From Fusibacter sp. 3D3 (lineage in GTDB: Bacteria; Bacillota; Clostridia; Peptostreptococcales; Acidaminobacteraceae): a stretch of 64,000 bases of DNA. A model generated the notes under the pieces. That model ran no database searches. It was not told where the DNA came from and saw only the letters and a program-made list of their open reading frames with translations. Made by a program: the position numbers and the translations under genes. The stretch is from assembly GCF_001748365.1 (NCBI RefSeq), contig NZ_BDHH01000007.1:1-64000 (forward strand), in the 5' to 3' direction. This document shows, one piece after another, positions 1 through 64,000 of the stretch (the stretch's first letter is position 1; each line of letters starts with the position of its first letter).

Positions 1-813
<813 letters not shown>

Positions 814-1007
814 AATGACAAGTTTTCACTTGTGAAAACGAGCAAGGTTTAAGACCACAAAAGAACAAATCGGTTAATCTGATATATGCAATTTTGAGTG
901 TGCAAACATTGAGTTCTTGCTTGCAAGAATCTCAAGCCGACATAGCCTTTACGCAGTAAATGCAGGAGGCGTGTCGGAGTGCTTGTGAACTTAATTTAAT
1001 ACGAGAT

Positions 1008-1126
1008 AATCCAGTGATGAAGGCGGAGGGGCTACACCTGTTCCCATACCGAACACAGAAGTAAAGTCCTCCAGCGTCGATGGTACTTGGCGGGCAGCTG
1101 CCTGGGAGAGTAGAACGTTGCTGGTT
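1008..1126 (+). rRNA. 5S ribosomal RNA
   Basis: A 5S rRNA of about 118 nt lies some 195 bases after the 23S gene. It carries the conserved block CCCATACCGAACACAGAAGT and the loop E/helix IV region GATGGTACTTGGCGGGCAGC. The ends are set by pairing of the terminal stem (CCAG near 1011 with CTGG near 1121). It belongs to the same rRNA operon and is followed directly by the tRNA cluster. Confidence 0.95.
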
Positions 1127-1176
1127 ATCTAGTATGCTTTGGCATCTAGTGTTGATTGTTTGTACATTGAGCCTAT

Positions 1177-1251
1177 GGCCCCTTGGTCAAGCGGTCAAGA
1201 CACCGCCCTTTCACGGCGGTAACAGGGGTTCGATTCCCCTAGGGGTCACCA
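1177..1251 (+). tRNA. tRNA-Glu (TTC)
   Basis: A cloverleaf of 75 nt with anticodon TTC in the loop CTTTCAC, a T-loop GGTTCGATTCC, and an encoded CCA. The seven-base acceptor stem GGCCCCT pairs with AGGGGTC. It is the first tRNA after the 5S gene. Confidence 0.96.
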
Positions 1252-1320
1252 TAATTTTTTTAGGTATATTATGGGTTTCATAAAACAATCGAAGTTATCC
1301 AAACTATAAATGGACAACAT

Positions 1321-1396
1321 GGGAGTTTAGCTCAGCTGGGAGAGCATCTGCCTTACAAGCAGAGGGTCATAGGTTCGAGCCCTATAACTCCCACCA
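1321..1396 (+). tRNA. tRNA-Val (TAC), copy 1
   Basis: A 76-nt cloverleaf with anticodon TAC, T-loop GGTTCGAGCCC, and encoded CCA. It is identical to the second Val gene at 1978-2053. The two are the first members of a duplicated Val-Leu pair. Confidence 0.96.
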
Positions 1397-1399
1397 TAT

Positions 1400-1483
1400 G
1401 CGGGTATGGCGGAATTGGCAGACGCGCTAGACTTAGGATCTAGTGTCTTGTACGTGGGGGTTCAAGTCCCTCTACCCGCACCA
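1400..1483 (+). tRNA. tRNA-Leu (TAG), copy 1
   Basis: An 84-nt tRNA with the long variable arm expected of leucine tRNAs, anticodon TAG in CTTAGGA, and encoded CCA. It follows tRNA-Val by three bases. It is identical to the copy at 2056-2139. Confidence 0.96.
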
Positions 1484-1486
1484 ATT

Positions 1487-1561
1487 GCGGAAGTGGCTCA
1501 GTGGTAGAGCATCGCCTTGCCAAGGCGAGGGTCGCGAGTTCGAATCTCGTCTTCCGCTCCA
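1487..1561 (+). tRNA. tRNA-Gly (GCC)
   Basis: A 75-nt cloverleaf with anticodon GCC in the loop TTGCCAA. The acceptor stem GCGGAAG pairs with CTTCCGC, and CCA is encoded. Confidence 0.96.
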
Positions 1562-1569
1562 TTTTTTTT

Positions 1570-1643
1570 GCGGGTGTAGCTCAATGGTAGAGCCCCAGCC
1601 TTCCAAGCTGGTTGTGAGAGTTCGATTCTCTTCACCCGCTCCA
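1570..1643 (+). tRNA. tRNA-Gly (TCC)
   Basis: A 74-nt cloverleaf with anticodon TCC in the loop CTTCCAA. The acceptor stem GCGGGTG pairs with CACCCGC, and CCA is encoded. With the preceding GCC gene it covers the glycine codons. Confidence 0.96.
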
Positions 1644-1652
1644 TAAAGGCAT

Positions 1653-1728
1653 GGTCCATTAGCTCAGTCGGTAGAGCATCTGACTTTTAATCAGGGTGTC
1701 CCGCGTTCGAGTCGCGGATGGATCACCA
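1653..1728 (+). tRNA. tRNA-Lys (TTT)
   Basis: A 76-nt cloverleaf with anticodon TTT in the loop CTTTTAA and encoded CCA. Its acceptor and T arms are nearly the same as those of the Lys (CTT) gene at 2176, so the two are paralogues. Confidence 0.96.
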
Positions 1729-1733
1729 TATAA

Positions 1734-1808
<75 letters not shown>

Positions 1809-1814
1809 AAATTT

Positions 1815-1891
1815 GCGCTCTTAGCTCAATTGGATAGAGTGTCTGACTACGAATCAGAAGGTTAGGGGTTCGAATCCCTTAGGGCGCGCCA
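1815..1891 (+). tRNA. tRNA-Arg (ACG)
   Basis: A 77-nt cloverleaf with anticodon ACG, read as ICG after deamination, and encoded CCA. It is the last gene of the first tRNA block and is followed by a terminator hairpin. Confidence 0.95.
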
Positions 1892-1907
1892 TCTAAATTA
1901 ATGTGAG

Positions 1908-1942
1908 CTGTTATGATTATAGTATAGTCGTAACAGTTTTTT
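1908..1942 (+). terminator. Terminator ending the first tRNA block
   Basis: A stem CTGTTATGATT / AGTCGTAACAG (with G-T pairs) is followed by TTTTTT. It lies just after tRNA-Arg. Confidence 0.8.
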
Positions 1943-1977
1943 AAAATCAGAAGTTGTTTAAGTTATAAAGGAAACAT

Positions 1978-2053
1978 GGGAGTTTAGCTCAGCTGGGAGA
2001 GCATCTGCCTTACAAGCAGAGGGTCATAGGTTCGAGCCCTATAACTCCCACCA
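1978..2053 (+). tRNA. tRNA-Val (TAC), copy 2
   Basis: Identical in sequence to the tRNA at 1321-1396: 76 nt, anticodon TAC, encoded CCA. It also shares the short leader AACATGGGAG-like sequence, which points to a block duplication. Confidence 0.96.
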
Positions 2054-2055
2054 TT

Positions 2056-2139
2056 GCGGGTATGGCGGAATTGGCAGACGCGCTAGACTTAGGATCTAGT
2101 GTCTTGTACGTGGGGGTTCAAGTCCCTCTACCCGCACCA
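2056..2139 (+). tRNA. tRNA-Leu (TAG), copy 2
   Basis: Identical to the tRNA at 1400-1483: 84 nt, anticodon TAG, encoded CCA. The Val-Leu gap is two bases here and three in copy 1. Confidence 0.96.
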
Positions 2140-2175
2140 TCTTATTTTTCAGTACATATAATCGTAAGATAATAA

Positions 2176-2251
2176 GGTCCATTAGCTTAGTTGGTAGAGC
2201 ACTTGACTCTTAATCAGGGGGTCCCGCGTTCGAATCGCGGATGGATCACCA
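2176..2251 (+). tRNA. tRNA-Lys (CTT)
   Basis: A 76-nt cloverleaf with anticodon CTT in the loop CTCTTAA and encoded CCA. It is closely similar to the Lys (TTT) gene at 1653. Confidence 0.96.
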
Positions 2252-2268
2252 TACTCATAAAAGACTTA

Positions 2269-2300
2269 ACTGCTGTGATATAATCATAGCAGTTTTTTTT
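2269..2300 (+). terminator. Terminator after the second tRNA block
   Basis: An 11-bp stem ACTGCTGTGAT / ATCATAGCAGT with a three-base loop is followed by eight T. It closes the rRNA-tRNA region. Confidence 0.88.
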
Positions 2301-2349
2301 AAAAAATAATTAGTCTTATAAATATGTACAATATAAATGCCTCAGAGAA

Positions 2350-2378
2350 TTGATGTCTAAAAAAAAATAGTCTATAAT
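2350..2378 (+). promoter_or_regulatory. SigA-type promoter for the 2438 gene
   Basis: TTGATG at 2350-2355 and TATAAT at 2373-2378 are separated by 17 bases. They lie about 60 bases before the start of the small membrane protein gene. Confidence 0.7.
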
Positions 2379-2437
2379 GAAAAGGTATGAGATTCAAAAA
2401 AAAATGAAAAAAAGCATTCTAAAGTTGAGAGGCGTAG

Positions 2438-2746
2438 ATGAAGAATAAAAATATATTTATTATAACAATACTAATTTATATTATAACGGCTATAAGTTTA
2501 ATTATTGGATTATCTCTACCGGTGGGTGATACATTTCTTGAAAGATTACTGGTGAACTTTAATTTACCCGCATATACCCAAGGCAATGAAGGCCTTTATA
2601 TTCCAGGGGCTCAACTTTTTGTGGTCATATTGATAAGTTGGCTAATTTTGAAATGGCTGTATAGAGATCAAGTCTCACTTTGGAAAAATGGGCTATTGCT
2701 ACTCATTGTACTTATAGTGCTATTATGGAAGGTAATCATTTATTGA
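2438..2746 (+). CDS. Small integral membrane protein of unknown function
   Basis: A 102-residue protein that I do not recognise. It has two or three hydrophobic segments: about residues 6-27, 58-75 and 82-101. The region between the first and second segments is polar, so a hairpin-like topology with a short outside loop is likely. The ATG at 2438 has a fitting GAGAGGCG ribosome binding site. The gene ends 23 bases before the start of the downstream APH-fold kinase and both are served by the promoter at 2350, so they probably form a two-gene operon. No function is assigned. Confidence 0.6.
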   Translation: MKNKNIFIITILIYIITAISLIIGLSLPVGDTFLERLLVNFNLPAYTQGNEGLYIPGAQLFVVILISWLILKWLYRDQVSLWKNGLLLLIVLIVLLWKVIIY

Positions 2747-2769
2747 AACGATGGCGGAAGGGTTTTTTT

Positions 2770-3714
2770 ATGAATGTGACATATGATGAAATTGATCAAA
2801 TTTTTAAGGACAAGTTAAATCAACCAAAAGTTAATATTTTACCTTGTGGTAATCATGACTTAAATCGCAATTTAGTCTTTAAGGTATACACGCCTTTAGA
2901 GCGTTGGATAATAAAATTTTACTATAAACCCCTAAAGAGAAGTCGTGAGATGAATGCACTCTCTTATTTTAATCAGAGTCATTTGAAAATAGTCGAAAAT
3001 GGTAATTTGACAAATGGTACGGAATGGCTTATTTACGACTTTATTGAAGGTGAAGTGCTTGAACAGTGTTATAATACATTATCAGATGCAAATCTCAATA
3101 CTTTATTCTATGATATAGGAAGAGAGATGGCTCGTTTACATAATGTAAAGCAATTTGATTATTTTGGAGATTGGGTAGATTATAAACAAAGTTCGCTTGA
3201 ATGTTATAAGGCCTTCATCATAGAGGATACGGAGCGGTTAATTTTAAATAATTTGAAGCATAATCAAGAACAGGGTGTTATATTAGAACCTGCTATTGCT
3301 CTATTGAGGCGTGAATATCAGAATATACGAGATCTAAACGCAGGAAGATTATGTCATAGAGACTTAGATGGAAGAAATATTATTGTGAGTCGTTTAAATG
3401 GTGTTTATAAACTAGATACTATTTTAGATTTTGAAAAATGTGTTGTATTTAATGAACATTTTGATATTATTGGACTCTATAGAAAGTATTTTCTTAAAGC
3501 ACCACATTTGATTAAACCCTTTAAATCTGGTTATGAAACCTTATTGACTATTGATGCAAGTTTTAACATAGAGCTGAAATTCAATCTTTTAAGACTAGGG
3601 ATTGATCTAAGCAGCTGGGCAAAATATGTTTCAAATGATTTTTATATTGAAACGATGGCATATTTGTCTGATTTATTATTGAAAATTGATCGAATTGAAG
3701 ACTTTTATATTTAG
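2770..3714 (+). CDS. Aminoglycoside phosphotransferase (APH)-fold kinase
   Basis: A 314-residue protein of the APH/choline-kinase superfamily, small-molecule kinases that use ATP. The catalytic loop is visible as CHRDLDGRNIIV (H-x-D with the Asn five residues after the catalytic Asp) and the metal-binding Asp follows in ILDFEKC. The lipoprotein-free, soluble sequence suggests a cytoplasmic enzyme. The reading frame extends upstream to 2680, but the ATG at 2770 has GGAAGGG before it and removes a stretch overlapping the previous gene. The substrate cannot be read from the sequence; relatives act on choline, sugars, aminoglycosides, or are spore-coat proteins of the CotS type. I would not call it a resistance gene. 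Confidence 0.75.
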   Translation: MNVTYDEIDQIFKDKLNQPKVNILPCGNHDLNRNLVFKVYTPLERWIIKFYYKPLKRSREMNALSYFNQSHLKIVENGNLTNGTEWLIYDFIEGEVLEQCYNTLSDANLNTLFYDIGREMARLHNVKQFDYFGDWVDYKQSSLECYKAFIIEDTERLILNNLKHNQEQGVILEPAIALLRREYQNIRDLNAGRLCHRDLDGRNIIVSRLNGVYKLDTILDFEKCVVFNEHFDIIGLYRKYFLKAPHLIKPFKSGYETLLTIDASFNIELKFNLLRLGIDLSSWAKYVSNDFYIETMAYLSDLLLKIDRIEDFYI

Positions 3715-3796
3715 TTTAAAATGACAAGGTCTAATCGCAGTGACAGAGAGAGCAGGGGGAACGTTTCGCTCTTTGTGGGACAAAGTAGAATGCTCT

Positions 3797-3941
3797 ATAT
3801 AACCCTTGAGGAGATGTCCCCCACTTCTCAAAGTGGGGGTTCATATTCCTAATTCATTGGGAGTCCAAACGCCCAATGAATGCAATCCGATAGGATTGTG
3901 CAAGTGTTACGAGGGTAGCGAAGCGGACTGAGTAGACGCTT
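3797..3941 (+). repeat. Structured repeat element, copy A (full)
   Basis: About 145 bases with a strongly folded layout. TAACCCTTG (3800-3808) can pair with CAAGTGTTA (3901-3909, one mismatch) and encloses three hairpins: CCCCCACTT/AAGTGGGGG (3818-3839), ATTCATTGGG/CCCAATGAAT (3852-3881) and CAATCC/GGATTG (3883-3898). A 3' hairpin GAAGCG/CGCTTC (3920-3942) follows. A second full copy is at 55448 and a truncated copy at 24177, both on the same strand. The element lies between converging genes. It has no ORF. It could be a guide-type RNA or the end of an IS200/IS605-like element, or a miniature mobile element; no transposase is in the window. Confidence 0.85.
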
Positions 3942-3944
3942 CGG

Positions 3945-3995
3945 TTAAAAACTTCCATAAAACAACTTATTCAGTTGAATTATGGAAGTTTTTTA
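3945..3995. terminator. Bidirectional terminator between APH gene and lysC
   Basis: AACTTCCATAA (3950-3960) pairs with TTATGGAAGTT (3980-3990). T-runs on both strands suit termination of the minus-strand hom-lysC operon and of any transcript reading out of the repeat element. Confidence 0.8.
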
Positions 3996-4002
3996 TGAAC
4001 AG

Positions 4003-5226
4003 TTAAATGACTTTATTTAACTCGAAAAAATTGTGAATTTCAGATAAAGCTTCAGTTGCTTGTTTTTCATCTATAATACATGAAATTTTAATTTCTGAAG
4101 TGGAGATCATTTCTATGTTAATCCCCAATTGATACAATGCACCGAAGAGACCAGAGGCAATTGTGGCATCAGATGTTATACCAGTACCAACGATTGATAA
4201 TTTAGCGACGTCAGTTTTAATAAGAAGTTCATTTGCCTCTACTTCTTTTATAAAAGCGTCTATAGTGGGTTTGACATGAGCCAGTTCATCCTTTGGGATT
4301 GTAAAAGAAATATCATTGAGGTCGTTATGATTTAAGTTTTGAATAATCATATCGATGTGAACGTTTTGTGCAGCCAATGCTGAAAACATTTTATAAGCTA
4401 TACCAGGTTTGTCAGGGACGCTTGATACGGTGAGTCTTACAATATTGTCATCTAGGGTTACACCTCTAACTTGTGCTTTTTCCATACATTTCACCTCTTT
4501 AATTATAGTGCCGGGGTGGTCAAGCTCAAACGAGGATCTCACCACGAGTTTCATGTTGTTTTTTCTTGCAAGCTCAACTGATCTAGGATGCATGACCTTG
4601 GCACCTAGCTTTGCAAGTTCAAGCATTTCATCATAACTGATAGTTTGTATTAGGCAAGCCTCTTTAACAGATCTGGGATCAGCAGTGTAAATGCCCTTGA
4701 CATCTGTATAAATTTCACACAGCTTTGCATTTAGGGCTACAGCTAAGGCAACTGCAGTTGTATCGGATCCGCCTCTGCCCAAAGTGGTTATATCCCCATT
4801 TTTACTTATGCCTTGAAAGCCAGCAACAATGACAATTTTATCTTCATTAATTTCTGATAGGATTCGATCTGTAATGATTTCGTTAATTTTGGCTTTTGAA
4901 TAATAGGGATCAGTTTGAATGCCACATTGATAACCTGTTAGTGAAATCGCTTTATAGCCCTTTGATTCAATGGCCATAGCCAGTAACGAAATTGAAATTT
5001 GTTCTCCAGTTGAAAGTAACATATCCATTTCTCTTGAAGAGGGCGTAGCCGTGATGCTTTTTGCAAGTTCTATGAGATGATCTGTAGAATCACCCATTGC
5101 AGAGACAACCACTACGGGATTGAAACCTTTCTTTTTTTGTTCAATAATATGATTGGCGACGCGCTGAATGCGCTCTGCATTTGCAACGGAGCTGCCCCCA
5201 TATTTCTGAATGATGATTTGATTCAT
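4003..5226 (-). CDS. lysC: Aspartate kinase
   Basis: A 407-residue monofunctional aspartokinase, which phosphorylates L-aspartate in the first step to lysine, threonine and methionine. The N-terminal KYGGSSVANAERI motif is the classic amino-acid kinase signature and the Asp-binding region GRGGSDTTAVALA is present near residue 150. Two ACT domains fill about residues 265-407, which is normal length for the lysine/threonine-inhibited class. ATG at 5226 has AGAGGTGC before it; an in-frame GTG six bases upstream is less likely. It is the last gene of the minus-strand operon, ten bases after thrB. Confidence 0.93.
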   Translation of the reverse strand: MNQIIIQKYGGSSVANAERIQRVANHIIEQKKKGFNPVVVVSAMGDSTDHLIELAKSITATPSSREMDMLLSTGEQISISLLAMAIESKGYKAISLTGYQCGIQTDPYYSKAKINEIITDRILSEINEDKIVIVAGFQGISKNGDITTLGRGGSDTTAVALAVALNAKLCEIYTDVKGIYTADPRSVKEACLIQTISYDEMLELAKLGAKVMHPRSVELARKNNMKLVVRSSFELDHPGTIIKEVKCMEKAQVRGVTLDDNIVRLTVSSVPDKPGIAYKMFSALAAQNVHIDMIIQNLNHNDLNDISFTIPKDELAHVKPTIDAFIKEVEANELLIKTDVAKLSIVGTGITSDATIASGLFGALYQLGINIEMISTSEIKISCIIDEKQATEALSEIHNFFELNKVI

Positions 5227-5236
5227 AAGCACCTCT

Positions 5237-6145
5237 TTATTCTAGTAATTCGTAAGTTGTACCGTTTTTATTGACGGTTAAAGACTTTAACATCCATGCG
5301 TGATTCAACGTTTTTAAAAATGGATTGAAAATCAAATCAAATTCAGTATCTTCGCATTTCACCAAACCAATAAGAGTAGGTCCAGCACCACTTATAAAGG
5401 AACCAACAACATTGGTTTCTTTAAGTTTTTGCATAATAATATCTGATTCGTGTATAAGTTTAATTCTATACGGCTCGTGAATTTCATCTTTAAGAGAAAA
5501 GCTCAATAGATCATAATTTCTTGTATTGAGCGCATTAATAAGCATGCTTACTCTTGAGATATTGTTAACACATTGAGAAAGAGAATACTCAGTAGGTAAA
5601 ACTTTTCGAGCGTCTCTTGTGCTCACTCTGAAATCTGGTATCAACACTTTAAATTGTATTTCATCTGGGAAATCCACCGTTGAATAGAAAACTTTATGAG
5701 AGTCATGGTCTAGACAAGAAATGACCATATTGCCTAAAATTGTAGGGACTACATTATCTGGATGCCCCTCAATTTCTGTTGCAAGATGAATAATCTCAGG
5801 TGTGCTGAGTTTGAAATCCATAAGGTAGTTAGCGGCAAAGATACCTGCAACGATAGAAGCAGCAGAGCTGCCAAGGCCTCGTGAAATCGGAATCTGGCAT
5901 TCGCCCATAGTGAGGTTGTAACCTGTATCTTCAAAACCATACTTAGACAGGATATTATCAAGTGTGAGTTTTACATAATTATCTATATCTTCAACTTCAA
6001 CTTTTCCATTTTCCCATGAGACTGAGTGCACGTTATCTTTTGTTTTTTCAACTGAAATTGTGTTAAATAAATTCAAAGCCACACCTAGGGTATCGAATCC
6101 AGGTCCCATGTTCGCTGATGTAGCGGGGACTTTAATCTTAATCAT
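5237..6145 (-). CDS. thrB: Homoserine kinase
   Basis: A 302-residue GHMP-family kinase that makes O-phosphohomoserine from homoserine and ATP. The ATP-binding motif ISRGLGSSAASIVAG is near residues 88-102 and the GHMP C-terminal motif SGAGPTLIGL is near 252-261. The start ATG overlaps the end of the thrC remnant by eight bases, and its ribosome binding site GGAGGC sits inside that remnant. O-phosphohomoserine is the substrate of threonine synthase, which is broken here, so a second synthase elsewhere or another use is implied. Confidence 0.93.
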   Translation of the reverse strand: MIKIKVPATSANMGPGFDTLGVALNLFNTISVEKTKDNVHSVSWENGKVEVEDIDNYVKLTLDNILSKYGFEDTGYNLTMGECQIPISRGLGSSAASIVAGIFAANYLMDFKLSTPEIIHLATEIEGHPDNVVPTILGNMVISCLDHDSHKVFYSTVDFPDEIQFKVLIPDFRVSTRDARKVLPTEYSLSQCVNNISRVSMLINALNTRNYDLLSFSLKDEIHEPYRIKLIHESDIIMQKLKETNVVGSFISGAGPTLIGLVKCEDTEFDLIFNPFLKTLNHAWMLKSLTVNKNGTTYELLE

Positions 6146-6425
6146 TCAGTATGCCTCCAATAATCGATTTAAGGTGATCATAGTCGCTATCAACGGCTTT
6201 AGTAACCGCCATGGTCATGCCTCTAGCTTTAAAAGATCCTGTTGGATTAAAACCATCATATTTAAGATAAATTTCAATTCTAGGCATTAGGGTTTCAAGA
6301 TTTTTAGCGCGGATGAGCGGCGTATTGCCTTCATTAAGTGTAATGGCTTCGGTTGACTCTGCCAAAGGCATATATTTTCTATATGGATTAATTAATCCTG
6401 TGTACATCATAATAGTGATCTCCAT
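6138..6425 (-). pseudogene. thrC: Threonine synthase remnant (N-terminal fragment)
   Basis: At most 95 codons, against about 350 in a complete threonine synthase. Residues 7-75 match the start of ThrC: MYTGLINPYRKYMPL, then LNEGNTPLI, then NPTGSFKARGMTMAVTKAV. The PLP lysine of the SFK motif is kept, but the family's usual FKDRGM reads FKARGM. After MAVTKAV the similarity stops and a 17-residue tail leads to a stop overlapping thrB. The catalytic C-terminal three quarters is absent from the window, so it cannot be an active enzyme. The likeliest original start is one of the ATGs at 6407-6410. The reading frame is kept, perhaps because thrB depends on translation across it. Confidence 0.85.
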
Positions 6426-6454
6426 GTTTTTAGTATTTTGTAGTGCTCAAGTTA

Positions 6455-7690
6455 CTATTTATCAAATACAAGAAAGTGTTTATACTTACAATTTGCTTTA
6501 TGAGCAATTTGATTTAATTGTTGAAGCAGGGTTTCTTCATTTTCAGCAACCAATTCTACATAAAGGATGTCTGAATTTGCATCTTTTGAGAGCTTAATCG
6601 CATTTGATGAAAAGCATTCAAATAGGAGCATAGTCAATTCTTGAAGCTTTCCATTTGTTAGTCGAATGACCCATTTTGATTTTTTCGGGTAATATTGATG
6701 AATGTGTACACTATCTTGATAATGATAAGAAGGCTGTATTTTCTTATTTTGAATAATATCGAGCAAATCCCCTAAGATCGCACTAGCCGTGGGGAACTTG
6801 CCAGCACCTTTTCCAGTAAACATGAGTTCACCAACAGCATCACCCTCCAAAATAACGGCATTATACTCATTGTCAATCTTGGCGTACTTTGATTGACTGG
6901 TTACATAAACAGGTCTGACGGTGCCGTAGATGCCATCTCCCATATCTTCTGAAAATGCCATGAGTTTCATTCTATAATTTTCACTGTGTGCATAGTCGAT
7001 ATCTGCTTTAAGAATGTTAGAAATGCCTTCAATCGGCAAGTCCGTCCATTTGATATTTTTTTTGTAACCAATCGAGGAGAGGATGACTAGCTTTCTCATT
7101 GCATCGTAGCCTTCAACATCTGAGGTTGGATCGGATTCGGCAAAACCCATTTCCTGCGCGAGTTCAAGTGCCGTTTCATAAGAAATATCGTCGTTAAACA
7201 TTTTGGTGAGAATATAGTTTGTTGTACCATTGATGACAGCGCTGATGTTCTTTATGGTGTTACCGGCTAAGCATTCTTGAAGTGGCTTTAGAATGGGAAT
7301 ACCACCACCTACACTCGCCTCAAAACTTAAAATGGTGTTATTGAGTTTTGCAAGTTCCAAAAGGGCAGCGCCTTTTTCAGCAATCAAATCTTTATTAGCA
7401 GTAATAACTGGGATGCCTTTTTTTAGAAAGTACTCGAGATAATCATATGCGGGATATATCCCACCAATCGTTTCTATCGCGATGTCAAATTCTTCCTTTA
7501 TGAGATCCTCAAAACTGTTCGTAAAGATATTAAAAGCTTTATGTGTTTTGTACTTATTTAAGCTGTTTACAAGAATTCTTTCAACGCGCACATTTTTTGA
7601 AAAGTTTTCCTGTATACTTTCATTATTTTTTTCTATGAGCTCGTAGACACCAGAACCTACAGTTCCGTATCCAAGCAACGCAATTTTCAT
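6455..7690 (-). CDS. hom: Homoserine dehydrogenase
   Basis: A 411-residue enzyme reducing aspartate semialdehyde to homoserine with NAD(P)H. The Rossmann motif LLGYGTVGSGVYELI is at the N terminus. The catalytic region has ITANKDLIAEKG and EASVGGGIPILKPL, and the conserved GTTNYILTKM is near residue 153. The last 80 residues look like an ACT domain, as in the Bacillus enzyme, and this would give threonine feedback control. It follows the ACT-domain gene by 21 bases and precedes the thrC remnant, so the order is ACT-hom-(thrC)-thrB-lysC. Confidence 0.94.
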   Translation of the reverse strand: MKIALLGYGTVGSGVYELIEKNNESIQENFSKNVRVERILVNSLNKYKTHKAFNIFTNSFEDLIKEEFDIAIETIGGIYPAYDYLEYFLKKGIPVITANKDLIAEKGAALLELAKLNNTILSFEASVGGGIPILKPLQECLAGNTIKNISAVINGTTNYILTKMFNDDISYETALELAQEMGFAESDPTSDVEGYDAMRKLVILSSIGYKKNIKWTDLPIEGISNILKADIDYAHSENYRMKLMAFSEDMGDGIYGTVRPVYVTSQSKYAKIDNEYNAVILEGDAVGELMFTGKGAGKFPTASAILGDLLDIIQNKKIQPSYHYQDSVHIHQYYPKKSKWVIRLTNGKLQELTMLLFECFSSNAIKLSKDANSDILYVELVAENEETLLQQLNQIAHKANCKYKHFLVFDK

Positions 7691-7711
7691 ATAAGAACCC
7701 CCTAGTTCAAG

Positions 7712-8152
7712 TTATTCAATGCCAAGTAAAGAAAATTTGTGAACACCTTCTATATTTTTTAATTCGTTAGAGAGTGTCGTAAATGAGTTGGTCATTTCGG
7801 ATATATCAATAGTAATCGTAACATTGGCCATTAGATCAATGGGACTACTTTGGCTAATGGTCATGATATTGCCATTGTTATGGGCAATGCAATCAAGTAC
7901 TTTGGACAATCGACCTGAATGATGATCTAAATTCATGGAGACAGTGGCCTTTTTTCCAATGACGCCATCGCCTAGTGCAAAGACAAAATCATTGTATTTA
8001 TAAAATGTACTTCTACTGATACCTACTTTTTTTACCGCATCGGAAACTGATGTGGATTTGCCTTCTTTTAAAAGTGTTTTGGCTTCTACAACTTTAATAA
8101 AGACTTCAGGTAGAACATCAATGTGTATGAGTAAGAATTTTCCTTTATCCAT
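7712..8152 (-). CDS. ACT-domain protein (PheB/ThrR-like), putative regulator
   Basis: A 147-residue protein with an N-terminal region containing a helix-turn-helix-like stretch (SVSDAVKKVGISRSTFYKY, about residues 36-54) and a C-terminal ACT domain (about 72-146). This layout is that of the PheB/ThrR family, which in Bacillus-group and clostridial genomes is encoded next to hom and controls threonine or methionine genes. The start at 8152 is set by GGAGGTTAAC; an upstream in-frame extension to 8194 has no good ribosome binding site. It is the first gene of the operon. Regulation by amino-acid binding is inferred from family knowledge. Confidence 0.82.
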   Translation of the reverse strand: MDKGKFLLIHIDVLPEVFIKVVEAKTLLKEGKSTSVSDAVKKVGISRSTFYKYNDFVFALGDGVIGKKATVSMNLDHHSGRLSKVLDCIAHNNGNIMTISQSSPIDLMANVTITIDISEMTNSFTTLSNELKNIEGVHKFSLLGIE

Positions 8153-8209
8153 GTTAACCTCCGTGTATTCTACAGACGGACAATTGTTCGCCAAATGATA
8201 TTAATAAGG

Positions 8210-8238
8210 ATTATAGCACATTAAAATACTGTATACAA
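8210..8238 (-). promoter_or_regulatory. SigA-type promoter of the hom-thrB-lysC operon
   Basis: On the minus strand TTGTAT (8238-8233) and TATAAT (8215-8210) are 17 bases apart. They lie about 60 bases before the start at 8152. Confidence 0.75.
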
Positions 8239-8415
8239 GGCAATTGTTAAATATAATTCATGTTTTTATTTTAGAACATTTAAGGGTGTGTTTTATGAGC
8301 GGTTAAAGCTATGAATTGTTATGTAATAATCTGACGGATTGTGAATTTTGTAGTCCTTTGAGTATAAGCGGGTATATAATTGTTATGAAAAAGCGATTAA
8401 ATTAGGAGGGCTTAT

Positions 8416-8865
8416 ATGCGTTATTTAAAAGATGATTTTGTTTTAAAAATGACCGGAAGTGGACAAATTGATCGAACTGTGCTTATGGAGCAGAATTTTA
8501 TTCTCTATTTTTATCCTAAAGACAATACATCTGGTTGCACTTTAGAAGCACAGGACTTTGCTGATTTATATGATGAGTTTAAAGCATTGGGATATGAAGT
8601 ATATGGGATCAGTAAAGATTCTATGAAGTCTCATGAGCGATTCAAAGAAAAATTCAATTTACCTTTCAACTTAATATCTGATGAAGCAAAAGTACTGCAT
8701 CAATGCTTTGATGTCATCAAAGATAAAAAATTATATGGGAAACTTGTGACTGGAACAGAAAGATCCACTTTTGTCTTTAGAGAAGGGCTTTTATGTATAA
8801 CTGAGTTCAGAGGTGTAAAGGCAAAAGGGCATGCGCGTGCTGTACTGGATCATTTGCAAAAGTAA
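8416..8865 (+). CDS. bcp: Thioredoxin-dependent peroxiredoxin, Bcp/PrxQ type
   Basis: A 149-residue peroxiredoxin that reduces hydroperoxides. The peroxidatic cysteine lies in the motif NTSGCTLEAQDF at about residues 37-48. In many PrxQ proteins a second Cys follows five residues later (GCTxEACxF); here it is Gln, so a one-Cys or distant resolving-Cys mechanism is likely. The other features (FYPKDNT at the front, DEAKVLHQCFDV in the middle, RSTFVF near the end) are normal. An AGGAGGGCTTAT ribosome binding site fits the ATG. A TATAAT-like box lies at 8375 but I see no convincing -35. Confidence 0.9.
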   Translation: MRYLKDDFVLKMTGSGQIDRTVLMEQNFILYFYPKDNTSGCTLEAQDFADLYDEFKALGYEVYGISKDSMKSHERFKEKFNLPFNLISDEAKVLHQCFDVIKDKKLYGKLVTGTERSTFVFREGLLCITEFRGVKAKGHARAVLDHLQK

Positions 8866-8872
8866 TACTGCC

Positions 8873-8901
8873 TTGACATTCTATAAAACCACCCGTATAA
8901 T
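8873..8901 (+). promoter_or_regulatory. Promoter of the cobalamin operon
   Basis: A consensus SigA promoter, TTGACA at 8873-8878 and TATAAT at 8896-8901, spaced by 17. Transcription should start near 8908, just before the riboswitch. Confidence 0.85.
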
Positions 8902-8921
8902 AGAGAAGAAAATTGAATAGT

Positions 8922-9080
8922 TTAATCAAGGTGCTTACTCTTTTAGCTAAGAGGGAAAGAGGTTGAAATCCTCTGCAGCCCCCGCTACTGTATATAGTGA
9001 TGAAATCCAAGAATCCACTGAGAAATTGGGAAGGATGGAAAGTAAAGTGATCTATGAGCCAGGAAACCTGCCTTGATTTA
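8922..9080 (+). ncRNA. Cobalamin (adenosylcobalamin) riboswitch
   Basis: The conserved elements are in order: GGTGC near 8930, GAGGGAA near 8956, AATCCTCTGCAGCCCCCGCTACTGT near 8973-8997, and the B12 box AGCCAGGAAACCTGCC at 9057-9072. Closing stem P1 is AATCAAGG (8924-8931) with CCTTGATT (9071-9078). It is followed by a terminator hairpin at 9133-9163, so ligand binding probably stops transcription before cbiP. Confidence 0.95.
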
Positions 9081-9132
9081 GGATGAATCTACTTCGGAGG
9101 GAAGTCGGGTGATTTGAATTGATTGTATATTC

Positions 9133-9163
9133 AACACACGCATTTCTGCGTGTGTTTTTTTTT
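9133..9163 (+). terminator. Riboswitch-controlled terminator before cbiP
   Basis: AACACACGCA (9133-9142) pairs with TGCGTGTGTT (9147-9156) and is followed by a long T-run. It sits between the cobalamin riboswitch and the cbiP start at 9185, as the expression platform. Confidence 0.88.
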
Positions 9164-9184
9164 GAAGATAAAAGTGAGGATGTT

Positions 9185-10696
9185 ATGGCAAAAAAACTAA
9201 TGTTTCAGGGCACGGGTTCAACTGTTGGGAAAAGCCTTATTGTAGCAGCAATGTGCAGAATTTTAAACGATGAAGGCTATCGTGTAGCACCGTTTAAATC
9301 TCAAAACATGGCCTTAAATTCTTTCATTACAAAAGATGGAAAAGAAATGGGGCGTGCTCAGGTGGTTCAAGCAGAGGCCGCTAGAATTGAACCAGATGTT
9401 GCGATGAATCCAATTTTATTAAAACCGACAAGTTATGTGGGCTCGCAAATTATCTTAAATGGTCAAGTGTTTAAGAACATGAAAGCCAGTGAATATTTTT
9501 CAAAGAAGGATTTTTTGGTGCCTCATATAAGAACCGCCTTTAATAGCCTCAACCAAAACTATGATGTTATTGTTATAGAAGGTGCAGGTTCTCCGGCTGA
9601 AATCAATCTCAGAAGCCGAGATATTGTCAATATGGGACTCGCAGAAATTGTGGATACGGATGTCGTATTGATTGGCGATGTGGATAAAGGGGGGGTGTTT
9701 GCCTCTATATACGGGACTTATATGTTGCTGTCTGAATCGGAAAGGGCGCGTATTAAAGGTTTTGTCATCAATAAATTTAGAGGTGATGTGGCACTTTTAG
9801 TGCCTGGCGTCAAAATGATGGAAGAAAAGATCGGTATTCCTTGTGTAGGCATTATTCCTTTTATTGAGCAACTTAAAATTGATGATGAAGATAGTGTGTC
9901 TGAACGTTTGTATATGAAATCAGATAAGCCTATAAAAGTAGGGGTTATTAGATTGCCCTATATGTCAAACTTCAGCGATTTTACCGTGTTCGATATGGAA
10001 TCCGATGTGAGTCTTGAATATGTCACTACGGAAAGTGAAATAGAAAGTTGTGATCTTTTAATTATTCCCGGCAGTAAAAATACCATCTTTGACATGCAAT
10101 TTATTATTAAGCATAAGATTAATCAGGCGATATACAGATTCCACAAAGCTGAAAAACCAATTTTTGGTATTTGCGGCGGTTATCAAATCCTCGGCAACAG
10201 TATTTCCGATCCAGATAGTGTGGAGTCTATCGATCAAATGATTAGTGGTCTTGGATTATTAAATGTAGAGACCGTTATGGCAACAGAAAAAACAACTGTT
10301 CAAAGTGAGGCAACCATTCAAAATAATTACTTTGGTCTTATTACTGAGAAAATGCAAATTAAAGGTTACGAAATACACATGGGAGAAACCCTTTTTAATA
10401 GCGTTGATGTAGTGCCTTTTGCGCTGAATTCTAAGGGAAATTTCGATGGCGCAATAGATGAATCCGGTCGAGTCATGGGCACTTATTTTCATGGCATATT
10501 TGACAATGACCATTTCAGGAATGCAATATTAGATAAAATTAGGGCTCAAAAAGGGATTACATCTGATGACAGGGAAGATTCGTTTGAAGTTCTCAAAGAC
10601 AGAGAGTATGACCGATTAGCTGAGCACGTTAAAAAATATATGGATATGACTTTGATTCGAAAATTTTTAGAGGAATCGAGGGTGTTAGATTGTTAG
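9185..10696 (+). CDS. cbiP: Cobyric acid synthase (glutamine-hydrolysing)
   Basis: A 503-residue enzyme that amidates four carboxylates of adenosylcobyrinic acid a,c-diamide (CobQ/CbiP). The N-terminal ATP-binding domain has FQGTGSTVGKS (residues 8-18). The C-terminal class I glutaminase-like domain has the nucleophile in FGICGGYQILG and the catalytic His in TYFHGIFDN. The frame is open from 9119, but that would start inside the terminator hairpin; the ATG at 9185 with GTGAGG ahead is the right start. First gene of the riboswitch-controlled operon. Its stop overlaps the start of cbiB. Confidence 0.94.
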   Translation: MAKKLMFQGTGSTVGKSLIVAAMCRILNDEGYRVAPFKSQNMALNSFITKDGKEMGRAQVVQAEAARIEPDVAMNPILLKPTSYVGSQIILNGQVFKNMKASEYFSKKDFLVPHIRTAFNSLNQNYDVIVIEGAGSPAEINLRSRDIVNMGLAEIVDTDVVLIGDVDKGGVFASIYGTYMLLSESERARIKGFVINKFRGDVALLVPGVKMMEEKIGIPCVGIIPFIEQLKIDDEDSVSERLYMKSDKPIKVGVIRLPYMSNFSDFTVFDMESDVSLEYVTTESEIESCDLLIIPGSKNTIFDMQFIIKHKINQAIYRFHKAEKPIFGICGGYQILGNSISDPDSVESIDQMISGLGLLNVETVMATEKTTVQSEATIQNNYFGLITEKMQIKGYEIHMGETLFNSVDVVPFALNSKGNFDGAIDESGRVMGTYFHGIFDNDHFRNAILDKIRAQKGITSDDREDSFEVLKDREYDRLAEHVKKYMDMTLIRKFLEESRVLDC

Positions 10697-11649
10697 TCAA
10701 TATCGGTATCGCAGTCCTTTTGGACTGGTTAGTAGGTGATCCTCCTAATTGGCCGCATCCAGTTAGGTTTATAGGGTGGTTAATCCGTAATTTTGAGAAG
10801 CTCATTAGACGCTTTTCAAAAAACCTCTATGTGGGTGGATTTATATTAATGATTTTAACAGTATCAACTGTTTTATCGTTATATATGTTTGCTGCATCAG
10901 TTTGCCACCCTTATTTTTTTAGAATTTTAAATATCTATTTATTATATACTTGTCTTGCTTGTAAATGCCTTAAAGATGAAGCTGTAAAAGTGAAGCAACT
11001 AATCCAATCCAACCAGATTGAAGCATCGAGAAAAGAATTGAGTTATTTAGTGGGAAGGGATACCGATACATTAACAGAAGAACAAGTATTGAGAGGGATT
11101 ATTGAGACGGTATCTGAAAATACTGTGGATGGCATTTTAGCACCTCTTTTTTATATGCTTGTGGGCAGTTTGTTTACTTTTAATGGGATTTCAATGGCGG
11201 TGGCATTTGCCCTTATATACAAAAGTGTAAATACGCTTGACTCTATGGTAGGGTATATGCAAGCGCCTTATAAAGAGATTGGTATGATCTCTGCTAAAAC
11301 GGATGATCTATTAAATTTTATGCCTGCACGATTGGGCGCTGTCTTTATGCTTGCGGCAGGTGCTGTTTTAAAGTTGAATGCAAAAAAAGGTTTTATCATC
11401 ATGGTGAGAGATCATCAAAATCATAAAAGTCCCAATTGTGGGTATCCAGAATCGGTTACAGCGGGATTACTGGGGATTCAACTGGGAGGAACAAATATCT
11501 ATTTTGGAGAACAAGTCTACAAACCGACGATTGGCGATAGATTAAGAGCTTTTGAAGTTGCTGATATTGATAAATCGGTGCAAGTGATGTATGTTTCAGA
11601 GATTATATTATTGCTATTAGGACTTCTTTTGGTGAATAGCATCTCATAG
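10690..11649 (+). CDS. cbiB: Adenosylcobinamide-phosphate synthase
   Basis: A 319-residue membrane enzyme that joins aminopropanol phosphate to cobyric acid (CbiB; CobD in Pseudomonas naming). The N terminus LLDWLVGDPPNWPHPVRFIG is the family signature. Other conserved blocks are GRDTDTLTEEQVLRGIIETV and the KSVNTLDSMVGY region, and several hydrophobic segments are present. It uses TTG as start codon at 10690, overlapping cbiP by seven bases, with GAGGG ahead. A tight overlap of this sort favours translational coupling. Confidence 0.93.
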   Translation: MLVNIGIAVLLDWLVGDPPNWPHPVRFIGWLIRNFEKLIRRFSKNLYVGGFILMILTVSTVLSLYMFAASVCHPYFFRILNIYLLYTCLACKCLKDEAVKVKQLIQSNQIEASRKELSYLVGRDTDTLTEEQVLRGIIETVSENTVDGILAPLFYMLVGSLFTFNGISMAVAFALIYKSVNTLDSMVGYMQAPYKEIGMISAKTDDLLNFMPARLGAVFMLAAGAVLKLNAKKGFIIMVRDHQNHKSPNCGYPESVTAGLLGIQLGGTNIYFGEQVYKPTIGDRLRAFEVADIDKSVQVMYVSEIILLLLGLLLVNSIS

Positions 11650-11704
11650 AATAATCAAGGATCGCACTGTTAATGATGTATATTGCTTAAAAGTAGGAGG
11701 CAAA

Positions 11705-12799
11705 ATGAATTTTCATGGGGGCTATTTTGGATCAGAGGGTGTAATTGATTTCAGTGTCAATATTCCGCCACTTTCTTATCCGGAAGGTTTAAAAGAATTG
11801 ATGTTGGATACATTTGAAGAACTTCGGAAATATCCTGAAATTGATGGCGTTTCGGCGCGTGATGCGATAGCGCATAGGACAGGGTATCAATCTGATGAGA
11901 TCATTTTAGGAAATGGTGCAACTGAGTTAATCTATTTGTATTCAAGGAGTATCGGTGTTTCAAAGGCTCTGATACTTGAGCCTACTTTTACTGAGTATAG
12001 ACGTGCACTTGAGTTAAATCATGTAGATGTGGCGGTTTTTTCACTCCTTGATTTTGTTAAAGCCGAGGGCAATCAATTATCGATTGCTGTTGATGATGTC
12101 AAATTATTGGAACAAATAATTTATACAATTGTAAATCAAAAAATAGAGTTGTTGGTATTATGCAATCCAAACAATCCAACAGGTCATCTTTATTCACGTG
12201 CATTTGTAGAGCAAATTATGGATGGCGTAAATGACCCGAATTTTAAAATTTTTATAGATGAATCTTTTTTAGATTTTGTATCCTATGATAAATTGGCGCT
12301 TTCTAATTTACAAATGAAGGGCTTAAAGTCGGTTTTTTTATTGAGATCAATGACCAAAAACTTTGAGGTGCCTGGTCTGAGGATTGGCTATGGGTTAAGT
12401 GATACGGAAACGATTGACAAAATGAAGCGTTATAAAGAACCGTGGTCCCTTAATGCGTTTGCACTTAAGGCAATTCCCTTCTTAGTCAATCAAGAGGGGC
12501 ATATCGAGCGCATAAAAAAATGGTGTGAATCAGAATCCAATTTTATCGCAAGGCAATTATCCGAAATCGAAGGTTTAAGTTATTATAAAGGAGAGGCAAA
12601 TTACTTTTTAATCCAAATTCCGGATTCAATGCATTTGACTTTCTTTGATAGGATGCTTAAGAGCAAGATCTATTTAAGGAAATGCGAAGATTTTATAGGA
12701 CTTGGTAAATCCTATTTTAGAATTGCAATAAGAGAAAGAGCAGAAAATATTATATTGGTAAATGCCATTAAGGAGGTATTGAGTGGGTACAGTATATAG
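11705..12799 (+). CDS. cobD: Threonine-phosphate decarboxylase
   Basis: A 364-residue class I/II PLP enzyme of the HisC-like fold. It makes (R)-1-amino-2-propanol phosphate from L-threonine phosphate for cbiB. The N-terminal HGGYFGSEGVIDFSVNI block is typical of CobD and separates it from histidinol-phosphate aminotransferases. The CNPNNPTG motif is near residue 156, the PLP lysine is in RSMTKNFEVPGLRIGY, and the ends carry the FRIAIR phosphate-binding Arg. Good AGGAGG ribosome binding site. It shares 17 bases with the next gene. Confidence 0.92.
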   Translation: MNFHGGYFGSEGVIDFSVNIPPLSYPEGLKELMLDTFEELRKYPEIDGVSARDAIAHRTGYQSDEIILGNGATELIYLYSRSIGVSKALILEPTFTEYRRALELNHVDVAVFSLLDFVKAEGNQLSIAVDDVKLLEQIIYTIVNQKIELLVLCNPNNPTGHLYSRAFVEQIMDGVNDPNFKIFIDESFLDFVSYDKLALSNLQMKGLKSVFLLRSMTKNFEVPGLRIGYGLSDTETIDKMKRYKEPWSLNAFALKAIPFLVNQEGHIERIKKWCESESNFIARQLSEIEGLSYYKGEANYFLIQIPDSMHLTFFDRMLKSKIYLRKCEDFIGLGKSYFRIAIRERAENIILVNAIKEVLSGYSI

Positions 12800-14030
12800 A
12801 AAATCAAGTTGTTTATTAATCGGTTTGATGATGCTTGTAGTAGCAGGGCTGTTATCCTTTGCATCAACTGTTGAAGTCAATGGTGAAAATAAAATCGTGA
12901 CAACAGAAATAAAAAATGGAAGAACGTATATTTCTAGTGAAGACTTAAAGACCTTTGGCTTTACTACAGAGATCAAAGGCCAAATGATTATCGTCAAAAA
13001 TAGTGATGTAAGTCTTACCTTTTATAGAGATACCAACAAAGTGACTGTAAATGATGCCGTAATCTCATTGGACTCTAAAATTTATGTGCGCAATGGTGTC
13101 CCTTATATTCCTATGAAGTTTTTCTTTGAAACCATCAACTATAGAGTGGGATGGACCCCAAAGTCGCATCAAGTGACTTTATATAAATTGGGTGATGAAA
13201 AATTTCCAATTGTAATCAGTGATGGTGATGTGCACTATAAATTTAAAGCACCCGCTAAAAGAGTTGTCTCGTTAGCACCTTCGGTAACGGAAATTTTATT
13301 TGCAATCGGTGCTGGAGATACGCTTGTTGGGAGAACCCTTTATTGCAATTATCCAACCGAGGCAAAGGCGATACAGACGGTGGGTTCTCTTTATGAACCC
13401 GATTTGGAAGGTATTTTGGATTTAGAACCAGAAGTTGTTATCGCGGCAACACATATAAATGAGGATGTCCTTAAAACTTTAACAAGTGCTAAAATTCAAA
13501 CGTTAACTCAAAAATCTCCAAGTAAAATTAATGAAATTTATACTTTTATTTCGAAATTAGGAGCGCTAGTAGATCATAAGTATGAGGCGAGAGCTTTGAT
13601 TTCTTCTCTTAAACTAAAAGTAGATCGCGTTAATCAGACAGTCGCTTTGATCCCAGAATCTGAACGCAAAACCATATATTATGTCGTTGGCACTGGTAAA
13701 AAAGAACATACTGCTGGCAACGGTACTTTCATTAATGAAGTGCTACAAGTTGCCGGTGGGATTAATGTTGCCACAGATGTAGAGGGGTGGTCGTATAGTC
13801 TGGAAAAGTTGATTGAACATAATCCAAGCTACTTATTTGGAGAGGGCTACAATTATGATACAATGATAGCGAGCGATAACTACAAGAATTTAAAGGCACT
13901 TAAAGACGATCATTACATTAAGATTGACAGTAATGTGTTTTCAATACCGGGTCCTCGTGTGATTGATTTAGGCTTAAAGCAGATCATTCATACGCTTTAT
14001 CCAGATTATGAAAGTGATTTGAATTACTAA
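12783..14030 (+). CDS. btuF: Cobalamin/corrinoid ABC transporter substrate-binding protein with N-terminal stalk domain
   Basis: A 415-residue exported protein in two parts. After a signal or anchor segment (about residues 9-28) comes a copper-amine-oxidase-like N-terminal (stalk) domain, about 30-135, with its repeated VNG / YVRNGVPYIPMKFF pattern. Residues about 150-410 are a BtuF/FepB-type periplasmic-binding domain (RVVSLAPSVTEILFAIGAG). There is no lipobox cysteine, unlike most Gram-positive binding proteins, so it may be held by the uncleaved N-terminal helix or by the stalk domain. GTG start at 12783 with AAGGAGG ahead, overlapping cobD. The location in a B12 operon supports corrinoid as ligand, not iron-siderophore. 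Confidence 0.85.
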   Translation: MGTVYRKSSCLLIGLMMLVVAGLLSFASTVEVNGENKIVTTEIKNGRTYISSEDLKTFGFTTEIKGQMIIVKNSDVSLTFYRDTNKVTVNDAVISLDSKIYVRNGVPYIPMKFFFETINYRVGWTPKSHQVTLYKLGDEKFPIVISDGDVHYKFKAPAKRVVSLAPSVTEILFAIGAGDTLVGRTLYCNYPTEAKAIQTVGSLYEPDLEGILDLEPEVVIAATHINEDVLKTLTSAKIQTLTQKSPSKINEIYTFISKLGALVDHKYEARALISSLKLKVDRVNQTVALIPESERKTIYYVVGTGKKEHTAGNGTFINEVLQVAGGINVATDVEGWSYSLEKLIEHNPSYLFGEGYNYDTMIASDNYKNLKALKDDHYIKIDSNVFSIPGPRVIDLGLKQIIHTLYPDYESDLNY

Positions 14031-14058
14031 ATGCATTCAAATTCTATAGGTAAAAAAT

Positions 14059-15102
14059 ATGAACTTTATTGAGAGAAGAAAATGGAATCGATTGTATATT
14101 GGGATTCTACTTTGTATATTGGTGTTCGTGAGTTTATTTGCCATCACTCAGGGATCTGTTAAGATCCCTGTAAGTGATGTTTTTCGCGTTTTTGTTCATC
14201 GTCTAAATTATCCAAATGATATCAGTGATATTAAAGGATCACACATTTTTATCATTGAAAATATTAGACTTCCTAGAATCGTTATGGCGAGTATCGTCGG
14301 TGGCGTATTGTCAATAGTGGGTGCTTCATTTCAAGCAATTTTTAAAAATCCAATGGCAGATCCATTTGTCATGGGTGTTTCATCAGGGGCTGCTTTTGGT
14401 GCCACTATGGGAATCGCATTTGGGTTGACAACAAATTTATTTGGATTTGGGACCATTTCGACTTTGGCGTTTCTAGGGGCGCTCGGGACCGTTTTTATTG
14501 TCTATTCGCTTGCAAGAGTGGGCACTAGAATTTCGACGACAAGTATTCTGCTCGCTGGAATTGTGATGAATTCTCTGCTAACATCCATTATTTCGCTGGT
14601 GATGATCATAAATCAAGATGATATTGCGAGGATTGTCACATGGACGATGGGGAGTTTTAATGGCGCATCATGGGATCAAATCGCAAAAATAGTATTGCCA
14701 TCACTCATCGGTTTTGTATTATTGATGTTAAAGGCAAGAGATTTAAATGCAATTGTCATGGGTGAAGAGGATGCTAAGAATATGGGCGTCAATGTGGAAC
14801 TTACGAAAAAGCTCATATTGATTTATTCATCTTTTCTTATCGCATTTTCTGTTGCGGTAAGTGGTATTATTGGATTTGTAGGTCTGATTATACCGCATTT
14901 ATTTAGAATTGTTTTTGGTGCAGACCACCGTACGCTTTTGCCGGTATCTTTTTTTGGGGGGGCTATATTCCTAACGATTTCGGATACTTTGGCTCGAAGT
15001 TTAGTCCCAAATATGGAAGTGCCGGTTGGTATCATAACGGCGGTATTTGGTGGACCGTTCTTTTTATATTTGTTGAGCAAGAATAAAAAGAATATGGTAT
15101 AG
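14059..15102 (+). CDS. btuC: Corrinoid ABC transporter permease (FecCD family)
   Basis: A 347-residue membrane protein with about ten hydrophobic helices. The family signature is seen in RLPRIVMASIVGGVLSIVGA (near residue 72) and the segment FKNPMADPFVMGVSSGAAFGA that follows. The cytoplasmic coupling region contains MGEEDAKNMGVNV, and the C terminus has the conserved GLIIPHLFRIVFG. It should form the channel for the binding protein before it and the ATPase after it; the gap to the next gene is nine bases. The substrate class is inferred from context, since FecCD permeases for iron-siderophores look alike. Confidence 0.9.
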   Translation: MNFIERRKWNRLYIGILLCILVFVSLFAITQGSVKIPVSDVFRVFVHRLNYPNDISDIKGSHIFIIENIRLPRIVMASIVGGVLSIVGASFQAIFKNPMADPFVMGVSSGAAFGATMGIAFGLTTNLFGFGTISTLAFLGALGTVFIVYSLARVGTRISTTSILLAGIVMNSLLTSIISLVMIINQDDIARIVTWTMGSFNGASWDQIAKIVLPSLIGFVLLMLKARDLNAIVMGEEDAKNMGVNVELTKKLILIYSSFLIAFSVAVSGIIGFVGLIIPHLFRIVFGADHRTLLPVSFFGGAIFLTISDTLARSLVPNMEVPVGIITAVFGGPFFLYLLSKNKKNMV

Positions 15103-15111
15103 GAGGGCAAC

Positions 15112-15888
15112 ATGGTTGCAGCGATTCAAATAGAAAACTTAAAGTTTAAATACGATGAAGATGATGTTTTAAAATACATCAATCTCCATGTGCCTAAGGG
15201 CAGTTTTGTCAGTATTTTAGGGCCTAATGGCTCCGGCAAGACGACATTGTTAAAAAATGTGTGCCACCTTTTAAAACCTTATGAAGGTCAGATCGTCATA
15301 AGCGATCAACTCGTTGAGCGCTTTAAGAGTAAAGAACTCGCTAAGGAAATGGCTGTGGTACATCAAAGTGCAAGCACTGAATTTGATTTTAATGTGGAAG
15401 ATGTAGTGCTAATGGGACGATTTCCATACATTAAAAAATTTCAATCTGAGTCCCTTGAAGACATTGCCATTGCCACAGAATCTATGAAGAAAACCTCTAC
15501 GCTGCACTTAAAGCATAAGACCATTAAGGGCATAAGTGGTGGAGAACGGCAACGGGTGATGATTGCAAGAGCGCTGACTCAAGAACCACAAATATTGCTT
15601 TTAGATGAACCGATATCTCACTTAGATATCAAGTATCAATTAGAGATTTTAAAGCTATGTAAAGCCCTTAATGTAGAGAACCATCTTACAATTATCACCA
15701 CGTTACATGATATCAATCTGGCAACGCGCTTTTCAGATTATATTATATTGATGAATCATGGTGAGATTGTGGAAATTGGAAAACCTTTTGAGGTAATGAC
15801 AAAAGAAAATATCAAAAAGGTATATGAAGTGGATGTAGCAATTGTGAAAATAGATCAATTTGAAAATCCAATGATCATACCCCTTTGA
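15112..15888 (+). CDS. btuD: Corrinoid ABC transporter ATP-binding protein
   Basis: A 258-residue ABC ATPase. Walker A GPNGSGKTTLLK is near residues 39-50, the Q-loop follows at VVHQSAS, the signature ISGGERQRVMIARAL is near 143-157, and Walker B with LLLDEPISHLD near 164-174. The H-loop is LHDINLA. It belongs to the FepC/BtuD group of ATPases paired with FecCD permeases. ATG at 15112 has AGGAGGGCAAC ahead. Confidence 0.92.
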   Translation: MVAAIQIENLKFKYDEDDVLKYINLHVPKGSFVSILGPNGSGKTTLLKNVCHLLKPYEGQIVISDQLVERFKSKELAKEMAVVHQSASTEFDFNVEDVVLMGRFPYIKKFQSESLEDIAIATESMKKTSTLHLKHKTIKGISGGERQRVMIARALTQEPQILLLDEPISHLDIKYQLEILKLCKALNVENHLTIITTLHDINLATRFSDYIILMNHGEIVEIGKPFEVMTKENIKKVYEVDVAIVKIDQFENPMIIPL

Positions 15889-15937
15889 TCAAAGTGCGTA
15901 GACTTGAAAGGAATAAAACAGCATTTCAGGAGGTCGA

Positions 15938-16498
15938 ATGAGTCAAATCATATTTATAACAGGTGGTGCTCGAAGTGGAAAGAGTACATTTGCAGAACAA
16001 ACCGTAAAAAGTTTTGGCGAAAATATCATATACATTGCAACGGCGATTCCTTTTGATGAGGGGATGAAGGATCGAATTAAGAAGCACAAAGAAAGTAGAC
16101 CGAAGACGTGGACGACTATTGAAGCTTATAAAGACTTTGATCAGCACTTTGATATGGCTGAAGTCAAGGCAGCTGATGGCATTATTTTCGATTGCATTAC
16201 AGTTATGGTGACGAATTTGATGATGGCACCAAAGGTTGATTTTGAAATGGTGGACATGGATTTTGTCAATGAATTGGAACTTAAAATTCAAGACGAGGTG
16301 GATCAGTTAATCGCCACAGTTCGCAAACGTAATTTGAACATAGTGATTGTTTCTAATGAAGTTGGCCTAGGTCTTGTGCCCTTTTATAAAATGGGTAATT
16401 TTTTTAGAGATATCGCCGGTCGAATTAATCAGAAGATTGCTTCAGAAGCAGATGCCGTATATTTTACGGTGTCTGGAATTCCTATGAAAATCAAATAG
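15938..16498 (+). CDS. cobU: Adenosylcobinamide kinase / guanylyltransferase
   Basis: A 186-residue bifunctional enzyme that phosphorylates adenosylcobinamide and then adds GMP. The P-loop GGARSGKSTFAE is at about residues 8-19. The conserved IYIATA (about 31-36), FDCITVMVTNLM (near 87) and SNEVGLGLVP (about 141-150) blocks fit CobU. The presence of CobU allows entry of salvaged cobinamide from the importer. AGGAGGTCGA ribosome binding site. Confidence 0.93.
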   Translation: MSQIIFITGGARSGKSTFAEQTVKSFGENIIYIATAIPFDEGMKDRIKKHKESRPKTWTTIEAYKDFDQHFDMAEVKAADGIIFDCITVMVTNLMMAPKVDFEMVDMDFVNELELKIQDEVDQLIATVRKRNLNIVIVSNEVGLGLVPFYKMGNFFRDIAGRINQKIASEADAVYFTVSGIPMKIK

Positions 16499-16511
16499 GA
16501 GGCAGGCAGGT

Positions 16512-17234
16512 ATGAAAGCTTTTTTGTTAATGTTATCTTTTTTTACAAGGATTCCAGTAGGGCATAAAGTCGCGTATTCTGATGCGCTCTATGAAAGAAG
16601 CATAAAGTACTTTCCCTATATTGGGCTTATCATTGGTGTGATCTCAGCTTTACCGCTTTGGCTGTTAAACGGAACTTCACAAGGTATTAAAAGTATCTTT
16701 GTGATATTGTTTTATCTATTTTTAAGTGGTGGCATTCATTTAGATGGATTAGCAGATGCCATGGATGGGTTATTCAGTGGCAGGGAAAAAGAGCGCATGC
16801 TAGAGATCATGAAGGATTCTAGGATTGGAAGTTTTGGTGTGATAGGCCTAATACTCTATTTTTTAGTGTTTTACCAATGTGCATCAGAGCTCATGCCGAT
16901 CTTTATTGTATTAATGCCTTTTGTTGGAAAAAGTGCAGCGGCATTTACAGCGGGTTATAGTCATTATGCGAGAGTGTCTCCAGGGATGGGGACCATACTG
17001 ATTGACTACCATAATCCTCAAACATCGATTGAAATTTTATTGGTAAATTTGGTGATTGCCTTTATTGCTCTTGGCATTGAAGGCCTTATAATCGTTAGCG
17101 TAACATTTGTTTTTGCTTTTTTATTGATGAAATGGATACAGGGTAAAATTGGAGGCATGACAGGAGATACTGTGGGGTTTGTTGTAGAAGTATGTCAAAT
17201 GATTTTCCTTCTGCTATCAGTAATAGTATATTAA
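16512..17234 (+). CDS. cobS: Cobalamin synthase (adenosylcobinamide-GDP ribazoletransferase)
   Basis: A 240-residue membrane enzyme that joins GDP-cobinamide and alpha-ribazole to make cobalamin. The motif HLDGLADAMDGLFSG near residues 76-90 carries the conserved metal-binding aspartates, and several hydrophobic helices span the rest. Residues from 213 (GGMTGDTVGFVVEVCQ) match the C-terminal family block. AGGAGGCAGGC ribosome binding site, 13 bases after cobU. CobT, which makes the ribazole phosphate, is not in the window. Confidence 0.93.
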   Translation: MKAFLLMLSFFTRIPVGHKVAYSDALYERSIKYFPYIGLIIGVISALPLWLLNGTSQGIKSIFVILFYLFLSGGIHLDGLADAMDGLFSGREKERMLEIMKDSRIGSFGVIGLILYFLVFYQCASELMPIFIVLMPFVGKSAAAFTAGYSHYARVSPGMGTILIDYHNPQTSIEILLVNLVIAFIALGIEGLIIVSVTFVFAFLLMKWIQGKIGGMTGDTVGFVVEVCQMIFLLLSVIVY

Positions 17235-17251
17235 AAGTGAGGATTTATTGA

Positions 17252-18652
17252 ATGAGAAAAGGTATGATTATTGCGGGCGCATCAAGCGGCTCTGGGAAAA
17301 CAACAATTTCTATAGGGTTAATGCGGGCCTTTATGAAAAGAGGTTTAGTGGTTCAACCCTTTAAGACTGGACCAGATTATATAGACCCAATGTTTCACAG
17401 AAAAGTTTTAGGAACGTCATCTTACAACCTGCCACTGTGGATGGTGTCAGATGAGACGATTCAATACTTATTCAATAAAAGAAATGAAAACGCAGATATT
17501 TCAATCATTGAAGGGGTTATGGGATATTACGATGGTCATAGTGTAGAAGGCTTTGAAGGGAGCACGGCATATCTTGCCGATTTATTGGATGTATCGGCAC
17601 TGCTCGTTTTTAATGCCAGCAGTATGTCTCTTAGCGCCGCTGCAATTGTGAAGGGATTTGCTGAGTTTAAAACGCCAACAAAGATCAAGGGCGTCATTTT
17701 AAATCAAGTCAACTCGGAGTCACATTATAAGATGTTGAAAGCTGCAATTGAGAAACATACACCGATAAAATGTTATGGCTATTTACCTAACAATAATGCC
17801 GTGGTAATCGAAAGTAGACATTTAGGGTTGTTGCAAGCGGATGAAATTGCGGATTTGAACTCTAAGGTAGATCTGATTGCTGAACAACTTGAAAAAACAG
17901 TAAATTTGGACGCGCTGTATTCAGATTTTGAATATGTTGAAAGGGTATACCATACACCTCCAGAAGTAGACTCTTTATTGTCTGAGATCAAACAGACTTT
18001 AACACTTAGAGGTTCTTTAACGCTTGGTGTTGCTAAAGATCAAGCGTTTTCATTTTATTATGATGAAAATTTAGAGACTTTAGAGGGGCTTGGTATTAAA
18101 ATTAAGTATTTTTCACCGATGTATGATGAATACTTACCTGAACGCATAGATGCGCTTTACTTCGGAGGCGGTTATCCAGAGGTTTTTGCGGCTCAATTAA
18201 GTGCAAATCAAACTTTTAGAGAACAACTTTTTTTAAAGCTAGAAGCCGGAATGCCATGTTATGCTGAATGTGGTGGACTGATGTATCTCACGGATCTTAT
18301 TGAAGATTTAGAGGGGTGGCCCTTTGAGATGGTGGGTTTTTTGGATGCCAATACATTGATGACAAAAAAACTTCAACGCTTTGGTCACACGCATATCAAA
18401 TTGACGCTAGATGCCAGTGAAAAGCTTGGTAAAGCTTATGAGATCACATACAGAGCACACGAATTTCATAAATCTATTCTAGTGACACATCAGCCTATCA
18501 CAAGAATTATCGAAGCGTCGAAAGGCTCTAATACTTGGCAATGTGGGTATTTTAAAGAAAACACATTGGCCACATATGCACATAATCATTTTTACAGTAA
18601 TCTTGAGTTTTTAGTGTTCTTAATAGATTTATGGACTGTTAACAAATTGTAA
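17252..18652 (+). CDS. cbiA: Cobyrinic acid a,c-diamide synthase
   Basis: A 466-residue glutamine-dependent amidotransferase, CobB/CbiA family. The N-terminal P-loop GASSGSGKTTIS is at about residues 9-20, the acid-binding motif FKTGPDYIDPMFH near residues 43-55, and the C-terminal glutaminase domain has the Cys in YAECGGLMYLT and a C-terminal active-site His in TYAHNHF. It amidates the a and c side chains, two steps before CbiP. It is the last gene of the cobalamin operon; no corrin-ring genes (cbiC-L) are seen here, so they must lie elsewhere or the pathway starts from imported corrinoid. Confidence 0.93.
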   Translation: MRKGMIIAGASSGSGKTTISIGLMRAFMKRGLVVQPFKTGPDYIDPMFHRKVLGTSSYNLPLWMVSDETIQYLFNKRNENADISIIEGVMGYYDGHSVEGFEGSTAYLADLLDVSALLVFNASSMSLSAAAIVKGFAEFKTPTKIKGVILNQVNSESHYKMLKAAIEKHTPIKCYGYLPNNNAVVIESRHLGLLQADEIADLNSKVDLIAEQLEKTVNLDALYSDFEYVERVYHTPPEVDSLLSEIKQTLTLRGSLTLGVAKDQAFSFYYDENLETLEGLGIKIKYFSPMYDEYLPERIDALYFGGGYPEVFAAQLSANQTFREQLFLKLEAGMPCYAECGGLMYLTDLIEDLEGWPFEMVGFLDANTLMTKKLQRFGHTHIKLTLDASEKLGKAYEITYRAHEFHKSILVTHQPITRIIEASKGSNTWQCGYFKENTLATYAHNHFYSNLEFLVFLIDLWTVNKL

Positions 18653-18771
18653 CATTCTCAATTCTCTGTTTAATGATTGCTTATTAGGGCATAAACATGA
18701 TGAGTTCTTATATGAATTCTTAAAAATGACAGTAAAATAAGTATACGCACAATTATATGCAGGGGGTCAAT

Positions 18772-19578
18772 ATGGATATTATTAAAAATTCACCGGTTTT
18801 ACAAGCGTTGCTCGCAACTCTTTTTACTTGGTTTCTTACGGCGTTAGGCGCTGGTATTGTTTTTTTCTTTAAAGAAATTAATCGAAAAGTACTTGATATT
18901 ATGCTTGGTTTTGCGGCGGGTGTAATGATTGCAGCTAGTTTCTGGTCGCTCCTTAATCCCGCTATTGAAATGGCGGAACGCAGTGGTCAAATTCCTTGGG
19001 TTCCAGCTGTTGTTGGTTTTATGAGTGGCGGTATATTTCTTTTTTTAATTGATAAGATATTGCCTCATCTTCATAGTGGATTTCCGATGGAAGAAGCTGA
19101 AGGTGTAAAGACCAGTTGGCAGAGAAGTGTTTTGCTCGTCCTTGCAATAACCCTTCATAATATACCTGAAGGACTAGCTGTAGGGGTTGCATTTGGAGCA
19201 CTGGCTGTTGGTTTACCTGAAGCGACTTTAGGCGGCGCTATTGCACTTGCCATTGGAATTGGCATTCAGAATTTTCCTGAGGGTGCAGCGGTTTCTGTAC
19301 CGCTTAGAAGAGAAGGTTTTACCCGAAGAAAAGCATTTTTGTATGGGCAGGCATCGGGCATTGTTGAACCGATTGCAGGTGTAATAGGGGCATTACTAGT
19401 GGTGTCTATGCATTCTATTTTACCCTATGCACTTTCATTTGCGGCTGGTGCAATGATATTTGTTGTTGTGGAGGAATTAATTCCTGAATCCCAACGGGAA
19501 AAAAATACGGATCTTGCAACTATGGGTGCCATGGTTGGTTTTACTGTAATGATGCTCTTAGATGTAGCGCTCGGTTAA
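18772..19578 (+). CDS. ZIP-family divalent metal transporter
   Basis: A 268-residue membrane protein of the ZIP family, importing Zn2+ or another divalent metal. It has eight hydrophobic helices, with the metal-binding helices IV and V marked by [15 protein letters not shown] (about residues 129-143) and [12 protein letters not shown] (about 168-179). The start is at 18772, not 18757, because AGGGGG ahead of it gives normal spacing. It is of the GufA/ZupT subgroup. It is transcribed alone, with a terminator right after. Confidence 0.9.
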
Positions 19579-19600
19579 GTGATGATGAGATAGGATGTCT

Positions 19601-19643
19601 AAAAATACATCTCAAGGGTATATTTCCTTTGAGATGTATTTTT
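19601..19643 (+). terminator. Terminator after the ZIP transporter gene
   Basis: AAATACATCTCAAGG pairs with CCTTTGAGATGTATTT, followed by TTT. The stem is strong and closes the transporter transcript. Confidence 0.8.
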
Positions 19644-19747
19644 GATATAATAGGTATTGAGGAAAAGAAATATAAAATTGGATAACGTTTAGAGACATCA
19701 ATTGTTAAAAAGATATCAGCGTTAATCAAAAAGAAATGAGGGAAGAT

Positions 19748-21526
19748 ATGTCAAATACTAAAAAAGTTTTAATTTTAGGTGGAGGATACGCCGGGGTTAA
19801 GGCAGGGAAAACGCTTCATAAGATTTTTAAACAAAATGAAGCTGTTGAGATTACTTTGATCGATAAACTGCCTTACCACACGCTTATGACAGAACTACAT
19901 GAAGTAGCAGGTCATAGGACGGAACCCGATTCAATACGCATTGACTTAAGAGCAATCTTTAGCGGAAGAAAGGTCAATATCGTCACGGATGAAGTTGAAA
20001 AAATTGATTTTGAGCAAAAGAAGGTCAGTACAACAAGAAAAGTTTTTGATTTTGATTATTTAATTATTGCCTTTGGTTCAAGTACGAATTCTTTTGGAAT
20101 TCCAGGGATTGAGACGTATGCGTATACATTGTGGTCATATGATGATGCGATGAAAATTAGACATCAGGTTGAGAAAATGTTTCAATTGGCAGCCATTGAG
20201 GACGATGAAGAAACAAGACGTCAAATGCTTACTTTTGCAGTTGTCGGTGGCGGGTTTACTGGTGTTGAAATGGCAGGTGAACTCGGAGAGGCCAAAAAAC
20301 ATCTTTCTGAGAAATACGGCATTAATCAAGATGAGGTTACAATTTATAATATTGAGGCCACTTCGAGAATTTTAAATACTTTAGAAGACGATCGACAAGT
20401 TAAAAAAGTTGAAAGAAGATTTAAAAGATTAGGGGTTACTCTGTTAAAAGATGCAGCTATTGTGAATGTAATGCCCGACAAATTTGAGCTAAAAGACGGC
20501 CGTGTAATCGCTTGTAATACTTTGATTTGGGGTGCTGGTATAAAAGTGAACAATTTTGTCGGTTCATTGGGCCTTAAAGCGGGCAGAGCAGGTAGAGTTG
20601 ATGTAAATGAATATATGCAAACCGCTGAATATGCAAACGTCTTTGTAGCAGGGGACAATACACATTATGAAGATGCAGATGGATTATTACCTCAAATTGT
20701 TGAAGCGGCTGAACAATCAGGTCATACAGCAGCTGAAAATATTGCCAATTTAATTAATGAGAAACCGCTTCAGCCTCATAAGCAAGTTTATCATGGATTC
20801 ATGGTATCGGTTGGATCTAGATATTGCGTATCTGATAATAATGGTTTAAAATTATCCGGATTTTTCTCAATGCTTGTCAAGCATTTAGTCAATTTCTATT
20901 ATTTATTTACAGTGAGTGGTGTTGCTCAGCTCTTTGAATATTGGAGACATGAATTTTTTCATATTAAAAATAACCGTTCTTTCTTAGGCGGTCATTTTTC
21001 AAAAGCATCACCTAATTTTTGGTTAGTGCCACTTAGAATGTTTTTAGGTTTTATGTGGGTGATTGAAGGTGTTAATAAAATTAATGAGGGTTGGTTAGTG
21101 AGCGCTAAAATGATTGCTTCTGATGCAGTAAGTCAGGCAACAGAACAAGTCGCTGAAGGCGCAACTTATGCAGAGCCTTTATTAAAAGAAGTGCCTGGTA
21201 TTGTACAGTGGATGATTGATAAGCTGATTGCGCCACATGCAGTTGTTTTTCAAACGATGATGGTTTTTGCTGAAATTGCATTTGGGTTGATGCTCATAGT
21301 GGGCTTATTTACTTTTATATCTGCAATTGCAACGACTGGAATGACTGTGGCAATTACCTTGACGGGTATGTCTGATGCGTCTATACTTTGGTATTTCTTT
21401 GGTGGGATTGCTATGATCGCTGGGGCAGGAAGTACTTTTGGATGTGACTACTATGTCTTACCGCCGCTTAAAAGAGGGTGGAAACGTACAGCGATTGCGA
21501 AAAAATCATATCTCTATTTTCACTAA
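19748..21526 (+). CDS. ndh: Type II NADH dehydrogenase with membrane DoxX-like C-terminal domain
   Basis: A 592-residue flavoprotein that would transfer electrons from NADH to quinone without pumping protons. The FAD-binding motif ILGGGYAGVKAGKTL is near residues 10-24 and the NADH-binding motif AVVGGGFTGVEMAGEL near residues 160-175. The second FAD site is VFVAGDNTHYE. Residues about 400-592 add a membrane part with several hydrophobic helices (for example ALTLTGMSDASILWYFFGG-like segments) that resemble DoxX-type domains, not found in the shorter Ndh enzymes. Start at 19748 with GAGGGA ahead. Confidence 0.85.
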   Translation: MSNTKKVLILGGGYAGVKAGKTLHKIFKQNEAVEITLIDKLPYHTLMTELHEVAGHRTEPDSIRIDLRAIFSGRKVNIVTDEVEKIDFEQKKVSTTRKVFDFDYLIIAFGSSTNSFGIPGIETYAYTLWSYDDAMKIRHQVEKMFQLAAIEDDEETRRQMLTFAVVGGGFTGVEMAGELGEAKKHLSEKYGINQDEVTIYNIEATSRILNTLEDDRQVKKVERRFKRLGVTLLKDAAIVNVMPDKFELKDGRVIACNTLIWGAGIKVNNFVGSLGLKAGRAGRVDVNEYMQTAEYANVFVAGDNTHYEDADGLLPQIVEAAEQSGHTAAENIANLINEKPLQPHKQVYHGFMVSVGSRYCVSDNNGLKLSGFFSMLVKHLVNFYYLFTVSGVAQLFEYWRHEFFHIKNNRSFLGGHFSKASPNFWLVPLRMFLGFMWVIEGVNKINEGWLVSAKMIASDAVSQATEQVAEGATYAEPLLKEVPGIVQWMIDKLIAPHAVVFQTMMVFAEIAFGLMLIVGLFTFISAIATTGMTVAITLTGMSDASILWYFFGGIAMIAGAGSTFGCDYYVLPPLKRGWKRTAIAKKSYLYFH

Positions 21527-21560
21527 GATTATTGGGGATATGATTATGACGTATTAATAC

Positions 21561-21592
21561 TAAATCGTATTTGCTTTGCAAATACGATTTTC
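21561..21592 (+). terminator. Hairpin between ndh and the NusG_II gene
   Basis: AAATCGTATTTGC/GCAAATACGATTT with a TTT loop forms a strong stem. The T-run after it is weak (TTTTCT), so it could be a partial terminator or an mRNA-processing hairpin. Confidence 0.6.
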
Positions 21593-21624
21593 TAACGATT
21601 CAAGTACAAAAGGATGCATATTAA

Positions 21625-22005
21625 ATGAAAAAAAACGATGTGATTTTAATCGTAATTGTTTTGTTATTAGGTGTAGTTTCTTATGGAATTATTAATTTTA
21701 TGAAGAAAGATGTCGGGGATGATCTTAGGGTCATTATCAAGCATAGGGGGGTTGTTGTAAAGGAATACCCTTTTGATGATTTGACGAGAGAAACTTATGT
21801 CTTAGATGTCGAAGGTGAAATAAATGTGGTTCAAATTGAAAAGGGATTGGTCTCGTTATCCGAGGCTAACTGTCAAGATTTGATTTGTGTAAAGACGGGC
21901 TCGATTTCTAAACCAGGTGAAATAATTGTATGTTTGCCGCACAAATTCACAGTTGAAATTGTCTCGAATGAAAACCTAAGTGAAATAGACGATATAGTGG
22001 AGTAG
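21625..22005 (+). CDS. NusG domain II-containing protein
   Basis: A 126-residue protein with an N-terminal membrane helix (about residues 5-26) and a C-terminal NusG_II domain (about 40-120), with the conserved CQDLICVKTGSISKPGEIIVCLPHK. This is the usual membrane-anchored NusG_II protein that clusters with a Gx transporter and a polyprenyl synthase in Clostridia, as here. It is not the NusG elongation factor. The next gene begins only three bases on, so they are one unit. Molecular role unknown. Confidence 0.85.
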   Translation: MKKNDVILIVIVLLLGVVSYGIINFMKKDVGDDLRVIIKHRGVVVKEYPFDDLTRETYVLDVEGEINVVQIEKGLVSLSEANCQDLICVKTGSISKPGEIIVCLPHKFTVEIVSNENLSEIDDIVE

Positions 22006-22008
22006 CGA

Positions 22009-22536
22009 ATGCGTAAAGTAAATAAATCTATAGATACAAGAAAATTAGTTCTAATTTCAGTCTTAGTGGCACAAGGCATGGTACTAGGGTATATAGAAAA
22101 AATGCTTCCCATTCCCTTTATAGTGCCTGGCGCTAAATTGGGACTTGCAAATATAGTCACATTAACGGCAGTTTATTTTTTGAACTTTAGAGCGTCGGCC
22201 GCAGTTGTTTTATTAAGAGTTTTATTGACTGCAGTGACATTTGGGTCCATTTCGAGTTTTTTGTATAGTCTGTCAGGCGGTGTTTTGAGTCTAATGGCGA
22301 TGGCCGGTTTATTAAAAGTTTTTAAAAATGAGATGAGCTTAATCAGTGTTAGCATCATCGGTTCTATTTCACATAATGTGGGGCAATTAATGGTTGCAGC
22401 GCTTATTATTCATAATGTGCTTATATTAACTTATTTGCCTTTTTTGTTAATTGTAGCAGTGCCGACGGGAATCTTTGTAGGACTTGTTGCAAAAGCCTTA
22501 ATTCAGTATTTAGAGAAAACAAATTTTATCAGATAA
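22009..22536 (+). CDS. Gx transporter family protein (heptaprenyl diphosphate synthase component I-like)
   Basis: A 175-residue membrane protein with five or six helices, of the family often annotated as heptaprenyl diphosphate synthase component I. The conserved patterns LPIPFIVPGAKLGLANIVTL (near residue 28) and GSISHNVGQLMVAALI (near 117) are visible. The family is probably an ECF-type S component or transport-like protein and not the enzyme, a name it got from its gene position. It is next to the polyprenyl synthase. Confidence 0.85.
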   Translation: MRKVNKSIDTRKLVLISVLVAQGMVLGYIEKMLPIPFIVPGAKLGLANIVTLTAVYFLNFRASAAVVLLRVLLTAVTFGSISSFLYSLSGGVLSLMAMAGLLKVFKNEMSLISVSIIGSISHNVGQLMVAALIIHNVLILTYLPFLLIVAVPTGIFVGLVAKALIQYLEKTNFIR

Positions 22537-22557
22537 ATTAGAACTAAAGGGGGTAAA

Positions 22558-23517
22558 ATGTCCTTTAATTTGGAAGTTGAAGAAGATATAGAAGCACTTT
22601 ATCATTTTTTACAAAATGAATTAAAAAGGGTGAAATACCGCATTAATTCGCAGACCCGTTCTAAGTTTATAGAGGTTCAGAGCATAATTGAAGATGTGAT
22701 GCACAATGAAGGCAAAATGCTTAGACCGTTTCTCGTATTGCTCAGTGCACAGTTTGGTCATTATGAGGCAGAGAAAATACAAAAACTTGCTGGAGCAGTG
22801 GAAATATTGCATATGGCCACTCTAGTACATGATGATATTATTGATGAAGCAAAGTTAAGACGGCGTAAACCTTCAATACAAAGCAAATATGGTAAAAATA
22901 TGGCAGTCTATACAGGGGATTATTTACTGGCAAAATCCATTGGTATTCTAAACGATGAGCATTTTGATCCCAGCAATGTAAGACAGCTTTCTCAAGCAAT
23001 TTCAAAAATATGCGAAAGTGAAATCATACAGTACCAAAATAGATTTAAAGCGCTGAGCATTAAAAATTATCTAAAAGTGATCTCGGGTAAAACAGCAGCG
23101 CTTTTTGCTGTGAGTTTATATGTTGGCGCCCTTGAGAGTGACTGCGATGAAAAACTAGCGAAGCAGTTAGGGCGGATCGGTTATGAGATTGGGATGGCTT
23201 TTCAGATTATCGATGATCTTTTAGATTTTGATGAAAATCAACAGAAAATTGGAAAAAGTACGCTTTTGGATTTTAAAAACGGTTATTTTACGATTCCAAT
23301 TCTATTTGCACTAAAAGAAAAGAAGGTTAATTTAGAAGACTATTCTAAAGCCGATTTAATCGATTTTGTCAGACTAAATAATGGATTGACGTCTGCAAAG
23401 CGTTTAGCAAAAAAATACACACAACGTGCGTTTGTGCGAATTGATTCATTAGAACCTTGTCATGCAAAAAAGGTTTTAAGGCAGTTTTCGAAACACTTAT
23501 TGGAGCGTGATTATTAA
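22558..23517 (+). CDS. hepT: Polyprenyl diphosphate synthase (heptaprenyl type)
   Basis: A 319-residue trans-prenyl synthase that lengthens isopentenyl units into the side chain of menaquinone. The first aspartate-rich motif is VHDDIIDEA (about residues 91-99) and the second is QIIDDLLDFD (about 218-227). The chain length product cannot be read safely. It may serve the quinone that the NADH dehydrogenase upstream reduces. A strong GGGGGT-type ribosome binding site is just before ATG. Confidence 0.88.
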   Translation: MSFNLEVEEDIEALYHFLQNELKRVKYRINSQTRSKFIEVQSIIEDVMHNEGKMLRPFLVLLSAQFGHYEAEKIQKLAGAVEILHMATLVHDDIIDEAKLRRRKPSIQSKYGKNMAVYTGDYLLAKSIGILNDEHFDPSNVRQLSQAISKICESEIIQYQNRFKALSIKNYLKVISGKTAALFAVSLYVGALESDCDEKLAKQLGRIGYEIGMAFQIIDDLLDFDENQQKIGKSTLLDFKNGYFTIPILFALKEKKVNLEDYSKADLIDFVRLNNGLTSAKRLAKKYTQRAFVRIDSLEPCHAKKVLRQFSKHLLERDY

Positions 23518-23571
23518 AGTAGCTTATCTTAAAAGGACTACAGGTATTCTGAATGATTGCCTGCAGTGGCA

Positions 23572-23628
23572 TAAAAAAACACACGCTGTAATCATAACTC
23601 TATGTCATGATTACAGCGTGTGTTTTTT
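23572..23628. terminator. Bidirectional terminator between hepT and msrC
   Basis: AACACACGCTGTAATCAT pairs with ATGATTACAGCGTGTGTT (18 bp) with an 11-base loop and T-runs on both strands. It lies between converging genes. Confidence 0.9.
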
Positions 23629-23649
23629 AAATTAAGGATTTCTTTTATC

Positions 23650-24144
23650 TTATTTTGGCCATAAAATTGTCTTTGAGAGATAGTGTGCAATTTCTTCTAA
23701 ATAGATTTGATCGGTTTCACTGAAACGCCCAATTTCAGGGCTATCAATATCAAGGACACCAATGAGTTGATTGTCTTTGAATAAGGGCAGAACGATTTCA
23801 CTATTTGAAAAGAGATCACAGGCAATATGTCCTGGAAATTGATGCACATCTTTTACGACTATGGTCTTTTGGGTTTCGGCACTCGTGCCACAAACGCCTT
23901 CGCCAATTTTAATTGTAGTTACCGCAGGTTTGCCCCAAAATGGCCCTAATTTGAGTTGATTGTCTTTCATGAGGTAAAACCCAACCCAGTTTAAGTCGTG
24001 CAGTAGAAAGCCTACAGTCGCAGCAGCATTGGCAGCATTAGCTACCCAATCGGTTTCGCCTTCCAAAAATGATTTAATGTTCTCTAAAATATAAGGATAT
24101 AGTAGTTCCGGTTCTTGATGATCACTCGGATAGATACAAGCCAT
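23650..24144 (-). CDS. Free methionine-(R)-sulfoxide reductase-like GAF protein
   Basis: A 164-residue GAF-domain protein of the fRMsr (YebR/MsrC) type, which reduces free methionine-R-sulfoxide. The motif DVHQFPGHIACD and the block GVLDIDSPEIGRF are diagnostic. Three cysteines are conserved in the Escherichia coli enzyme (84, 94 and 118). The counterparts of Cys94 (GVCGT) and Cys118 (HIAC) are present. The counterpart of Cys84 is Val (GKPAV). Activity may therefore use a different Cys pair. ATG at 24144 has GGAGGG ahead. The truncated repeat copy B lies just upstream. Confidence 0.88.
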   Translation of the reverse strand: MACIYPSDHQEPELLYPYILENIKSFLEGETDWVANAANAAATVGFLLHDLNWVGFYLMKDNQLKLGPFWGKPAVTTIKIGEGVCGTSAETQKTIVVKDVHQFPGHIACDLFSNSEIVLPLFKDNQLIGVLDIDSPEIGRFSETDQIYLEEIAHYLSKTILWPK

Positions 24145-24176
24145 ATATAATCCCTCCTATTGTTTTTGGTTATACT

Positions 24177-24250
24177 AAACGCCCACTGAATGCAATCCGA
24201 TAGGATTGTGCAAGGTTACAAAGGTAGCGAAGCGGACTGAGTATACGCTT
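24177..24250 (+). repeat. Structured repeat element, copy B (5' truncated)
   Basis: The 3' half of the repeat seen at 3797 and 55448: it starts in the loop of the second hairpin and then shares GCAATCCGATAGGATTGTGC, the P1 3' strand CAAGGTTAC, and the conserved AGCGAAGCGGACTGAGTATACGCTT. The left half, with the CCCCCACTT hairpin, is missing, so the closing helix cannot form. It lies upstream of the minus-strand GAF gene, in its leader region but in antisense orientation. Confidence 0.85.
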
Positions 24251-24277
24251 AAAAAAACTAATGAATATCTTTAATCC

Positions 24278-24312
24278 AAAAAAAGCAGCTGCTTTTGCAG
24301 ATGCTTTTTTAG
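24278..24312 (-). terminator. Terminator after greA
   Basis: On the minus strand the stem AAAGCATCTGC/GCAGCTGCTTT is followed by T-run, just after the greA stop. Confidence 0.75.
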
Positions 24313-24321
24313 TTTAAATGA

Positions 24322-24783
24322 TTAAATTACTTCTAGAATTTCGATGCTGACAGCGCCGTTTGGTGACATGAATTCAACCTGAGCACCAGCTCTTTTCCCC
24401 ATGAGTGCATTTCCAATAGGAGATTCGTTAGAAATTTTAGAATCGAGTGGATCGGATTCAATTTTAGTCACAATCTCAATAGTTTCAACCTCTTTTGTGT
24501 CTAAATATTTAATCTTTACAGTAGAATTGATACTTACAGCATCTTTCTCTGTAGACGCTTGAACTAATTCATAACTATCAAGAATTTCCTTAAGTTTAAG
24601 TATTTCAGTTTCATTATGAGATTGAGCTTCTCTCGCTGCATGATATTCTGCATTTTCAGATAGATCCCCAAACCCTCTAGCTTGTTTGATTTCTTCTGAA
24701 ATCTCATGTCTTTTGAGTATAAGTTCATCGTATTCTTTTTGTAATTTAATAAGTGCAGCTTCAGTTAATAAAGTTTTCTTCAT
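24322..24783 (-). CDS. greA: Transcription elongation factor GreA
   Basis: A 153-residue cleavage factor that rescues backtracked RNA polymerase. The N-terminal coiled coil (about residues 5-75) carries the signature HEISEEIKQARGFGDLSENAEYHAA, ending in the acidic tip DLSENAEY. The C-terminal FKBP-like domain has SPIGNALMGKRAGAQVEF (about residues 121-138). Length is close to the family norm of 158. Good AGGGGAGATGGCG ribosome binding site before the ATG. Confidence 0.94.
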   Translation of the reverse strand: MKKTLLTEAALIKLQKEYDELILKRHEISEEIKQARGFGDLSENAEYHAAREAQSHNETEILKLKEILDSYELVQASTEKDAVSINSTVKIKYLDTKEVETIEIVTKIESDPLDSKISNESPIGNALMGKRAGAQVEFMSPNGAVSIEILEVI

Positions 24784-24859
24784 ACCGCCATCTCCCCTAA
24801 AATAGTTTGAACATATTATATAGTATCAAATTACAGGTTGTTTGTAAATTACATTTTTT

Positions 24860-24888
24860 TTTACAGGCATTATTTTTTTTGATATAAT
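24860..24888 (+). promoter_or_regulatory. SigA-type promoter of the lipoprotein gene
   Basis: TTTACA at 24860-24865 and TATAAT at 24883-24888 are 17 bases apart, about 40 bases before the ATG at 24929. Confidence 0.7.
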
Positions 24889-24928
24889 AGAATGAGCATT
24901 TTAATTCAAATTTAAAAGAGGGCAATAG

Positions 24929-25936
24929 ATGCGTATAAGATGGGGATTAATGATCCTAATGAGTTTATTAATTTGTACAGCGTGTAATCATTCAAATGAA
25001 CAAATGGGTTATGATCCGGATCTCTTATCCTATATGGTTTCTGAACCGGCGCGCTATTATGGAGAAGGACAATACTACCATGAAATTCAAAAGATAGAAA
25101 GCACAGCGCTTGATAAGCAATATAGGATTGAAGCGTCTGGAGAAATCAAAGATACGTCCATTGGAAAGACTTATATTGATTACGCATTTAACTATCAATT
25201 TTTGATTACAGATCAAATGATACTTCAAACCCTCAACAATAATAGACTCAATGATTCTGATTTTAAAGAAATCGAATTATTGCGTTTGCCACTTGAAGTG
25301 GGGCATACTTGGACATTTAATGCGGTTATGTTCAATGATAAAACGGTGAAAATGACTGCTGAAATATTTGAGGTGAATGATACAAGTGATGAAATAAAGG
25401 TTCGGTATACTGCTAATGGCTACGTTGAAACACGGTTTTTTAAAAAGAAGTTCGGGGTGACTGATTTTATAAAAGAAGTGGCATACAAAGATGTAAAAGC
25501 AATAAGTGGATTTCATTTGGAAGAAGGTAAAAAAATCGGTTTGCCGAGATCTGAAAGTAAAATCAAGGAAAATTCGAATGAAGAAAACGCTTTTGCCGAC
25601 ATCAATGAGGTGAATGTAACGCCAGTAGAACACGATCTGATTTTGGGATTCAATCAAAATTACGAAAAGAAGATAAAGTTGGAAACCGATAATTTGTTGG
25701 ATTATATAATGCCAGAATCACCTGCAAGCGAAAAAATTGACAATTTAAAGTTTGTTGACGTTGGCACGTTTAATTTTATGAAATTTAAAGTTAAATCGAA
25801 GACAACGGTAGGCGATTTAAGTACGATAGAGGTTGTAGAATTGTACGATCTGGGGAATGATCAATCCATCTTAAATACTGTAACTTATACCTTGAAAATA
25901 TATGGAGATCAGCTCATGATCTATGATTTTGAATAG
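24929..25936 (+). CDS. Putative lipoprotein of unknown function
   Basis: A 335-residue protein that I do not recognise. The first 19 residues form a lipoprotein signal peptide with a lipobox-like ICTAC, so the mature protein would start at that cysteine and stay on the outer face of the membrane. The rest is hydrophilic and rich in beta-type segments and charged residues, with no membrane helix and no catalytic motif I can name. It has its own promoter and a strong hairpin after its stop. RBS AGAGGG. Confidence 0.6.
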   Translation: MRIRWGLMILMSLLICTACNHSNEQMGYDPDLLSYMVSEPARYYGEGQYYHEIQKIESTALDKQYRIEASGEIKDTSIGKTYIDYAFNYQFLITDQMILQTLNNNRLNDSDFKEIELLRLPLEVGHTWTFNAVMFNDKTVKMTAEIFEVNDTSDEIKVRYTANGYVETRFFKKKFGVTDFIKEVAYKDVKAISGFHLEEGKKIGLPRSESKIKENSNEENAFADINEVNVTPVEHDLILGFNQNYEKKIKLETDNLLDYIMPESPASEKIDNLKFVDVGTFNFMKFKVKSKTTVGDLSTIEVVELYDLGNDQSILNTVTYTLKIYGDQLMIYDFE

Positions 25937-25938
25937 TA

Positions 25939-25980
25939 AACCCCGTTATTGATAATCTGAGGCATATCAACAACGGGGTC
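25939..25980. terminator. Hairpin between the lipoprotein and the GGDEF gene
   Basis: AACCCCGTTATTGATA pairs with TATCAACAACGGGGT and separates two converging genes. T-runs are short, so it is only a probable terminator. Confidence 0.6.
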
Positions 25981-25983
25981 GGT

Positions 25984-27162
25984 TTATCCTTTAGTAAATA
26001 CATTGCCTTTGTACTTCACTTGATTTCTCCCAGCTTCTTTAGCCGCATATAAGCCTTGATCTGCGATTTCTATAAGTGCAGAAAAATTCTTGCCATCGTA
26101 AGGATAAGTGGAAATGCCCATAGATATCGTGAATTTTGGTGCGGACTTATTTTGAATTTCTATACGCATTCTTTCTGAAATTTCAAGTGCACCAGGCGCA
26201 TTGATATGAGGCATTACAAAGACGAATTCATCACCGCCGTAGCGTCCTAAAAAATCCGTTTTCCGATTGTTGATCATAAACGCATAGGAGAGGTATTTAA
26301 GACACTCATCACCGACCATATGCCCTTTTGTGTCGTTTATTGTTTTGAATTTATCAATATCAAACATGGCAATGGAGAAAATTTTAACGGAACTGTCGTT
26401 AATTAAATCATTGATAACAGAGGTAAGTCCGTTTCGATTTAAGGCTTTTGTCATGGGATCTTTCTGAGAACTTTCTTTGATATGTTCAACTTTATCTGCC
26501 ATGACAGAAGTGCGTTTTTTTGCTTCGAATTCAACAGTTCTTTCAAACTTCCGCTCAAGATCAGCGAGTCTAACATCAATAGAAGCGCGCGACATTTTGT
26601 AAAATTTGAGCAATATGGAGATTTCGGAAAGCTGAAACACGGCATAAATTAAGAGACCAAAACTCATTAAAAAATAAGTGTGTCCATAGCTTAAAATGAT
26701 GACGCCAATAAGTGCGATCAGATAAATTTCAGATATTTCTTTGTGCATAGCTGTTTTATAATGATTGTAATTCCGAAATTGAATGAGTATGATGATTCCC
26801 ATCAGCAATATATTAGAAATATTCAAAAATTGGATGGGAATCATGAGGTTGAATCCAACCATTAGGAGCAAGACAATGCTTAAAATATATGCCAATAAGT
26901 GAAGAACACTATTTTCAATGACGCGTGTGAAAATCATAGATAGCGCTTGAACTGAAAAATATATAAATAAGGCAAGTTTATAAACGTAAAAATCACTGAG
27001 CAGTAGAGCAGAATTGGATATACCAATGATCGCAATAAACGGAATGACATCAAAATATTTTGATTTGACAAGTTTATCACTACTTCTATAAACAAAGACG
27101 TTGAAAAAATAAGAAAGTAAGAAAAGTGAAGCACTTACGTGTAAAATGTTAATTCTCTCCAT
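25984..27162 (-). CDS. Membrane-bound diguanylate cyclase (GGDEF)
   Basis: A 392-residue enzyme that makes c-di-GMP from two GTP. It begins with about six membrane helices (residues 1-185), then a short helical linker and a GGDEF domain from about residue 235. The active motif GGDEF is intact, the substrate-binding DKFKTINDTKG is present, and RKTD lies five residues before GGDEF, giving an inhibitory I-site. Membrane part has no sequence I recognise as a ligand domain. Transcribed on its own with AGGAGGC before the ATG at 27162. Confidence 0.88.
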   Translation of the reverse strand: MERINILHVSASLFLLSYFFNVFVYRSSDKLVKSKYFDVIPFIAIIGISNSALLLSDFYVYKLALFIYFSVQALSMIFTRVIENSVLHLLAYILSIVLLLMVGFNLMIPIQFLNISNILLMGIIILIQFRNYNHYKTAMHKEISEIYLIALIGVIILSYGHTYFLMSFGLLIYAVFQLSEISILLKFYKMSRASIDVRLADLERKFERTVEFEAKKRTSVMADKVEHIKESSQKDPMTKALNRNGLTSVINDLINDSSVKIFSIAMFDIDKFKTINDTKGHMVGDECLKYLSYAFMINNRKTDFLGRYGGDEFVFVMPHINAPGALEISERMRIEIQNKSAPKFTISMGISTYPYDGKNFSALIEIADQGLYAAKEAGRNQVKYKGNVFTKG

Positions 27163-27232
27163 TTAATGCCTCCTGTAAAAAATGATATAGGATAATAGTA
27201 TAAGAAAAGTCTTAAAATATCAATGTTATATT

Positions 27233-27261
27233 TTGACTTAATGGATGGCATATATTATAAT
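27233..27261 (+). promoter_or_regulatory. Promoter of asnS
   Basis: TTGACT at 27233-27238 and TATAAT at 27256-27261 with a 17-base spacer. No T-box leader is seen between it and the start codon. Confidence 0.8.
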
Positions 27262-27358
27262 TTATATGATAAAAACCATTAATAATGAACAAAAGGTGCG
27301 TATTTAGAAAATGAACCCTTTAAATTTGTAGTATAGAGCGAGAAAAATGGAGGAAAAT

Positions 27359-28750
27359 ATGAAATCAGTATTAATAAGGGAAATTTACAATGATCCAGAG
27401 CGGTATACTGGAAAACCAATACAAGTTTCTGGCTGGATTAGGACGAGTAGAGCATCAAAAACATTTGGCTTTATTGAACTCAATGATGGCACTTTTTTTA
27501 AGAATATACAAATTGTATTTGAAGAAAACCTAGAAAATTTTGATGAGATCGCGAAGCTTTCTATAGCATCTGCAATTATCATAAAAGGGGCGTTAATCTT
27601 AACACCTGATGCGAAGCAGGCTTTTGAAATAAAGGCATCTGAGATTTTCATAGAAGGACTTTCAACACCAGAATACCCACTTCAAAAGAAGAGACACACA
27701 ATGGAATATTTACGTACAATTGCACATTTAAGACCTAGGAGTAATACCTTTTCTGCTGTATTTAGAGTGAGATCAGTTGCGGCTTATGCCTTTCATAAAT
27801 TTTTTCAAGACAGAGGGTTCGTCTACGTTCACACGCCAATTGTAACAGGAAGCGATGCTGAAGGCGCAGGTGAAATGTTCAAAGTGACGACTTTAGATTT
27901 TAATGATGTGCCTCGAACTGAGGGCGGCGCTGTAGATTATTCAGAAGATTTTTTTGGAAAAGAAACGAATTTGACTGTGAGTGGACAATTAGAAGCCGAA
28001 ACATTTGCACTTGCATTTAGAGAAGTTTATACCTTTGGTCCGACGTTCAGGGCTGAGAACTCTAATACTAAAAGACATGCGGCAGAGTTTTGGATGATTG
28101 AACCTGAAATTGCGTTTGCCGATTTAACGGACAATATGACATTGGCAGAAGATATGGTGAAGTATGTAATTTCATATGTTATGGCACATTGCCCAGAAGA
28201 AATGGAGTTTTTTAACACAAGAATTGATAAAGGTTTATTAGAACGCCTTAATCATGTGGCAACATCTGATTTTGGAAGAGTAACTTATACAGAGGCCGTG
28301 GAGGCTTTAAAACAATCAGGTGTAGAATTTGAGTATCCAATTTTCTGGGGCGCTGATTTACAGACTGAACATGAACGCTATTTGACAGAAGAGGTTTATA
28401 AGAGACCTGTGTTCGTCATTGACTATCCCAAAGGCATTAAATCTTTTTACATGAGAGTAAATGATGATCAAAAGACTGTTGCGGCGATGGATCTTCTCGT
28501 TCCAGGTGTTGGCGAGTTAATCGGAGGTTCACAAAGAGAAGAACGGATGGATGTGCTGCTCAGTAGAATTAGTGAATTAGGCCTAAATGAAGAAGACTAC
28601 TGGTGGTACCTTGAGTTGAGAAAATATGGCGGTACAAGACATGCTGGTTATGGCTTGGGTTTTGAGCGCATGATTATGTATCTAACAGGGATGGGCAATA
28701 TCAGAGATGTCGTGCCTTTCCCAAGAACGGTTAAAAGCGCAGAATTTTAA
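27359..28750 (+). CDS. asnS: Asparaginyl-tRNA synthetase
   Basis: A 463-residue class IIb aminoacyl-tRNA synthetase. The N-terminal OB-fold anticodon-binding domain is about residues 1-110 ([20 protein letters not shown]). Class II motifs follow: motif 2 as [21 protein letters not shown] and motif 3 as [15 protein letters not shown]. The AsnRS-type separation from AspRS is seen from the lack of a GAD insert. The in-frame ATG at 27347 is less likely than the one at 27359, because GGAGG lies between them. A terminator follows at 28805. Confidence 0.95.
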
Positions 28751-28804
28751 CCCAGATACGGTGCTATATGATTTGAAACAGTAAACTCTATAAAAACAAA
28801 TTGT

Positions 28805-28857
28805 AAGGGCACTACGCGTAACTTCACTCATAAGTTATACGTAGTGCCCCTTTTTTT
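28805..28857 (+). terminator. Terminator after asnS
   Basis: GGGCACTACGCGTAACTT pairs with AAGTTATACGTAGTGCCC around a seven-base loop, followed by TTTTTTT. Confidence 0.93.
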
Positions 28858-28887
28858 AAGTGTGCTATGAGTGTTGCGTAAGATTTG

Positions 28888-28923
28888 GATTCGTGTGAAA
28901 CTGGCTTTTAACACTCTAACCCT
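28888..28923 (+). repeat. Partial copy of the 32.5-kb palindrome arm
   Basis: The stretch TGTGAAACTGGCTTTTAACACTCTAACCC resembles the right end of the palindromic element at 32615-32644 (GCGAAACTGACTTTTGACACCCTAACC), with a few substitutions. It lacks the inverted left arm. It lies between asnS and a diguanylate cyclase gene. Confidence 0.55.
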
Positions 28924-29005
28924 AATTTATTTTTTTAAGCATGATTTCATGTGCCATAAAATGTGTATATATTAATAAGGGCATAAATAAGTGGGGGGAA
29001 GCTAT

Positions 29006-30976
29006 ATGAAATGTAATAATAAATGTCTTGTAAATATGATACTGATTATATTATTGATTATAGCAAGTGTAATTCAACTTAATAGTGCTTACGTACAAGA
29101 AATGTCTGAAATTAATTTAAGAAGCGTTTATATCAGTCGAAATTTAGATGAACTCTTGGTTTCATCTATACAACAACTTGAGTTGTTGGGCAGTCAAATA
29201 ACGGGGATTATGTCTGATCATCAGTATGCATATAAAGAAAATTTATACAAGGAGGGAGAGAACTATGAAGTACTTGGAAAATCAGTCTCCTTAATTGGAA
29301 TTGCAGAAAACAAAGAACTCAAACAAGAAGTAAAAGATGAAATTGCTAATATTCTTACCTTTGAAGCTTCATTTGTTAAAATTAAACAGAATTTAGCCAA
29401 TATTGAATGGCTTTATTATTTGTCTCAAAATAATTTTATTACGATTTATCCGAAGACAACTCACAAAGCGAATACAATAATTCCAGTGACTTATGATTTT
29501 GAATTTTTTCAGATCGTCTCACCTCAAATGGATCCTAATAAACACGTTAAATTCACGAAAGTCTATGAAGATCAATTAGGCAAAGGGTCTATGATCACTA
29601 TCTCAATGCCAATTTACAAAAAAGATCAGTTTATAGGTGCTTTATCAATTGACTATACACTGGAAGGGTTGTCAGATCTTTTAAAGTTTGAATCCAATGA
29701 AATGATGAACTATGTGTTGATCAATGAATATGACCAAGTAATTGCAACGAGCAACAACATCGTTGAAGGCAAATATCAAGAAACAGATGCTTATTTAAAT
29801 TCCAAATATGGTATCGACTTAAAAGAAGTTGAAAGAAGAAAACATGAGCTTTTTACCAATGGAGATTATTACATTATGATTATTCCGCTGGCAGATGTGC
29901 CTTTTGAGGTGTATGTCATCGTTAATAGAATGACGTTTTATATTACTGTATTGAGTAAAATACTGCCGATTATCATTTCTTTATTGGGTATAATCATCAT
30001 ATTAAGCCTCTATTTTAAAACGATTAATATCAACGACTCTTTGGAAAAAAGTGAAAGAAAATTCAAATATGTATTTGATCAATCCGCTGCCTATGCCGTT
30101 ATTTTAGATTCAAGTGGGAATATTGTCTATGCAAACCAGCAAGCTCTAAATATGATTGGTAGAAATATTGAAGATATAAGAGGTCAATATTTTTCTAATG
30201 CAATGTGGTGGGCATATTCTTTAGACTTGAATTTGTTTATTGACGAAGCGATTAAGGAAGTCATAAACGGCTTTTCCATAAAAAAAGATGTGATTTTAAG
30301 AGATATACACAAAAAAGAGCATGTGTACACGTTGTCGATGTTTGGCATCAGAGATGATTTTGGAAATCTTGATTATATTGCAACAACAGGCAATGAAATT
30401 ACTGATCGAATAGAGATGGAAAGCAAGCTAGAAGGTTTATCTAAGACGGATTTACTAACCCAGACTTTTAACAGAAGAGGGATGTATGAAATCTTGGATC
30501 AAAGTGTGAATCTCTATAAGAGAAAACAAACGCCTTTCGTCATTTTGATTTGTGATATCGATTTCTTTAAAAATGTGAATGATATGTACGGTCATATGGT
30601 TGGCGATGAAATCTTGTCAGGGCTTGTATTACTGTTAAAAAAATCGGCTAGACCTTATGATGTGGTTGGAAGGTGGGGTGGTGAAGAATTCACCATATTG
30701 CTACAAGATACGACTGAAGAAGAAGGTGTCATCGTGGCGGAACGTATAAGGCGAGCGGTCTCTCAACATCCTTTTAAAAGTGATTTGACGGATCACGTGA
30801 TTTACATCAGTTTGACAATTGGACTCAAGTCATATGAACCGGATTTCGACATTAGACAAATATTAAAGATGGCAGATGATGCTTTATATCATGGGAAGAA
30901 AAACGGCAGAAATCAAGTCGTCAATTATGTAAGCATGATAGGTAAGACAGATGCTGTTGATAAAGATGAACTTTGA
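29006..30976 (+). CDS. Membrane sensor diguanylate cyclase (Cache-PAS-GGDEF)
   Basis: A 656-residue sensor. An N-terminal membrane helix (about residues 9-28) and a second at about 316-337 flank an extracellular region of about 285 residues that has a dCache-like layout. A PAS domain (about 350-470, with YAVILDSSGNIVYANQQALN) follows and then a GGDEF domain (about 480-645) with the active GGEEF motif and RPYD five residues before it (I-site). It would thus make c-di-GMP in response to an outside signal, the nature of which cannot be read. The start at 29006 is favoured by GGGGGGAAGCT. Confidence 0.87.
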   Translation: MKCNNKCLVNMILIILLIIASVIQLNSAYVQEMSEINLRSVYISRNLDELLVSSIQQLELLGSQITGIMSDHQYAYKENLYKEGENYEVLGKSVSLIGIAENKELKQEVKDEIANILTFEASFVKIKQNLANIEWLYYLSQNNFITIYPKTTHKANTIIPVTYDFEFFQIVSPQMDPNKHVKFTKVYEDQLGKGSMITISMPIYKKDQFIGALSIDYTLEGLSDLLKFESNEMMNYVLINEYDQVIATSNNIVEGKYQETDAYLNSKYGIDLKEVERRKHELFTNGDYYIMIIPLADVPFEVYVIVNRMTFYITVLSKILPIIISLLGIIIILSLYFKTININDSLEKSERKFKYVFDQSAAYAVILDSSGNIVYANQQALNMIGRNIEDIRGQYFSNAMWWAYSLDLNLFIDEAIKEVINGFSIKKDVILRDIHKKEHVYTLSMFGIRDDFGNLDYIATTGNEITDRIEMESKLEGLSKTDLLTQTFNRRGMYEILDQSVNLYKRKQTPFVILICDIDFFKNVNDMYGHMVGDEILSGLVLLLKKSARPYDVVGRWGGEEFTILLQDTTEEEGVIVAERIRRAVSQHPFKSDLTDHVIYISLTIGLKSYEPDFDIRQILKMADDALYHGKKNGRNQVVNYVSMIGKTDAVDKDEL

Positions 30977-30990
30977 GCAATGTAATTTTT

Positions 30991-31032
30991 GTAAGTTGGT
31001 GAAAGTAAGTTGGTGAAAGTAAGTTGGTTATG
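30991..31032 (+). repeat. Short tandem repeat before map
   Basis: GTAAGTTGGTGAAA is repeated in tandem at 30991-31004 and 31005-31018 and partly a third time (GTAAGTTGGTT). It lies in the 70-base gap before map. Confidence 0.85.
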
Positions 31033-31046
31033 AATAGAGGCGGTTT

Positions 31047-31799
31047 ATGATAGCGAAGACAGAAGCAGAAAAAGAGGCATTGGCGCATATTGGGAGAATA
31101 GTGGCTGAAGTGCGAGATACTATGATTGAAAGTGTCAGAGTGGGTATGACAACAAAAGAGCTTGACGAAATAGGTGGGGCGATATTAAATCAATATGGCG
31201 CTATGTCAGCCCCAATTGTAGATTATGATTTCCCAGGCTATACGTGTATTAGTGTGAACCAGACTGCAGCGCACGGCATTCCAAGTCATTACCAATTAAC
31301 AGAAGGTGATCTGTTAAATATTGATGTCTCGGCTACCCTTGATGGGTTTTATGCGGATACGGGTAAGAGCATCGTCGTGGGTGAAAAAACAGAGCCGCAA
31401 TCAATGAAAGAGGCTCTGTGTCAGGTTGCTTATGAAGCGCTGATGGCGGGGATATCTGCAGCAAAACCGGGAAATCGAATCAATGATATTGGAAAAGCCA
31501 TATTTGAGACTGCTAAAGCAAATGGTTTCACAGTGATTATGAATTTAACGGGACATGGGATTGGAAAAGCTTTGCATGAAAAGCCTCAAGCTATATCTAA
31601 TTATTACTGCAAAAGTGAAAATGATAAAATTGTGGTTGGAGAAGTACTTGCCATTGAAACCTTTATCTCCAATCGTTCCAACATGGTAAGGGAAGCCACC
31701 GATGGATGGGCTTTGAAGACTGTTGATGGCGGATTAGTCGCTCAGTTTGAGCATACCATTATTGTGCAAGAAGAAGGTTCGATTATTACGACTGTATAG
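31047..31799 (+). CDS. map: Methionine aminopeptidase, type I
   Basis: A 250-residue metalloprotease removing the N-terminal methionine of new proteins. Metal ligands are visible in the order expected: the pair Asp (IDVSATLDGFYADTG, about residues 92-106), His in LTGHGIGKALHEKP (about 168-181) and the Glu residues in VLAIETF and FEHTIIV. The full-length single domain is the type I bacterial form without an N-terminal SH3-like extension. GAGGCGG ribosome binding site. A short tandem repeat lies upstream. Confidence 0.93.
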   Translation: MIAKTEAEKEALAHIGRIVAEVRDTMIESVRVGMTTKELDEIGGAILNQYGAMSAPIVDYDFPGYTCISVNQTAAHGIPSHYQLTEGDLLNIDVSATLDGFYADTGKSIVVGEKTEPQSMKEALCQVAYEALMAGISAAKPGNRINDIGKAIFETAKANGFTVIMNLTGHGIGKALHEKPQAISNYYCKSENDKIVVGEVLAIETFISNRSNMVREATDGWALKTVDGGLVAQFEHTIIVQEEGSIITTV

Positions 31800-31808
31800 T
31801 ATGGCTTT

Positions 31809-32483
31809 CTAGGTTTCTTGTTCTGATCTTTTGAGTTCCACTTTGAGAATACCCACCAAGGATTCTAACTTGTGAATAATATCAATGTTTTTGATACCAT
31901 AAGGCGGAATATAATCAATCTCAATGACGGTGTGATTGTTTATAGCCTCATGTGAGAGTGTCACTTTGTTTATGCGACAATTGTATTCTCCTAAGATTAA
32001 TGTAATCGTACCAAGGCGTTCTGGTGCATCATCTGTTGAAATGAGTAAAGTGAATAAGCGCTTTGCTCGGGTTAGTTTTTTTTCGATTTGTGAAAAAGTT
32101 TTAAGTGTTATGAGCATAATAACCGCTGTGATAAGGGCTATTAGATAATAACCTGCGCCTACAACCAAACCAATGCAAGCGATAGACCACAGACTGGCGG
32201 CTGTGGTTAAGCCTTTAACAGTGGCGCCTTCTTTGATAATTGTTCCAGCGCCTAAAAAACCGATTCCACTGATGACTTGAGCGCCAAGTCTTGTGGGATC
32301 CATGTTGATATGTGTTGCCGCGAGTAAAAGGTTTACATCCATTATGATGGCTGAAGCGACACACACTAAAATGTGTGTTCTAAACCCTGCGGGTCGGTTG
32401 ATGACTTCACGCTCAAAGCCGATAAGGCCCCCGATAAAGGTTGCAAAGAGTATTTTGATGATGGATTCAAAATTTAATGTCAT
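31809..32483 (-). CDS. MgtC/SapB family membrane protein
   Basis: A 224-residue protein of the MgtC family, with five hydrophobic helices in the first 140 residues (starting LFATFIGGLIGFEREV and QVISGIGFLGAGTIIKEG, the family signature) and an ACT-like soluble C-terminal domain. Members affect magnesium-limited growth and ATP synthase activity in some bacteria; others have no known role. The start at 32483 has GGGGGAAACT ahead; an upstream TTG at 32495 is less likely. It lies convergently beside map. Confidence 0.88.
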   Translation of the reverse strand: MTLNFESIIKILFATFIGGLIGFEREVINRPAGFRTHILVCVASAIIMDVNLLLAATHINMDPTRLGAQVISGIGFLGAGTIIKEGATVKGLTTAASLWSIACIGLVVGAGYYLIALITAVIMLITLKTFSQIEKKLTRAKRLFTLLISTDDAPERLGTITLILGEYNCRINKVTLSHEAINNHTVIEIDYIPPYGIKNIDIIHKLESLVGILKVELKRSEQET

Positions 32484-32524
32484 AGTTTCCCCCAAAAATA
32501 AAAAATTATAAAATAGAATATAAG

Positions 32525-32644
32525 GGTTAGGGTGTCAAATCTAAAAGTTGAGCAACCCTCTACCCTATGATATCGTTTACGAGAAGTACGCGATAAAGCA
32601 TAGGGTAGAGGGTTAATGCGAAACTGACTTTTGACACCCTAACC
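32525..32644. repeat. 120-bp nested palindrome
   Basis: An outer 15-bp inverted repeat, GGTTAGGGTGTCAAA (32525-32539) with TTTGACACCCTAACC (32630-32644), encloses an inner 16-bp repeat, AACCCTCTACCCTATG (32554-32569) with CATAGGGTAGAGGGTT (32599-32614). The central loop also has TATCG/CGATA. It lies between the divergent MgtC and DUF1294 genes. There is no T-run, so it is not a plain terminator. It could be a miniature mobile element or a structured RNA. Confidence 0.88.
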
Positions 32645-32725
32645 ATATAAGCTTTATTATACTATTATTTATGCTCTATTTAAACGGGTAATAATCAGGA
32701 AAAATAAATCATCAAGGAGATTTTC

Positions 32726-33007
32726 ATGAATTTTAAGTATGTAATTGTGGCTTTGACCGTCATTAATGTGATGAGTTTTGTTATGTTTGGACTCGATAAG
32801 TTTTTTGCCGTTAAAGGAAAATGGCGCATACGTGAAGTGACACTTCTGAGTATGTCTGTAATTGGTGGCGGTATCGGCAGTTTGATAGGAATGGTTTTGT
32901 TTAAGCATAAGCTTTCAAAGCGTCCTTTTAGAATTATAATTCCTTTGACAATTTTGTTGTATTGGTGCGGATGCGTTTATGTTATATGGAATATTCCAAA
33001 GCTATGA
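32726..33007 (+). CDS. DUF1294 membrane protein
   Basis: A 93-residue membrane protein of the DUF1294 family. The conserved region MFGLDKFFAVKGKWRIREVTLL near residues 20-41 is the family hallmark, followed by GGGIGSLIGMVLFKHKLSK. Three or four short hydrophobic segments span the rest. Function unknown. An AAGGAGATTTTC ribosome binding site fits the ATG. The stop lies 64 bases before ftcD, so co-transcription is possible. Confidence 0.87.
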   Translation: MNFKYVIVALTVINVMSFVMFGLDKFFAVKGKWRIREVTLLSMSVIGGGIGSLIGMVLFKHKLSKRPFRIIIPLTILLYWCGCVYVIWNIPKL

Positions 33008-33071
33008 GTGGACGTTAAATAGACGACAATTTCATATACTGGTGTTAATCAATATTTTGGAGGCCAATAAG

Positions 33072-33965
33072 ATGAATAAAATAATTCAATGTGTACCAAA
33101 TTTTAGTGAAGGTAGAGATTTAGATAAAATTGAGCAAATCGTTTCTGCATTTAGAGGAAAAAATGGCGTTAAGTTGTTAGATTATAGCAATGATGAAGAT
33201 CACAATAGAGTCGTTGTGACTTTAGTTGGAGAACCAGAACCTTTAAAAGCTGCAATTGTTGAGGCTGTAGGAACTGCAATCCGCTTAATTGATATGACGA
33301 AACATGAAGGTCAACATCCTAGAATGGGAGCAGTAGATGTTATTCCCTTTATTCCAATTAAAAATGTGACGATGGATGAATGTATTGAACTTTCAAAAAG
33401 TGTTGCACAGGCACTTTACGAAACTTATGAATTGCCAAGTTTCTTATATGAAAAATCAGCATCAGCACCTCATAGAGAAAACCTTGCAAAACTTAGAAAA
33501 GGCCAATTTGAGGGTATGGGCGAAAAGGTAAAAGAAGAAGAGTGGAAACCAGATTTTGGTGTTGCTATTCATAAAACTGCTGGCATTACCGCAATAGGTG
33601 CTAGAATGCCTCTTGTTGCATTTAATGTGAATTTGAATACAAGTGATATTGAGATTGCAAATAAAATTGCTAAAAACGTGAGACATTTAAGCGGTGGCTT
33701 AAGATATTGTAAAGCAATCGGTATTGAACTTGAAGATAGAGGTATTGTACAAGTTTCTATGAACATGACTGATTTTACCAAAACACCACTTTATAGAGCG
33801 TTTGAACTCATCAAAATTGAAGCGATGAGATATGGCGTTAGCATCGTTGGCAGTGAAATTATTGGACTTGTGCCAATGGATGCCTTAATTGGAACAGCAG
33901 AATTCTACCTTGGTGTCGAAGATTTTTCGTACGAGCAAGTTTTAGAAAAAAGAATTATGGAGTAA
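33072..33965 (+). CDS. ftcD: Glutamate formimidoyltransferase
   Basis: A 298-residue enzyme that moves the formimino group of formiminoglutamate to tetrahydrofolate. The start of the protein, CVPNFSEGRDL, is the family signature, followed by the conserved SNDEDHNRVVVT and EGQHPRMGAVDVIPF blocks. Bacterial single-domain form, without the cyclodeaminase fused as in mammals; that domain is encoded separately as fchA 1.3 kb on. Open frame reaches 32979, but the ATG at 33072 has GGAGGCCAATAAG ahead. Gene order is ftcD-hutI-fchA. Confidence 0.93.
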   Translation: MNKIIQCVPNFSEGRDLDKIEQIVSAFRGKNGVKLLDYSNDEDHNRVVVTLVGEPEPLKAAIVEAVGTAIRLIDMTKHEGQHPRMGAVDVIPFIPIKNVTMDECIELSKSVAQALYETYELPSFLYEKSASAPHRENLAKLRKGQFEGMGEKVKEEEWKPDFGVAIHKTAGITAIGARMPLVAFNVNLNTSDIEIANKIAKNVRHLSGGLRYCKAIGIELEDRGIVQVSMNMTDFTKTPLYRAFELIKIEAMRYGVSIVGSEIIGLVPMDALIGTAEFYLGVEDFSYEQVLEKRIME

Positions 33966-35240
33966 ATGATGAAAAAGGGAAATATGATTATTTCGGGTGC
34001 AGCTGAGCTTGTAACTTGTAGTGGGTTTAAAGGTAAAGCTGGGGCAGAAATGAATGATTTAAAGGTTATAAATGATGCCTCCATTGTTATTGAAGGTGGG
34101 TTGATTAAAAGCATCACTAAAGACAAGGTCGATCTTGCAAACTATGAAAAGATGGGGTATGAAATCATTGATGCCACTGGAAAATGTGTCTTGCCTGGTT
34201 TTGTGGATTCACATACACATTTTATCTTTGGTGGGTATCGCCAAGATGAATACGATTGGCGTCTTAGAGGACAGAGCTACATGGAGATCATGTCAAAGGG
34301 TGGCGGCATTGTAAATTCAGTTGAAGGTACAAAAAATGCTTCTTTTGAAGACCTTTATGCAGTCGGCATTAAACGCTTAAACAGTATGGCGAGATTTGGT
34401 GTGACAACTGTGGAGGGGAAAAGTGGGTATGGCCTTGATCTTGATACTGAGATCAAACAGCTTGAAGTGATGAAGCGCCTAAATGAAGTCCATTCACTCG
34501 ATATTGTGCCCACCTTTTTAGGGCCTCATGCACGCCCAAAGACTCATAAAGAGAAGCCTGATGAATTTATTGACTATATGATTGAAACGGTCTTGCCTGT
34601 GGTTGTAGAACAAAAGCTTGCGATTTTTGCGGATATATTTTGTGAAGAGAATGTCTTCTCAATTGAGCAGAGCAGACGCTTTTTAAATGCGGCAAAGGCA
34701 AAAGGCCTTAAACTCAAAATCCATGCAGATGAAATTGTAAGATTGGGGGGGGCAGAACTTGCGGCAGAGCTCGGTGCGATATCGGCGGATCATTTGCTTC
34801 AAGCTTCAGATGAAGGGATTAGAAGTATGCAAGAAGCTGGTGTTGTAACGACTTTGCTACCTTGTACAGCCTTTAGTCTTAAAGAGGACTATGCCAGAGC
34901 AAGAGATATGATAAATTCAGAATGTATTGTAGCACTTGCAACTGATTTTAACCCTGGGAGTTGTTTTACAGAATCCATTCCACTTCTAATTGCACTTGCA
35001 ACAAATCAAATGGGGATGACCATTGAAGAAACTATAACGGCGCTTACCATCAATGGTGCTGCGGCACTTGGAAGAGCAGCTCAAGTTGGCAGTATAGATG
35101 TGGGTAAACGTGCAGATTTGGTTATTCATGAATTTCCATCTTATAAATTTTTACCTTACCATATTGCAGTGAGCACAGTGGAAAAGGTGATTAAAAACGG
35201 TGTTAAAATCATTGACCTCTATTATGATCAACCGTTATAA
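33966..35240 (+). CDS. hutI: Imidazolonepropionase
   Basis: A 424-residue metal-dependent amidohydrolase that opens imidazolonepropionate to formiminoglutamate. Metal-binding motif VDSHTHFIFGG is near residues 80-90; the other zinc ligands are in LKIHADEIV (about residues 255-263), SADHLLQASD (near 276) and DFNPG. The frame starts at ATGATG right after ftcD; the first codon is used here. Its product is the substrate of the preceding gene, so order of action is hutI then ftcD then fchA. Confidence 0.94.
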   Translation: MMKKGNMIISGAAELVTCSGFKGKAGAEMNDLKVINDASIVIEGGLIKSITKDKVDLANYEKMGYEIIDATGKCVLPGFVDSHTHFIFGGYRQDEYDWRLRGQSYMEIMSKGGGIVNSVEGTKNASFEDLYAVGIKRLNSMARFGVTTVEGKSGYGLDLDTEIKQLEVMKRLNEVHSLDIVPTFLGPHARPKTHKEKPDEFIDYMIETVLPVVVEQKLAIFADIFCEENVFSIEQSRRFLNAAKAKGLKLKIHADEIVRLGGAELAAELGAISADHLLQASDEGIRSMQEAGVVTTLLPCTAFSLKEDYARARDMINSECIVALATDFNPGSCFTESIPLLIALATNQMGMTIEETITALTINGAAALGRAAQVGSIDVGKRADLVIHEFPSYKFLPYHIAVSTVEKVIKNGVKIIDLYYDQPL

Positions 35241-35272
35241 TCAGTATAATGAACTTAACAAAGGAGAAGACC

Positions 35273-35890
35273 ATGTTAAAAGACTTATATTTACAAGAAT
35301 TTCTTGATAAAACAGAATCAAACGACCCAGTGCCGGGTGGTGGCAGCATTGCGGCGTTATCATCTGCCTTAGCTTCGGCGTTATCAGCAATGGTTGCCAA
35401 TTTAACGATTGGTAAAAAAAATTACGAAGATGTTTCAGATGAAATGAAAGTAATTGCGGAGAAAATGAGTGCATTTAAACAAGCATTTGTATTGATGATT
35501 GATAAAGATGCCAACTCATTTGACAAGGTCATGAAAGCCTATAAGCTTCCAAAAGAAACCGATGCTGAAAAAGCGGAAAGAAGTAGACTGATCCAAGAGG
35601 GGATGGCTTATGCAGCCAGCGTACCACTTGAAGTCGCTGAAAAGACAGCAGAATTATTTGAATTGATCGAAGTATTGGTTCAAAAGGGCAATAAAAATGC
35701 CCAAACAGATGCACTTGTTTCTGCAATGATGGCAAGAACGGCTATTCTTTCAGCACTTTATAACGTCAAGATTAACTTGAGTTCAATTAAAGATGAAACT
35801 TTCGTTAAAACTACGACGGAGAAGGTAAAAGCACTTGAAAAATTAGCTGTGGAGAAAGAAACCTATATATTAGGCCTTTCTGAGTTATAA
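35273..35890 (+). CDS. fchA: Formimidotetrahydrofolate cyclodeaminase
   Basis: A 205-residue enzyme that turns formimino-tetrahydrofolate into methenyl-tetrahydrofolate and ammonia. The N-terminal motif NDPVPGGGSIAALSSALASALS-like is the family mark, split here between residues 18 and 40. All-helical protein of the FTCD_C family. It follows hutI by 32 bases with AAGGAGAAGACC ahead of the ATG at 35273; an in-frame ATG at 35249 lacks such a site. Product feeds the folate one-carbon pool. Confidence 0.92.
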   Translation: MLKDLYLQEFLDKTESNDPVPGGGSIAALSSALASALSAMVANLTIGKKNYEDVSDEMKVIAEKMSAFKQAFVLMIDKDANSFDKVMKAYKLPKETDAEKAERSRLIQEGMAYAASVPLEVAEKTAELFELIEVLVQKGNKNAQTDALVSAMMARTAILSALYNVKINLSSIKDETFVKTTTEKVKALEKLAVEKETYILGLSEL

Positions 35891-35930
35891 AGCAGAAATC
35901 AATCTGAGCGGATACTGCTTTCCTCAAGTT

Positions 35931-35957
35931 AAACCACACTTTTGTGTGGTTTTTTTT
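35931..35957 (+). terminator. Terminator after fchA
   Basis: AAACCACAC with GTGTGGTTT around TTTT, followed by TTTTT. Confidence 0.9.
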
Positions 35958-35965
35958 AGCTTCAT

Positions 35966-35994
35966 TTGTAATGTTGACCTTTCTGGCGTATAAT
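35966..35994 (+). promoter_or_regulatory. Promoter of degV
   Basis: TTGTAA at 35966-35971 and TATAAT at 35989-35994 with a 17-base spacer. Confidence 0.75.
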
Positions 35995-36046
35995 AAAGAG
36001 AGTCTATAAGATAAATTTAGTGAAACAAATCATAGGAGTTGAGGTT

Positions 36047-36886
36047 ATGTATAAAGTAATTGCTGATAGTAGTAATGAAATTGATCAAGCGTTTTTAGAT
36101 AGATATCCAGTTGACATAGTGCCCTTTAAATTGTATGTAGAGGGCGTTGAATATGTGGATGATGCTTCTTTGAATGTGGACCAATTTGTGGATGATATGG
36201 TTCATTCATCAAGTCTTCCCAAGTCGGCGTGTCCATCGCCAAATGATTTTATGGCACATTTTGATGGAGAAGCAGATGAAATCTATGTAGTCGCTATTTC
36301 GTCTAAGCTCAGTGGGACTTATAATAGTGCGATGCTTGCAAAAAATATTTACGAAGGTGAAAATCCAGGGAAAAAATTTATTCATGTATTTGATTCGTTA
36401 GGGGCTGCTGCCACTGAAACGCTTGTGACACGTAAAATTCATGAAGTCAAAAAACAAATCAGTGACCCTAAAGAAGTTGTAAAACTTGTAGAGCGGTACA
36501 TTGAGGATACACATGTATACTTTATATCAGAATCATTGGACAATTTAATCAAAAATGGTCGGATTTCAAAGTGGAAAGGTATTATTGCTTCCACACTAAA
36601 AATATTGCCAATCATGGGTGCGAACGAGCATGGCGAAATAAAGCTTTGCGAAAAAGTGAGAACTTCTAATAAAGCTTATCAAAGATTAATTGAAATCCTT
36701 CAAGATGAAATCATTAAGAATGGTAAGAAAATAGTGGCAGTTACACATGTTGGCAATTTTGAGAGGGCAAATCAAATTGTGGAAGCTTTAAATAAGACCC
36801 CAGGTGTGGAAGAAATTTTTAATTTAAAATGCGCTGGGCTGTCGTCACTTTATGCAGATAATAATGGAATTATCGTCGCGTTGTGA
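36047..36886 (+). CDS. degV: DegV family fatty-acid-binding protein
   Basis: A 279-residue DegV (FakB-type) protein. These bind a fatty acid and hand it to the FakA kinase. The fatty-acid-pocket region begins VIADSSNEIDQAFLD with the conserved DSS, then CPSPNDF, VVAISSKLSGTYNSA (about residues 83-97), and the C-terminal LIKNGRISKWKG. The open frame reaches a GTG at 36020, but the ATG at 36047 has AGGAGTTGAGG ahead. No fakA is in the window. A terminator follows at 36968. Confidence 0.88.
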   Translation: MYKVIADSSNEIDQAFLDRYPVDIVPFKLYVEGVEYVDDASLNVDQFVDDMVHSSSLPKSACPSPNDFMAHFDGEADEIYVVAISSKLSGTYNSAMLAKNIYEGENPGKKFIHVFDSLGAAATETLVTRKIHEVKKQISDPKEVVKLVERYIEDTHVYFISESLDNLIKNGRISKWKGIIASTLKILPIMGANEHGEIKLCEKVRTSNKAYQRLIEILQDEIIKNGKKIVAVTHVGNFERANQIVEALNKTPGVEEIFNLKCAGLSSLYADNNGIIVAL

Positions 36887-36967
36887 TCGGCAATTAATTT
36901 TAGAGATAAGAGGATAAAATTTATCCTAATAGAGTCACTAAATTATAGTAAACGCTGTACATAAGAG

Positions 36968-37006
36968 ACATCAACTCGGCGTCACTTTCAAGGTTGATGT
37001 TTTTTT
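36968..37006 (+). terminator. Terminator after degV
   Basis: ACATCAAC with GTTGATGT, then seven T. Confidence 0.8.
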
Positions 37007-37070
37007 ATGTATTTTTTTTATTTATTAAAATATATTAAGAAGAAAAGTGTAAAAGAGTGCGGGACAAATG

Positions 37071-37099
37071 TTGTCATCAGCCTGATTAAATGTTATGAT
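37071..37099 (+). promoter_or_regulatory. Promoter of the serine operon
   Basis: TTGTCA at 37071-37076 and TATGAT at 37094-37099 with a 17-base spacer, 37 bases before the serC start. Confidence 0.72.
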
Positions 37100-37135
37100 T
37101 AACATGATTTAATAATATACTTTGAGGTGATTTGA

Positions 37136-38206
37136 ATGCATAAAAGATTGTTTATTCCTGGACCAGTTGATGTAAGTGAAGACGTACTTTTAAAAATGGC
37201 AACACCGCAAATTGGACACAGAACCAAGGAAGCTTCGGCTTTACAAAGAAGCATTTCCGACAAAATGAAAAAAGTAATGTATACAGAAAATGAAATTCTT
37301 TTGTCAACTTCTTCAGGAAGTGGCTTAATGGAAGGTGCTGTAAGATCTTGTACAAGAAAGAAAGCAGCCGTCTTTTCAGTAGGTGCTTTTGGAAACAGAT
37401 GGTATGAAATGGCAGTTGCTAATAATGTTCCAGCTGATATTTTTAAATCGGAATTAGGACAACCAACAACACCTGAAATGGTTGATAAAGCCCTTGCTAC
37501 TGGCGAATATGACTTAGTTACAATTACACATAATGAAACTTCTACGGGTATTATGAATCCTGTTGAAGAGATTGCTGAGATCGTGAGAAAATACCCTGAG
37601 GTAATCTTCTGTTTAGATACAGTGAGTTCTATGGGGGGCACAAAGATTGAAGTGGACAAGTTAGGTGTTGATATCTGTATTACTTCGACACAGAAGTGTT
37701 TGGGTTTACCTGCAGGGCTTTCGATCTGTTCTTTTTCTATGAAAGCGATGGAAGCTGCTAAAGAGGTACCTCACAGGGGATTGTATTTAGACTTGTTATC
37801 CCTTTACGATTATGTTCAAAAGAAAGATTATCAATATCCATCAACACCTTCTTTGCCGCATATGTTTGCTTTAGACTATCAATTGGACAAGATTTTGGAT
37901 GAGGGACTTGAAAACAGATTTGCTAGACATTTAGAAATGGCAAAAGTCGTTAGAGCATGGGCGCGTAAACATTTTGAAATGTTGGCTGAAGAGCAATATG
38001 CTTCTAACACATTGACGACAATTGAAAATACAAAAGAAATTAGTGTTTCTGATTTGAATAAAGAACTTGGAAAACGTGGTTATATGATTTCTAATGGGTA
38101 CGGCTCTTTAAAAGATAAAACTTTTAGGATTGCACACATGGCTGATACAAAAATGGAAGATCTTCAAAATTTATTAAAAGAAATTGAGGATATTTTAAGT
38201 TTATAG
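37136..38206 (+). CDS. serC: Class V aminotransferase, likely phosphoserine aminotransferase
   Basis: A 356-residue PLP enzyme of the class V aminotransferase (alanine-glyoxylate/SerC-like) group. The N terminus MHKRLFIPGPVDVSEDVL is typical. The PLP lysine is in ITSTQKCLGLPAG (about residues 180-192), and the cofactor Asp is in CLDTVSSMGG. It differs from the classical Escherichia coli SerC but its neighbour is serA, so conversion of phosphohydroxypyruvate to phosphoserine is the best guess. Serine-pyruvate or alanine-glyoxylate aminotransferase is an alternative. RBS GAGGTGA. Confidence 0.82.
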   Translation: MHKRLFIPGPVDVSEDVLLKMATPQIGHRTKEASALQRSISDKMKKVMYTENEILLSTSSGSGLMEGAVRSCTRKKAAVFSVGAFGNRWYEMAVANNVPADIFKSELGQPTTPEMVDKALATGEYDLVTITHNETSTGIMNPVEEIAEIVRKYPEVIFCLDTVSSMGGTKIEVDKLGVDICITSTQKCLGLPAGLSICSFSMKAMEAAKEVPHRGLYLDLLSLYDYVQKKDYQYPSTPSLPHMFALDYQLDKILDEGLENRFARHLEMAKVVRAWARKHFEMLAEEQYASNTLTTIENTKEISVSDLNKELGKRGYMISNGYGSLKDKTFRIAHMADTKMEDLQNLLKEIEDILSL

Positions 38207-38257
38207 TACAGTTGATTAGATGTTTAAAGGGTTTTATATTTTTTAGGAGGCTTACAA

Positions 38258-39178
38258 GTGGGAAGTTTAAGAATATTAGCAAATGATGGCATGGACAAAA
38301 TTGCAGTAGATGTACTTGTTGAAGCAGGCAACTTCGTTGATACCAATCATTATGATGGTGATGCCTTGGTAGAAAAAATGAGAAATTCAGATGTGATCAT
38401 CATCAGATCGGCAACTAAAATTCGTAAGGCATTGATTGATCAGATTAAAGGTGGAGACCTAAAGCTCATGATTAGAGCAGGTGTCGGCATCGATAATATC
38501 GATCATGTATATGCTGAAGAAAATGGTTTTACAGTAAAAAACACACCGAACTCAAGTAGTGCTGCTGTTGCAGAGCTTGCAATTGCGCATATTTTTGCAC
38601 TTTCACGTCATATTCATGTGGCAAATGTGACTATGAAAAAAGGTGAATGGAACAAAAAACATTACAGTGGAACAGAAATAAATGGTAAAATCTTAGGATT
38701 AGTGGGCATGGGTCGAATTTCGCATGAAGTTGCGATCAGAGCGAAGGGACTTGGAATGACTGTCGTTTATACAGATCTATTTAGTAAGCCTGAGAAATAC
38801 CCGGATCTTGAATACCTCACTTTAGAGGCGTTGTTAAAGCGATCAGATTATATATCTTTACACATCCCTTATGACAAAACTAAAGGTGCGACCATTAAAA
38901 AAGAACAATTTGAACTGATGAAAGATGGCGTTTATTTGATCAACACTGCTCGTGGTGGGGTTATTGATGAAAAGGCGCTTTTAGATGCGCTTAACAATGG
39001 AAAAGTTGCTGGTGCTGGGATCGATGTATTCGAAGAGGAACCCACTTTAAATCAAGCGCTAGTCGATCATCCGAAAGTTTCGTGTACACCGCATATTGGT
39101 GCATCCACTGCAGAAGCTCAAGAGCGTATTGGCTTTGAAACGATAGAGGTTATCAATAATTTTTTTAATATAAATTAA
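38258..39178 (+). CDS. serA: D-3-phosphoglycerate dehydrogenase (short form)
   Basis: A 306-residue NAD-dependent D-2-hydroxyacid dehydrogenase. The Rossmann motif is LGLVGMGRISHEVA (about residues 146-159). The active-site Arg lies in LINTARGGVIDEKALLDAL and the His in CTPHIGASTAEAQER. No C-terminal ACT domain is present, so this is the short, serine-insensitive form of many clostridia. GTG start at 38258 with AGGAGG ahead. Catalyses the first committed step of serine synthesis; serC precedes it. Confidence 0.9.
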   Translation: MGSLRILANDGMDKIAVDVLVEAGNFVDTNHYDGDALVEKMRNSDVIIIRSATKIRKALIDQIKGGDLKLMIRAGVGIDNIDHVYAEENGFTVKNTPNSSSAAVAELAIAHIFALSRHIHVANVTMKKGEWNKKHYSGTEINGKILGLVGMGRISHEVAIRAKGLGMTVVYTDLFSKPEKYPDLEYLTLEALLKRSDYISLHIPYDKTKGATIKKEQFELMKDGVYLINTARGGVIDEKALLDALNNGKVAGAGIDVFEEEPTLNQALVDHPKVSCTPHIGASTAEAQERIGFETIEVINNFFNIN

Positions 39179-39194
39179 ATTTGGAGGTATTAGA

Positions 39195-40442
39195 GTGGCA
39201 GTTGTTAAACCGTTTAAAGGCATAACACCAAAGAAAGCATTAGCTTCCAAGGTAGCTTCTTTACCTTATGATGTCATGAATAGAGAAGAAGCTAAAGAAA
39301 TGGCTGGCGATAATCCGTATTCTTTTTTACACATTGCGAGGTCTGAAATTGATTTGCCAGAGGTTGAAAATCCGTATGATCAAATCGTATATGAAACAGC
39401 GCGTAAAAATTTAGACCGCTTTATCGCTGAAGGGACATTAGAGACTGAAGCGCAACCGATCTACTATATATACAGACAAATTATGAACGGCAGAGTACAG
39501 ACAGGTTTAGTGGGTTGTACATCCATTGACGATTATATGAACGATGTGATTAAAAAACATGAATTTACAAGACCCGCTAAAGAAATTGATAGAATTAAAA
39601 ATTTTGATCACTGTGATGCAAATACTGAACCCATATTTTTGACCTATAGGAAAAACGATGAAATCAATCTGATTGTAAATGATTGGATTAAATTTCATAT
39701 GCCCACTTATAACTTCATAAGTGAAGATGATATTACACATATTCTATGGAAGTTAGATGATTTATCATTAGTGAGTCGGATTTCTGAAATATTCGACGGC
39801 ATTGATTATCTTTATATAGCGGACGGTCATCATAGATCGGCATCATCTGTGAAGGTTGGCCTCATGAGAAGAGAACAATACCCAGATTATGATGGTACTG
39901 AAGAATTCAATTTCTTCATGTCGGTGATCTTCCCTGATGAAGATTTGTTTATTATGGATTACAATAGAGTTGTAAAAGACTTGAATGGGCATACTCAAGA
40001 TGACTATATGAAACTCGTATCTGAGAAATTTGATATTGAAAAGGTAGAACAAGCTGAACCTTTTAAACCGATGACCAGAGCAACTTTTGGTATGTTTATA
40101 GATAATGCTTGGTATAAGTTAACTGCTCATAAAGGTGTTTATGATGAGAATGACCCTGTTGACAGGCTTGATGTATCCATTCTTCAGAAAAATCTTCTAG
40201 ATCCAATCTTGGGGATAGAGGATCCACGAACCAATGAAAGAATTGATTTTGTCGGCGGCATCAGAGGACTAAAAGCGCTTGAGAAGAGAGTTTCAAATGG
40301 TTTTGCCGTTGCATTTTCAATGTATCCGACGACTATGGATGACTTGATTGATATTGCAAATGCGGGAGAAGTAATGCCTCCTAAGTCAACTTGGTTTGAG
40401 CCTAAATTAAGAAGTGGCTTGTTTGTACATCGATTATTTTAA
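39195..40442 (+). CDS. DUF1015 family protein
   Basis: A 415-residue protein of the DUF1015 (PF06245-type) family, found next to serA-serC in many Clostridia. Recognisable blocks are LPYDVMNREEA at the N terminus, the IADGHHRSASS region (about residues 215-225), and FVGGIRGLKALEKRV near the end. Function is not known; the operon position suggests a role in serine metabolism. GTG start at 39195 with GGAGGTATTAGA ahead. Confidence 0.86.
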   Translation: MAVVKPFKGITPKKALASKVASLPYDVMNREEAKEMAGDNPYSFLHIARSEIDLPEVENPYDQIVYETARKNLDRFIAEGTLETEAQPIYYIYRQIMNGRVQTGLVGCTSIDDYMNDVIKKHEFTRPAKEIDRIKNFDHCDANTEPIFLTYRKNDEINLIVNDWIKFHMPTYNFISEDDITHILWKLDDLSLVSRISEIFDGIDYLYIADGHHRSASSVKVGLMRREQYPDYDGTEEFNFFMSVIFPDEDLFIMDYNRVVKDLNGHTQDDYMKLVSEKFDIEKVEQAEPFKPMTRATFGMFIDNAWYKLTAHKGVYDENDPVDRLDVSILQKNLLDPILGIEDPRTNERIDFVGGIRGLKALEKRVSNGFAVAFSMYPTTMDDLIDIANAGEVMPPKSTWFEPKLRSGLFVHRLF

Positions 40443-40460
40443 TTAATAATAAAATACAAT

Positions 40461-40513
40461 AAAAAAAGGTGACGCTTAGATGATTCAGATCATCATAAGT
40501 GTCACCTTTTTTT
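40461..40513. terminator. Bidirectional terminator between DUF1015 gene and glutamine synthetase
   Basis: AAAAAAAGGTGACGCTTA pairs with TAAGTGTCACCTTTTTTT with a central GATGATTCAGATCATC stem. It separates converging genes. Confidence 0.92.
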
Positions 40514-40576
40514 ATTTTTATCAATTTTAAAATTTATAAAAGTTTTAGGTTTTAGCAAAAGGCATCAGAACTTTTT

Positions 40577-42487
40577 TTACTCTTCAAGAATGATTAGATT
40601 TCTTTTGTAATCTAAATAATGCTTTGTGAGCAGTGACATGGTTTCGTTCATTTTAACTTGAAGATCAGATGCTGTTTGGAAATCACTTGAATCTAGCGCT
40701 TCTCTTATTCTAGTGAAGAGCGACTTCGCAGATAGAGAATCTTTCATTAAGAAAGTTTTCAATGATTTAATTTTTTCCCAGTTTACAACATCAAGATCTG
40801 AAATTTCATCATTGCCATGTAGTTTCTTAAAGCGTCTGATCGTGTTGATGTTTGAAGGAATAATTCTTTCTTTTAATTCGATAGACCACTCTGACAACAT
40901 AAATGATCTATAGGATGCAATGATCTTAGGCGTAAACACATCGTTTTGAGTTAATAAAGCTACTTTTTCAGTGTATTTATCAAAGGCAATTAAATTTTCG
41001 TATACTGTTTTAGGTGGCATGCCGAATAAACGGTCTCTTTCTTCAGAAGAGTAATCTTCAAAAACATCCTCTTCGCTTCTGTATGCGCGATTTTTATCAA
41101 GGTAGTAGTGATCATCGCCATATGACTTGCTAAAACCAGCTTCAACTTCTTTTAAGCTGAGTTTAGAGTCTAAAGTAGCTTTGATGCCATCAAGTCCTGC
41201 TTGGCAAACTGCAGCTAACAAGAGGTATGTGTTGGAATTCGGATTTGGTGCTCTGAGTTCAAAACGTGTTGCGTATTTGCTGTTCATGTCTCTAACAAGT
41301 CCAGCGAGTACGGTTCTGTTACGAGAGGGTACTTCTGGGCTGTGGCCTAAAGAGGAAACGATACAAACAGGTGCTTCAAAACCAGGTTTAAGTCTATTTA
41401 AGCTGTCGTTAGTTGAAGAAACAAAAGGATTGATCACTTCGTAATTTTTAAGGAGTCCCATGAGTACGCCATAGCCGATTTTGCTCATGAAATATTCACT
41501 CATTACTTTTGGTGTGAAGAGGTTAACGGTCTTGCCGTTTTTAAGGACAACAGCTGCACCAATGTGATGATGTTCACCACTGCCTGCAACGCCTTCAAGT
41601 GGTTTTGCTTGGAAGGTTACGCTAAGGCCATTTTTTTCAAATACATCTTTGATAATGTCTTTCGCAATAAGTTCTTTATCGGCAGCAAGTAATGTCTTGT
41701 CGTATTTCCAGTCGATCTCCAATTGTTCCATAACATGTGTAAATGTATTTGTGCCCGCAAGCTTAGAGGCAACGCCACCTACTTCTTTATGGCCCATTTC
41801 AGGCTCAAAACCGTATAATTCAAGCATTTCAAGTGATTGCTCAAGGGAAGTTCTCACTTGACCATAAGTTCTTTTCCAGTATTGCTCTTTTAAATTTTGA
41901 GAAGCAGACAATTTTTCGATGTCTGTTTTAGTGTCGGGTGTTTTCACCCAAAATTCAAGTTCAGTTGCACTTGTCAATACAACATCTTCTATGTCATCTG
42001 TTTTTGTGATCTCAGGGTATTCTTCAAGTAAATCTGGATAGTTGCTAAATAGAGCAATAATTTCAGTTTTAAAATTTGCGACGGCATTTTTTAAGACGCT
42101 TCTTGAACAAACTTCTTTATCGTCATGGATTAAGAAAGCTGGAATCAATAATGTGCCCACGGGTGTACCTTCGCAAGTTAAATTGCTATAATTGTAGTCG
42201 ATAACCCAATTTGCTGTTAAGTCTGGAATTAAGTCTACTTTTGCATTGTTTATTGTTGCAATCTCCGGTAAATAAACGGAAGAACCGTCTGTCTGAATAC
42301 CATTTTTTAAAAAGCCATCAACATCACCCAATAATTGACTAACAGGCACTTTTTCGTCAGTGTGATTATTACCAAAGTCCACTGCAAGTAGTGAAACAAA
42401 TTGAACTTCAGGGTGAGCTGTTAATAATGCGGATAATTTATCTTTTGTCTTGTCTTCAGCTTTGATGATATAAAGCAAGTCTTTCAT
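40577..42487 (-). CDS. Glutamine synthetase, large divergent form
   Basis: A 636-residue glutamine synthetase. It has the catalytic beta-barrel but is longer than the 450-residue GSI form. Visible family residues: GSGEHHHIGAAV (metal-binding region), PSRNRTVLAGL (like the GSI motif NRSAxxR), FELRAPNPNSNTYLLLAA (like the GSI FRFPDPAANPYL), and AGLDGI. It is similar to the large clostridial GS sequences. I cannot settle whether it should be called GSIII. Residue numbers are not forced. Start at 42487 (GGAGGATTTT ahead); the extension to 42541 is upstream of that site. No GlnR box or glnA-like riboswitch was seen. Confidence 0.85.
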   Translation of the reverse strand: MKDLLYIIKAEDKTKDKLSALLTAHPEVQFVSLLAVDFGNNHTDEKVPVSQLLGDVDGFLKNGIQTDGSSVYLPEIATINNAKVDLIPDLTANWVIDYNYSNLTCEGTPVGTLLIPAFLIHDDKEVCSRSVLKNAVANFKTEIIALFSNYPDLLEEYPEITKTDDIEDVVLTSATELEFWVKTPDTKTDIEKLSASQNLKEQYWKRTYGQVRTSLEQSLEMLELYGFEPEMGHKEVGGVASKLAGTNTFTHVMEQLEIDWKYDKTLLAADKELIAKDIIKDVFEKNGLSVTFQAKPLEGVAGSGEHHHIGAAVVLKNGKTVNLFTPKVMSEYFMSKIGYGVLMGLLKNYEVINPFVSSTNDSLNRLKPGFEAPVCIVSSLGHSPEVPSRNRTVLAGLVRDMNSKYATRFELRAPNPNSNTYLLLAAVCQAGLDGIKATLDSKLSLKEVEAGFSKSYGDDHYYLDKNRAYRSEEDVFEDYSSEERDRLFGMPPKTVYENLIAFDKYTEKVALLTQNDVFTPKIIASYRSFMLSEWSIELKERIIPSNINTIRRFKKLHGNDEISDLDVVNWEKIKSLKTFLMKDSLSAKSLFTRIREALDSSDFQTASDLQVKMNETMSLLTKHYLDYKRNLIILEE

Positions 42488-42529
42488 AAAATCCTCCTTG
42501 TAGGTTCTGACACCTTGATATAATGAATT

Positions 42530-42557
42530 ATTATAACACAAGAGAAAAAAATGTAAA
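42530..42557 (-). promoter_or_regulatory. Promoter of glutamine synthetase
   Basis: On the minus strand TTTACA (42557-42552) and TATAAT (42535-42530) with a 16-base spacer. Confidence 0.65.
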
Positions 42558-42967
42558 GTTTTATTTTGTAACGTAAAAGCGCGTAAATGTTGTATTATAA
42601 TTGATACAAGAGAGTGTTATCAAAAATTAATATTATAAAACTGAGTCTAATGTTCGTGTTTATGGCGAGTGGATTGTTAGATATAAAAGTAGTTTCATAT
42701 GAGAGTGAAGCTTTTTATGGCGTAAAGACACTGTAATTATAGGCGGTTTGTAATGCGCAAAATTTATTTTTATTTTTATCCAATAAGGAACAAGCGAAAA
42801 TAAAATTTCAGTCTTATAAATGATAATATTCGGATTCTGAATAAGATTTTACTTTAAATTTTCTTTCCTTATAAGACTGTTCATCAAATTTGGTTTTATG
42901 GTATAATTTAAATATATGGTTTTATATGAGAATGGACTAAAAATGCAATAGAGGATGAGAGGACGCC
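42542..42967. other. Gene-less stretch between divergent genes
   Basis: About 425 bases with the glutamine synthetase promoter at the left edge. The rest is AT-rich. A TATAAT-like box (near 42905) could serve the threonine aldolase gene, but its -35 is weak. A 24-codon open frame (ATG at 42662) has no ribosome binding site. I see no clear RNA or repeat in it. Confidence 0.6.
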
Positions 42968-43984
42968 ATGAGATATTATGATTTTAGAAGTGATACAGTA
43001 ACGCAACCTACAGATCACATGAGAGCAATGATGGCAAAAGCAATTGTAGGTGACGATGTCTATGAAGATGATCCAACAGTAAAACAACTCGAAAGCCAAA
43101 GCGCTAAATTACTTGGAAAAGAAGCTGCATTATTTGTACCAAGCGGTACTTTTGGAAATCAACTTGCAATCTTAACGCATACCAAAAGGGGAGATGAAGT
43201 CATTTTAGGACAGGATTGTCATATTGTGATGCATGAAGTAGGTGCTGCTGCAGTTATTTCTGGTGTTCAACTCAGACAAGTTCAAACCAACAACGGCAGT
43301 ATGAGTGTTTTGGAAATAGAAAAAATGATAAGAGAGTCTGATATTCATTATCCAGATACAGGTCTTATCTGTGTTGAAAATGCACATTCGTGTGGGGCTG
43401 TGGTCAGCGTCAAGCACATGCATAAAATTTATGAATTGGCACAAAAGCATGGTGTTCCCGTGCATTTGGACGGTGCAAGAATTTTTAATGCCGCAAAGGC
43501 CTTGGATGTAGCGCCGACTGAAATCGCAGCATGCGCAGATTCAATCATGTTCTGTTTAAGTAAAGGCTTATGTGCACCTGTGGGTTCTATGCTCGTGGGA
43601 TCAAAAGACTTTATCAGTAAAGCACGCAAGATGAGAAAACTTATGGGGGGCGGCTTAAGACAAGTTGGCTTCTTAGCAGCTGCTGGCATAGTGGCTCTAG
43701 AGGATATGATAGAGCATTTGCCTGTAGATCATGAGCATGCAAAATATCTTGCTGAAAAATTAAGTGAAATTGACAAAATTGAAGTGCTAGATCATCGACT
43801 GGATATCAATATGGTTTTTGTGAAATTTAGCAGAGAACTTGATGACCGATTTATAAGTGAGCTCCATGAAAAGGGCATAAAAATTAATGGGCCTGAAAAT
43901 GGAGAATACAGATTTGTAACGCATTACTGGATTGATAAAGAGGCAATTGATCTCCTCGTTAAAGCCATTAAAAATTACATTTAG
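42968..43984 (+). CDS. ltaE: Low-specificity L-threonine aldolase
   Basis: A 338-residue PLP enzyme that splits threonine into glycine and acetaldehyde. The N-terminal DFRSDTVTQPTDHMRAMM is the family mark; the conserved FVPSGTFGNQLAI region and the lysine in FCLSKGLCAPVGSMLVG (about residues 197-213) are present. Tetrameric, cytoplasmic in known members. A GAGAGGAC-type ribosome binding site is present. It starts a three-gene set with the 195-residue protein and the pseudouridine synthase, gaps of 9 and 16 bases. Confidence 0.92.
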   Translation: MRYYDFRSDTVTQPTDHMRAMMAKAIVGDDVYEDDPTVKQLESQSAKLLGKEAALFVPSGTFGNQLAILTHTKRGDEVILGQDCHIVMHEVGAAAVISGVQLRQVQTNNGSMSVLEIEKMIRESDIHYPDTGLICVENAHSCGAVVSVKHMHKIYELAQKHGVPVHLDGARIFNAAKALDVAPTEIAACADSIMFCLSKGLCAPVGSMLVGSKDFISKARKMRKLMGGGLRQVGFLAAAGIVALEDMIEHLPVDHEHAKYLAEKLSEIDKIEVLDHRLDINMVFVKFSRELDDRFISELHEKGIKINGPENGEYRFVTHYWIDKEAIDLLVKAIKNYI

Positions 43985-43993
43985 GGGGAAGCG

Positions 43994-44581
43994 ATGAACT
44001 ATACTATAGAAGACCTCAAAGAAGCTGTCGTAAGGCTTGAAGATGCTTTGGTGACTCATGAAACAGAAGATGTCGATATGTGTGTCAGATTGATAAAAAA
44101 TATTTCAAGTCAAATAAAGACGGATTATTGGTCCGATCATGTTAAAGAAGATGAAATCGTGATTCAGCCGGTGGCACATCATAATCATGATTATAAAATC
44201 ATAAATACGATAGAGTTTTTATATAAACCGATGCACTTTGTCGATGTTTATGAAGGTAATGAGATTGAATATTTTGCAAAGGAACGGTCAGAAGAATTGC
44301 TTGAATCTGGTGCGATGGAAAAGCATAATGACTTTTGGTCTACGCATGAGATTATATATGGGAACGTCTACGGTTCCTTGCCACTAGAACTTTTACCTCC
44401 TGATAATATCTCTAAACTTTTGAGATGTGGTTGGAAAAAAGCAAATGTGGATATCGTTGAATTTTTAGAAACGGTTGCAGAGGAGCGTATTCGGGAGATC
44501 GCATCGTACAAATATAGACATTATATTATCATTAAAGAACTTGAAACGGGTTCGTATTTATTATTGAGGTATAATTTCTAA
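43994..44581 (+). CDS. Hypothetical protein
   Basis: A 195-residue soluble, acidic protein that I do not recognise. It has no signal peptide, membrane helix or known motif; the sequence VAHHNHDYKI and WSTHEIIYGNVYGSLPLELLPPDN are its most distinctive. It is encoded between threonine aldolase and an RluA-type synthase with short gaps, so it is probably co-transcribed with them. No function is assigned. Confidence 0.55.
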   Translation: MNYTIEDLKEAVVRLEDALVTHETEDVDMCVRLIKNISSQIKTDYWSDHVKEDEIVIQPVAHHNHDYKIINTIEFLYKPMHFVDVYEGNEIEYFAKERSEELLESGAMEKHNDFWSTHEIIYGNVYGSLPLELLPPDNISKLLRCGWKKANVDIVEFLETVAEERIREIASYKYRHYIIIKELETGSYLLLRYNF

Positions 44582-44597
44582 AATTCAAAGGAGCATC

Positions 44598-45506
44598 ATG
44601 TTTATAAATGACGAAACACTAAAACTTGAATATCAAGTTGAAGCAAAAGAAAATGGCTTAAAAGTAATTGATGTCGTTGCAACGTGTATGAATATTTCAA
44701 GTCGTTTAATTAGAAAATGTAAAAGTAATCATAATATTTTACTCAATCGAAAGAAAACTTCTGTAAACCAGATCGTGAACGCAGGCGATGTGATCACTTT
44801 AATGCTTGATCATGATGAAAATACATTTGAAGCCAATCCCATCGAAATTAATATTGTGTTTGAAAGCGCCGATATGATGGCGATTAATAAACCCCCATTT
44901 CTGGTAGTGCATCCAACCAAAGGGCACCCAGAAGGGACTTTAGCCAATGCAATTTCATATTATCAATATAAAAGTAATCAAAATTTTAAAACACGTTTTA
45001 TTAATCGACTAGATCGTGATACTTCTGGTATTGTCCTCATAGCCAAAAATGCTTATGCGCAGCAATTTATCTCCGAACAAATGCAAAATGACGCGGTTGA
45101 TAAAATCTATTATGCCGTGGTAGAAGGTGTTTTAACTTCTGATCGTGGGACTATTAACGAGCCGATAGAGCGGGCAGAGGAAGGCGATATCTTGAGAATA
45201 GTAAGACCTGATGGTTTGCCTTCAATTACACACTATGAAGTCATAGAGCGGTTTAAGGGATTCTCCCTTTTGAGAGTGAAGCTTGAAACGGGTAGAACGC
45301 ACCAGATTAGAGTCCATTTAGCCCACATTGGTCATGGTATTGTGGGAGATCACTTGTATGGTAACGTATCCGATTTAATCGAGAGACAGGCACTTCACTG
45401 TTTTGAAATGGCATTCAAAAAACCACGTGGCAGTGAATGGATCGTGGTGAATGCACCTTTACCAGAAGATATAACTGAATTGATAGAATCGCTTAGAATC
45501 TTGTAA
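44598..45506 (+). CDS. RluA-family RNA pseudouridine synthase
   Basis: A 302-residue enzyme of the RluA/RluD family. An S4-like N-terminal region (about residues 16-75) is followed by the catalytic domain. The active-site Asp sits in RFINRLDRDTSGIVLIAKN (about residues 134-152). The block GRTHQIRVHLAHIGHGIVGDHLYG (about 233-256) is the conserved C-terminal motif. The RNA site, rRNA or tRNA, cannot be read. A GGAGCATC ribosome binding site is present. The 6S RNA gene follows. Confidence 0.92.
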   Translation: MFINDETLKLEYQVEAKENGLKVIDVVATCMNISSRLIRKCKSNHNILLNRKKTSVNQIVNAGDVITLMLDHDENTFEANPIEINIVFESADMMAINKPPFLVVHPTKGHPEGTLANAISYYQYKSNQNFKTRFINRLDRDTSGIVLIAKNAYAQQFISEQMQNDAVDKIYYAVVEGVLTSDRGTINEPIERAEEGDILRIVRPDGLPSITHYEVIERFKGFSLLRVKLETGRTHQIRVHLAHIGHGIVGDHLYGNVSDLIERQALHCFEMAFKKPRGSEWIVVNAPLPEDITELIESLRIL

Positions 45507-45529
45507 TTTGGCGATGTTCATGGTATAAT
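45501..45529 (+). promoter_or_regulatory. Promoter of 6S RNA
   Basis: TTGTAA at 45501-45506 and TATAAT at 45524-45529 with a 17-base spacer. It overlaps the stop of the pseudouridine synthase gene and predicts a start near 45536. Confidence 0.8.
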
Positions 45530-45535
45530 AAGTTA

Positions 45536-45712
45536 AGTGTTCTGGGGTGTTGGTCACCTTATAAATTCAACCACTGTTTAATCGTAGGGAGAACGTGTTC
45601 TACTGCGTATGACGCGCTACAATTTTGGTAGAAGTCAGAAACAGAAGATAGTCCACCCACCTAGTTGGGGTGTGGTGTGAGATTTATCGGGTGACGGCAT
45701 TCTGGGCAGTAT
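45536..45712 (+). ncRNA. ssrS: 6S RNA
   Basis: A long, nearly unbranched RNA of about 175 nt. The terminal helix CTGGGGTGTT (45542-45551) pairs with GGCATTCTGG (45696-45705), with G-T pairs, and TCACC with GGTGA continues it. This closes exactly as in Escherichia coli 6S RNA (CTGAGATGTT ... GGCATCTCGG). A further stem ATAAAT...ACCAC / GTGGT...ATTTAT leads to a central bubble region. It has its own SigA promoter and no ORF. 6S RNA mimics an open promoter and binds RNA polymerase. The 3' end is approximate. Confidence 0.75.
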
Positions 45713-45747
45713 ATAAGTTCATAAATGCAGTATATAAGTTCATAAAT
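45706..45747 (+). repeat. 21-bp perfect tandem repeat at the 6S RNA 3' end
   Basis: The 21-mer GCAGTATATAAGTTCATAAA-T is present twice in tandem, at 45706-45726 and 45727-45747. It starts inside the last bases of 6S RNA. It may be a local duplication. Confidence 0.9.
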
Positions 45748-45755
45748 TTAGACAC

Positions 45756-45782
45756 AAAAAAAGCGACATCATCGCTTTTTTT
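45756..45782. terminator. Bidirectional terminator between 6S RNA and bactofilin
   Basis: AAAAAAAGCGA/TCGCTTTTTTT around CATCA. It ends the 6S transcript and the opposing bactofilin gene. Confidence 0.85.
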
Positions 45783-45795
45783 CTATGCATTTTTT

Positions 45796-46377
45796 CTATG
45801 CTTTTTTAGCTTGAGGTGCATTGTTTCGGTTTTCGTTGTGAGCAGTGTTATTTCCGTTGGTATTAGAGGCATTGCTTGTGCTGTTATTCGTAATGTTATT
45901 CGTAATATTATCGTTGTTTGATTTATCATTTCTATTTTTATTGGATTGTGTTTTTTTGAAATCGATGAGATTGTTGTTGATTTTATCGATGTTTCTTTCA
46001 GAAATCATGGCATCAACTTCGATGACTATTTCTTCTTCGGGATCTACGAAGCAATTGCCTTTATAAGTGGCGCCTTCTTCTGTGTTAAAACTTTTGCAGA
46101 TGATATCGCCATTGAGAGAGGCTTTGTGATAAAGATTGATCTTACCTTTTGTTTTTGTATTGCCTTCAACGATGCCATAAATATCTGCATTTATACAGGT
46201 TATATTGCCGTTAATATAGGCTTCTTCAGTAACTATGATGTTGCCAAGCGACTTGATATCACCAAGTACTTTACCATCGACACGGATGCTACCTTCACTT
46301 TCAATATCCCCTTTAATAATAGAACTTGGACCAATTATAATGTCAAATTTAAATTCGACTTCTTTCTTTGGAAACAT
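45796..46377 (-). CDS. Bactofilin (polymer-forming cytoskeletal protein)
   Basis: A 193-residue bactofilin. The right-handed beta-helix (about residues 10-120) is made of repeats such as SIIKGDIESEGSIRVDGKVLGDI and AYINGNITC. Such proteins assemble without nucleotide into filaments on the inner membrane and direct wall enzymes. The C terminus (about residues 150-193) is a low-complexity Asn-rich tail, unusual but common at bactofilin ends. The M23 peptidase gene directly precedes it on the same strand, so cell-shape work is likely. Confidence 0.88.
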   Translation of the reverse strand: MFPKKEVEFKFDIIIGPSSIIKGDIESEGSIRVDGKVLGDIKSLGNIIVTEEAYINGNITCINADIYGIVEGNTKTKGKINLYHKASLNGDIICKSFNTEEGATYKGNCFVDPEEEIVIEVDAMISERNIDKINNNLIDFKKTQSNKNRNDKSNNDNITNNITNNSTSNASNTNGNNTAHNENRNNAPQAKKA

Positions 46378-46387
46378 GACAGACCTC

Positions 46388-47389
46388 CTATTTTTCTTTT
46401 AATATATTGAGTGGATTGATTTGAGTGTCATTAAACCTCACTTCAAAGTGTAGATGCGTGCCAGTACTTTTACCAGATGACCCCATAGTTCCAATGAGTT
46501 GACCTTTTGTAACGGTGCTGCCTTTGCTGGCTTTGAGTTCATTTAAATGTGCATACACGGTTTTATAGCCATAACCATGATTGATAATGATTACATTGCC
46601 AAAGCTACCGTTCCATCCCGCAAATATAACGATCCCATCACCGGCTGTATAGACATTTGTGCCAGTGGCATTTGCGAGGTCGATGCCTTTGTGACTAGCT
46701 GTTTTTCCAGTTACAGGATCTCTCCGAAAACCAAATGGAGAAGTTAATTTACCCTGAGTAGGATATAGATCAGGCCGACATTCCAAGTAAGTTATTTGGG
46801 ATTGTAAAGTGGTGATCAGCTCTGAATATTCATTGCCTTGTTCTAAAATGAGTTTTGAAATTTCATCATTGGCAATAAGATCTGCCAGTTGACTGAGTAG
46901 AGCATCCTCTTCAGGGATTAACCCATCAGTGGATGTGTTAATGAAGCGGTCAAAGGAGCGACTTATCGGAACAGAAATGTTTGAACTTGTCTCCTGATTG
47001 AACATGGATACAAGTTGAGAGACGTTTTGGTTGACGGCATCCATTTCAATTAATCTTGAATTAACATAGGTCAAGGTATCCTCAAGAGATGTTTTCAGCA
47101 CTGTGATTTCTTCCAATCTCAGATTATTTATACTTTCTAAAGACTGGAGTTGATCTTCTTTTATAATCATATTTTTATTTAAGGTAGAATTTTGTGTGGT
47201 TAAAATGATAGAATGTAGTCGAGTCGTGACGGTAGTGGTGAGTAAAGCAAGATTGGCGAGGATTAGTAGAATTAATATTGAGAATGCGATCGCTAAGTTA
47301 AAATGCCATTGCTTAATACTCTTTTGGGACTTAGGAATGACCATGATGGTTACTTTATTTTGTCTAAAGTAATTTTTGAGTTTATTCAT
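46388..47389 (-). CDS. Membrane-anchored M23 (LytM) peptidase
   Basis: A 333-residue wall endopeptidase. A single membrane helix (about residues 28-52) is followed by a coiled-coil-rich region (about 60-200) and a LytM domain (about 225-330). The metal-binding residues are visible: SHKGIDLA (His, Asp) and THLHFEVRF (HxH). It is probably active and cleaves peptidoglycan cross-links. The start at 47389 has TGGAGGATAT ahead; the extension to 47422 has none. Adjacent to the bactofilin gene by ten bases; co-transcription is likely. Confidence 0.9.
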   Translation of the reverse strand: MNKLKNYFRQNKVTIMVIPKSQKSIKQWHFNLAIAFSILILLILANLALLTTTVTTRLHSIILTTQNSTLNKNMIIKEDQLQSLESINNLRLEEITVLKTSLEDTLTYVNSRLIEMDAVNQNVSQLVSMFNQETSSNISVPISRSFDRFINTSTDGLIPEEDALLSQLADLIANDEISKLILEQGNEYSELITTLQSQITYLECRPDLYPTQGKLTSPFGFRRDPVTGKTASHKGIDLANATGTNVYTAGDGIVIFAGWNGSFGNVIIINHGYGYKTVYAHLNELKASKGSTVTKGQLIGTMGSSGKSTGTHLHFEVRFNDTQINPLNILKEK

Positions 47390-47628
47390 ATATCCTCCAT
47401 TGAATAGCAAATTATATATCATTTTATCACAATTTTTTATAAAAGTTCAATGAATCCATAAAAATTAGTTTACCTAAGTTCTATTATTCTGTAAAATAGA
47501 ATATATGCAAGAATGTGTTAAAATCTGGTTGGTGACTTTATTGATATAACATAGATATCACAAAAATCAGTTTTTAAACAACTTTTATGTTTAACGATAA
47601 TGAGATAAAAAATGGAGGCCTATTGGGA

Positions 47629-48054
47629 ATGGATGAAAGAACTGTTAGAATCGAAGAAAATTTAAGAAGAGTATGCTATAAAATCAAAAAGAAGGGAAGA
47701 GAGATATTAAATGATGTTGATATCACCCCACCTCAGTTTGAAGCTTTGCAATACTTGATTTATGAACAGAATCTAACAATAGGTGAGTTGAGTTCAAGAA
47801 TGTATCTCGCGTGCAGTACTGTGACTGATTTATTAGATCGCATGGAGAGAAACGAACTTGTTAAACGTGTAAAAGACGAAAATGACCGTAGAATTGTAAG
47901 AATAGAGGTCCTTCAAAAAGGTCATGACTTACTTCAAAGTGTTATGGAAACAAGACGAAAATATGTGGCGGAAATTATGACTGAGTTAAGTGAAGATACA
48001 ATCAATGGTATAGATGATAGCTTTAGAATTTTTAATGAAAAAGTTGAGTTGTAA
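47629..48054 (+). CDS. MarR-family transcriptional regulator
   Basis: A 142-residue winged-helix regulator of the MarR type. The DNA-binding region is LTIGELSSRMYLACSTVTDLLDRMERNELVKRV, with the wing KDENDRRIVRIEVL following. The open frame reaches 47587, but GGAGG at 47614-47618 favours a start at TTG 47623 or ATG 47629. It ends 64 bases before the giant GGDEF protein, so it may control it. The ligand is not known. Confidence 0.88.
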   Translation: MDERTVRIEENLRRVCYKIKKKGREILNDVDITPPQFEALQYLIYEQNLTIGELSSRMYLACSTVTDLLDRMERNELVKRVKDENDRRIVRIEVLQKGHDLLQSVMETRRKYVAEIMTELSEDTINGIDDSFRIFNEKVEL

Positions 48055-48118
48055 AGTACGCGATGCTTTACTGCTTTTATCAGTGGGTGACGGCATTATA
48101 TAATGGGGGCGTAATTAT

Positions 48119-51100
48119 TTGAAAGTTATAAACAACCGATATCACGTCTTGGAAACGTTATCAAGAGAAAGCAGTGTTGTTGAATATTTGGTTGAAGATA
48201 CGAAAAAAAATCATCAAATTAAACGCATTCGGATATTTGATACAGAAATATCAAATTATGAGTTTATGAAATCTATGGAGGAAAATTTTGTAGATATATC
48301 CACATATATACACGATCAAATTTTAACGGCTTATGAATTTAAACCCATCTATACGATAAATGGAAGTAAGGTAACGCGTAAGCAGTTTTTTTACACTTAC
48401 GAGCATTACGATGAAAATTTAACGGTACCTTATTTTGAACTCAATAAATCAGAAATTAATAGTGTGATCGTGCAGCTGTGTAAAGCGATAAGATTTTTAC
48501 ATTTCAGAGGTATAATTTATAAATATCTCAATTTCAATGCGATAGTACTTTTAAGAGAGAACGGACAAATAAAACTTAAACTCAAAGATATAGCCAATAA
48601 TTATATTAATGACTATTTCTTTAAGTTAGATCATGAAAGATATCAACAATTTATTGCACCGGAGATCTTATGGGGTGAAGAAGTTGACAATCATGCTGAT
48701 ATCTATTCATTAGGCGTTATGTTCTATTATTTGTATTATAGAGTGGATTTTACGTTGAAATCACTTCAGAGTTTGTCTAAAAATGTGAACAACACAGATA
48801 TTCATAAGTTTATTTTAAAGGCATCAAATCATATTAAAGATGAAAGACATGATCATATACAAGCGTTTATTGATGAATTGACTAAATTGATTTGGATTGA
48901 AGTTGAAAAAGATGATATTAAATTCTATGATCGGATTCATGAGAAAACGATAATTGTGGGTAGAGATGCCATCATAACCGAATGTAAAGAAATCATATTT
49001 GATAAAATGAAGAAAATCGTAGGTTTAAATGGCATCTATATTCAAGGGGAAAATGGCATTGGCAAATCACGTGTGCTCAAGGAACTTGAATATACGGCCA
49101 AATTCAATCGAATTGCCTATGTGACGATTGATGCAATGAAATCTGAAGAGGACTCTTTTTATGCAATCAAAGAGATTATTTCCTTTATTGCGACTCAAGA
49201 TGATGTTTCACCGTTGCTCATACAAAAATATGGGCAAGAGCTTGCGAAAATATTGCCAGAACTGACTTCTAAATGGAATTTAAAAGAAATGAAACCGTTT
49301 AATTTAGAAGCTCAAAAGATGAGACTTCTTAACAGAGCTTTCAATTTCTTTGTAGAATACAGCAACAATAAATATATGATTTTATTGGTCGATGATGAAG
49401 AATATATTCATCCTGATGAAAGGTATTTTTTTGACCAATTGGTTCATCATAAAGGCCATGCGAATTTTATGCTGATCTTCACAGGTGTGGATCAAGATAG
49501 ACCTTATCAGATGTTTCCTGATACCATTCGGCCTGTAAAATTACCGTTTTTAAATTTAGAAGAAACGGGTAAAATTGTTCAGAAATCTCTTGGCATCAGC
49601 AAGATTCCTTATCGGTTTACACATCGAATTATGATAGAGTCTATGGGGAAACCAAACAGTACGAAAAGACTTGTCAAGAAATTGTGGCTTGAAAAAGTGA
49701 TCTTTTTTGATCAAGAACATTTACAGTGGAATTTGGATCAAGTCGACGATGGTTATAAATTTGAATATGCAGAAGAAAATGATTTGGAAATAATAAAAAT
49801 GATTGAGGATATTGTTCCTAAGCATATTGAAATTTTAAAAAAAATAGCTGTTTTAAAAGGCGCATTTAATCTAAATGTACTTCTGAGCTATGCGGAGATA
49901 GACGAGGAGCAAGCTTACTATTTTATTTTCGAGATGGAGTCTAAAAAGATTCTTAACAAACGTATAAGTGATGTTGAGTATGTTTTTGGATTTTATAAAA
50001 ATGAGGTTAAAAAATATTTTGTGGATCTATTATCAGTAGAAGAAGTGAAGTCTCTATCACAAAAGGCAGCCTCTATATATGAGCATCGGTTTAAAGTTTA
50101 TGATGAGATCAATGAAACTTTGATTGATTATTTGATCGCATCGGAGAATTTCGTCGAGGCAGCTCAGTATTCAGCTCTTTTTTCAAAGTATTATATTGAA
50201 AAATCTAATAGCCATAAAGGGATTGATTTGCTTGAGCAGGCCAGTCAAATATACGATCATTTATATGATGTGAGCAATATTATAAAAACATCTAAAAAGC
50301 TGATCAAGAATTATATTAGTATTGGGAAATTAGATAAAGCGTACGAAAAAATCTTATTTTTAATTGAGTTGACTGAAGCGGATTATCCAGAGGATCATAT
50401 TGATGCCCAACTTGAACTGGCAGATATCTATTACTACAAGTACGATATTAATAAAGCAACGGATCAGATAGCGTTTTACTTCGATCAATCCCAGCAACTT
50501 GACTATCTAGAAGGTGAATTTAAATCGGCTCAACTCTTATGTCGATGTTTTGCAGAAAAAGGGGATTTAGATAAAGTTTTTAAACTTATTGATTCTTATT
50601 TAGCGAAAGCGAAAGCCATAAATCATCGTTATTATACGGCTGTGTTTTTAAGTGAACTTGGACGTTACAATCATTTCATGAATCGATTTGATGAAAGTCT
50701 TGAAGCTTTCAATAATGCACTTGATATCTTTAATGAAATTGAAGATGAAGAGCACATCATTAAGATTTATAATAACTTTGGTGTAATCTACTTAGATGAA
50801 TTGGGAGATTACATTGTTGCAAGAGAATATTTTAGAAAGGCATACAATAAAGCCAATGCACGAAATCACTATGTTTCAACACCAATACATCTCAATAATC
50901 TAGGGGAGACCTATAAAATTGAAGGCAAGTTTCAAACGGCCATAAAGTATTTTGAAGAGTCATATCTTTTAGCTGAAAATGTGGGCGATAAGAATATGGT
51001 TATTTTATCATTGCTCAATTTGTGCTATGTTTCACTTCTGATAGAGCATTATGGTAAAACGCATACTTTGATTAATAGACTTGAGCATGAAATTAGTGCG

Positions 51101-53470
51101 ATAAAAAATAGAGAATTTGATAAATTTGATTATTTCATGCTTCACTTTGAATACTTTATTACGATGAATAGTGTGATGAAAGTCGAAAAATGGCGTTATG
51201 ATTTTGATGCAGATGAGATTAAGGATGACTATAGACGTTTTAGGATAAAAGTCATTGATCTCATTATAAAATATCGAAAAAGTGCCCTTATTATTTCGAG
51301 CAAGCAAGTGCCCTTTGACGATATTAAGGCATTGAGCTCGACTGTAAAAAACCCAACTGAAGCAATGCTCGTTAGAAATTTTCTTTTAGATATTATGATT
51401 GATTTTATTGATTATGCTGATTTTATTGAAGTTAAAAAATTGATTAAATTGGATGATCAACTTGTTGCGCTTTATAATACAAAGCATGTTCGGTTGAAAA
51501 GAGCTTTTATAGATGCGTGTCGAGGAGCAGGTAGCTTTCAATGTGTAGACGAAATGATTCCTCTGATCAAAGAAGAATCGCAAGAATTACTTTGGAGAGC
51601 CTACAAGTTTTTAGGAGATGATGCGTATCATGCGAATCATCAGTATAATGCCCTTAAATTTTATTTAATGTCATTAGATATCATCGCAGATTTATCCATA
51701 GAGATTGCTCAAGAATATAAAGAAACCTATATTTTATATGATGATTCTAAAATGACCCTTAAAAATAGAATCAATAAAATCATCAAAAATTTTCTAAACT
51801 TTGAGAATACGTCTGGTCATCAGATCTATTTTGAAGAACGCATAGATACAGTTGATGATTACTTTGATCTAAATCATTTTAATTTGCTTTATCAAAATAA
51901 AAGTTTTGTGAAATCGGTCTATGAGCATTATAAATTTAGTGCCGTCGCTTCTTTTCAAACGCCCACGGATCTCATTAAAAGCCTTGGCAAAGATGACCGA
52001 GAAAATCTTCAGATGATTTTAAGGTACCTCATTCATATGACAATTGCCGAACGCGGCATGATTTACATGTTGGATGTTAACGATAATATAGATGAAATCA
52101 TAAAAACATCAGATGATGTTTTAGGGTATGATATCCTCAAGTTAATCAATAGTATTGGAAATGATTTAGAGGGTGTCTATATATCAAAATTAGATGCGGA
52201 TACGAACGTTCAGATTCTTTCAGATGAACAGAAAGGCATTATCTTTTTTCCGATCTATGAATCTGTAAATGAGAGTGCGAAACTTGAAAAGCGTCGAGAA
52301 GATCTGCTCATTGTAAGGAAAAGAGTCGTTGGATATGTTTTTCTGGATACCAATAATGTGATCAATCGCTTTAACCCACAATCTTTTAATCAAAGCAAAT
52401 CCTTTATGAATTTAATCTATCTCATGATGGACAATTACAATTTAAAATTAATTTCATCCGTTGATAAACTCACAGGCGTTCAACTCAGAAAAGCAATTGA
52501 GCTTGCTTTTACAAGAGAACTCAATCTTTCGAGGCAAAACAACACGTGCCTATCGGTTATTATGCTTGATATTGATAAATTTAAAAACGTCAATGACACT
52601 TATGGGCACCGTAAAGGAGATGAAATTCTTTCGAAGATTGGAGAGTTGTTAAATGCTTCTATTCGAAATACGGATTATGTTGGACGTTATGGCGGTGAGG
52701 AGTTCGTAATCATCTTACCGGAGACCAATGTGGTTGATGGCTTAAAAGTGGCTGAAAAGATTCGATCTAAAGTGGCACATCAGAAACTTTTAGGGGAGGA
52801 AATGCCACTCACAGTGAGCCTTGGTGTATCCACCTATCCAGATGATGGCGTCAACGAAGAAGAACTCGTGGAGAAAGCCGATCAGGCGCTATATTACTCT
52901 AAAAATAATGGCCGTAATCAATCCAATAGTTGGCATGAGAAACTTGTTAAAGCAGGCCACAGATACGATAAACTGGCTGGAATTCTAACGGGTAATATTT
53001 CTGCGGATACGCGAAATGTGCAAGCCTTAACGGATATACTGGCCCAATTGGAAAATTCAAAAAGTGCTGAAGATCGCATTAAAGACACTTTTATCACACT
53101 TCTTGATATTACAGAAGCAGAAGAAATTTGTTTTATAAAATATGACGAAAATTGGACCATTAAAGAAGTGATCAGTAAAAAGAAAGGTCATGATATACTG
53201 ACCTCAGATATCTATATTAATCAAAGGCTTCTTGATCAATTTCAGAACACAACAGAAAGTCAGTATTTTATTGATTGGGAAGAAAGTGTATCTTACGATA
53301 AGATGACCCATATTCCTAATTGGAAGTCGTACATTGTAATGAGCTATAATGAACTTGGGAAAAAAGGAATCCTTTCAATTTCTGTACCGATTCATGAAAA
53401 GGAACTTGATTTTAGTAATTATAACTTTGTAGAAACTTTAAAGTTAGTCATAAGTTATATATTATTTTAA
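48119..53470 (+). CDS. Giant pseudokinase-ATPase-TPR-GAF-GGDEF signalling protein
   Basis: A 1783-residue multidomain protein. Residues 1-260 have a protein-kinase fold, but the catalytic loop reads IIYKYLNFNAIVLL in place of HRDLKPEN and the DFG site reads KDIA (Asp157), so it is probably a pseudokinase. Residues 270-560 form an AAA/STAND-type ATPase: Walker A GENGIGKS (310-317) and Walker B MILLVDDEEY (420-429). Residues about 640-1010 hold TPR-like repeats. A GAF-like domain lies about 1250-1440, then GGDEF (about 1445-1610) with the active GGEEF at 1525 and RNTD giving an I-site. A second GAF-like domain ends the protein. No membrane helix. Start TTG at 48119. Confidence 0.85.
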   Translation: MKVINNRYHVLETLSRESSVVEYLVEDTKKNHQIKRIRIFDTEISNYEFMKSMEENFVDISTYIHDQILTAYEFKPIYTINGSKVTRKQFFYTYEHYDENLTVPYFELNKSEINSVIVQLCKAIRFLHFRGIIYKYLNFNAIVLLRENGQIKLKLKDIANNYINDYFFKLDHERYQQFIAPEILWGEEVDNHADIYSLGVMFYYLYYRVDFTLKSLQSLSKNVNNTDIHKFILKASNHIKDERHDHIQAFIDELTKLIWIEVEKDDIKFYDRIHEKTIIVGRDAIITECKEIIFDKMKKIVGLNGIYIQGENGIGKSRVLKELEYTAKFNRIAYVTIDAMKSEEDSFYAIKEIISFIATQDDVSPLLIQKYGQELAKILPELTSKWNLKEMKPFNLEAQKMRLLNRAFNFFVEYSNNKYMILLVDDEEYIHPDERYFFDQLVHHKGHANFMLIFTGVDQDRPYQMFPDTIRPVKLPFLNLEETGKIVQKSLGISKIPYRFTHRIMIESMGKPNSTKRLVKKLWLEKVIFFDQEHLQWNLDQVDDGYKFEYAEENDLEIIKMIEDIVPKHIEILKKIAVLKGAFNLNVLLSYAEIDEEQAYYFIFEMESKKILNKRISDVEYVFGFYKNEVKKYFVDLLSVEEVKSLSQKAASIYEHRFKVYDEINETLIDYLIASENFVEAAQYSALFSKYYIEKSNSHKGIDLLEQASQIYDHLYDVSNIIKTSKKLIKNYISIGKLDKAYEKILFLIELTEADYPEDHIDAQLELADIYYYKYDINKATDQIAFYFDQSQQLDYLEGEFKSAQLLCRCFAEKGDLDKVFKLIDSYLAKAKAINHRYYTAVFLSELGRYNHFMNRFDESLEAFNNALDIFNEIEDEEHIIKIYNNFGVIYLDELGDYIVAREYFRKAYNKANARNHYVSTPIHLNNLGETYKIEGKFQTAIKYFEESYLLAENVGDKNMVILSLLNLCYVSLLIEHYGKTHTLINRLEHEISAIKNREFDKFDYFMLHFEYFITMNSVMKVEKWRYDFDADEIKDDYRRFRIKVIDLIIKYRKSALIISSKQVPFDDIKALSSTVKNPTEAMLVRNFLLDIMIDFIDYADFIEVKKLIKLDDQLVALYNTKHVRLKRAFIDACRGAGSFQCVDEMIPLIKEESQELLWRAYKFLGDDAYHANHQYNALKFYLMSLDIIADLSIEIAQEYKETYILYDDSKMTLKNRINKIIKNFLNFENTSGHQIYFEERIDTVDDYFDLNHFNLLYQNKSFVKSVYEHYKFSAVASFQTPTDLIKSLGKDDRENLQMILRYLIHMTIAERGMIYMLDVNDNIDEIIKTSDDVLGYDILKLINSIGNDLEGVYISKLDADTNVQILSDEQKGIIFFPIYESVNESAKLEKRREDLLIVRKRVVGYVFLDTNNVINRFNPQSFNQSKSFMNLIYLMMDNYNLKLISSVDKLTGVQLRKAIELAFTRELNLSRQNNTCLSVIMLDIDKFKNVNDTYGHRKGDEILSKIGELLNASIRNTDYVGRYGGEEFVIILPETNVVDGLKVAEKIRSKVAHQKLLGEEMPLTVSLGVSTYPDDGVNEEELVEKADQALYYSKNNGRNQSNSWHEKLVKAGHRYDKLAGILTGNISADTRNVQALTDILAQLENSKSAEDRIKDTFITLLDITEAEEICFIKYDENWTIKEVISKKKGHDILTSDIYINQRLLDQFQNTTESQYFIDWEESVSYDKMTHIPNWKSYIVMSYNELGKKGILSISVPIHEKELDFSNYNFVETLKLVISYILF

Positions 53471-53476
53471 CATTTA

Positions 53477-53505
53477 TTGCATTTTAGACAGATAGTTACT
53501 ATACT
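53477..53505 (+). promoter_or_regulatory. Promoter of ygiQ-like gene
   Basis: TTGCAT at 53477-53482 and TATACT at 53500-53505 with a 17-base spacer. It directly follows the giant gene's stop. Confidence 0.7.
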
Positions 53506-53544
53506 GATTTTGTGTGTAGTCACTTTTTATGAAAAGAGGAAATA

Positions 53545-55440
53545 ATGATTTTAAATGATTTTTTACCGGTCAATAAAGCGGATATGGCTAAGCTTGATTG
53601 GGACTATTTAGACTTTGTATTGGTATCTGGAGATGCCTATGTAGACCATCCGAGTTTTGGCCCCATAGTCATTGCAAGAGTTTTACTGGATGCTGGATTT
53701 CGCGTGGGTATAATCGCACAGCCTGACTGGAATGATCCTAGTAGCATTGAAGTTTTAGGAGAGCCGAGACTGGGCTTTTTAGTATCCGCAGGGAATATGG
53801 ACTCTATGGTGAACCATTACTATGTTTCAAGACGACATAGGGATACAGATAATTATTCTGAGGGGGGTGTCATGGGGAAGAGACCTGATCGTGCAACGCT
53901 GGTCTACACCAATCTGATTCGGAAGAAATATAGAAATAAACCGATTATTTTAGGCGGTATTGAAGCATCCCTTAGGCGGTTTGCACATTATGATTATTGG
54001 GAAGATTCTGTAAGGCGATCCATATTATTTGACAGTTCAGCAGATTTGCTGATCTATGGTATGGGCGAAAATCAAGTGGTTGAGATTGCAGAGTATCTCA
54101 ATAATGGCATTGAGATTCAGTATATTCAACATGTTCCTGGAACGTGCTATATGACATCATCACTTGATAATTTAGATCAATATATAGAAATACCTTCATA
54201 CGAAAGTGTTAAAGCCAATAAAGTTAAGTACGCTCAGGCTTTTAAAGTTCAATACGATGAACAAGATCCCATTAGAGGCAAAACTCTAGTTCAGAAGCAC
54301 AATGGTGTTTATTTGGTGCAAAACCCGCCTACTATGCCCCTTGAAAGAGACCGTCTGGATTGGGTCTTTAATCTCGGGTATAGGAGACAATACCATCCTA
54401 TGTATGAAGCGGGTGGAGGCATTCCTGCAATCAAAGAAGTTAAAATGGGCATCATCAGCGAAAGAGGTTGTTTTGGGAATTGCTCCTTTTGTGCACTTGC
54501 GTTTCATCAAGGCCGCATTATCACTTCGCGCTCACATGAGTCGATAATAGAGGAAGCGAAGATCATTCAGTTGGATGCGGATTATAAAGGTTATATCAAC
54601 GACGTCGGAGGTCCGACAGCAAACTTTAGACATCCTGCCTGTAAAAAACAACTCAAGCACGGCGCTTGTAAACATAAGCAGTGTTTATACCCCGAACCTT
54701 GTGAACATCTGGATACCGATCATAGTGATTATATAGAGCTTCTCACGAAATTGAGAAACCTAGAAGGCGTTAAAAAAGTGTTTATTAGAAGCGGTATTCG
54801 GTACGATTACCTCATGTATGATCAAGATGATGCCTTTTTTTATGACTTGTGTCAGTATCATGTGAGTGGGCAGTTAAAAGTAGCACCAGAACATATTGAT
54901 GAAACAGTTCTAGATTATATGGGAAAACCAAGTGGTAAACTCTATGGTCAGTTCGTTAAAAAATTTGATCAAATCAACCATGAACTTCAAAAAGAGCAAT
55001 ACATCATTCCTTATCTGATGAGTTCACATCCGGGAAGCACCATTCAATCTGCAATAAAATTAGCTGAATACCTCAGAGATATAAATTACACGCCAGAACA
55101 AGTCCAAGACTTTTATCCCACACCTGGGACCATGAGTACTTGCATGTATTACACTGAAATAGATCCCAGAACAATGAAGGCTGTATTTATCCCTAAAAGT
55201 AACAAGGAGAAGGCTATGCAGCGTGCGCTCCTCCAATATAAAAATCCAAGAAATTACGATTTGGTATATGAGGCATTAATTCTTGCCAACAGACAAGATT
55301 TGATCGGATTTCATGCAAAAGCACTCATAAAATCACGGTCAGAGCATTCGGGATATACGGGCTCTAAAAAAGGAAAACCGAGGGTATCCAATTCACAAAC
55401 GTCTATAAAATCATCTGAGAAGACTAAAAAAAGACGGTAA
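53545..55440 (+). CDS. YgiQ family radical SAM protein
   Basis: A 631-residue radical SAM enzyme of the YgiQ group. The [4Fe-4S] cluster motif is CFGNCSFC (CxxxCxxC) in [18 protein letters not shown], about residues 312-329. The N-terminal region carries the cobalamin-binding-like layout of the family, and an additional Cys-rich stretch [21 protein letters not shown] (about residues 371-391) may bind a second cluster. The C terminus is basic and low in complexity. Reaction unknown. An AAGAGGAA ribosome binding site is present. It is transcribed alone. Confidence 0.9.
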
Positions 55441-55447
55441 TTCGATA

Positions 55448-55591
55448 ATATAACCCTTGAGGAGATGTCCCCCACTTCTTAAAGTGGGGGGCATATTCCT
55501 AATCCAGTGGGAGTATAAACTCCCACTGGATGCAATCCGGTAGGATTGCGCAAGGGTTACGAAGGTAGCGGAGCGGACTGAGTATACGCTT
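55448..55591 (+). repeat. Structured repeat element, copy C (full)
   Basis: TAACCCTTG (55451-55459) pairs perfectly with CAAGGGTTA near 55551-55559 and encloses three hairpins: CCCCCACTT/AAGTGGGGG (55469-55490), TCCAGTGGGAGT/ACTCCCACTGGA (55503-55530) and CAATCC/GGATTG. It has the same order as copy A at 3797. Compared with copy A, the second hairpin has changed two base pairs on both sides, T-A to C-G and T-A to G-C. It lies between ygiQ and hutH, same strand, without any ORF. The conserved end is AGCGGAGCGGACTGAGTATACGCTT. Confidence 0.88.
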
Positions 55592-55638
55592 TGAGTATCA
55601 ATGAAATGCGTTTATAACAAATTTTAAGGGGTGCTAAA

Positions 55639-57177
55639 ATGAAAGAAAATAGGGTTATGATCGATGGAAAAAGTTTGACAATTGAAGATATTATCAACGT
55701 TTCAAGAAAAAATTTTAAAATCCAGATAACAGAAGACGCTTTAGTTAAAGTGGATAAAGCGAGAAAATTAGTCGATTATTTTGTAGATGAGAAAAAAGTA
55801 GTTTACGGGATCACCACGGGATTTGGTAAATTCTCTGATGTTGTTATTTCAAAAGAGGAGACGACTGATCTTCAAACCAATCTCATCATAAGTCATGCGT
55901 GTGGTGTGGGGACCCCTTTTACAGAAGATGTTTCCAGAGCTATTATGTTATTGCGTGTCAATAATTTAGCAAAAGGACATAGTGGTGTGAGAAGAGTGAC
56001 GCTGAATACGCTTGTTGAAATGATCAATCGTGGTGTTCATCCCCTTATTCCAGAAAAGGGCTCGCTAGGTGCAAGCGGCGATTTAGCACCACTTGCACAT
56101 ATGGTTCTCGTTATGCTCGGTCTAGGTGAAGCCATCTATCAAGGAGAGAAACTCTCTGGCGCGGATGCCATGAAGAAAGCGGGTATTGAGACAATCGTAT
56201 TGACATCTAAAGAAGGTTTGGCACTGATCAACGGCACTCAAGTCATGACTGCTGTGGGAACACTTGTCACTTATGAAGCGGTTCAGCTTTTAAAACTTTC
56301 AGATATTTCGACTTCTTTAACTGTAGAAGCGTTAAAAGGGATTACAGATGCTTATGATCCTAGACTGCATCAAGTTAGACCACATTTAGGACAAATCAAA
56401 ACAGCAGAAAATTTGCTCAACATCTTGAAAGGCAGTAAACTCACAACTAAACAAGGTGAAATCAGAGTACAAGATGCCTATACGCTTAGATGTGTGCCTC
56501 AGATTCATGGCGCGAGCAAAGACGCGGTTCAATACGTGGTCGATAAAATTAATATAGAAATTAATGCCGTCACAGATAATCCAATTATTTTTCCAGATGA
56601 TGAAGTGGCTTTTTCAGGCGGAAATTTCCACGGACAACCTATGGCGTTGCCATTTGATTTCCTTGGGATAGCACTTTCAGAAATAGCAAATGTTTCTGAG
56701 AGGAGAATAGAGAGACTTGTGAATCCACAACTCAGTGGTTTACCTGCTTTTTTAACACCACATGGCGGTTTGCATTCGGGTTTTATGATCGCTCAATATG
56801 CAGCAGCGGCACTTGTGTCTGAAAATAAAATATTGGCACATCCCGCAAGTGTGGACTCGATTCCTTCGTCAGCGAACCAAGAAGATCATGTGAGCATGGG
56901 GACTATTGCAGCTCGGAAAGCAAGAGAGATTTTGTTCAATGCTCAAAACGTGGTTGCAATCGAGTTATTGGCAGCGGCTCAGGCGATTGACTTTGATGAT
57001 GCAAGTAAATTAGGCGCTGGTTCAAGAGCGGCATATGATGTCATCAGAAGAGAAGTCACAAAAATTGAAGAAGATCGTGTAATGTATCTGGATTTTAATA
57101 AAATATATGATATAATTAAAACTAATGAAATCGTAGAAAAAGTAGAAAGTGTCGTAGGGACACTGGCTATTAATTAG
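55639..57177 (+). CDS. hutH: Histidine ammonia-lyase
   Basis: A 512-residue enzyme that removes ammonia from histidine to give urocanate. The autocatalytic MIO cofactor triad Ala-Ser-Gly is seen in GSLGASGDLAPLAH (about residues 141-154; triad at 145-147). The N-terminal VYGITTGFGKFSD and the later QDAYTLRCVPQIHGA and DNPIIF motifs are conserved. It starts the pathway completed by hutI, ftcD and fchA at 33-36 kb; hutU is not seen. GGGGTGCTAAA ribosome binding site. Confidence 0.94.
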   Translation: MKENRVMIDGKSLTIEDIINVSRKNFKIQITEDALVKVDKARKLVDYFVDEKKVVYGITTGFGKFSDVVISKEETTDLQTNLIISHACGVGTPFTEDVSRAIMLLRVNNLAKGHSGVRRVTLNTLVEMINRGVHPLIPEKGSLGASGDLAPLAHMVLVMLGLGEAIYQGEKLSGADAMKKAGIETIVLTSKEGLALINGTQVMTAVGTLVTYEAVQLLKLSDISTSLTVEALKGITDAYDPRLHQVRPHLGQIKTAENLLNILKGSKLTTKQGEIRVQDAYTLRCVPQIHGASKDAVQYVVDKINIEINAVTDNPIIFPDDEVAFSGGNFHGQPMALPFDFLGIALSEIANVSERRIERLVNPQLSGLPAFLTPHGGLHSGFMIAQYAAAALVSENKILAHPASVDSIPSSANQEDHVSMGTIAARKAREILFNAQNVVAIELLAAAQAIDFDDASKLGAGSRAAYDVIRREVTKIEEDRVMYLDFNKIYDIIKTNEIVEKVESVVGTLAIN

Positions 57178-57189
57178 AAAGGTGATTAT

Positions 57190-57366
57190 TTGTTATCTCA
57201 AGAAAAATTAGATCGTATCAATTTTTTAGCAAATAAGAAAAAGACTGAAGGATTGAACGATGAGGAGCTCAAAGAGCAATTAGAACTTCGAGAAGCTTAT
57301 TTAAAAGCGTTTCGAAGTAGCTTTAAAAAGCAACTGGACAACATAGAAATTGTCTATAAGGATTAA
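57190..57366 (+). CDS. DUF896 (YnzC-like) small protein
   Basis: A 58-residue protein, MLSQEKLDRINFLANKKKTE at its start and ending QLDNIEIVYKD. The DUF896/YnzC family is short and found in many Firmicutes, with an unknown role (some members are in the SOS regulon). TTG start at 57190 with AAAGGTGATTATT ahead. The gene lies 12 bases after hutH, so it is likely in its transcript. It is too short for many automated ORF filters. Confidence 0.85.
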   Translation: MLSQEKLDRINFLANKKKTEGLNDEELKEQLELREAYLKAFRSSFKKQLDNIEIVYKD

Positions 57367-57418
57367 TTTTTGGGTAGATATCCCTTGAAACGATTAAAAT
57401 TTCATTGGAGGTGTTTAA

Positions 57419-57868
57419 ATGGCGGAGAAACAATACATTGTATTTAAGCTAAACGACGAAAAGTTCGCAGCCAATATCAACCACATCGCATCTATAACAG
57501 ATTATGCTTCAATTACATCATTGCCAAATGGACCCGCATATGTGGATGGGCTTTTAAATCTGAGAGGCGATATCATACCCGTTGTCAACCTTAAGAAACG
57601 ATTTAAAATGACGGATACAGTTGCAAGGGATAAACGCATCCTAATTGCTAGACGTGACGATATTCTCATTGGATTTTTAGTGGACGATGCCTCTCAGTCT
57701 ATGTCTGTAGATGAAAAAGACGTGCTACCGCCTCCTAAAATTGCAATTAAAAAGGAGAATGCTTATATCTCAGAAGTGTGCATTCATAATAATGAATTGA
57801 TAATCGTCATCGACCTAGATAAAGTCTTATCAGAAGATGAAATTAGTGAAATATTGGAAATCAATTAG
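57419..57868 (+). CDS. cheW: CheW-like chemotaxis coupling protein
   Basis: A 149-residue CheW. The core KQYIVFKLNDEKFAANINHI at the N terminus and the conserved LNLRGDIIPVVNLKKRF block (about residues 47-63) are typical. It bridges methyl-accepting receptors and CheA in the usual system. No cheA or receptor gene is in the window, so its partners lie elsewhere. GGAGGTGTTTAA ribosome binding site. Confidence 0.9.
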   Translation: MAEKQYIVFKLNDEKFAANINHIASITDYASITSLPNGPAYVDGLLNLRGDIIPVVNLKKRFKMTDTVARDKRILIARRDDILIGFLVDDASQSMSVDEKDVLPPPKIAIKKENAYISEVCIHNNELIIVIDLDKVLSEDEISEILEIN

Positions 57869-57903
57869 TTAACAAATGTAAATTAAATAGGACCTATTTA
57901 CTA

Positions 57904-57939
57904 AAAAAGCTCGCGTTATGTATATACGTGAGCTTTTAT
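57904..57939 (+). terminator. Terminator between cheW and degS
   Basis: AAAAAGCTCGCGT pairs with ACGTGAGCTTTT around TATGTATAT. T-run short. Confidence 0.75.
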
Positions 57940-57980
57940 GATATAATAATCATTAGTCAAAACGTAGTGGAGTGTGTATT

Positions 57981-59114
57981 TTGAAGAATTTCATCGAGAT
58001 AAAAGAATTGGATCAGATTATTAATAAAACAGCCGTCTCCATAGAAGACGGGAAGAAGGAGATTTTTGAGATCTCTGAGAAATCAAGACAAGATTACAAT
58101 CACTATGAACAGGAACTTTTAAATATAAAAACGAAATTGACTTTAATTGTTAATGAGATTGACAAACTCGAAATTCGAGCTAAAATGGCCAAAAATATGA
58201 TTGCTACGATTAACGCACATTTTGATGAATTTACAGAAAAGGACATCAAAGATGCCTATGAACTCTCTCAAAAAGTTCAAATTGAACTCTCTGTAAAGCG
58301 GCAAGAGGAAAGAGAGCTCCAAGATCGTAAAACAGAACTGGAAAGGCTTCTGATTGCCTCTAAAGATGTTATGAAGCGTTCTGAAGCACTTGAGACTAAA
58401 GTGAGTGTAGCTTTAGATTATTTGACCAATAGTATCTTTGAACAGTTAGAGGACCATAAACATAAAAAAGAAGTGAGCATAAAAATTATAGAAGCTCAAG
58501 AAAATGAAAAAAAGCGCATCTCTAGAGATATTCATGATGGGCCGGCCCAATCACTTGCCAATATCATTTTTAAAGCAGAGTATTTATCTAAGATTATTGA
58601 TGTGGCACCTCATAAGGCTAAAAAAGAAATTTCAGAATTACAAGAAGATATTAGAGATACTCTGAAAGATATTCGGAAAATTATATATGATTTAATGCCT
58701 ATGTCGCTCGATGATTTGGGTCTTATTCCAACACTCAATAAATTGATTTCAAATTTGATGGAAAGCCATCCCTTACAAATTGAAATGAAAATTAAAAATC
58801 TAGCACCCATTAACGATCCCCTGATCAACCTTACGGTTTTCAGAGTGGTGCAGGAGAGTTTTAACAACATCGTCAAGCATTCCAAATGTAAAAATGCATT
58901 ATTATTGATAGATTGTACTGAGAAAAAAATTGAGGTGGAAATTATTGACGATGGTATTGGGTTTGATGCTAATGGGATGCTTAAGAAACCTAGCGGTTAT
59001 GGCCTATACAATATGAGAGAAAGGATTGAGATGCTCAGTGGTATTTTTTCATTAAAGTCTCAAAATGGCAATGGCACCAAAATAAAAATTGTAATACCTA
59101 ATAAAATATCTTGA
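57981..59114 (+). CDS. degS: Sensor histidine kinase DegS
   Basis: A 377-residue soluble histidine kinase. Residues 10-160 form a coiled-coil sensor that matches Bacillus DegS (EKSRQDYNHYEQEL, RQEERELQDRKTELERL). The HisKA_3 phosphorylation site is RISRDIHDGPAQSLAN (about residues 178-193) and HATPase follows with ATP-binding boxes such as VQESFNNIVKHSK (N box) and IDDGIGFD. No membrane segment, so cytoplasmic. The TTG at 57981 with GTGGAG ahead is favoured over GTG at 57972. Its partner degU follows by 25 bases. Confidence 0.9.
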   Translation: MKNFIEIKELDQIINKTAVSIEDGKKEIFEISEKSRQDYNHYEQELLNIKTKLTLIVNEIDKLEIRAKMAKNMIATINAHFDEFTEKDIKDAYELSQKVQIELSVKRQEERELQDRKTELERLLIASKDVMKRSEALETKVSVALDYLTNSIFEQLEDHKHKKEVSIKIIEAQENEKKRISRDIHDGPAQSLANIIFKAEYLSKIIDVAPHKAKKEISELQEDIRDTLKDIRKIIYDLMPMSLDDLGLIPTLNKLISNLMESHPLQIEMKIKNLAPINDPLINLTVFRVVQESFNNIVKHSKCKNALLLIDCTEKKIEVEIIDDGIGFDANGMLKKPSGYGLYNMRERIEMLSGIFSLKSQNGNGTKIKIVIPNKIS

Positions 59115-59139
59115 TGAGAGATGAATTTGGAGGAACTAT

Positions 59140-59790
59140 ATGAAGCCAATAAAAGTTGCAATTGTCGATGACCACGCACTAATTCGTGAAGGTATTAAAA
59201 AATTGCTTGAACTTGAGGAGAGCTTGGAAATTGTATTTTTAGCAGGTGATGGAGAAGAAGCTATAGCAATGCTTGATAAGCATATGCCAGATGTTATACT
59301 TCTTGATATCAATATGCCCAATTTGAACGGCATCGATACACTGCGTATTTTAAAAGATCAATTTAGTGAAATTAAGGTTATTATGCTCACGATTCATGAA
59401 GATGCGCAATACTTAATTGAGACCATCAATATTGGCGCAGAAGGTTATGTACTTAAAGATGCGGATGTGTCGTCACTCGTTAAAGCGATTCATAAAGTCA
59501 CATTGGGTGAACTTTACATCCACCCAACACTTTCTGGTATTTTAGTAAAAGAATACAAGAAGAAGGATAAATCCATCGATGAAATGATTGGAACGAATTT
59601 GACAAAGCGTGAATATGAAGTCATTAGATTGATTTCTCAGGGGTACAATAACAAGGAAATTGCAACGGAACTGTTTATCAGCGAAAAAACTGTAAAAAAT
59701 CACGTTTCCAATATTTTTAAAAAAATTAAAGTAACGGATCGTACTCAAGCGGCGCTTTATGCAATTAAGCACAATATTACAAAAATTTAA
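59140..59790 (+). CDS. degU: Response regulator DegU
   Basis: A 216-residue NarL-type response regulator. Receiver domain about residues 5-120, phosphorylation Asp56 in VILLDINMP, and acid pair DDH at 10-12. The LuxR-type helix-turn-helix is at about 150-212: LTKREYEVIRLISQGYNNKEIATELFISEKTVKNHVSNIFKKI is present in shorter pieces. It controls degradative enzymes, motility or competence in Bacillus; here its targets are not known. RBS GGAGG. Confidence 0.92.
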   Translation: MKPIKVAIVDDHALIREGIKKLLELEESLEIVFLAGDGEEAIAMLDKHMPDVILLDINMPNLNGIDTLRILKDQFSEIKVIMLTIHEDAQYLIETINIGAEGYVLKDADVSSLVKAIHKVTLGELYIHPTLSGILVKEYKKKDKSIDEMIGTNLTKREYEVIRLISQGYNNKEIATELFISEKTVKNHVSNIFKKIKVTDRTQAALYAIKHNITKI

Positions 59791-59871
59791 TTCACTTGAA
59801 CCTCAAATAATATTTCGGTATCCTATATATGTTAACTAAAGTATATTAACTGTAGTTGAAAGGGGATATTT

Positions 59872-61299
59872 ATGGAAAACAATACAAATTTCGAAGCGTT
59901 ATCCGAGGCACTGACACATAATTTCAGAAATGCTTGGGAAGCACTTGATGAATCTGAGACGAAGGCATGTTTTGAACTCAGTGAAAAGTATAAGGTGTTT
60001 TTGGATTTGGGGAAAACGGAAAGAGAAAGTGCAAGAGAGATTTTAAAACAAGCGGTATCTAAGGGTTATAAATCTGTTGAAGATTTTATTTCTGGAAAAG
60101 AAAGTTTAAAGGCGGGTTCAAAAGTTTATGCGATGAACCGTGATAAGTCGATTATACTCTTTGTGATTGGCAAAAAACCTTTAAAAGAGGGAATGAACGT
60201 TGTAGGAGCTCACATAGATGTGCCCAGAATTGATTTGAAACCATTTCCTTTATATGAAGAGAGCGATATGGCGTTTTTTAAAACACATTATTATGGTGGC
60301 ATTAAAAAATACCAGTGGACGGCAATACCACTTGCTTTACATGGTGTTGTTTTTAATAAGCATAATGAAAAAATAGAGGTTGTAATCGGCGAAGATGATC
60401 AAGACCCCGTTTTGGCAATTACAGATTTGTTACCGCATTTAGCGAAAGATCAAACGAGTAAAACTTTAGCAGAAGGCATTGCAGGAGAGACGCTCAACGT
60501 TCTTGTGGGCAATATGCCCATTGGCGATGATAAGACGAAAAACAAAGTCAAACTCAATGTCCTTAAAATTTTAGATGAAAAATATGGCATCAAAGAAGAG
60601 GATTTTTTATCCGCTGAGTTCGAAATTGTACCAGCAGGTAAAGCAAAAGACTTAGGCTTTGATAGAAGTATGATATCCGCTTATGGTCATGATGACAGAG
60701 TTTGTTCGTATGCAGGACTGGCTTCAATACTGGAACTCTCTGATGTGGAAATGACTGCATGTGCTATGTTTATGGATAAAGAAGAAGTGGGGAGTCAGGG
60801 CAATACCGGTTCTCAATCCAGATATTTTGAAAATATGGTATCAGAACTTATCGCTTTACAAGAACCCAACTTTAGTGATTTGTACATTAAGAGATGTATT
60901 TCAAACACTGCTGTTTTATCAGGCGATGTGGGTGCAGCTTTTGATCCTAATTATGCTGGCGCTTATGATAAAAGCAATTCAGCACATATTGGTAAAGGTG
61001 TGCAACTTGTTAAATACACAGGTGCTAGAGGCAAATCTGGCTGTAATGATGCCAATGCAGAGTTCTTAGGTTCTGTTAGAAAACTCTTTAACGATAATAA
61101 TATCGTTTGGCAAATCGGCGAACTTGGAAAAGTAGATCAAGGCGGTGGAGGCACAATTGCTTATATTCTTGCAAATTCAAATGCAGAGGTAGTGGATTGT
61201 GGTGTGCCAGTCTTGAGTATGCATGCCCCTTATGAGATTGTCAGTAAAGTTGACGTCTATATGACTTATAAAGCTTATAAAGCGTTTTTGAAGCGTTAA
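59872..61299 (+). CDS. M18 family aminopeptidase
   Basis: A 475-residue zinc aminopeptidase of family M18 (aminopeptidase I, ApeA/ApeB-like), probably cytoplasmic and dodecameric. Metal residues are in GAHIDVPRIDLKP (His, Asp near residues 108-120), MDKEEVGSQGNTGS (Glu) and the late SMHAPYEI (His). It helps break down peptides, in line with amino-acid fermentation. A GGGGATATTT ribosome binding site precedes the ATG. A terminator and a promoter follow before the next two-component system. Confidence 0.9.
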   Translation: MENNTNFEALSEALTHNFRNAWEALDESETKACFELSEKYKVFLDLGKTERESAREILKQAVSKGYKSVEDFISGKESLKAGSKVYAMNRDKSIILFVIGKKPLKEGMNVVGAHIDVPRIDLKPFPLYEESDMAFFKTHYYGGIKKYQWTAIPLALHGVVFNKHNEKIEVVIGEDDQDPVLAITDLLPHLAKDQTSKTLAEGIAGETLNVLVGNMPIGDDKTKNKVKLNVLKILDEKYGIKEEDFLSAEFEIVPAGKAKDLGFDRSMISAYGHDDRVCSYAGLASILELSDVEMTACAMFMDKEEVGSQGNTGSQSRYFENMVSELIALQEPNFSDLYIKRCISNTAVLSGDVGAAFDPNYAGAYDKSNSAHIGKGVQLVKYTGARGKSGCNDANAEFLGSVRKLFNDNNIVWQIGELGKVDQGGGGTIAYILANSNAEVVDCGVPVLSMHAPYEIVSKVDVYMTYKAYKAFLKR

Positions 61300-61362
61300 A
61301 TGTGGTGTAGATTAATAAAGCTATAGTGACATAAACTGTTTACAACTGATTCACAAAGAGCA

Positions 61363-61392
61363 TTGGAATAGTATTTCAAAATGTTGTATAAT
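61363..61392 (+). promoter_or_regulatory. Promoter before the OmpR-type regulator
   Basis: TTGGAA at 61363-61368 and TATAAT at 61387-61392 with an 18-base spacer. It is followed within 20 bases by the strong terminator at 61409. Confidence 0.7.
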
Positions 61393-61408
61393 AAATGATA
61401 GAGTATGT

Positions 61409-61440
61409 AAAAGAGCATTCGTTTAATGCTCTTTTTTTTT
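61409..61440 (+). terminator. Terminator after the M18 gene / leader terminator
   Basis: AAAAGAGCATT pairs with AATGCTCTTTT around CGTTT, with a T-run. It lies 17 bases after the promoter at 61363, so it might act as a leader terminator, or just end the aminopeptidase transcript. Confidence 0.88.
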
Positions 61441-61493
61441 AAAAATTTAAGGTATGAAAGATCCGTGAGGATGATTTAAATGGGAGGTCACTT

Positions 61494-62180
61494 ATGAATA
61501 AAAAGGTTTTTATTGTAGATGATGAAGAAAATATAAGAGAGTTGATCTCGTTATATTTGACAAAAGAAGGTTATTCAGTTGAAACTTATGGTTCTGGCGA
61601 AGCTTGTCTTGAAGCTTTTAAATCCAATATACCAGATTTGGTATTGCTTGACATTATGATGCCAGGAATTGATGGCTATGACACTTTAAAAGAAATCAGA
61701 AAACTGGGTACGGTACCTGTCATTATGATTACTGCAAAAGAAGAAACTTTTGATAAAGTGCTTGGACTTGAACTTGGCGCTGACGACTATATTGTTAAAC
61801 CGTTTGATCCTAAAGAATTAACAGCTCGGGTAAAAGCGGTTATAAGAAGATTTCAAAATACAGATAAGGCAGATACGGAAGGCATTGTATCAGTGCCGAA
61901 TTTAACGATAAATATGGTGGATTATAACATTATTTACTTTGGAAATACTTTAGAGTTACCCCCAAAGGAAATTGAACTCTTGAATTATCTTGTGAATCAT
62001 CCAAATCGTGTGTTCACAAGAGAGCAGCTTTTGGATCACATTTGGGGTTATGACTTCTTTGGTGAAACGAGAACAGTGGATGTGCATATTAAACGCCTTA
62101 GAGAAAAGTTTGAAAAACCGGATAATGGTTGGGAAATCAAAACGGTTTGGGGTGTTGGCTATAAATTTAAATTGGATTAG
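61494..62180 (+). CDS. OmpR/PhoB-type response regulator
   Basis: A 228-residue regulator. Receiver domain with acid pair DDEEN at 9-13, phosphorylation Asp53 in LVLLDIMMPG and Lys in KPFDPKELTARV. The C-terminal winged-helix DNA-binding domain (about residues 130-226) has LPPKEIELLNYLVNHPNRVFTREQLLDHIWG. RBS GGGAGGTCACTT. It pairs with the kinase 15 bases on. Target not known. Confidence 0.93.
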   Translation: MNKKVFIVDDEENIRELISLYLTKEGYSVETYGSGEACLEAFKSNIPDLVLLDIMMPGIDGYDTLKEIRKLGTVPVIMITAKEETFDKVLGLELGADDYIVKPFDPKELTARVKAVIRRFQNTDKADTEGIVSVPNLTINMVDYNIIYFGNTLELPPKEIELLNYLVNHPNRVFTREQLLDHIWGYDFFGETRTVDVHIKRLREKFEKPDNGWEIKTVWGVGYKFKLD

Positions 62181-62195
62181 AGTTGAGGTGTATTC

Positions 62196-63611
62196 ATGAA
62201 AACAATTTTTCATAAATTTGCCTTTATCTATATTTTAATTTTTTTGATATCCTTTATATTGATTATCATTGGCGTGAGGAGTGTTCTGGATTATTATTTT
62301 GTCAGCAATGAATCCGATCTGATCACTCAAAGAGCACAGAACTTTGAAAAAATTGTCAATAGTAAGTATGTCAATAGTATTAGTTTAGATCTTTTACAAG
62401 AACAGATTATGCTCCTCGATGGTTATACAGGTGCTAACATATGGCTGTTTACTGAAGAGGGTGCTTTTTATTCGACGTCTAATTCGACTTATGATATGCA
62501 GCTTGGTAAGTATCCTTATCTGGCGGATGATATTAAGTCTGTTTTTGAAGGGCGAGAAACAAGTCGAGAAGTCTTGTATGAAGGTATTTCGCAAGATCGC
62601 GTTTTAAGAGTGGGCTACCCCTTTCATGTGGGGGATAAGATTTATGCCATGTTCATAAATGTACCAATGCCTGAACTTGAAGATACCATTTCAAAAGTTT
62701 CAGTCATTATTTTTATATCTTTGTCAATATCGGGGTTTTTAGCGGTGACTTTGATTTTTATGATCACAAGAAGAATGGGACATGAAATCAAGGTTATTAA
62801 TGATGCCGCTAAGTTCATCGCACAAGGGAACTTTGAAAAGAAGATTATTATTAACCGAAAAGATGAACTTGGTGAGCTCGCCGAAAGTTTTAATGCCATG
62901 GCAGCGGAACTCAATAAGCAAGAAAATACGAAGAGGATGTTTATCTCTAGTCTGTCTCATGATTTAAGAACACCACTTACAACCATTAAAGGATATACAC
63001 ATGGAATGCTTGATGGGACCATAGAGGCAGATAAACAGGAAAGATATCTTAAAATTGTATCTACGGAAAGCGATCGATTAATTAAAATGATTAATGATTT
63101 ACTGGATTTATCTAAGATGGAAAGTGGTGCTTTGATCCTCAATAAAACAGACTTTGATATGAATGATGTGATTGTAAATGTTTTAGATAGTTTTGAGCAA
63201 AAAATAATTGATAAGCGTATTAAGTTGACCATAGATTTAACGAAAGAAAAAATATTGGCGCATGGAGATATGGCTTCAATCCAAAGGGTAATTTACAATC
63301 TCATGGATAATGCGACTAAATTTGTGAATATGGACGGTGAGATCAGCATTAGAACTGAACTTAAAAATGATAAGTTTTATGTCGGCATTAGTAATTCAGG
63401 CAATGTACTCAGTCCTAAAGAATTGAGTGTCATATGGGATCGGTTTACGAAACTGGACAAATCAAGAGGCCTTGAAAAAAAATCTTCTGGGTTAGGGCTT
63501 TCAATTGTCAAGGAAATCGTCAAAGCACATCATGAAAAGATAGAAGTATATAGCAATGAAGACATTGGTGTTGCCTTTATTTTCACTGTTGCAACACAGA
63601 TTTTTAAATAG
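62196..63611 (+). CDS. Sensor histidine kinase with HAMP domain
   Basis: A 471-residue transmembrane kinase. Membrane helices at about residues 9-28 and 169-190 flank an extracellular sensor of about 140 residues. A HAMP linker (about 191-243) leads to the HisKA domain with the phospho-His at residue 255 in SSLSHDLRTPLTT. The HATPase has N-box VIYNLMDNATKFV and a G-box SGLGLSIVKEIVK. Signal unknown. Ribosome binding site GAGGTG. Confidence 0.92.
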   Translation: MKTIFHKFAFIYILIFLISFILIIIGVRSVLDYYFVSNESDLITQRAQNFEKIVNSKYVNSISLDLLQEQIMLLDGYTGANIWLFTEEGAFYSTSNSTYDMQLGKYPYLADDIKSVFEGRETSREVLYEGISQDRVLRVGYPFHVGDKIYAMFINVPMPELEDTISKVSVIIFISLSISGFLAVTLIFMITRRMGHEIKVINDAAKFIAQGNFEKKIIINRKDELGELAESFNAMAAELNKQENTKRMFISSLSHDLRTPLTTIKGYTHGMLDGTIEADKQERYLKIVSTESDRLIKMINDLLDLSKMESGALILNKTDFDMNDVIVNVLDSFEQKIIDKRIKLTIDLTKEKILAHGDMASIQRVIYNLMDNATKFVNMDGEISIRTELKNDKFYVGISNSGNVLSPKELSVIWDRFTKLDKSRGLEKKSSGLGLSIVKEIVKAHHEKIEVYSNEDIGVAFIFTVATQIFK

Positions 63612-63746
63612 GCACGAATTAATAGGTGTACGGTGTACCTCGTGTCATGCGCATTATAGATCCCAAAGTTTTTTATAAGTTTTCAAAATTGTTCACAAAA
63701 ACTTAAAAATGATATTGTAAGATAGCATAGTGGGAGGTGTATAGAA

Positions 63747-64000
63747 TTGTTCAAAATCAATCCTGAAAAAAGACATAAGAATGCACTAGACCAACTTTTT
63801 TATGACGTTATGGAAGAAAAAGTAAGTTGTGCCGTGAAAAAAGGTGAAAATGTGATCAATACTTTTGATGTAGATGTCAGTGAGACTGACAGAGGTTACA
63901 TCATTGAAGCAGAACTACCGGGGTTTTCAATTGATCAGATCACCATTATTTACGAAGATAATTATTTGAGCATTATTGCTCAAAAACAGGAATCCAATAA
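63747..64000 (+). CDS. Hsp20/alpha-crystallin small heat-shock protein (3' truncated by window)
   Basis: The first 84 residues of an Hsp20 family chaperone that holds unfolded proteins. The alpha-crystallin domain begins with VDVSETDRGYIIEAELPGF, the family start block, and continues SIDQITIIYEDNYLSIIAQ. TTG start at 63747 with GGGAGGTG ahead. The gene runs beyond the window, so length and end are not known. I see no CIRCE repeat or clear promoter in the gap before it. Confidence 0.85.
   Translation, partial: MFKINPEKRHKNALDQLFYDVMEEKVSCAVKKGENVINTFDVDVSETDRGYIIEAELPGFSIDQITIIYEDNYLSIIAQKQESN

Follow-up and report, generated by a model that had tools for sequence, protein, structure and literature searches.

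What are the structured repeats of about 145 bp that recur in this part of the Fusibacter sp. 3D3 genome, and how did they come to be there? The first-pass annotation saw in them a mobile structured RNA, either akin to the right-end or guide RNAs of TnpB and IscB elements or a miniature element mobilised in trans. The two full copies (3797-3941 and 55448-55591) and the 5'-truncated one (24177-24250) that it placed in the window, the whole 64-kb stretch of DNA analysed here, all intergenic and on the + strand, were re-found between open reading frames (Table 1). On the evidence below, the repeat appears to be a new family of mobile repeats and not a guide RNA that targets genes.

Table 1. Repeat copies in the 64-kb window, with their targets and 3' core modules (R1, covariance model; L031, locus of copy A)
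Feature	Position	Strand	Basis
Target TATAA of copy A (flank, outside the element)	3798..3802	+	Flank frequencies over 59 sites; sequence
Copy A, full length, no array	3803..3945	+	R1 match 3798-3945, 165 bits; 97.1% to consensus (L031)
3' core module, copy A	3914..3934	+	Pattern match, 0 mismatches
Copy B, 5'-truncated, keeping the 3' half of P3, all of P4 and the core, and part of the end	24177..24250	+	Sequence; R1 match 24146-24254, 55.2 bits
3' core module, copy B	24223..24243	+	Pattern match, 0 mismatches
Target TATAA of copy C	55449..55453	+	G002 and G001 empty at the orthologous site; diverged flanks
Copy C, full length, perfect P1	55454..55595	+	R1 match 55449-55595, 170 bits; both congeners lack it at the orthologous site
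3' core module, copy C	55564..55584	+	Pattern match, 0 mismatches

The genome of this salt-flat bacterium (G000; 57 contigs, 5,111,250 bp) holds at least 131 loci of the repeat, which is also carried by F. ferrireducens (G002); a search of a third congener (G001, about 90% complete) gave no match. By blastn, all 40 copies scored among 174 candidates are full-length at 90-100% identity, and a pattern for the 3' core has 189 matches, against none for the reversed control. A covariance model built from the copies, as had been proposed, was run over the genome and its relatives; it gave at least 147 matches (150 scored among 1446 candidates). Weak model matches in three further genomes, G087, G128 and G174 (best of each at E 2e-5 to 4e-7; 10 candidates scored per genome under stricter filters), resemble the family in their hairpins and TATAA but differ in the 3' part, and were kept apart from it. 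An IMG/VR contig was discounted as a separate occurrence, being identical to a stretch of the 3D3 genome over 3,145 bases. The search for an autonomous long copy turned on five 5' ends that, on comparison by eye, have no place among the model matches, and none was accepted: one is clearly truncated at its 3' end, the core of another has decayed, and three break off shortly after the pattern and could be chance matches.

The element runs from CCCTTGAGG to GCTTTGAT, about 143 bp, and lies directly 3' of TATAA. Over the 59 sites at which both ends could be aligned, the left flank reads T.97 A.88 T.95 A.98 A.90, four of the 59 being second tandem copies preceded by the end of the first; TTTAA stands in place of the target at two, and the right flank has no base preference. 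The edges had been described as sharp, and the ends are indeed shared, but the ATATAA offered as the 5' edge is the insertion target, and the element therefore starts with CCCTTGAGG. The 3' edge had also been misplaced: the true one lies about 5 nt further right, with GCTTTGAT in most copies, whereas copy A finishes in CGCTTCGGT where the consensus has CGCTTTGAT. Two comparisons with empty sites are available. Inside an IS605 copy the empty form reads TTGTATAA/CTTTT and the filled form TTGTATAA-element-CTTTT, one base being ambiguous, and the IS605 copy of that comparison is missing a further stretch of about 170 bp nearby. The place of copy C is empty in both G002, which reads TATGG, and G001, the flanks having diverged. 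Target-site duplication was found in neither comparison. Full copies in tandem abut end to start, as in TTTGAT/CCCTTG, with small variants elsewhere. A fixed left target without duplication is the mark of single-strand (HUH/Y1) transposition; a MITE of a DDE transposon was rejected on the grounds that the ends, CCCTTGAGG and GCTTTGAT, do not form inverted repeats and that duplication is absent at the two sites.

Copies A and C each fold far better than their shuffles (z -5.62 and -9.83; 0 of 200 shuffles as good), and the truncated copy B does not do so significantly (z -1.58; 18 of 200 as good). The alignment used to build the model and to count pairs (A1) comprises 32 rows chosen from 43 non-redundant among 56 distinct copies, with its structure taken from the fold of a single row, copy C. 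In it, 25 of 52 pairs show changes on both sides, against 6.3 +/- 1.7 in shuffles (0 of 500 as high), and 92.0% of cells are paired, where a slid structure reaches at most 45.0%. These counts bear out the conserved multi-helix fold with compensatory changes that had been read from the window's copies, and the long-range helix, P1, is as then described, perfect in copy C and with one mismatch in copy A. P1 joins the TAA of the target to a TTA inside the 3' core in 30-31 of the 32 rows; a compensated change at these letters (TGA/TCA) occurs at one locus only, and in a diverged array P1 has changed yet remains complementary. With columns fixed as G-T excluded, G-T cells outnumber A-C cells by 131 to 58, and distinct variant types by 31 to 20, a modest strand-specific excess. 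A hairpin GTTAC/GTAGC placed inside the core by RNAalifold was dropped because 35 of 176 modules break one of its pairs.

The 30-nt 3' core is nearly invariant in both species and within arrays, its modules having been selected by similarity to it (accepted at up to 7 mismatches in 30). GTAG is present in 138 of 176 core modules in 3D3 and 34 of 38 in G002, the others having mostly GCAG or GAAG. Direct tandem arrays of the core occupy 17 of 130 loci in 3D3, 14 of them with a period of at most 77 bp, and 9 of the 13 loci examined in F. ferrireducens. Regular spacing suggested a CRISPR array, a reading rejected because the linkers are alike within an array and are not unique spacers: their similarity ratio is 0.86 within arrays (55 pairs) and 0.45 between arrays (136 pairs). 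The 3D3 genome paper counts 10 CRISPR repeats, confirmed and questionable together. Three tandem loci are orthologous between the two species, which differ in their linkers at each of the three and in the number of units at two. At the other extreme, the smallest copy retains 53 bp of the element, and several copies that have lost hairpins P2-P4 keep TATAA, both strands of P1 and the core. Among the shortest, one deletion junction is common to three loci, as might be expected if such copies move, but short homology could produce it repeatedly.

The count of neighbouring genes covers 129 of the 131 clustered loci, of which 117 do not overlap an open reading frame. The gene upstream runs in the element's sense at 80 of these 117, both neighbours do so at 69 loci and both oppose it at 19, and at 13 loci the stop codon of the upstream gene falls within TATAA. 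Of 129 copies, 90 lie on the G-rich strand, the template of lagging-strand synthesis; where the neighbours disagree in direction the split is 14 to 13, and strand bias is thus confounded with gene direction.

Together these data make it probable that the repeats are non-autonomous elements of the REP/BIME/BOX type, resident in two Fusibacter species and mobilised, in the form of folded single-stranded DNA, by a trans-acting HUH (Y1-type) enzyme. The TATAA flanks, the two empty sites, the abutting tandems, the covariation, the compensated P1 of the diverged array and the strand bias all argue for this reading, and the earlier suggestion of a structured miniature element mobilised in trans gains support from the shared ends, the empty sites, the covariation and the identity of at least 96% to the consensus in 35 of 59 copies compared. 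Doubt about a Y1 enzyme in trans arises because no enzyme is tied to the element, the empty-site comparisons number only two, strand is confounded and the G-T excess is modest. In such a scheme, the core would hold both cut sites in lagging-strand template DNA, acting as a "guide" that reads the left site via P1 and the right via CGAAGCG/CGCTTTG; the enzyme would cut 3' of TATAA and 3' of TTTGAT, join the ends and reinsert the element. Arrays may then grow with age, since they are commoner in diverged copies.

Candidate enzymes were sought through their ends, and none matches the element among IS605 and two IS200 groups (left ends), two of these (right ends) and the flanks of the intact RAYT, which is bordered by GTACCACGTAC palindromes and not by the repeat. 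No Y1 match was obtained in G174, one of the genomes with weak relatives of the element. A RAYT-like gene is common to both carriers, and G001 (about 90% complete) gave no match for its protein; that protein has neither the first HUH histidine nor the Y---NP motif and was rejected as the mobiliser for want of catalytic motifs. A bolder version, which must be judged quite unlikely, is a new type of single-strand element whose 30-nt core would recognise both cut sites by base pairing, the host target among them via P1, and which would be served by a novel enzyme; the apparently non-catalytic RAYT-like protein would bind core arrays, the old ones forming a domesticated DNA- or RNA-binding system.

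The alternative that deserves most weight, although on balance it is unlikely, is a putative functional 3'-UTR or small structured RNA, kept since its transcript fold or its core binds something, with spread being secondary. The 69 to 19 excess of neighbours in the element's sense, the stop codons within TATAA, the almost invariant core in both species with its three orthologous tandem loci, and the compensated P1 would all be expected of it; yet a recent burst at unrelated sites, with ends and target fixed, needs mobility, the orthologous tandem loci differ in linkers and unit numbers, and the third congener (about 90% complete) gave no match. Derivation from the resident IS605 (tnpA and tnpB), with movement by its TnpA, is improbable. 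An element does lie within 1.5 kb of 7 of 13 IS605 copies, where 1.4 are expected and 0 of 5000 draws were as high under a random model that ignores the avoidance of genes by both; in two of those seven it is in or at the IS itself, and the two targets are one letter apart, TTTAA standing at two of the 59 element sites. However, all 12 IS605 left ends read show TTTAA, the right end GTATGTCAC is unlike the element's GCTTTGAT, queries with either IS605 end (LE/RE) match no element at E <= 1e-8, and G002 has the element and no Y1 match of the 133-aa IS605 type.

A role as guide (omega-like) RNA of TnpB or IscB, in which the 3' flank would be the guide and TATAA the TAM, is very improbable, and the kinship first proposed with the right-end or guide RNAs of such elements gains no support. 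TnpB systems are laid out as target, element and flank, as is the repeat, and the 3D3 genome has 13 TnpB-domain matches; but Rfam, searched over the whole window at the gathering threshold and over 3700-4010 at E <= 5, gave only sub-threshold, chance-level matches on the repeat, there is no similarity to the right ends of the tnpB elements (IS605), which have a different right end and target, and each array repeats one linker, unlike a set of guides. Copying by reverse transcriptase, as in a group II intron-like retroelement, is just as hard to credit: 5'-truncated copies such as B, base pairing with the target and a reverse transcriptase fragment in the genome that is group II-like by eye speak for it, but a clear 3'-truncated copy exists too (L292), the 5' end is not the GUGYG motif of such retroelements, and reverse transcriptase matches number two in G000, one in G002 and one in G001, the last without an element match.

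The elements have partial parallels among known repeats; no title dealing with the family appears among the matches listed in one literature collection. Like REP, BIME and REPIN sequences with their RAYT (TnpAREP), they are folded, high-copy intergenic repeats, mostly behind genes and in clusters (PMC3733652, PMC6006769, PMC8266576), and in most of them, though not strictly, GTAG stands on the 5' side of a possible hairpin foot. REPs, however, are single hairpins of roughly 20-65 nt, whereas the Fusibacter element has about 143 bp and four to five helices, its arrays are direct, and the intact RAYT has other palindromes beside it. BOX of Streptococcus pneumoniae is a scattered composite repeat with a strong predicted RNA fold, made of outer modules and a number of tandem inner modules that varies between strains; terminal inverted repeats connect it to an IS (PMC3049150). 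The Fusibacter element shares the variable number of tandem modules, but it lacks inverted repeats at its ends, has a fixed left target (TATAA) and repeats its 3' core as the module. A short fixed target with insertion on its 3' side, a putative internal guide that would read the target and the proposed use of the lagging-strand template recall the ends of IS200/IS605 elements such as IS608 and ISDra2 (PMC6006769); unlike in these, a single core would have to act for both ends, with three hairpins in between, the element contains no gene, and no matching autonomous copy was found.

Most copies lie behind a gene of the same sense, and resident copies would therefore give its transcript a folded 3' tail, like that proposed for REP and BOX repeats. 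The family unites repeat types usually kept apart, with modular tandems as in BOX and, at a fixed left target, insertion that leaves no duplication. Should P1 indeed recognise the target, a three-base change in the core would be expected to shift the insertion site, and the short copies and old arrays form a natural deletion series in which what is needed for movement may be told from what is retained after insertion.

The three copies in the window lie between genes on the plus strand, as the first-pass annotation had it and as the sequence and an ORF map bear out. Copies A and C fold more stably than all 200 shuffles, and the 5'-truncated copy B does not. Compensatory base changes that keep the fold, as that annotation claimed, are evident in an alignment of 32 copies carrying the fold of copy C as its structure: 25 of the 52 pairs in helices P1-P5 have changed on both sides, against 6.3 +/- 1.7 in shuffles, 0/500 of which reach 25. 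In this alignment 92.0% of helix cells are paired (78.8% in P5, the weakest helix), as against 29.4-45.0% after shifting the partner by 1-3 columns; the comparison is tilted towards the structure, because this was taken from the fold of one row. Unguided RNAalifold yields P3, P4, two pairs elsewhere and a hairpin in the core, but neither P1 nor P2. In the array with the most changed P1 seen (L223), the two strands of P1 have many substitutions and still pair (CATGACTCTAGC with GCTAGAGTCA), and this altered helix is unchanged in five of six units. Over 89 distinct rows the helix cells hold 262 G-T and 58 A-C oppositions. Half of the G-T cells sit in columns where G-T is fixed; outside these the counts are 131 against 58, and the distinct variant types number 31 against 20, which is modest evidence that folding takes place on the strand given here.

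Locations of element copies and other features
Feature	Location	Fold z	Shuffles as good	Remark
Copy A	window 3797-3941	-5.62	0/200	
Copy B	window 24177-24250	-1.58	18/200	5'-truncated
Copy C	window 55448-55591	-9.83	0/200	
Cobalamin riboswitch	window 8912-9089			ordinary Rfam match
6S RNA	window 45536-45712			ordinary Rfam match
L223, six-unit array	G000:C1:331399-331870			most changed P1 seen; behind gene end resembling atpC (by eye)
L155, intact RAYT locus	G000 (Fusibacter sp. 3D3):C9:25900-29300			
L156, RAYT-like gene	G000:C4:152500-155900			beside ABC transporter genes
L186, RAYT-like gene	G002 (F. ferrireducens):C40			beside ABC transporter genes; then gene resembling thioredoxin reductase (by eye)

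The element follows a fixed target. Over 59 distinct sites, four of them second copies of tandems, the left flank reads T.97 A.88 T.95 A.98 A.90, and in 35 copies at >=96% identity T1.0 A.94 T1.0 A1.0 A.97; the right flank shows no base preference over the 59 sites. At 13 loci the upstream ORF has its stop codon in the target, as the TAA. Intact IS605 copies provide an empty site, TTGTATAA/CTTTTGTT, which in one IS605 copy is filled, TTGTATAA(CCCTTGAGG...GCTTTGAT)CTTTTGTT, with one base ambiguous; this pair shows no target duplication, and the filled copy also lacks about 170 bp nearby. Copy C is missing from the orthologous place in both F. ferrireducens and the other congener, G001, here too with no target duplication, although the flanks have diverged (F. 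ferrireducens has TATGG). Tandem full copies join end to start; the junction is TTTGAT/CCCTTG in L165 and varies slightly in L060, L162 and L163.

In the Fusibacter sp. 3D3 assembly (57 contigs, 5,111,250 bases, the figures printed in an excerpt of PMC5525254), blastn gave 174 candidates, and the 40 that were scored were all full length at 90-100% identity. The covariance-model search proposed in the first-pass annotation was run on genome and order with a model built from 32 copies; in the genome, where 150 of 1446 candidates were scored, it gave at least 147 matches at E <= 0.01, merging into at least 131 loci. Patterns of the core (<=2 mismatches) and the 5' end matched 103 + 86 and 44 + 50 times, and reversed control patterns of both gave no match in this genome. 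By blastn the carriers were two of 41 genomes, this one and F. ferrireducens Q10-2, with no match in G001 (90% complete). Across the order (297 genomes, 10 candidates scored in each, E <= 1e-4) at least five genomes matched the model, G087, G128 and G174, which belong to other families, weakly; the related-looking elements of these three (L130, L131, L132, L134, L135, L137, L138, L141) have TATAA, very similar P2- and P3-like hairpins and a different 3' part, ending in TTTAA in several. A single exact version of the core pattern, run against an 84,980-species collection, was found only in F. ferrireducens; this is a collection from which the records of the window's genome are perhaps absent. 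L177 (IMGVR_UViG_2751185701_000001), a contig from a viral collection that is identical to part of this genome, carries two copies about 500 bp apart, with phage-like genes around (by eye).

Among 129 loci placed against mechanical ORFs of >=80 aa, 12 overlap an ORF. At the other 117 both neighbours have the sense of the element in 69, both oppose it in 19, 27 are mixed and two open; the upstream ORF has the same sense in 80 and the opposite in 35. The element strand is the G-rich strand (lagging-strand template) at 90/129 loci (p 8e-6), and in mixed neighbourhoods the count is 14 against 13, so that effects of replication and transcription on the bias are inseparable.

Short copies (58-78 bp including the target) have lost hairpins; TATAA, the core and the two strands of P1 are still there, and most also have the end. 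There is hardly any variation in the core, GGTTACGAAGGNAGCGNAGCGGACTGAGTA, over 176 modules in Fusibacter sp. 3D3 and 38 in F. ferrireducens, modules chosen by similarity to the core itself. Direct arrays in which the core recurs every 33-143 bp, with 2-6 units each, occur in 17 of 130 loci read in the former (period <=77 bp in 14) and nine of 13 examined in the latter. Linker similarity ratios are 0.86 within and 0.45 between arrays. Because many units carry P4 together with the core, they seem to have arisen as elements shortened to differing extents at the 5' end were duplicated in tandem. Three tandem loci are orthologous in the two genomes, with the same left junction and, in one, the same right junction; none of the three has the same linkers in both genomes, and two differ in the number of units.

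As to what moves the element, Y1 matches number 26 in Fusibacter sp. 3D3, four in F. ferrireducens and one in G001, with none in G174 (96% complete). That it is an IS605 derivative moved by the IS605 TnpA seems improbable. An element lies within 1.5 kb of seven of 13 IS605 copies, against 1.4 expected at random, and this proximity may mean that IS605 assists in trans or that both settle in the same permissive regions; IS605 itself (tnpA+tnpB) is inserted after TTTAA at 12/12 left ends read and has the right end GTATGTCAC. The left ends of two IS200-type groups also differ from those of the element. An intact RAYT in Fusibacter sp. 3D3 (NF047646, 81.3 bits, cut-off 80) has on either side palindromes that share the core GTACCACGTAC and form a second, separate REP-like family; three such cores occur in 568,716 other bases read. 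Another protein of RAYT-like type, encoded in both genomes among the same neighbouring genes (by eye), has DQYH at the HUH motif, the first HUH histidine missing, and is without Y---NP.

The element has a fixed target on its left, defined ends and a strand that folds, and it leaves no target duplication; these are marks of single-strand HUH transposition as described for IS608, ISDra2 and REP systems in excerpts of PMC6006769 and PMC8266576. Its modular arrays resemble BOX repeats (PMC3049150). Neither definition fits in full: no matching transposase element was found among those whose ends were read, GTAG is not strict and the element is not a short palindrome. Our main explanation, which we hold to be probable, is accordingly a repeat, of unproven membership, that works like a Y1-mobilised one.

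Follow-up and report, generated by a model that had tools for sequence, protein, structure and literature searches.

The question raised by this locus is what becomes of a kinase-like domain when it is joined, in one long protein, to an ATPase and a diguanylate cyclase. The window (the whole 64,000-nucleotide stretch analysed, from Fusibacter sp. 3D3) carries the gene on its forward strand, and the features of the locus are collected in Table 1. Position and size were as given in the preliminary description: the frame at 48119-53470 (+) is uninterrupted for 1783 codons from a TTG start, and the orthologous proteins have the same first residue as the Fusibacter protein. The orthologues are full length, with 19-80% identity across the part upstream of GGDEF, and the closest named relative of the locus is in Fusibacter ferrireducens Q10-2 (L059, genome G002), of the same genus. 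A chance or artefactual ORF was ruled out, since full-length orthologues occur in three Fusibacter species and also outside the genus. A mobile, plasmid, or phage gene was ruled out by conserved synteny, the lack of a match in the plasmid search, and the shortness of the viral matches (two viral contigs, each matching within the C-terminal part and covering 78 residues only). No membrane helix was found in the 1783-aa protein (highest 19-residue Kyte-Doolittle mean, 1.59), which is predicted to be cytosolic and soluble. In the genome of the window, about 47 further GGDEF matches were found besides this gene; the part upstream of GGDEF was found there just once. Two more GGDEF genes lie in the window itself, at 26017-26391 (-) and 30428-30928 (+); a cobalamin riboswitch was seen at 8912-9089, and no c-di-GMP riboswitch was found within the window.

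The domain order is pseudokinase, STAND ATPase with winged helix, TPRs, GAF, GGDEF, and a second GAF-like domain. Profile searches matched Pkinase (residues 105-254, E 3e-10, above the cut-off), AAA_16 (residues 280-452, E 7e-4 alone, below the Pfam cut-off), TPRs (around residues 840-954), and GGDEF (residues 1447-1601, E 1e-44), in keeping with the domains first proposed. An AlphaFold2 model of residues 1-700 (15 sequences, mean pLDDT 80.5) showed a two-lobed kinase fold followed by an alpha/beta nucleotide-binding domain and then by a winged-helix-like segment that runs on into helical repeats; a model of residues 1228-1783 (GAF-like, GGDEF, GAF-like) reached a pLDDT of 76 and a pTM of 0.46, so that the domain packing in it is tentative at best. 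The structure-search lists were occupied by kinase and GGDEF folds alone, and the STAND and GAF assignments therefore rest on profiles, model topology, and one low-confidence overlap.

Table 1. Features of the 1783-aa gene and its conserved neighbours, with positions in the window and residues in the protein.
Feature	Residues	Position	Strand	Basis
Whole gene, 1783 aa	1-1783	48119..53470	+	ORF list/sequence
Shine-Dalgarno-like GGGGGC, 8 nt before TTG		48105..48110	+	Sequence; G-rich sites alike in several orthologues
Pseudokinase domain	1-262	48119..48904	+	Pfam Pkinase; kinase fold Z ~20; motifs
Catalytic-loop remnant YKYLNFNA, in place of HRDLKxxN	134-141	48518..48541	+	Alignments
DFG remnant DIA, Asp kept (D157)	157-159	48587..48595	+	Alignments
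STAND/AAA_16 nucleotide-binding domain	276-475	48944..49543	+	AAA_16 in 22/22 relatives; model
Walker A GENGIGKS	310-317	49046..49069	+	Lys in 50/51 members
Walker B ILLVDDE	421-427	49379..49399	+	Asp425 in 42/51 members
GxP helical (G510-K-P512) and winged-helix-like segments	476-645	49544..50053	+	Motif conservation; model
TPR superhelix	646-1228	50054..51802	+	TPR_12 E 1e-16, TPR_MalT
GAF-like domain 1	1285-1440	51971..52438	+	Model; GAF/GAF_2 matches; 4zmu overlap
Linking helix into DKLTGV	1426-1448	52394..52462	+	Model; alignment
GGDEF diguanylate cyclase domain	1447-1601	52457..52921	+	Pfam/NCBIfam; Z ~26 to WspR/PleD
I-site RNTD, RxxD-x5-GGEEF product-inhibition motif	1516-1519	52664..52675	+	Arg 49/51, Asp 50/51
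Active-site GGEEF	1525-1529	52691..52705	+	GGEE 51/51
Linker with signature KLAGILTGNIS-DTRNVQA and second GAF-like domain	1612-1783	52952..53467	+	Alignments; model
MarR-family regulator, 64 bp gap to gene		47587..48054	+	Pfam MarR; near 27/51 loci
Bactofilin, conserved neighbour		45796..46377	-	Pfam; neighbourhood comparison
M23 peptidase, divergent, conserved neighbour		46388..47422	-	Pfam; neighbourhood comparison
CheW, same conserved island		57419..57868	+	Pfam; neighbourhood comparison
DegS/DegU-type two-component pair, same conserved island		57972..59790	+	Pfam; neighbourhood comparison

Relatives were sought with the part upstream of GGDEF alone (alignment A1, ending at residue 1434). 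The same ~1800-aa protein, at full or near full length, turned up in 49 of the 247 genomes that represented the order and in about 30 of 391 sampled across the class, with a few relatives in other classes of the phylum. Protein lengths in the family are near constant (about 1740-1850 aa). The output is GGDEF in 51/51 members, which separates them, as had been proposed, from kinase/ATPase/GAF histidine kinases, and since the members were found without GGDEF in the query, this constancy is no selection effect. On the STAND-TPR tree, a branch with SH-aLRT 100 separates the 51 members from 10 homologues of other arrangement; the tree is unrooted, with 16 inner branches unresolved and the placement of some long branches unsure. 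The 1783-aa protein is a member of a conserved Clostridia-wide family and no one-off fusion.

Residues 1-261 are predicted to adopt a protein kinase fold (top match at Z 20.8, with 3.4 A over 246 residues), with WNK kinases among the best structural matches; together with the Pkinase match, this bears out the alignment of the N-terminal region with kinases on which the preliminary description hinged. The HRD catalytic Asp is replaced by Tyr136, and it is present in 2 of 50 family members, making the pseudokinase state that was read from the YKYLNFNA loop a family-wide one. The reading of DFG as KDIA stood for the Phe and Gly, which are lost, and not for the Asp, which is retained (D157; across the family, Asp 33/51, Phe 4, Gly 0); loss of this Asp had been suggested by a first alignment to PrkC and was rejected on a larger one. 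The Gly-rich loop is likewise lost (SRESSV in the Fusibacter protein, and absent almost everywhere in the family), and the beta3 Lys column holds Arg38 (family Lys 12/51, Arg 19). Judged by its motifs, the domain is no active Hanks-type kinase, with neither the HRD Asp nor the Gly-rich loop nor the beta3 Lys in place. The structural residues are retained, namely the helix-F Asp (Asp194) in 49/51 members and the APE Glu in 45/51, and the family as a whole appears to have given up kinase catalysis but held on to the kinase fold, to the P-loop, and to the cyclase motifs.

For some members, with the DFG Asp or the beta3 Lys, ATP binding is conceivable, and perhaps even phosphorylation through an unusual mechanism. 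If the N-terminal domain were a working kinase by atypical chemistry (SelO- or WNK-like), the protein would be a dual kinase/cyclase; this would accord with the DFG Asp in 33/51 members, a beta3-column Lys in 12/51, and the place among the best structural matches of WNK, also with a displaced Lys. However, WNK itself retains HRD and DFG, the Gly-rich loop and HRD Asp are missing almost everywhere in the family, and the replacement residues vary by lineage, as expected for relaxed catalysis and not for a new fixed active site, so that we consider an atypical kinase improbable. Between close species, dN is 0.054 for the pseudokinase, 0.050 for GGDEF, 0.12 for STAND, and 0.13 for TPR (dN alone was used, dN/dS being mostly undefined with synonymous sites saturated). 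A pseudokinase dN as low as that of GGDEF argues that the domain is kept for something besides catalysis, and it is probably a working regulatory domain. It would be very surprising if it were a decaying, functionless remnant of an HstK/CP1-type kinase, as the lineage-varying loss of catalytic motifs could be read, given a kinase-like domain in every full-length family member, the dN comparison with GGDEF, and the retention of Asp194 and the APE Glu. Outside the family, the HRD Asp is also lost in three HstK-like clostridial kinase-ATPase-histidine kinase proteins (L080, L081, L125), and kinase loss therefore goes beyond the cyclase family. By sequence comparison, the pairing of a dead kinase with a cyclase is strong within the family and no universal rule.

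In the ATPase part, AAA_16 matches 22/22 relatives (best 1e-12) and nSTAND6 matches 4/22. The Walker A Lys is missing in one of 51 family members, the Gly of GxP is found in 51/51 and the Pro in 41/51, and the winged-helix-like segment is seen in the model by its helix/strand pattern. TPR_12 matches 22/22 relatives and TPR_MalT 17/22. The region would accordingly be classed as a STAND NTPase by Walker A and B, GxP, winged helix, and C-terminal repeats; both the Walker A/B ATPase and the TPR-like repeats first proposed were recovered, with the further STAND motifs in place.

The catalytic metal residues Asp1484 and Asp1486 are each present in 51/51 members, as is GGEE, and with the active-site, metal, and I-site motifs intact, the diguanylate cyclase is apparently active, as first described; GGEEF (from residue 1525) and the I-site RNTD had both been placed correctly. 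The proposed GAF domain corresponds to a GAF-like domain N-terminal to GGDEF, and another one on the C-terminal side had been overlooked. GAF/GAF_2 models match the C-terminal parts of up to 6/24 relatives, where the match may be to either GAF-like domain, and the overlap with the GAF-GGDEF structure 4zmu extends over 280 residues at an rmsd of 16 A (low confidence). The post-GGDEF signature alone (alignment A3) retrieved 16 relatives from genome contigs.

In the order-level island, divergent M23 and bactofilin genes precede MarR, and YgiQ, HutH, CheW, and DegS/DegU follow the gene at varying distance. In 24 of 35 order-level loci, MarR is 0-100 bp upstream and reads in the same direction, and it is probably co-transcribed with the 1783-aa gene; beyond the order, the linkage to MarR and HutH persists in family f57 (L118-L120). 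Such conserved linkage speaks for vertical descent of the gene and for the MarR protein as its regulator, and the neighbourhood (MarR, CheW, DegS/DegU, bactofilin) hints at a part in motility, life on surfaces, or the cell envelope. Beside the conserved island, a 6S RNA gene was seen at 45536-45712 between RluD and the bactofilin/M23 pair, and a 195-aa ORF at 43994-44581 with no Pfam match is conserved in relatives, where it sits between the genes for threonine aldolase and RluD. The conserved CheW, bactofilin, and M23 neighbours would also suit a TPR/STAND scaffold that places a constitutive cyclase, for example at chemotaxis or cell-wall machinery, and leaves sensing to the GAF domains; GAF-like domains flank GGDEF on both sides, and GAF-GGDEF and WspR/PleD-type cyclases, which are among the structure matches, are self-sufficient. 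However, the P-loop, GxP, and TPR are conserved as widely as the cyclase, more than a simple scaffold would call for, and we regard this role as unlikely.

The protein is probably an allosteric, soluble diguanylate cyclase gated by its pseudokinase and STAND modules, and the earlier proposal that a ligand of the STAND module turns on c-di-GMP synthesis fits this anatomy. GGDEF domains work as dimers. In the resting state, a closed nucleotide-bound STAND module and the pseudokinase would hold the TPR-GAF-GGDEF arm, with two GGDEF half-sites kept apart. The TPR/pseudokinase half would recognise the trigger, either a protein or a small molecule; together with this ligand, the loading of ATP onto the STAND module would then open the protein and let it oligomerise, and the GAF domain and linking helix would bring the GGDEF domains together for conversion of GTP to c-di-GMP, with the RxxD I-site as a feedback brake. 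The pseudokinase would no longer phosphorylate and would serve as a docking or nucleotide-sensing regulatory lid. Domain order, kept and lost motifs, conservation, the single family branch, and the MarR-linked island are observed; enzymatic activity, the state of the nucleotide, oligomer formation, the ligand, and any influence on motility or adhesion are the inferred parts of the scheme.

To our knowledge, bacterial pseudokinases are largely unstudied. PknK of M. tuberculosis is an active kinase without a cyclase, and the output of MalT is DNA binding. Locus L108, which we take to be that of C. thermocellum ATCC 27405, encodes 1826 aa from its Met, falls within the family branch, and has lost the kinase motifs too. 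The 1826-aa C. thermocellum protein listed as 'Kinase + 6 TPR repeats + GGDEF' (gi 23020879) and classed as a kinase in a 2005 survey (PMC1262709) is almost certainly a family member. The survey's entry for it makes no mention of the ATPase, the GAF, or the lost catalytic residues and carries no family follow-up. The claim of a novel architecture is therefore reduced by this listing of kinase, TPR, and GGDEF, and stands as regards function: in the open literature (subscription papers being outside the scope), no functional work and no account of the family or its pseudokinase state was found besides the survey entry.

HstK/CP1-type proteins combine a Ser/Thr kinase, a COG3899 ATPase, and GAF/PAS, with or without a histidine kinase; CP1 is mainly cyanobacterial and proteobacterial and comprises about 40% pseudokinases (PMC12599244, PMC2176072). 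A 2025 review of bacterial pseudokinases describes CP1 with the COG3899 ATPase and GAF or PAS, and the words GGDEF, cyclase, and TPR are absent from it. The clostridial family resembles this type in its cytosolic kinase-like domain, predicted ATPase, GAF, and C-terminal output, with AAA_16 and TPR after the kinase-like domain and no membrane segment (AAA_16 stands in for the COG3899 model), but its output is always GGDEF and never a histidine kinase. Five of the 10 other homologues on the STAND-TPR tree are HstK-like clostridial proteins (L080-L082, L125, L126), from which the family is split off as a separate branch. At L126:4700-9900 (G459), an HstK-like kinase-ATPase-GAF-GGDEF gene was seen whose kinase motifs look intact (HKDVNPSN, DFG), but whose frame is broken by a stop codon that falls after the catalytic loop and ahead of DFG. 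The remaining five (L122-L124, L135, L136) are clostridial proteins of ~1700-1770 aa that share the order of the first four modules (kinase, AAA, TPR, GAF), but they keep HRD and DFG intact and have a DegS-type histidine-kinase output. PknK is alike in joining a kinase to a MalT-like STAND module, according to its listing in the 2005 survey (PMC1262709). In MalT, the inducer recruits the arm and the ADP-bound NOD opens, with nucleotide exchange and multimerisation to follow, a STAND switch logic like that proposed here (PMC4381067). Eukaryotic membrane guanylyl cyclases work in a similar way, with a nucleotide cyclase of the class III/GGDEF fold under the control of a pseudokinase (PMC4718504); they are transmembrane and have the pseudokinase adjoining the cyclase, whereas the Fusibacter protein would be soluble, with STAND, TPR, and GAF between. 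The parallel is an analogy and implies no architectural homology.

In one lineage of the class (family f31), tandem copies were observed. Genome G395 carries two tandem paralogues 137 bp apart on the minus strand (L114:4250-15200; C12 about 254200-265200). Between about residues 1100 and 1700 their DNA is 100% identical, and it is close to identical over the rest of this C-terminal half, which comprises the late TPR-GAF-GGDEF-GAF; their pseudokinase-STAND halves have about 20-43% identity per 100 residues. In G351, G576, G476, and G511, also of f31, two N-terminal halves each were found, 54-58% and 37-41% identical to copy A. Nearly all of these halves lie on contigs terminating near the same point, as expected if the identical repeat broke the assemblies. 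The pattern, seen in one contig and inferred elsewhere, suggests that in f31 the sensor half has diversified and the cyclase half has been homogenised.

STAND proteins drive transcription, defence, and death. It is quite possible, and we put it forward tentatively, that this family is a class-wide counterpart of the receptor guanylyl cyclases, in which a pseudokinase and a STAND module gate the cyclase and an NLR- or MalT-like assembly, set off by a ligand, leads directly to c-di-GMP, with one lineage carrying tandem-diversified sensors on an identical cyclase half. If true, this would be a new input route to c-di-GMP, from a STAND/pseudokinase decision, and a soluble parallel to the pseudokinase-regulated guanylyl cyclases.
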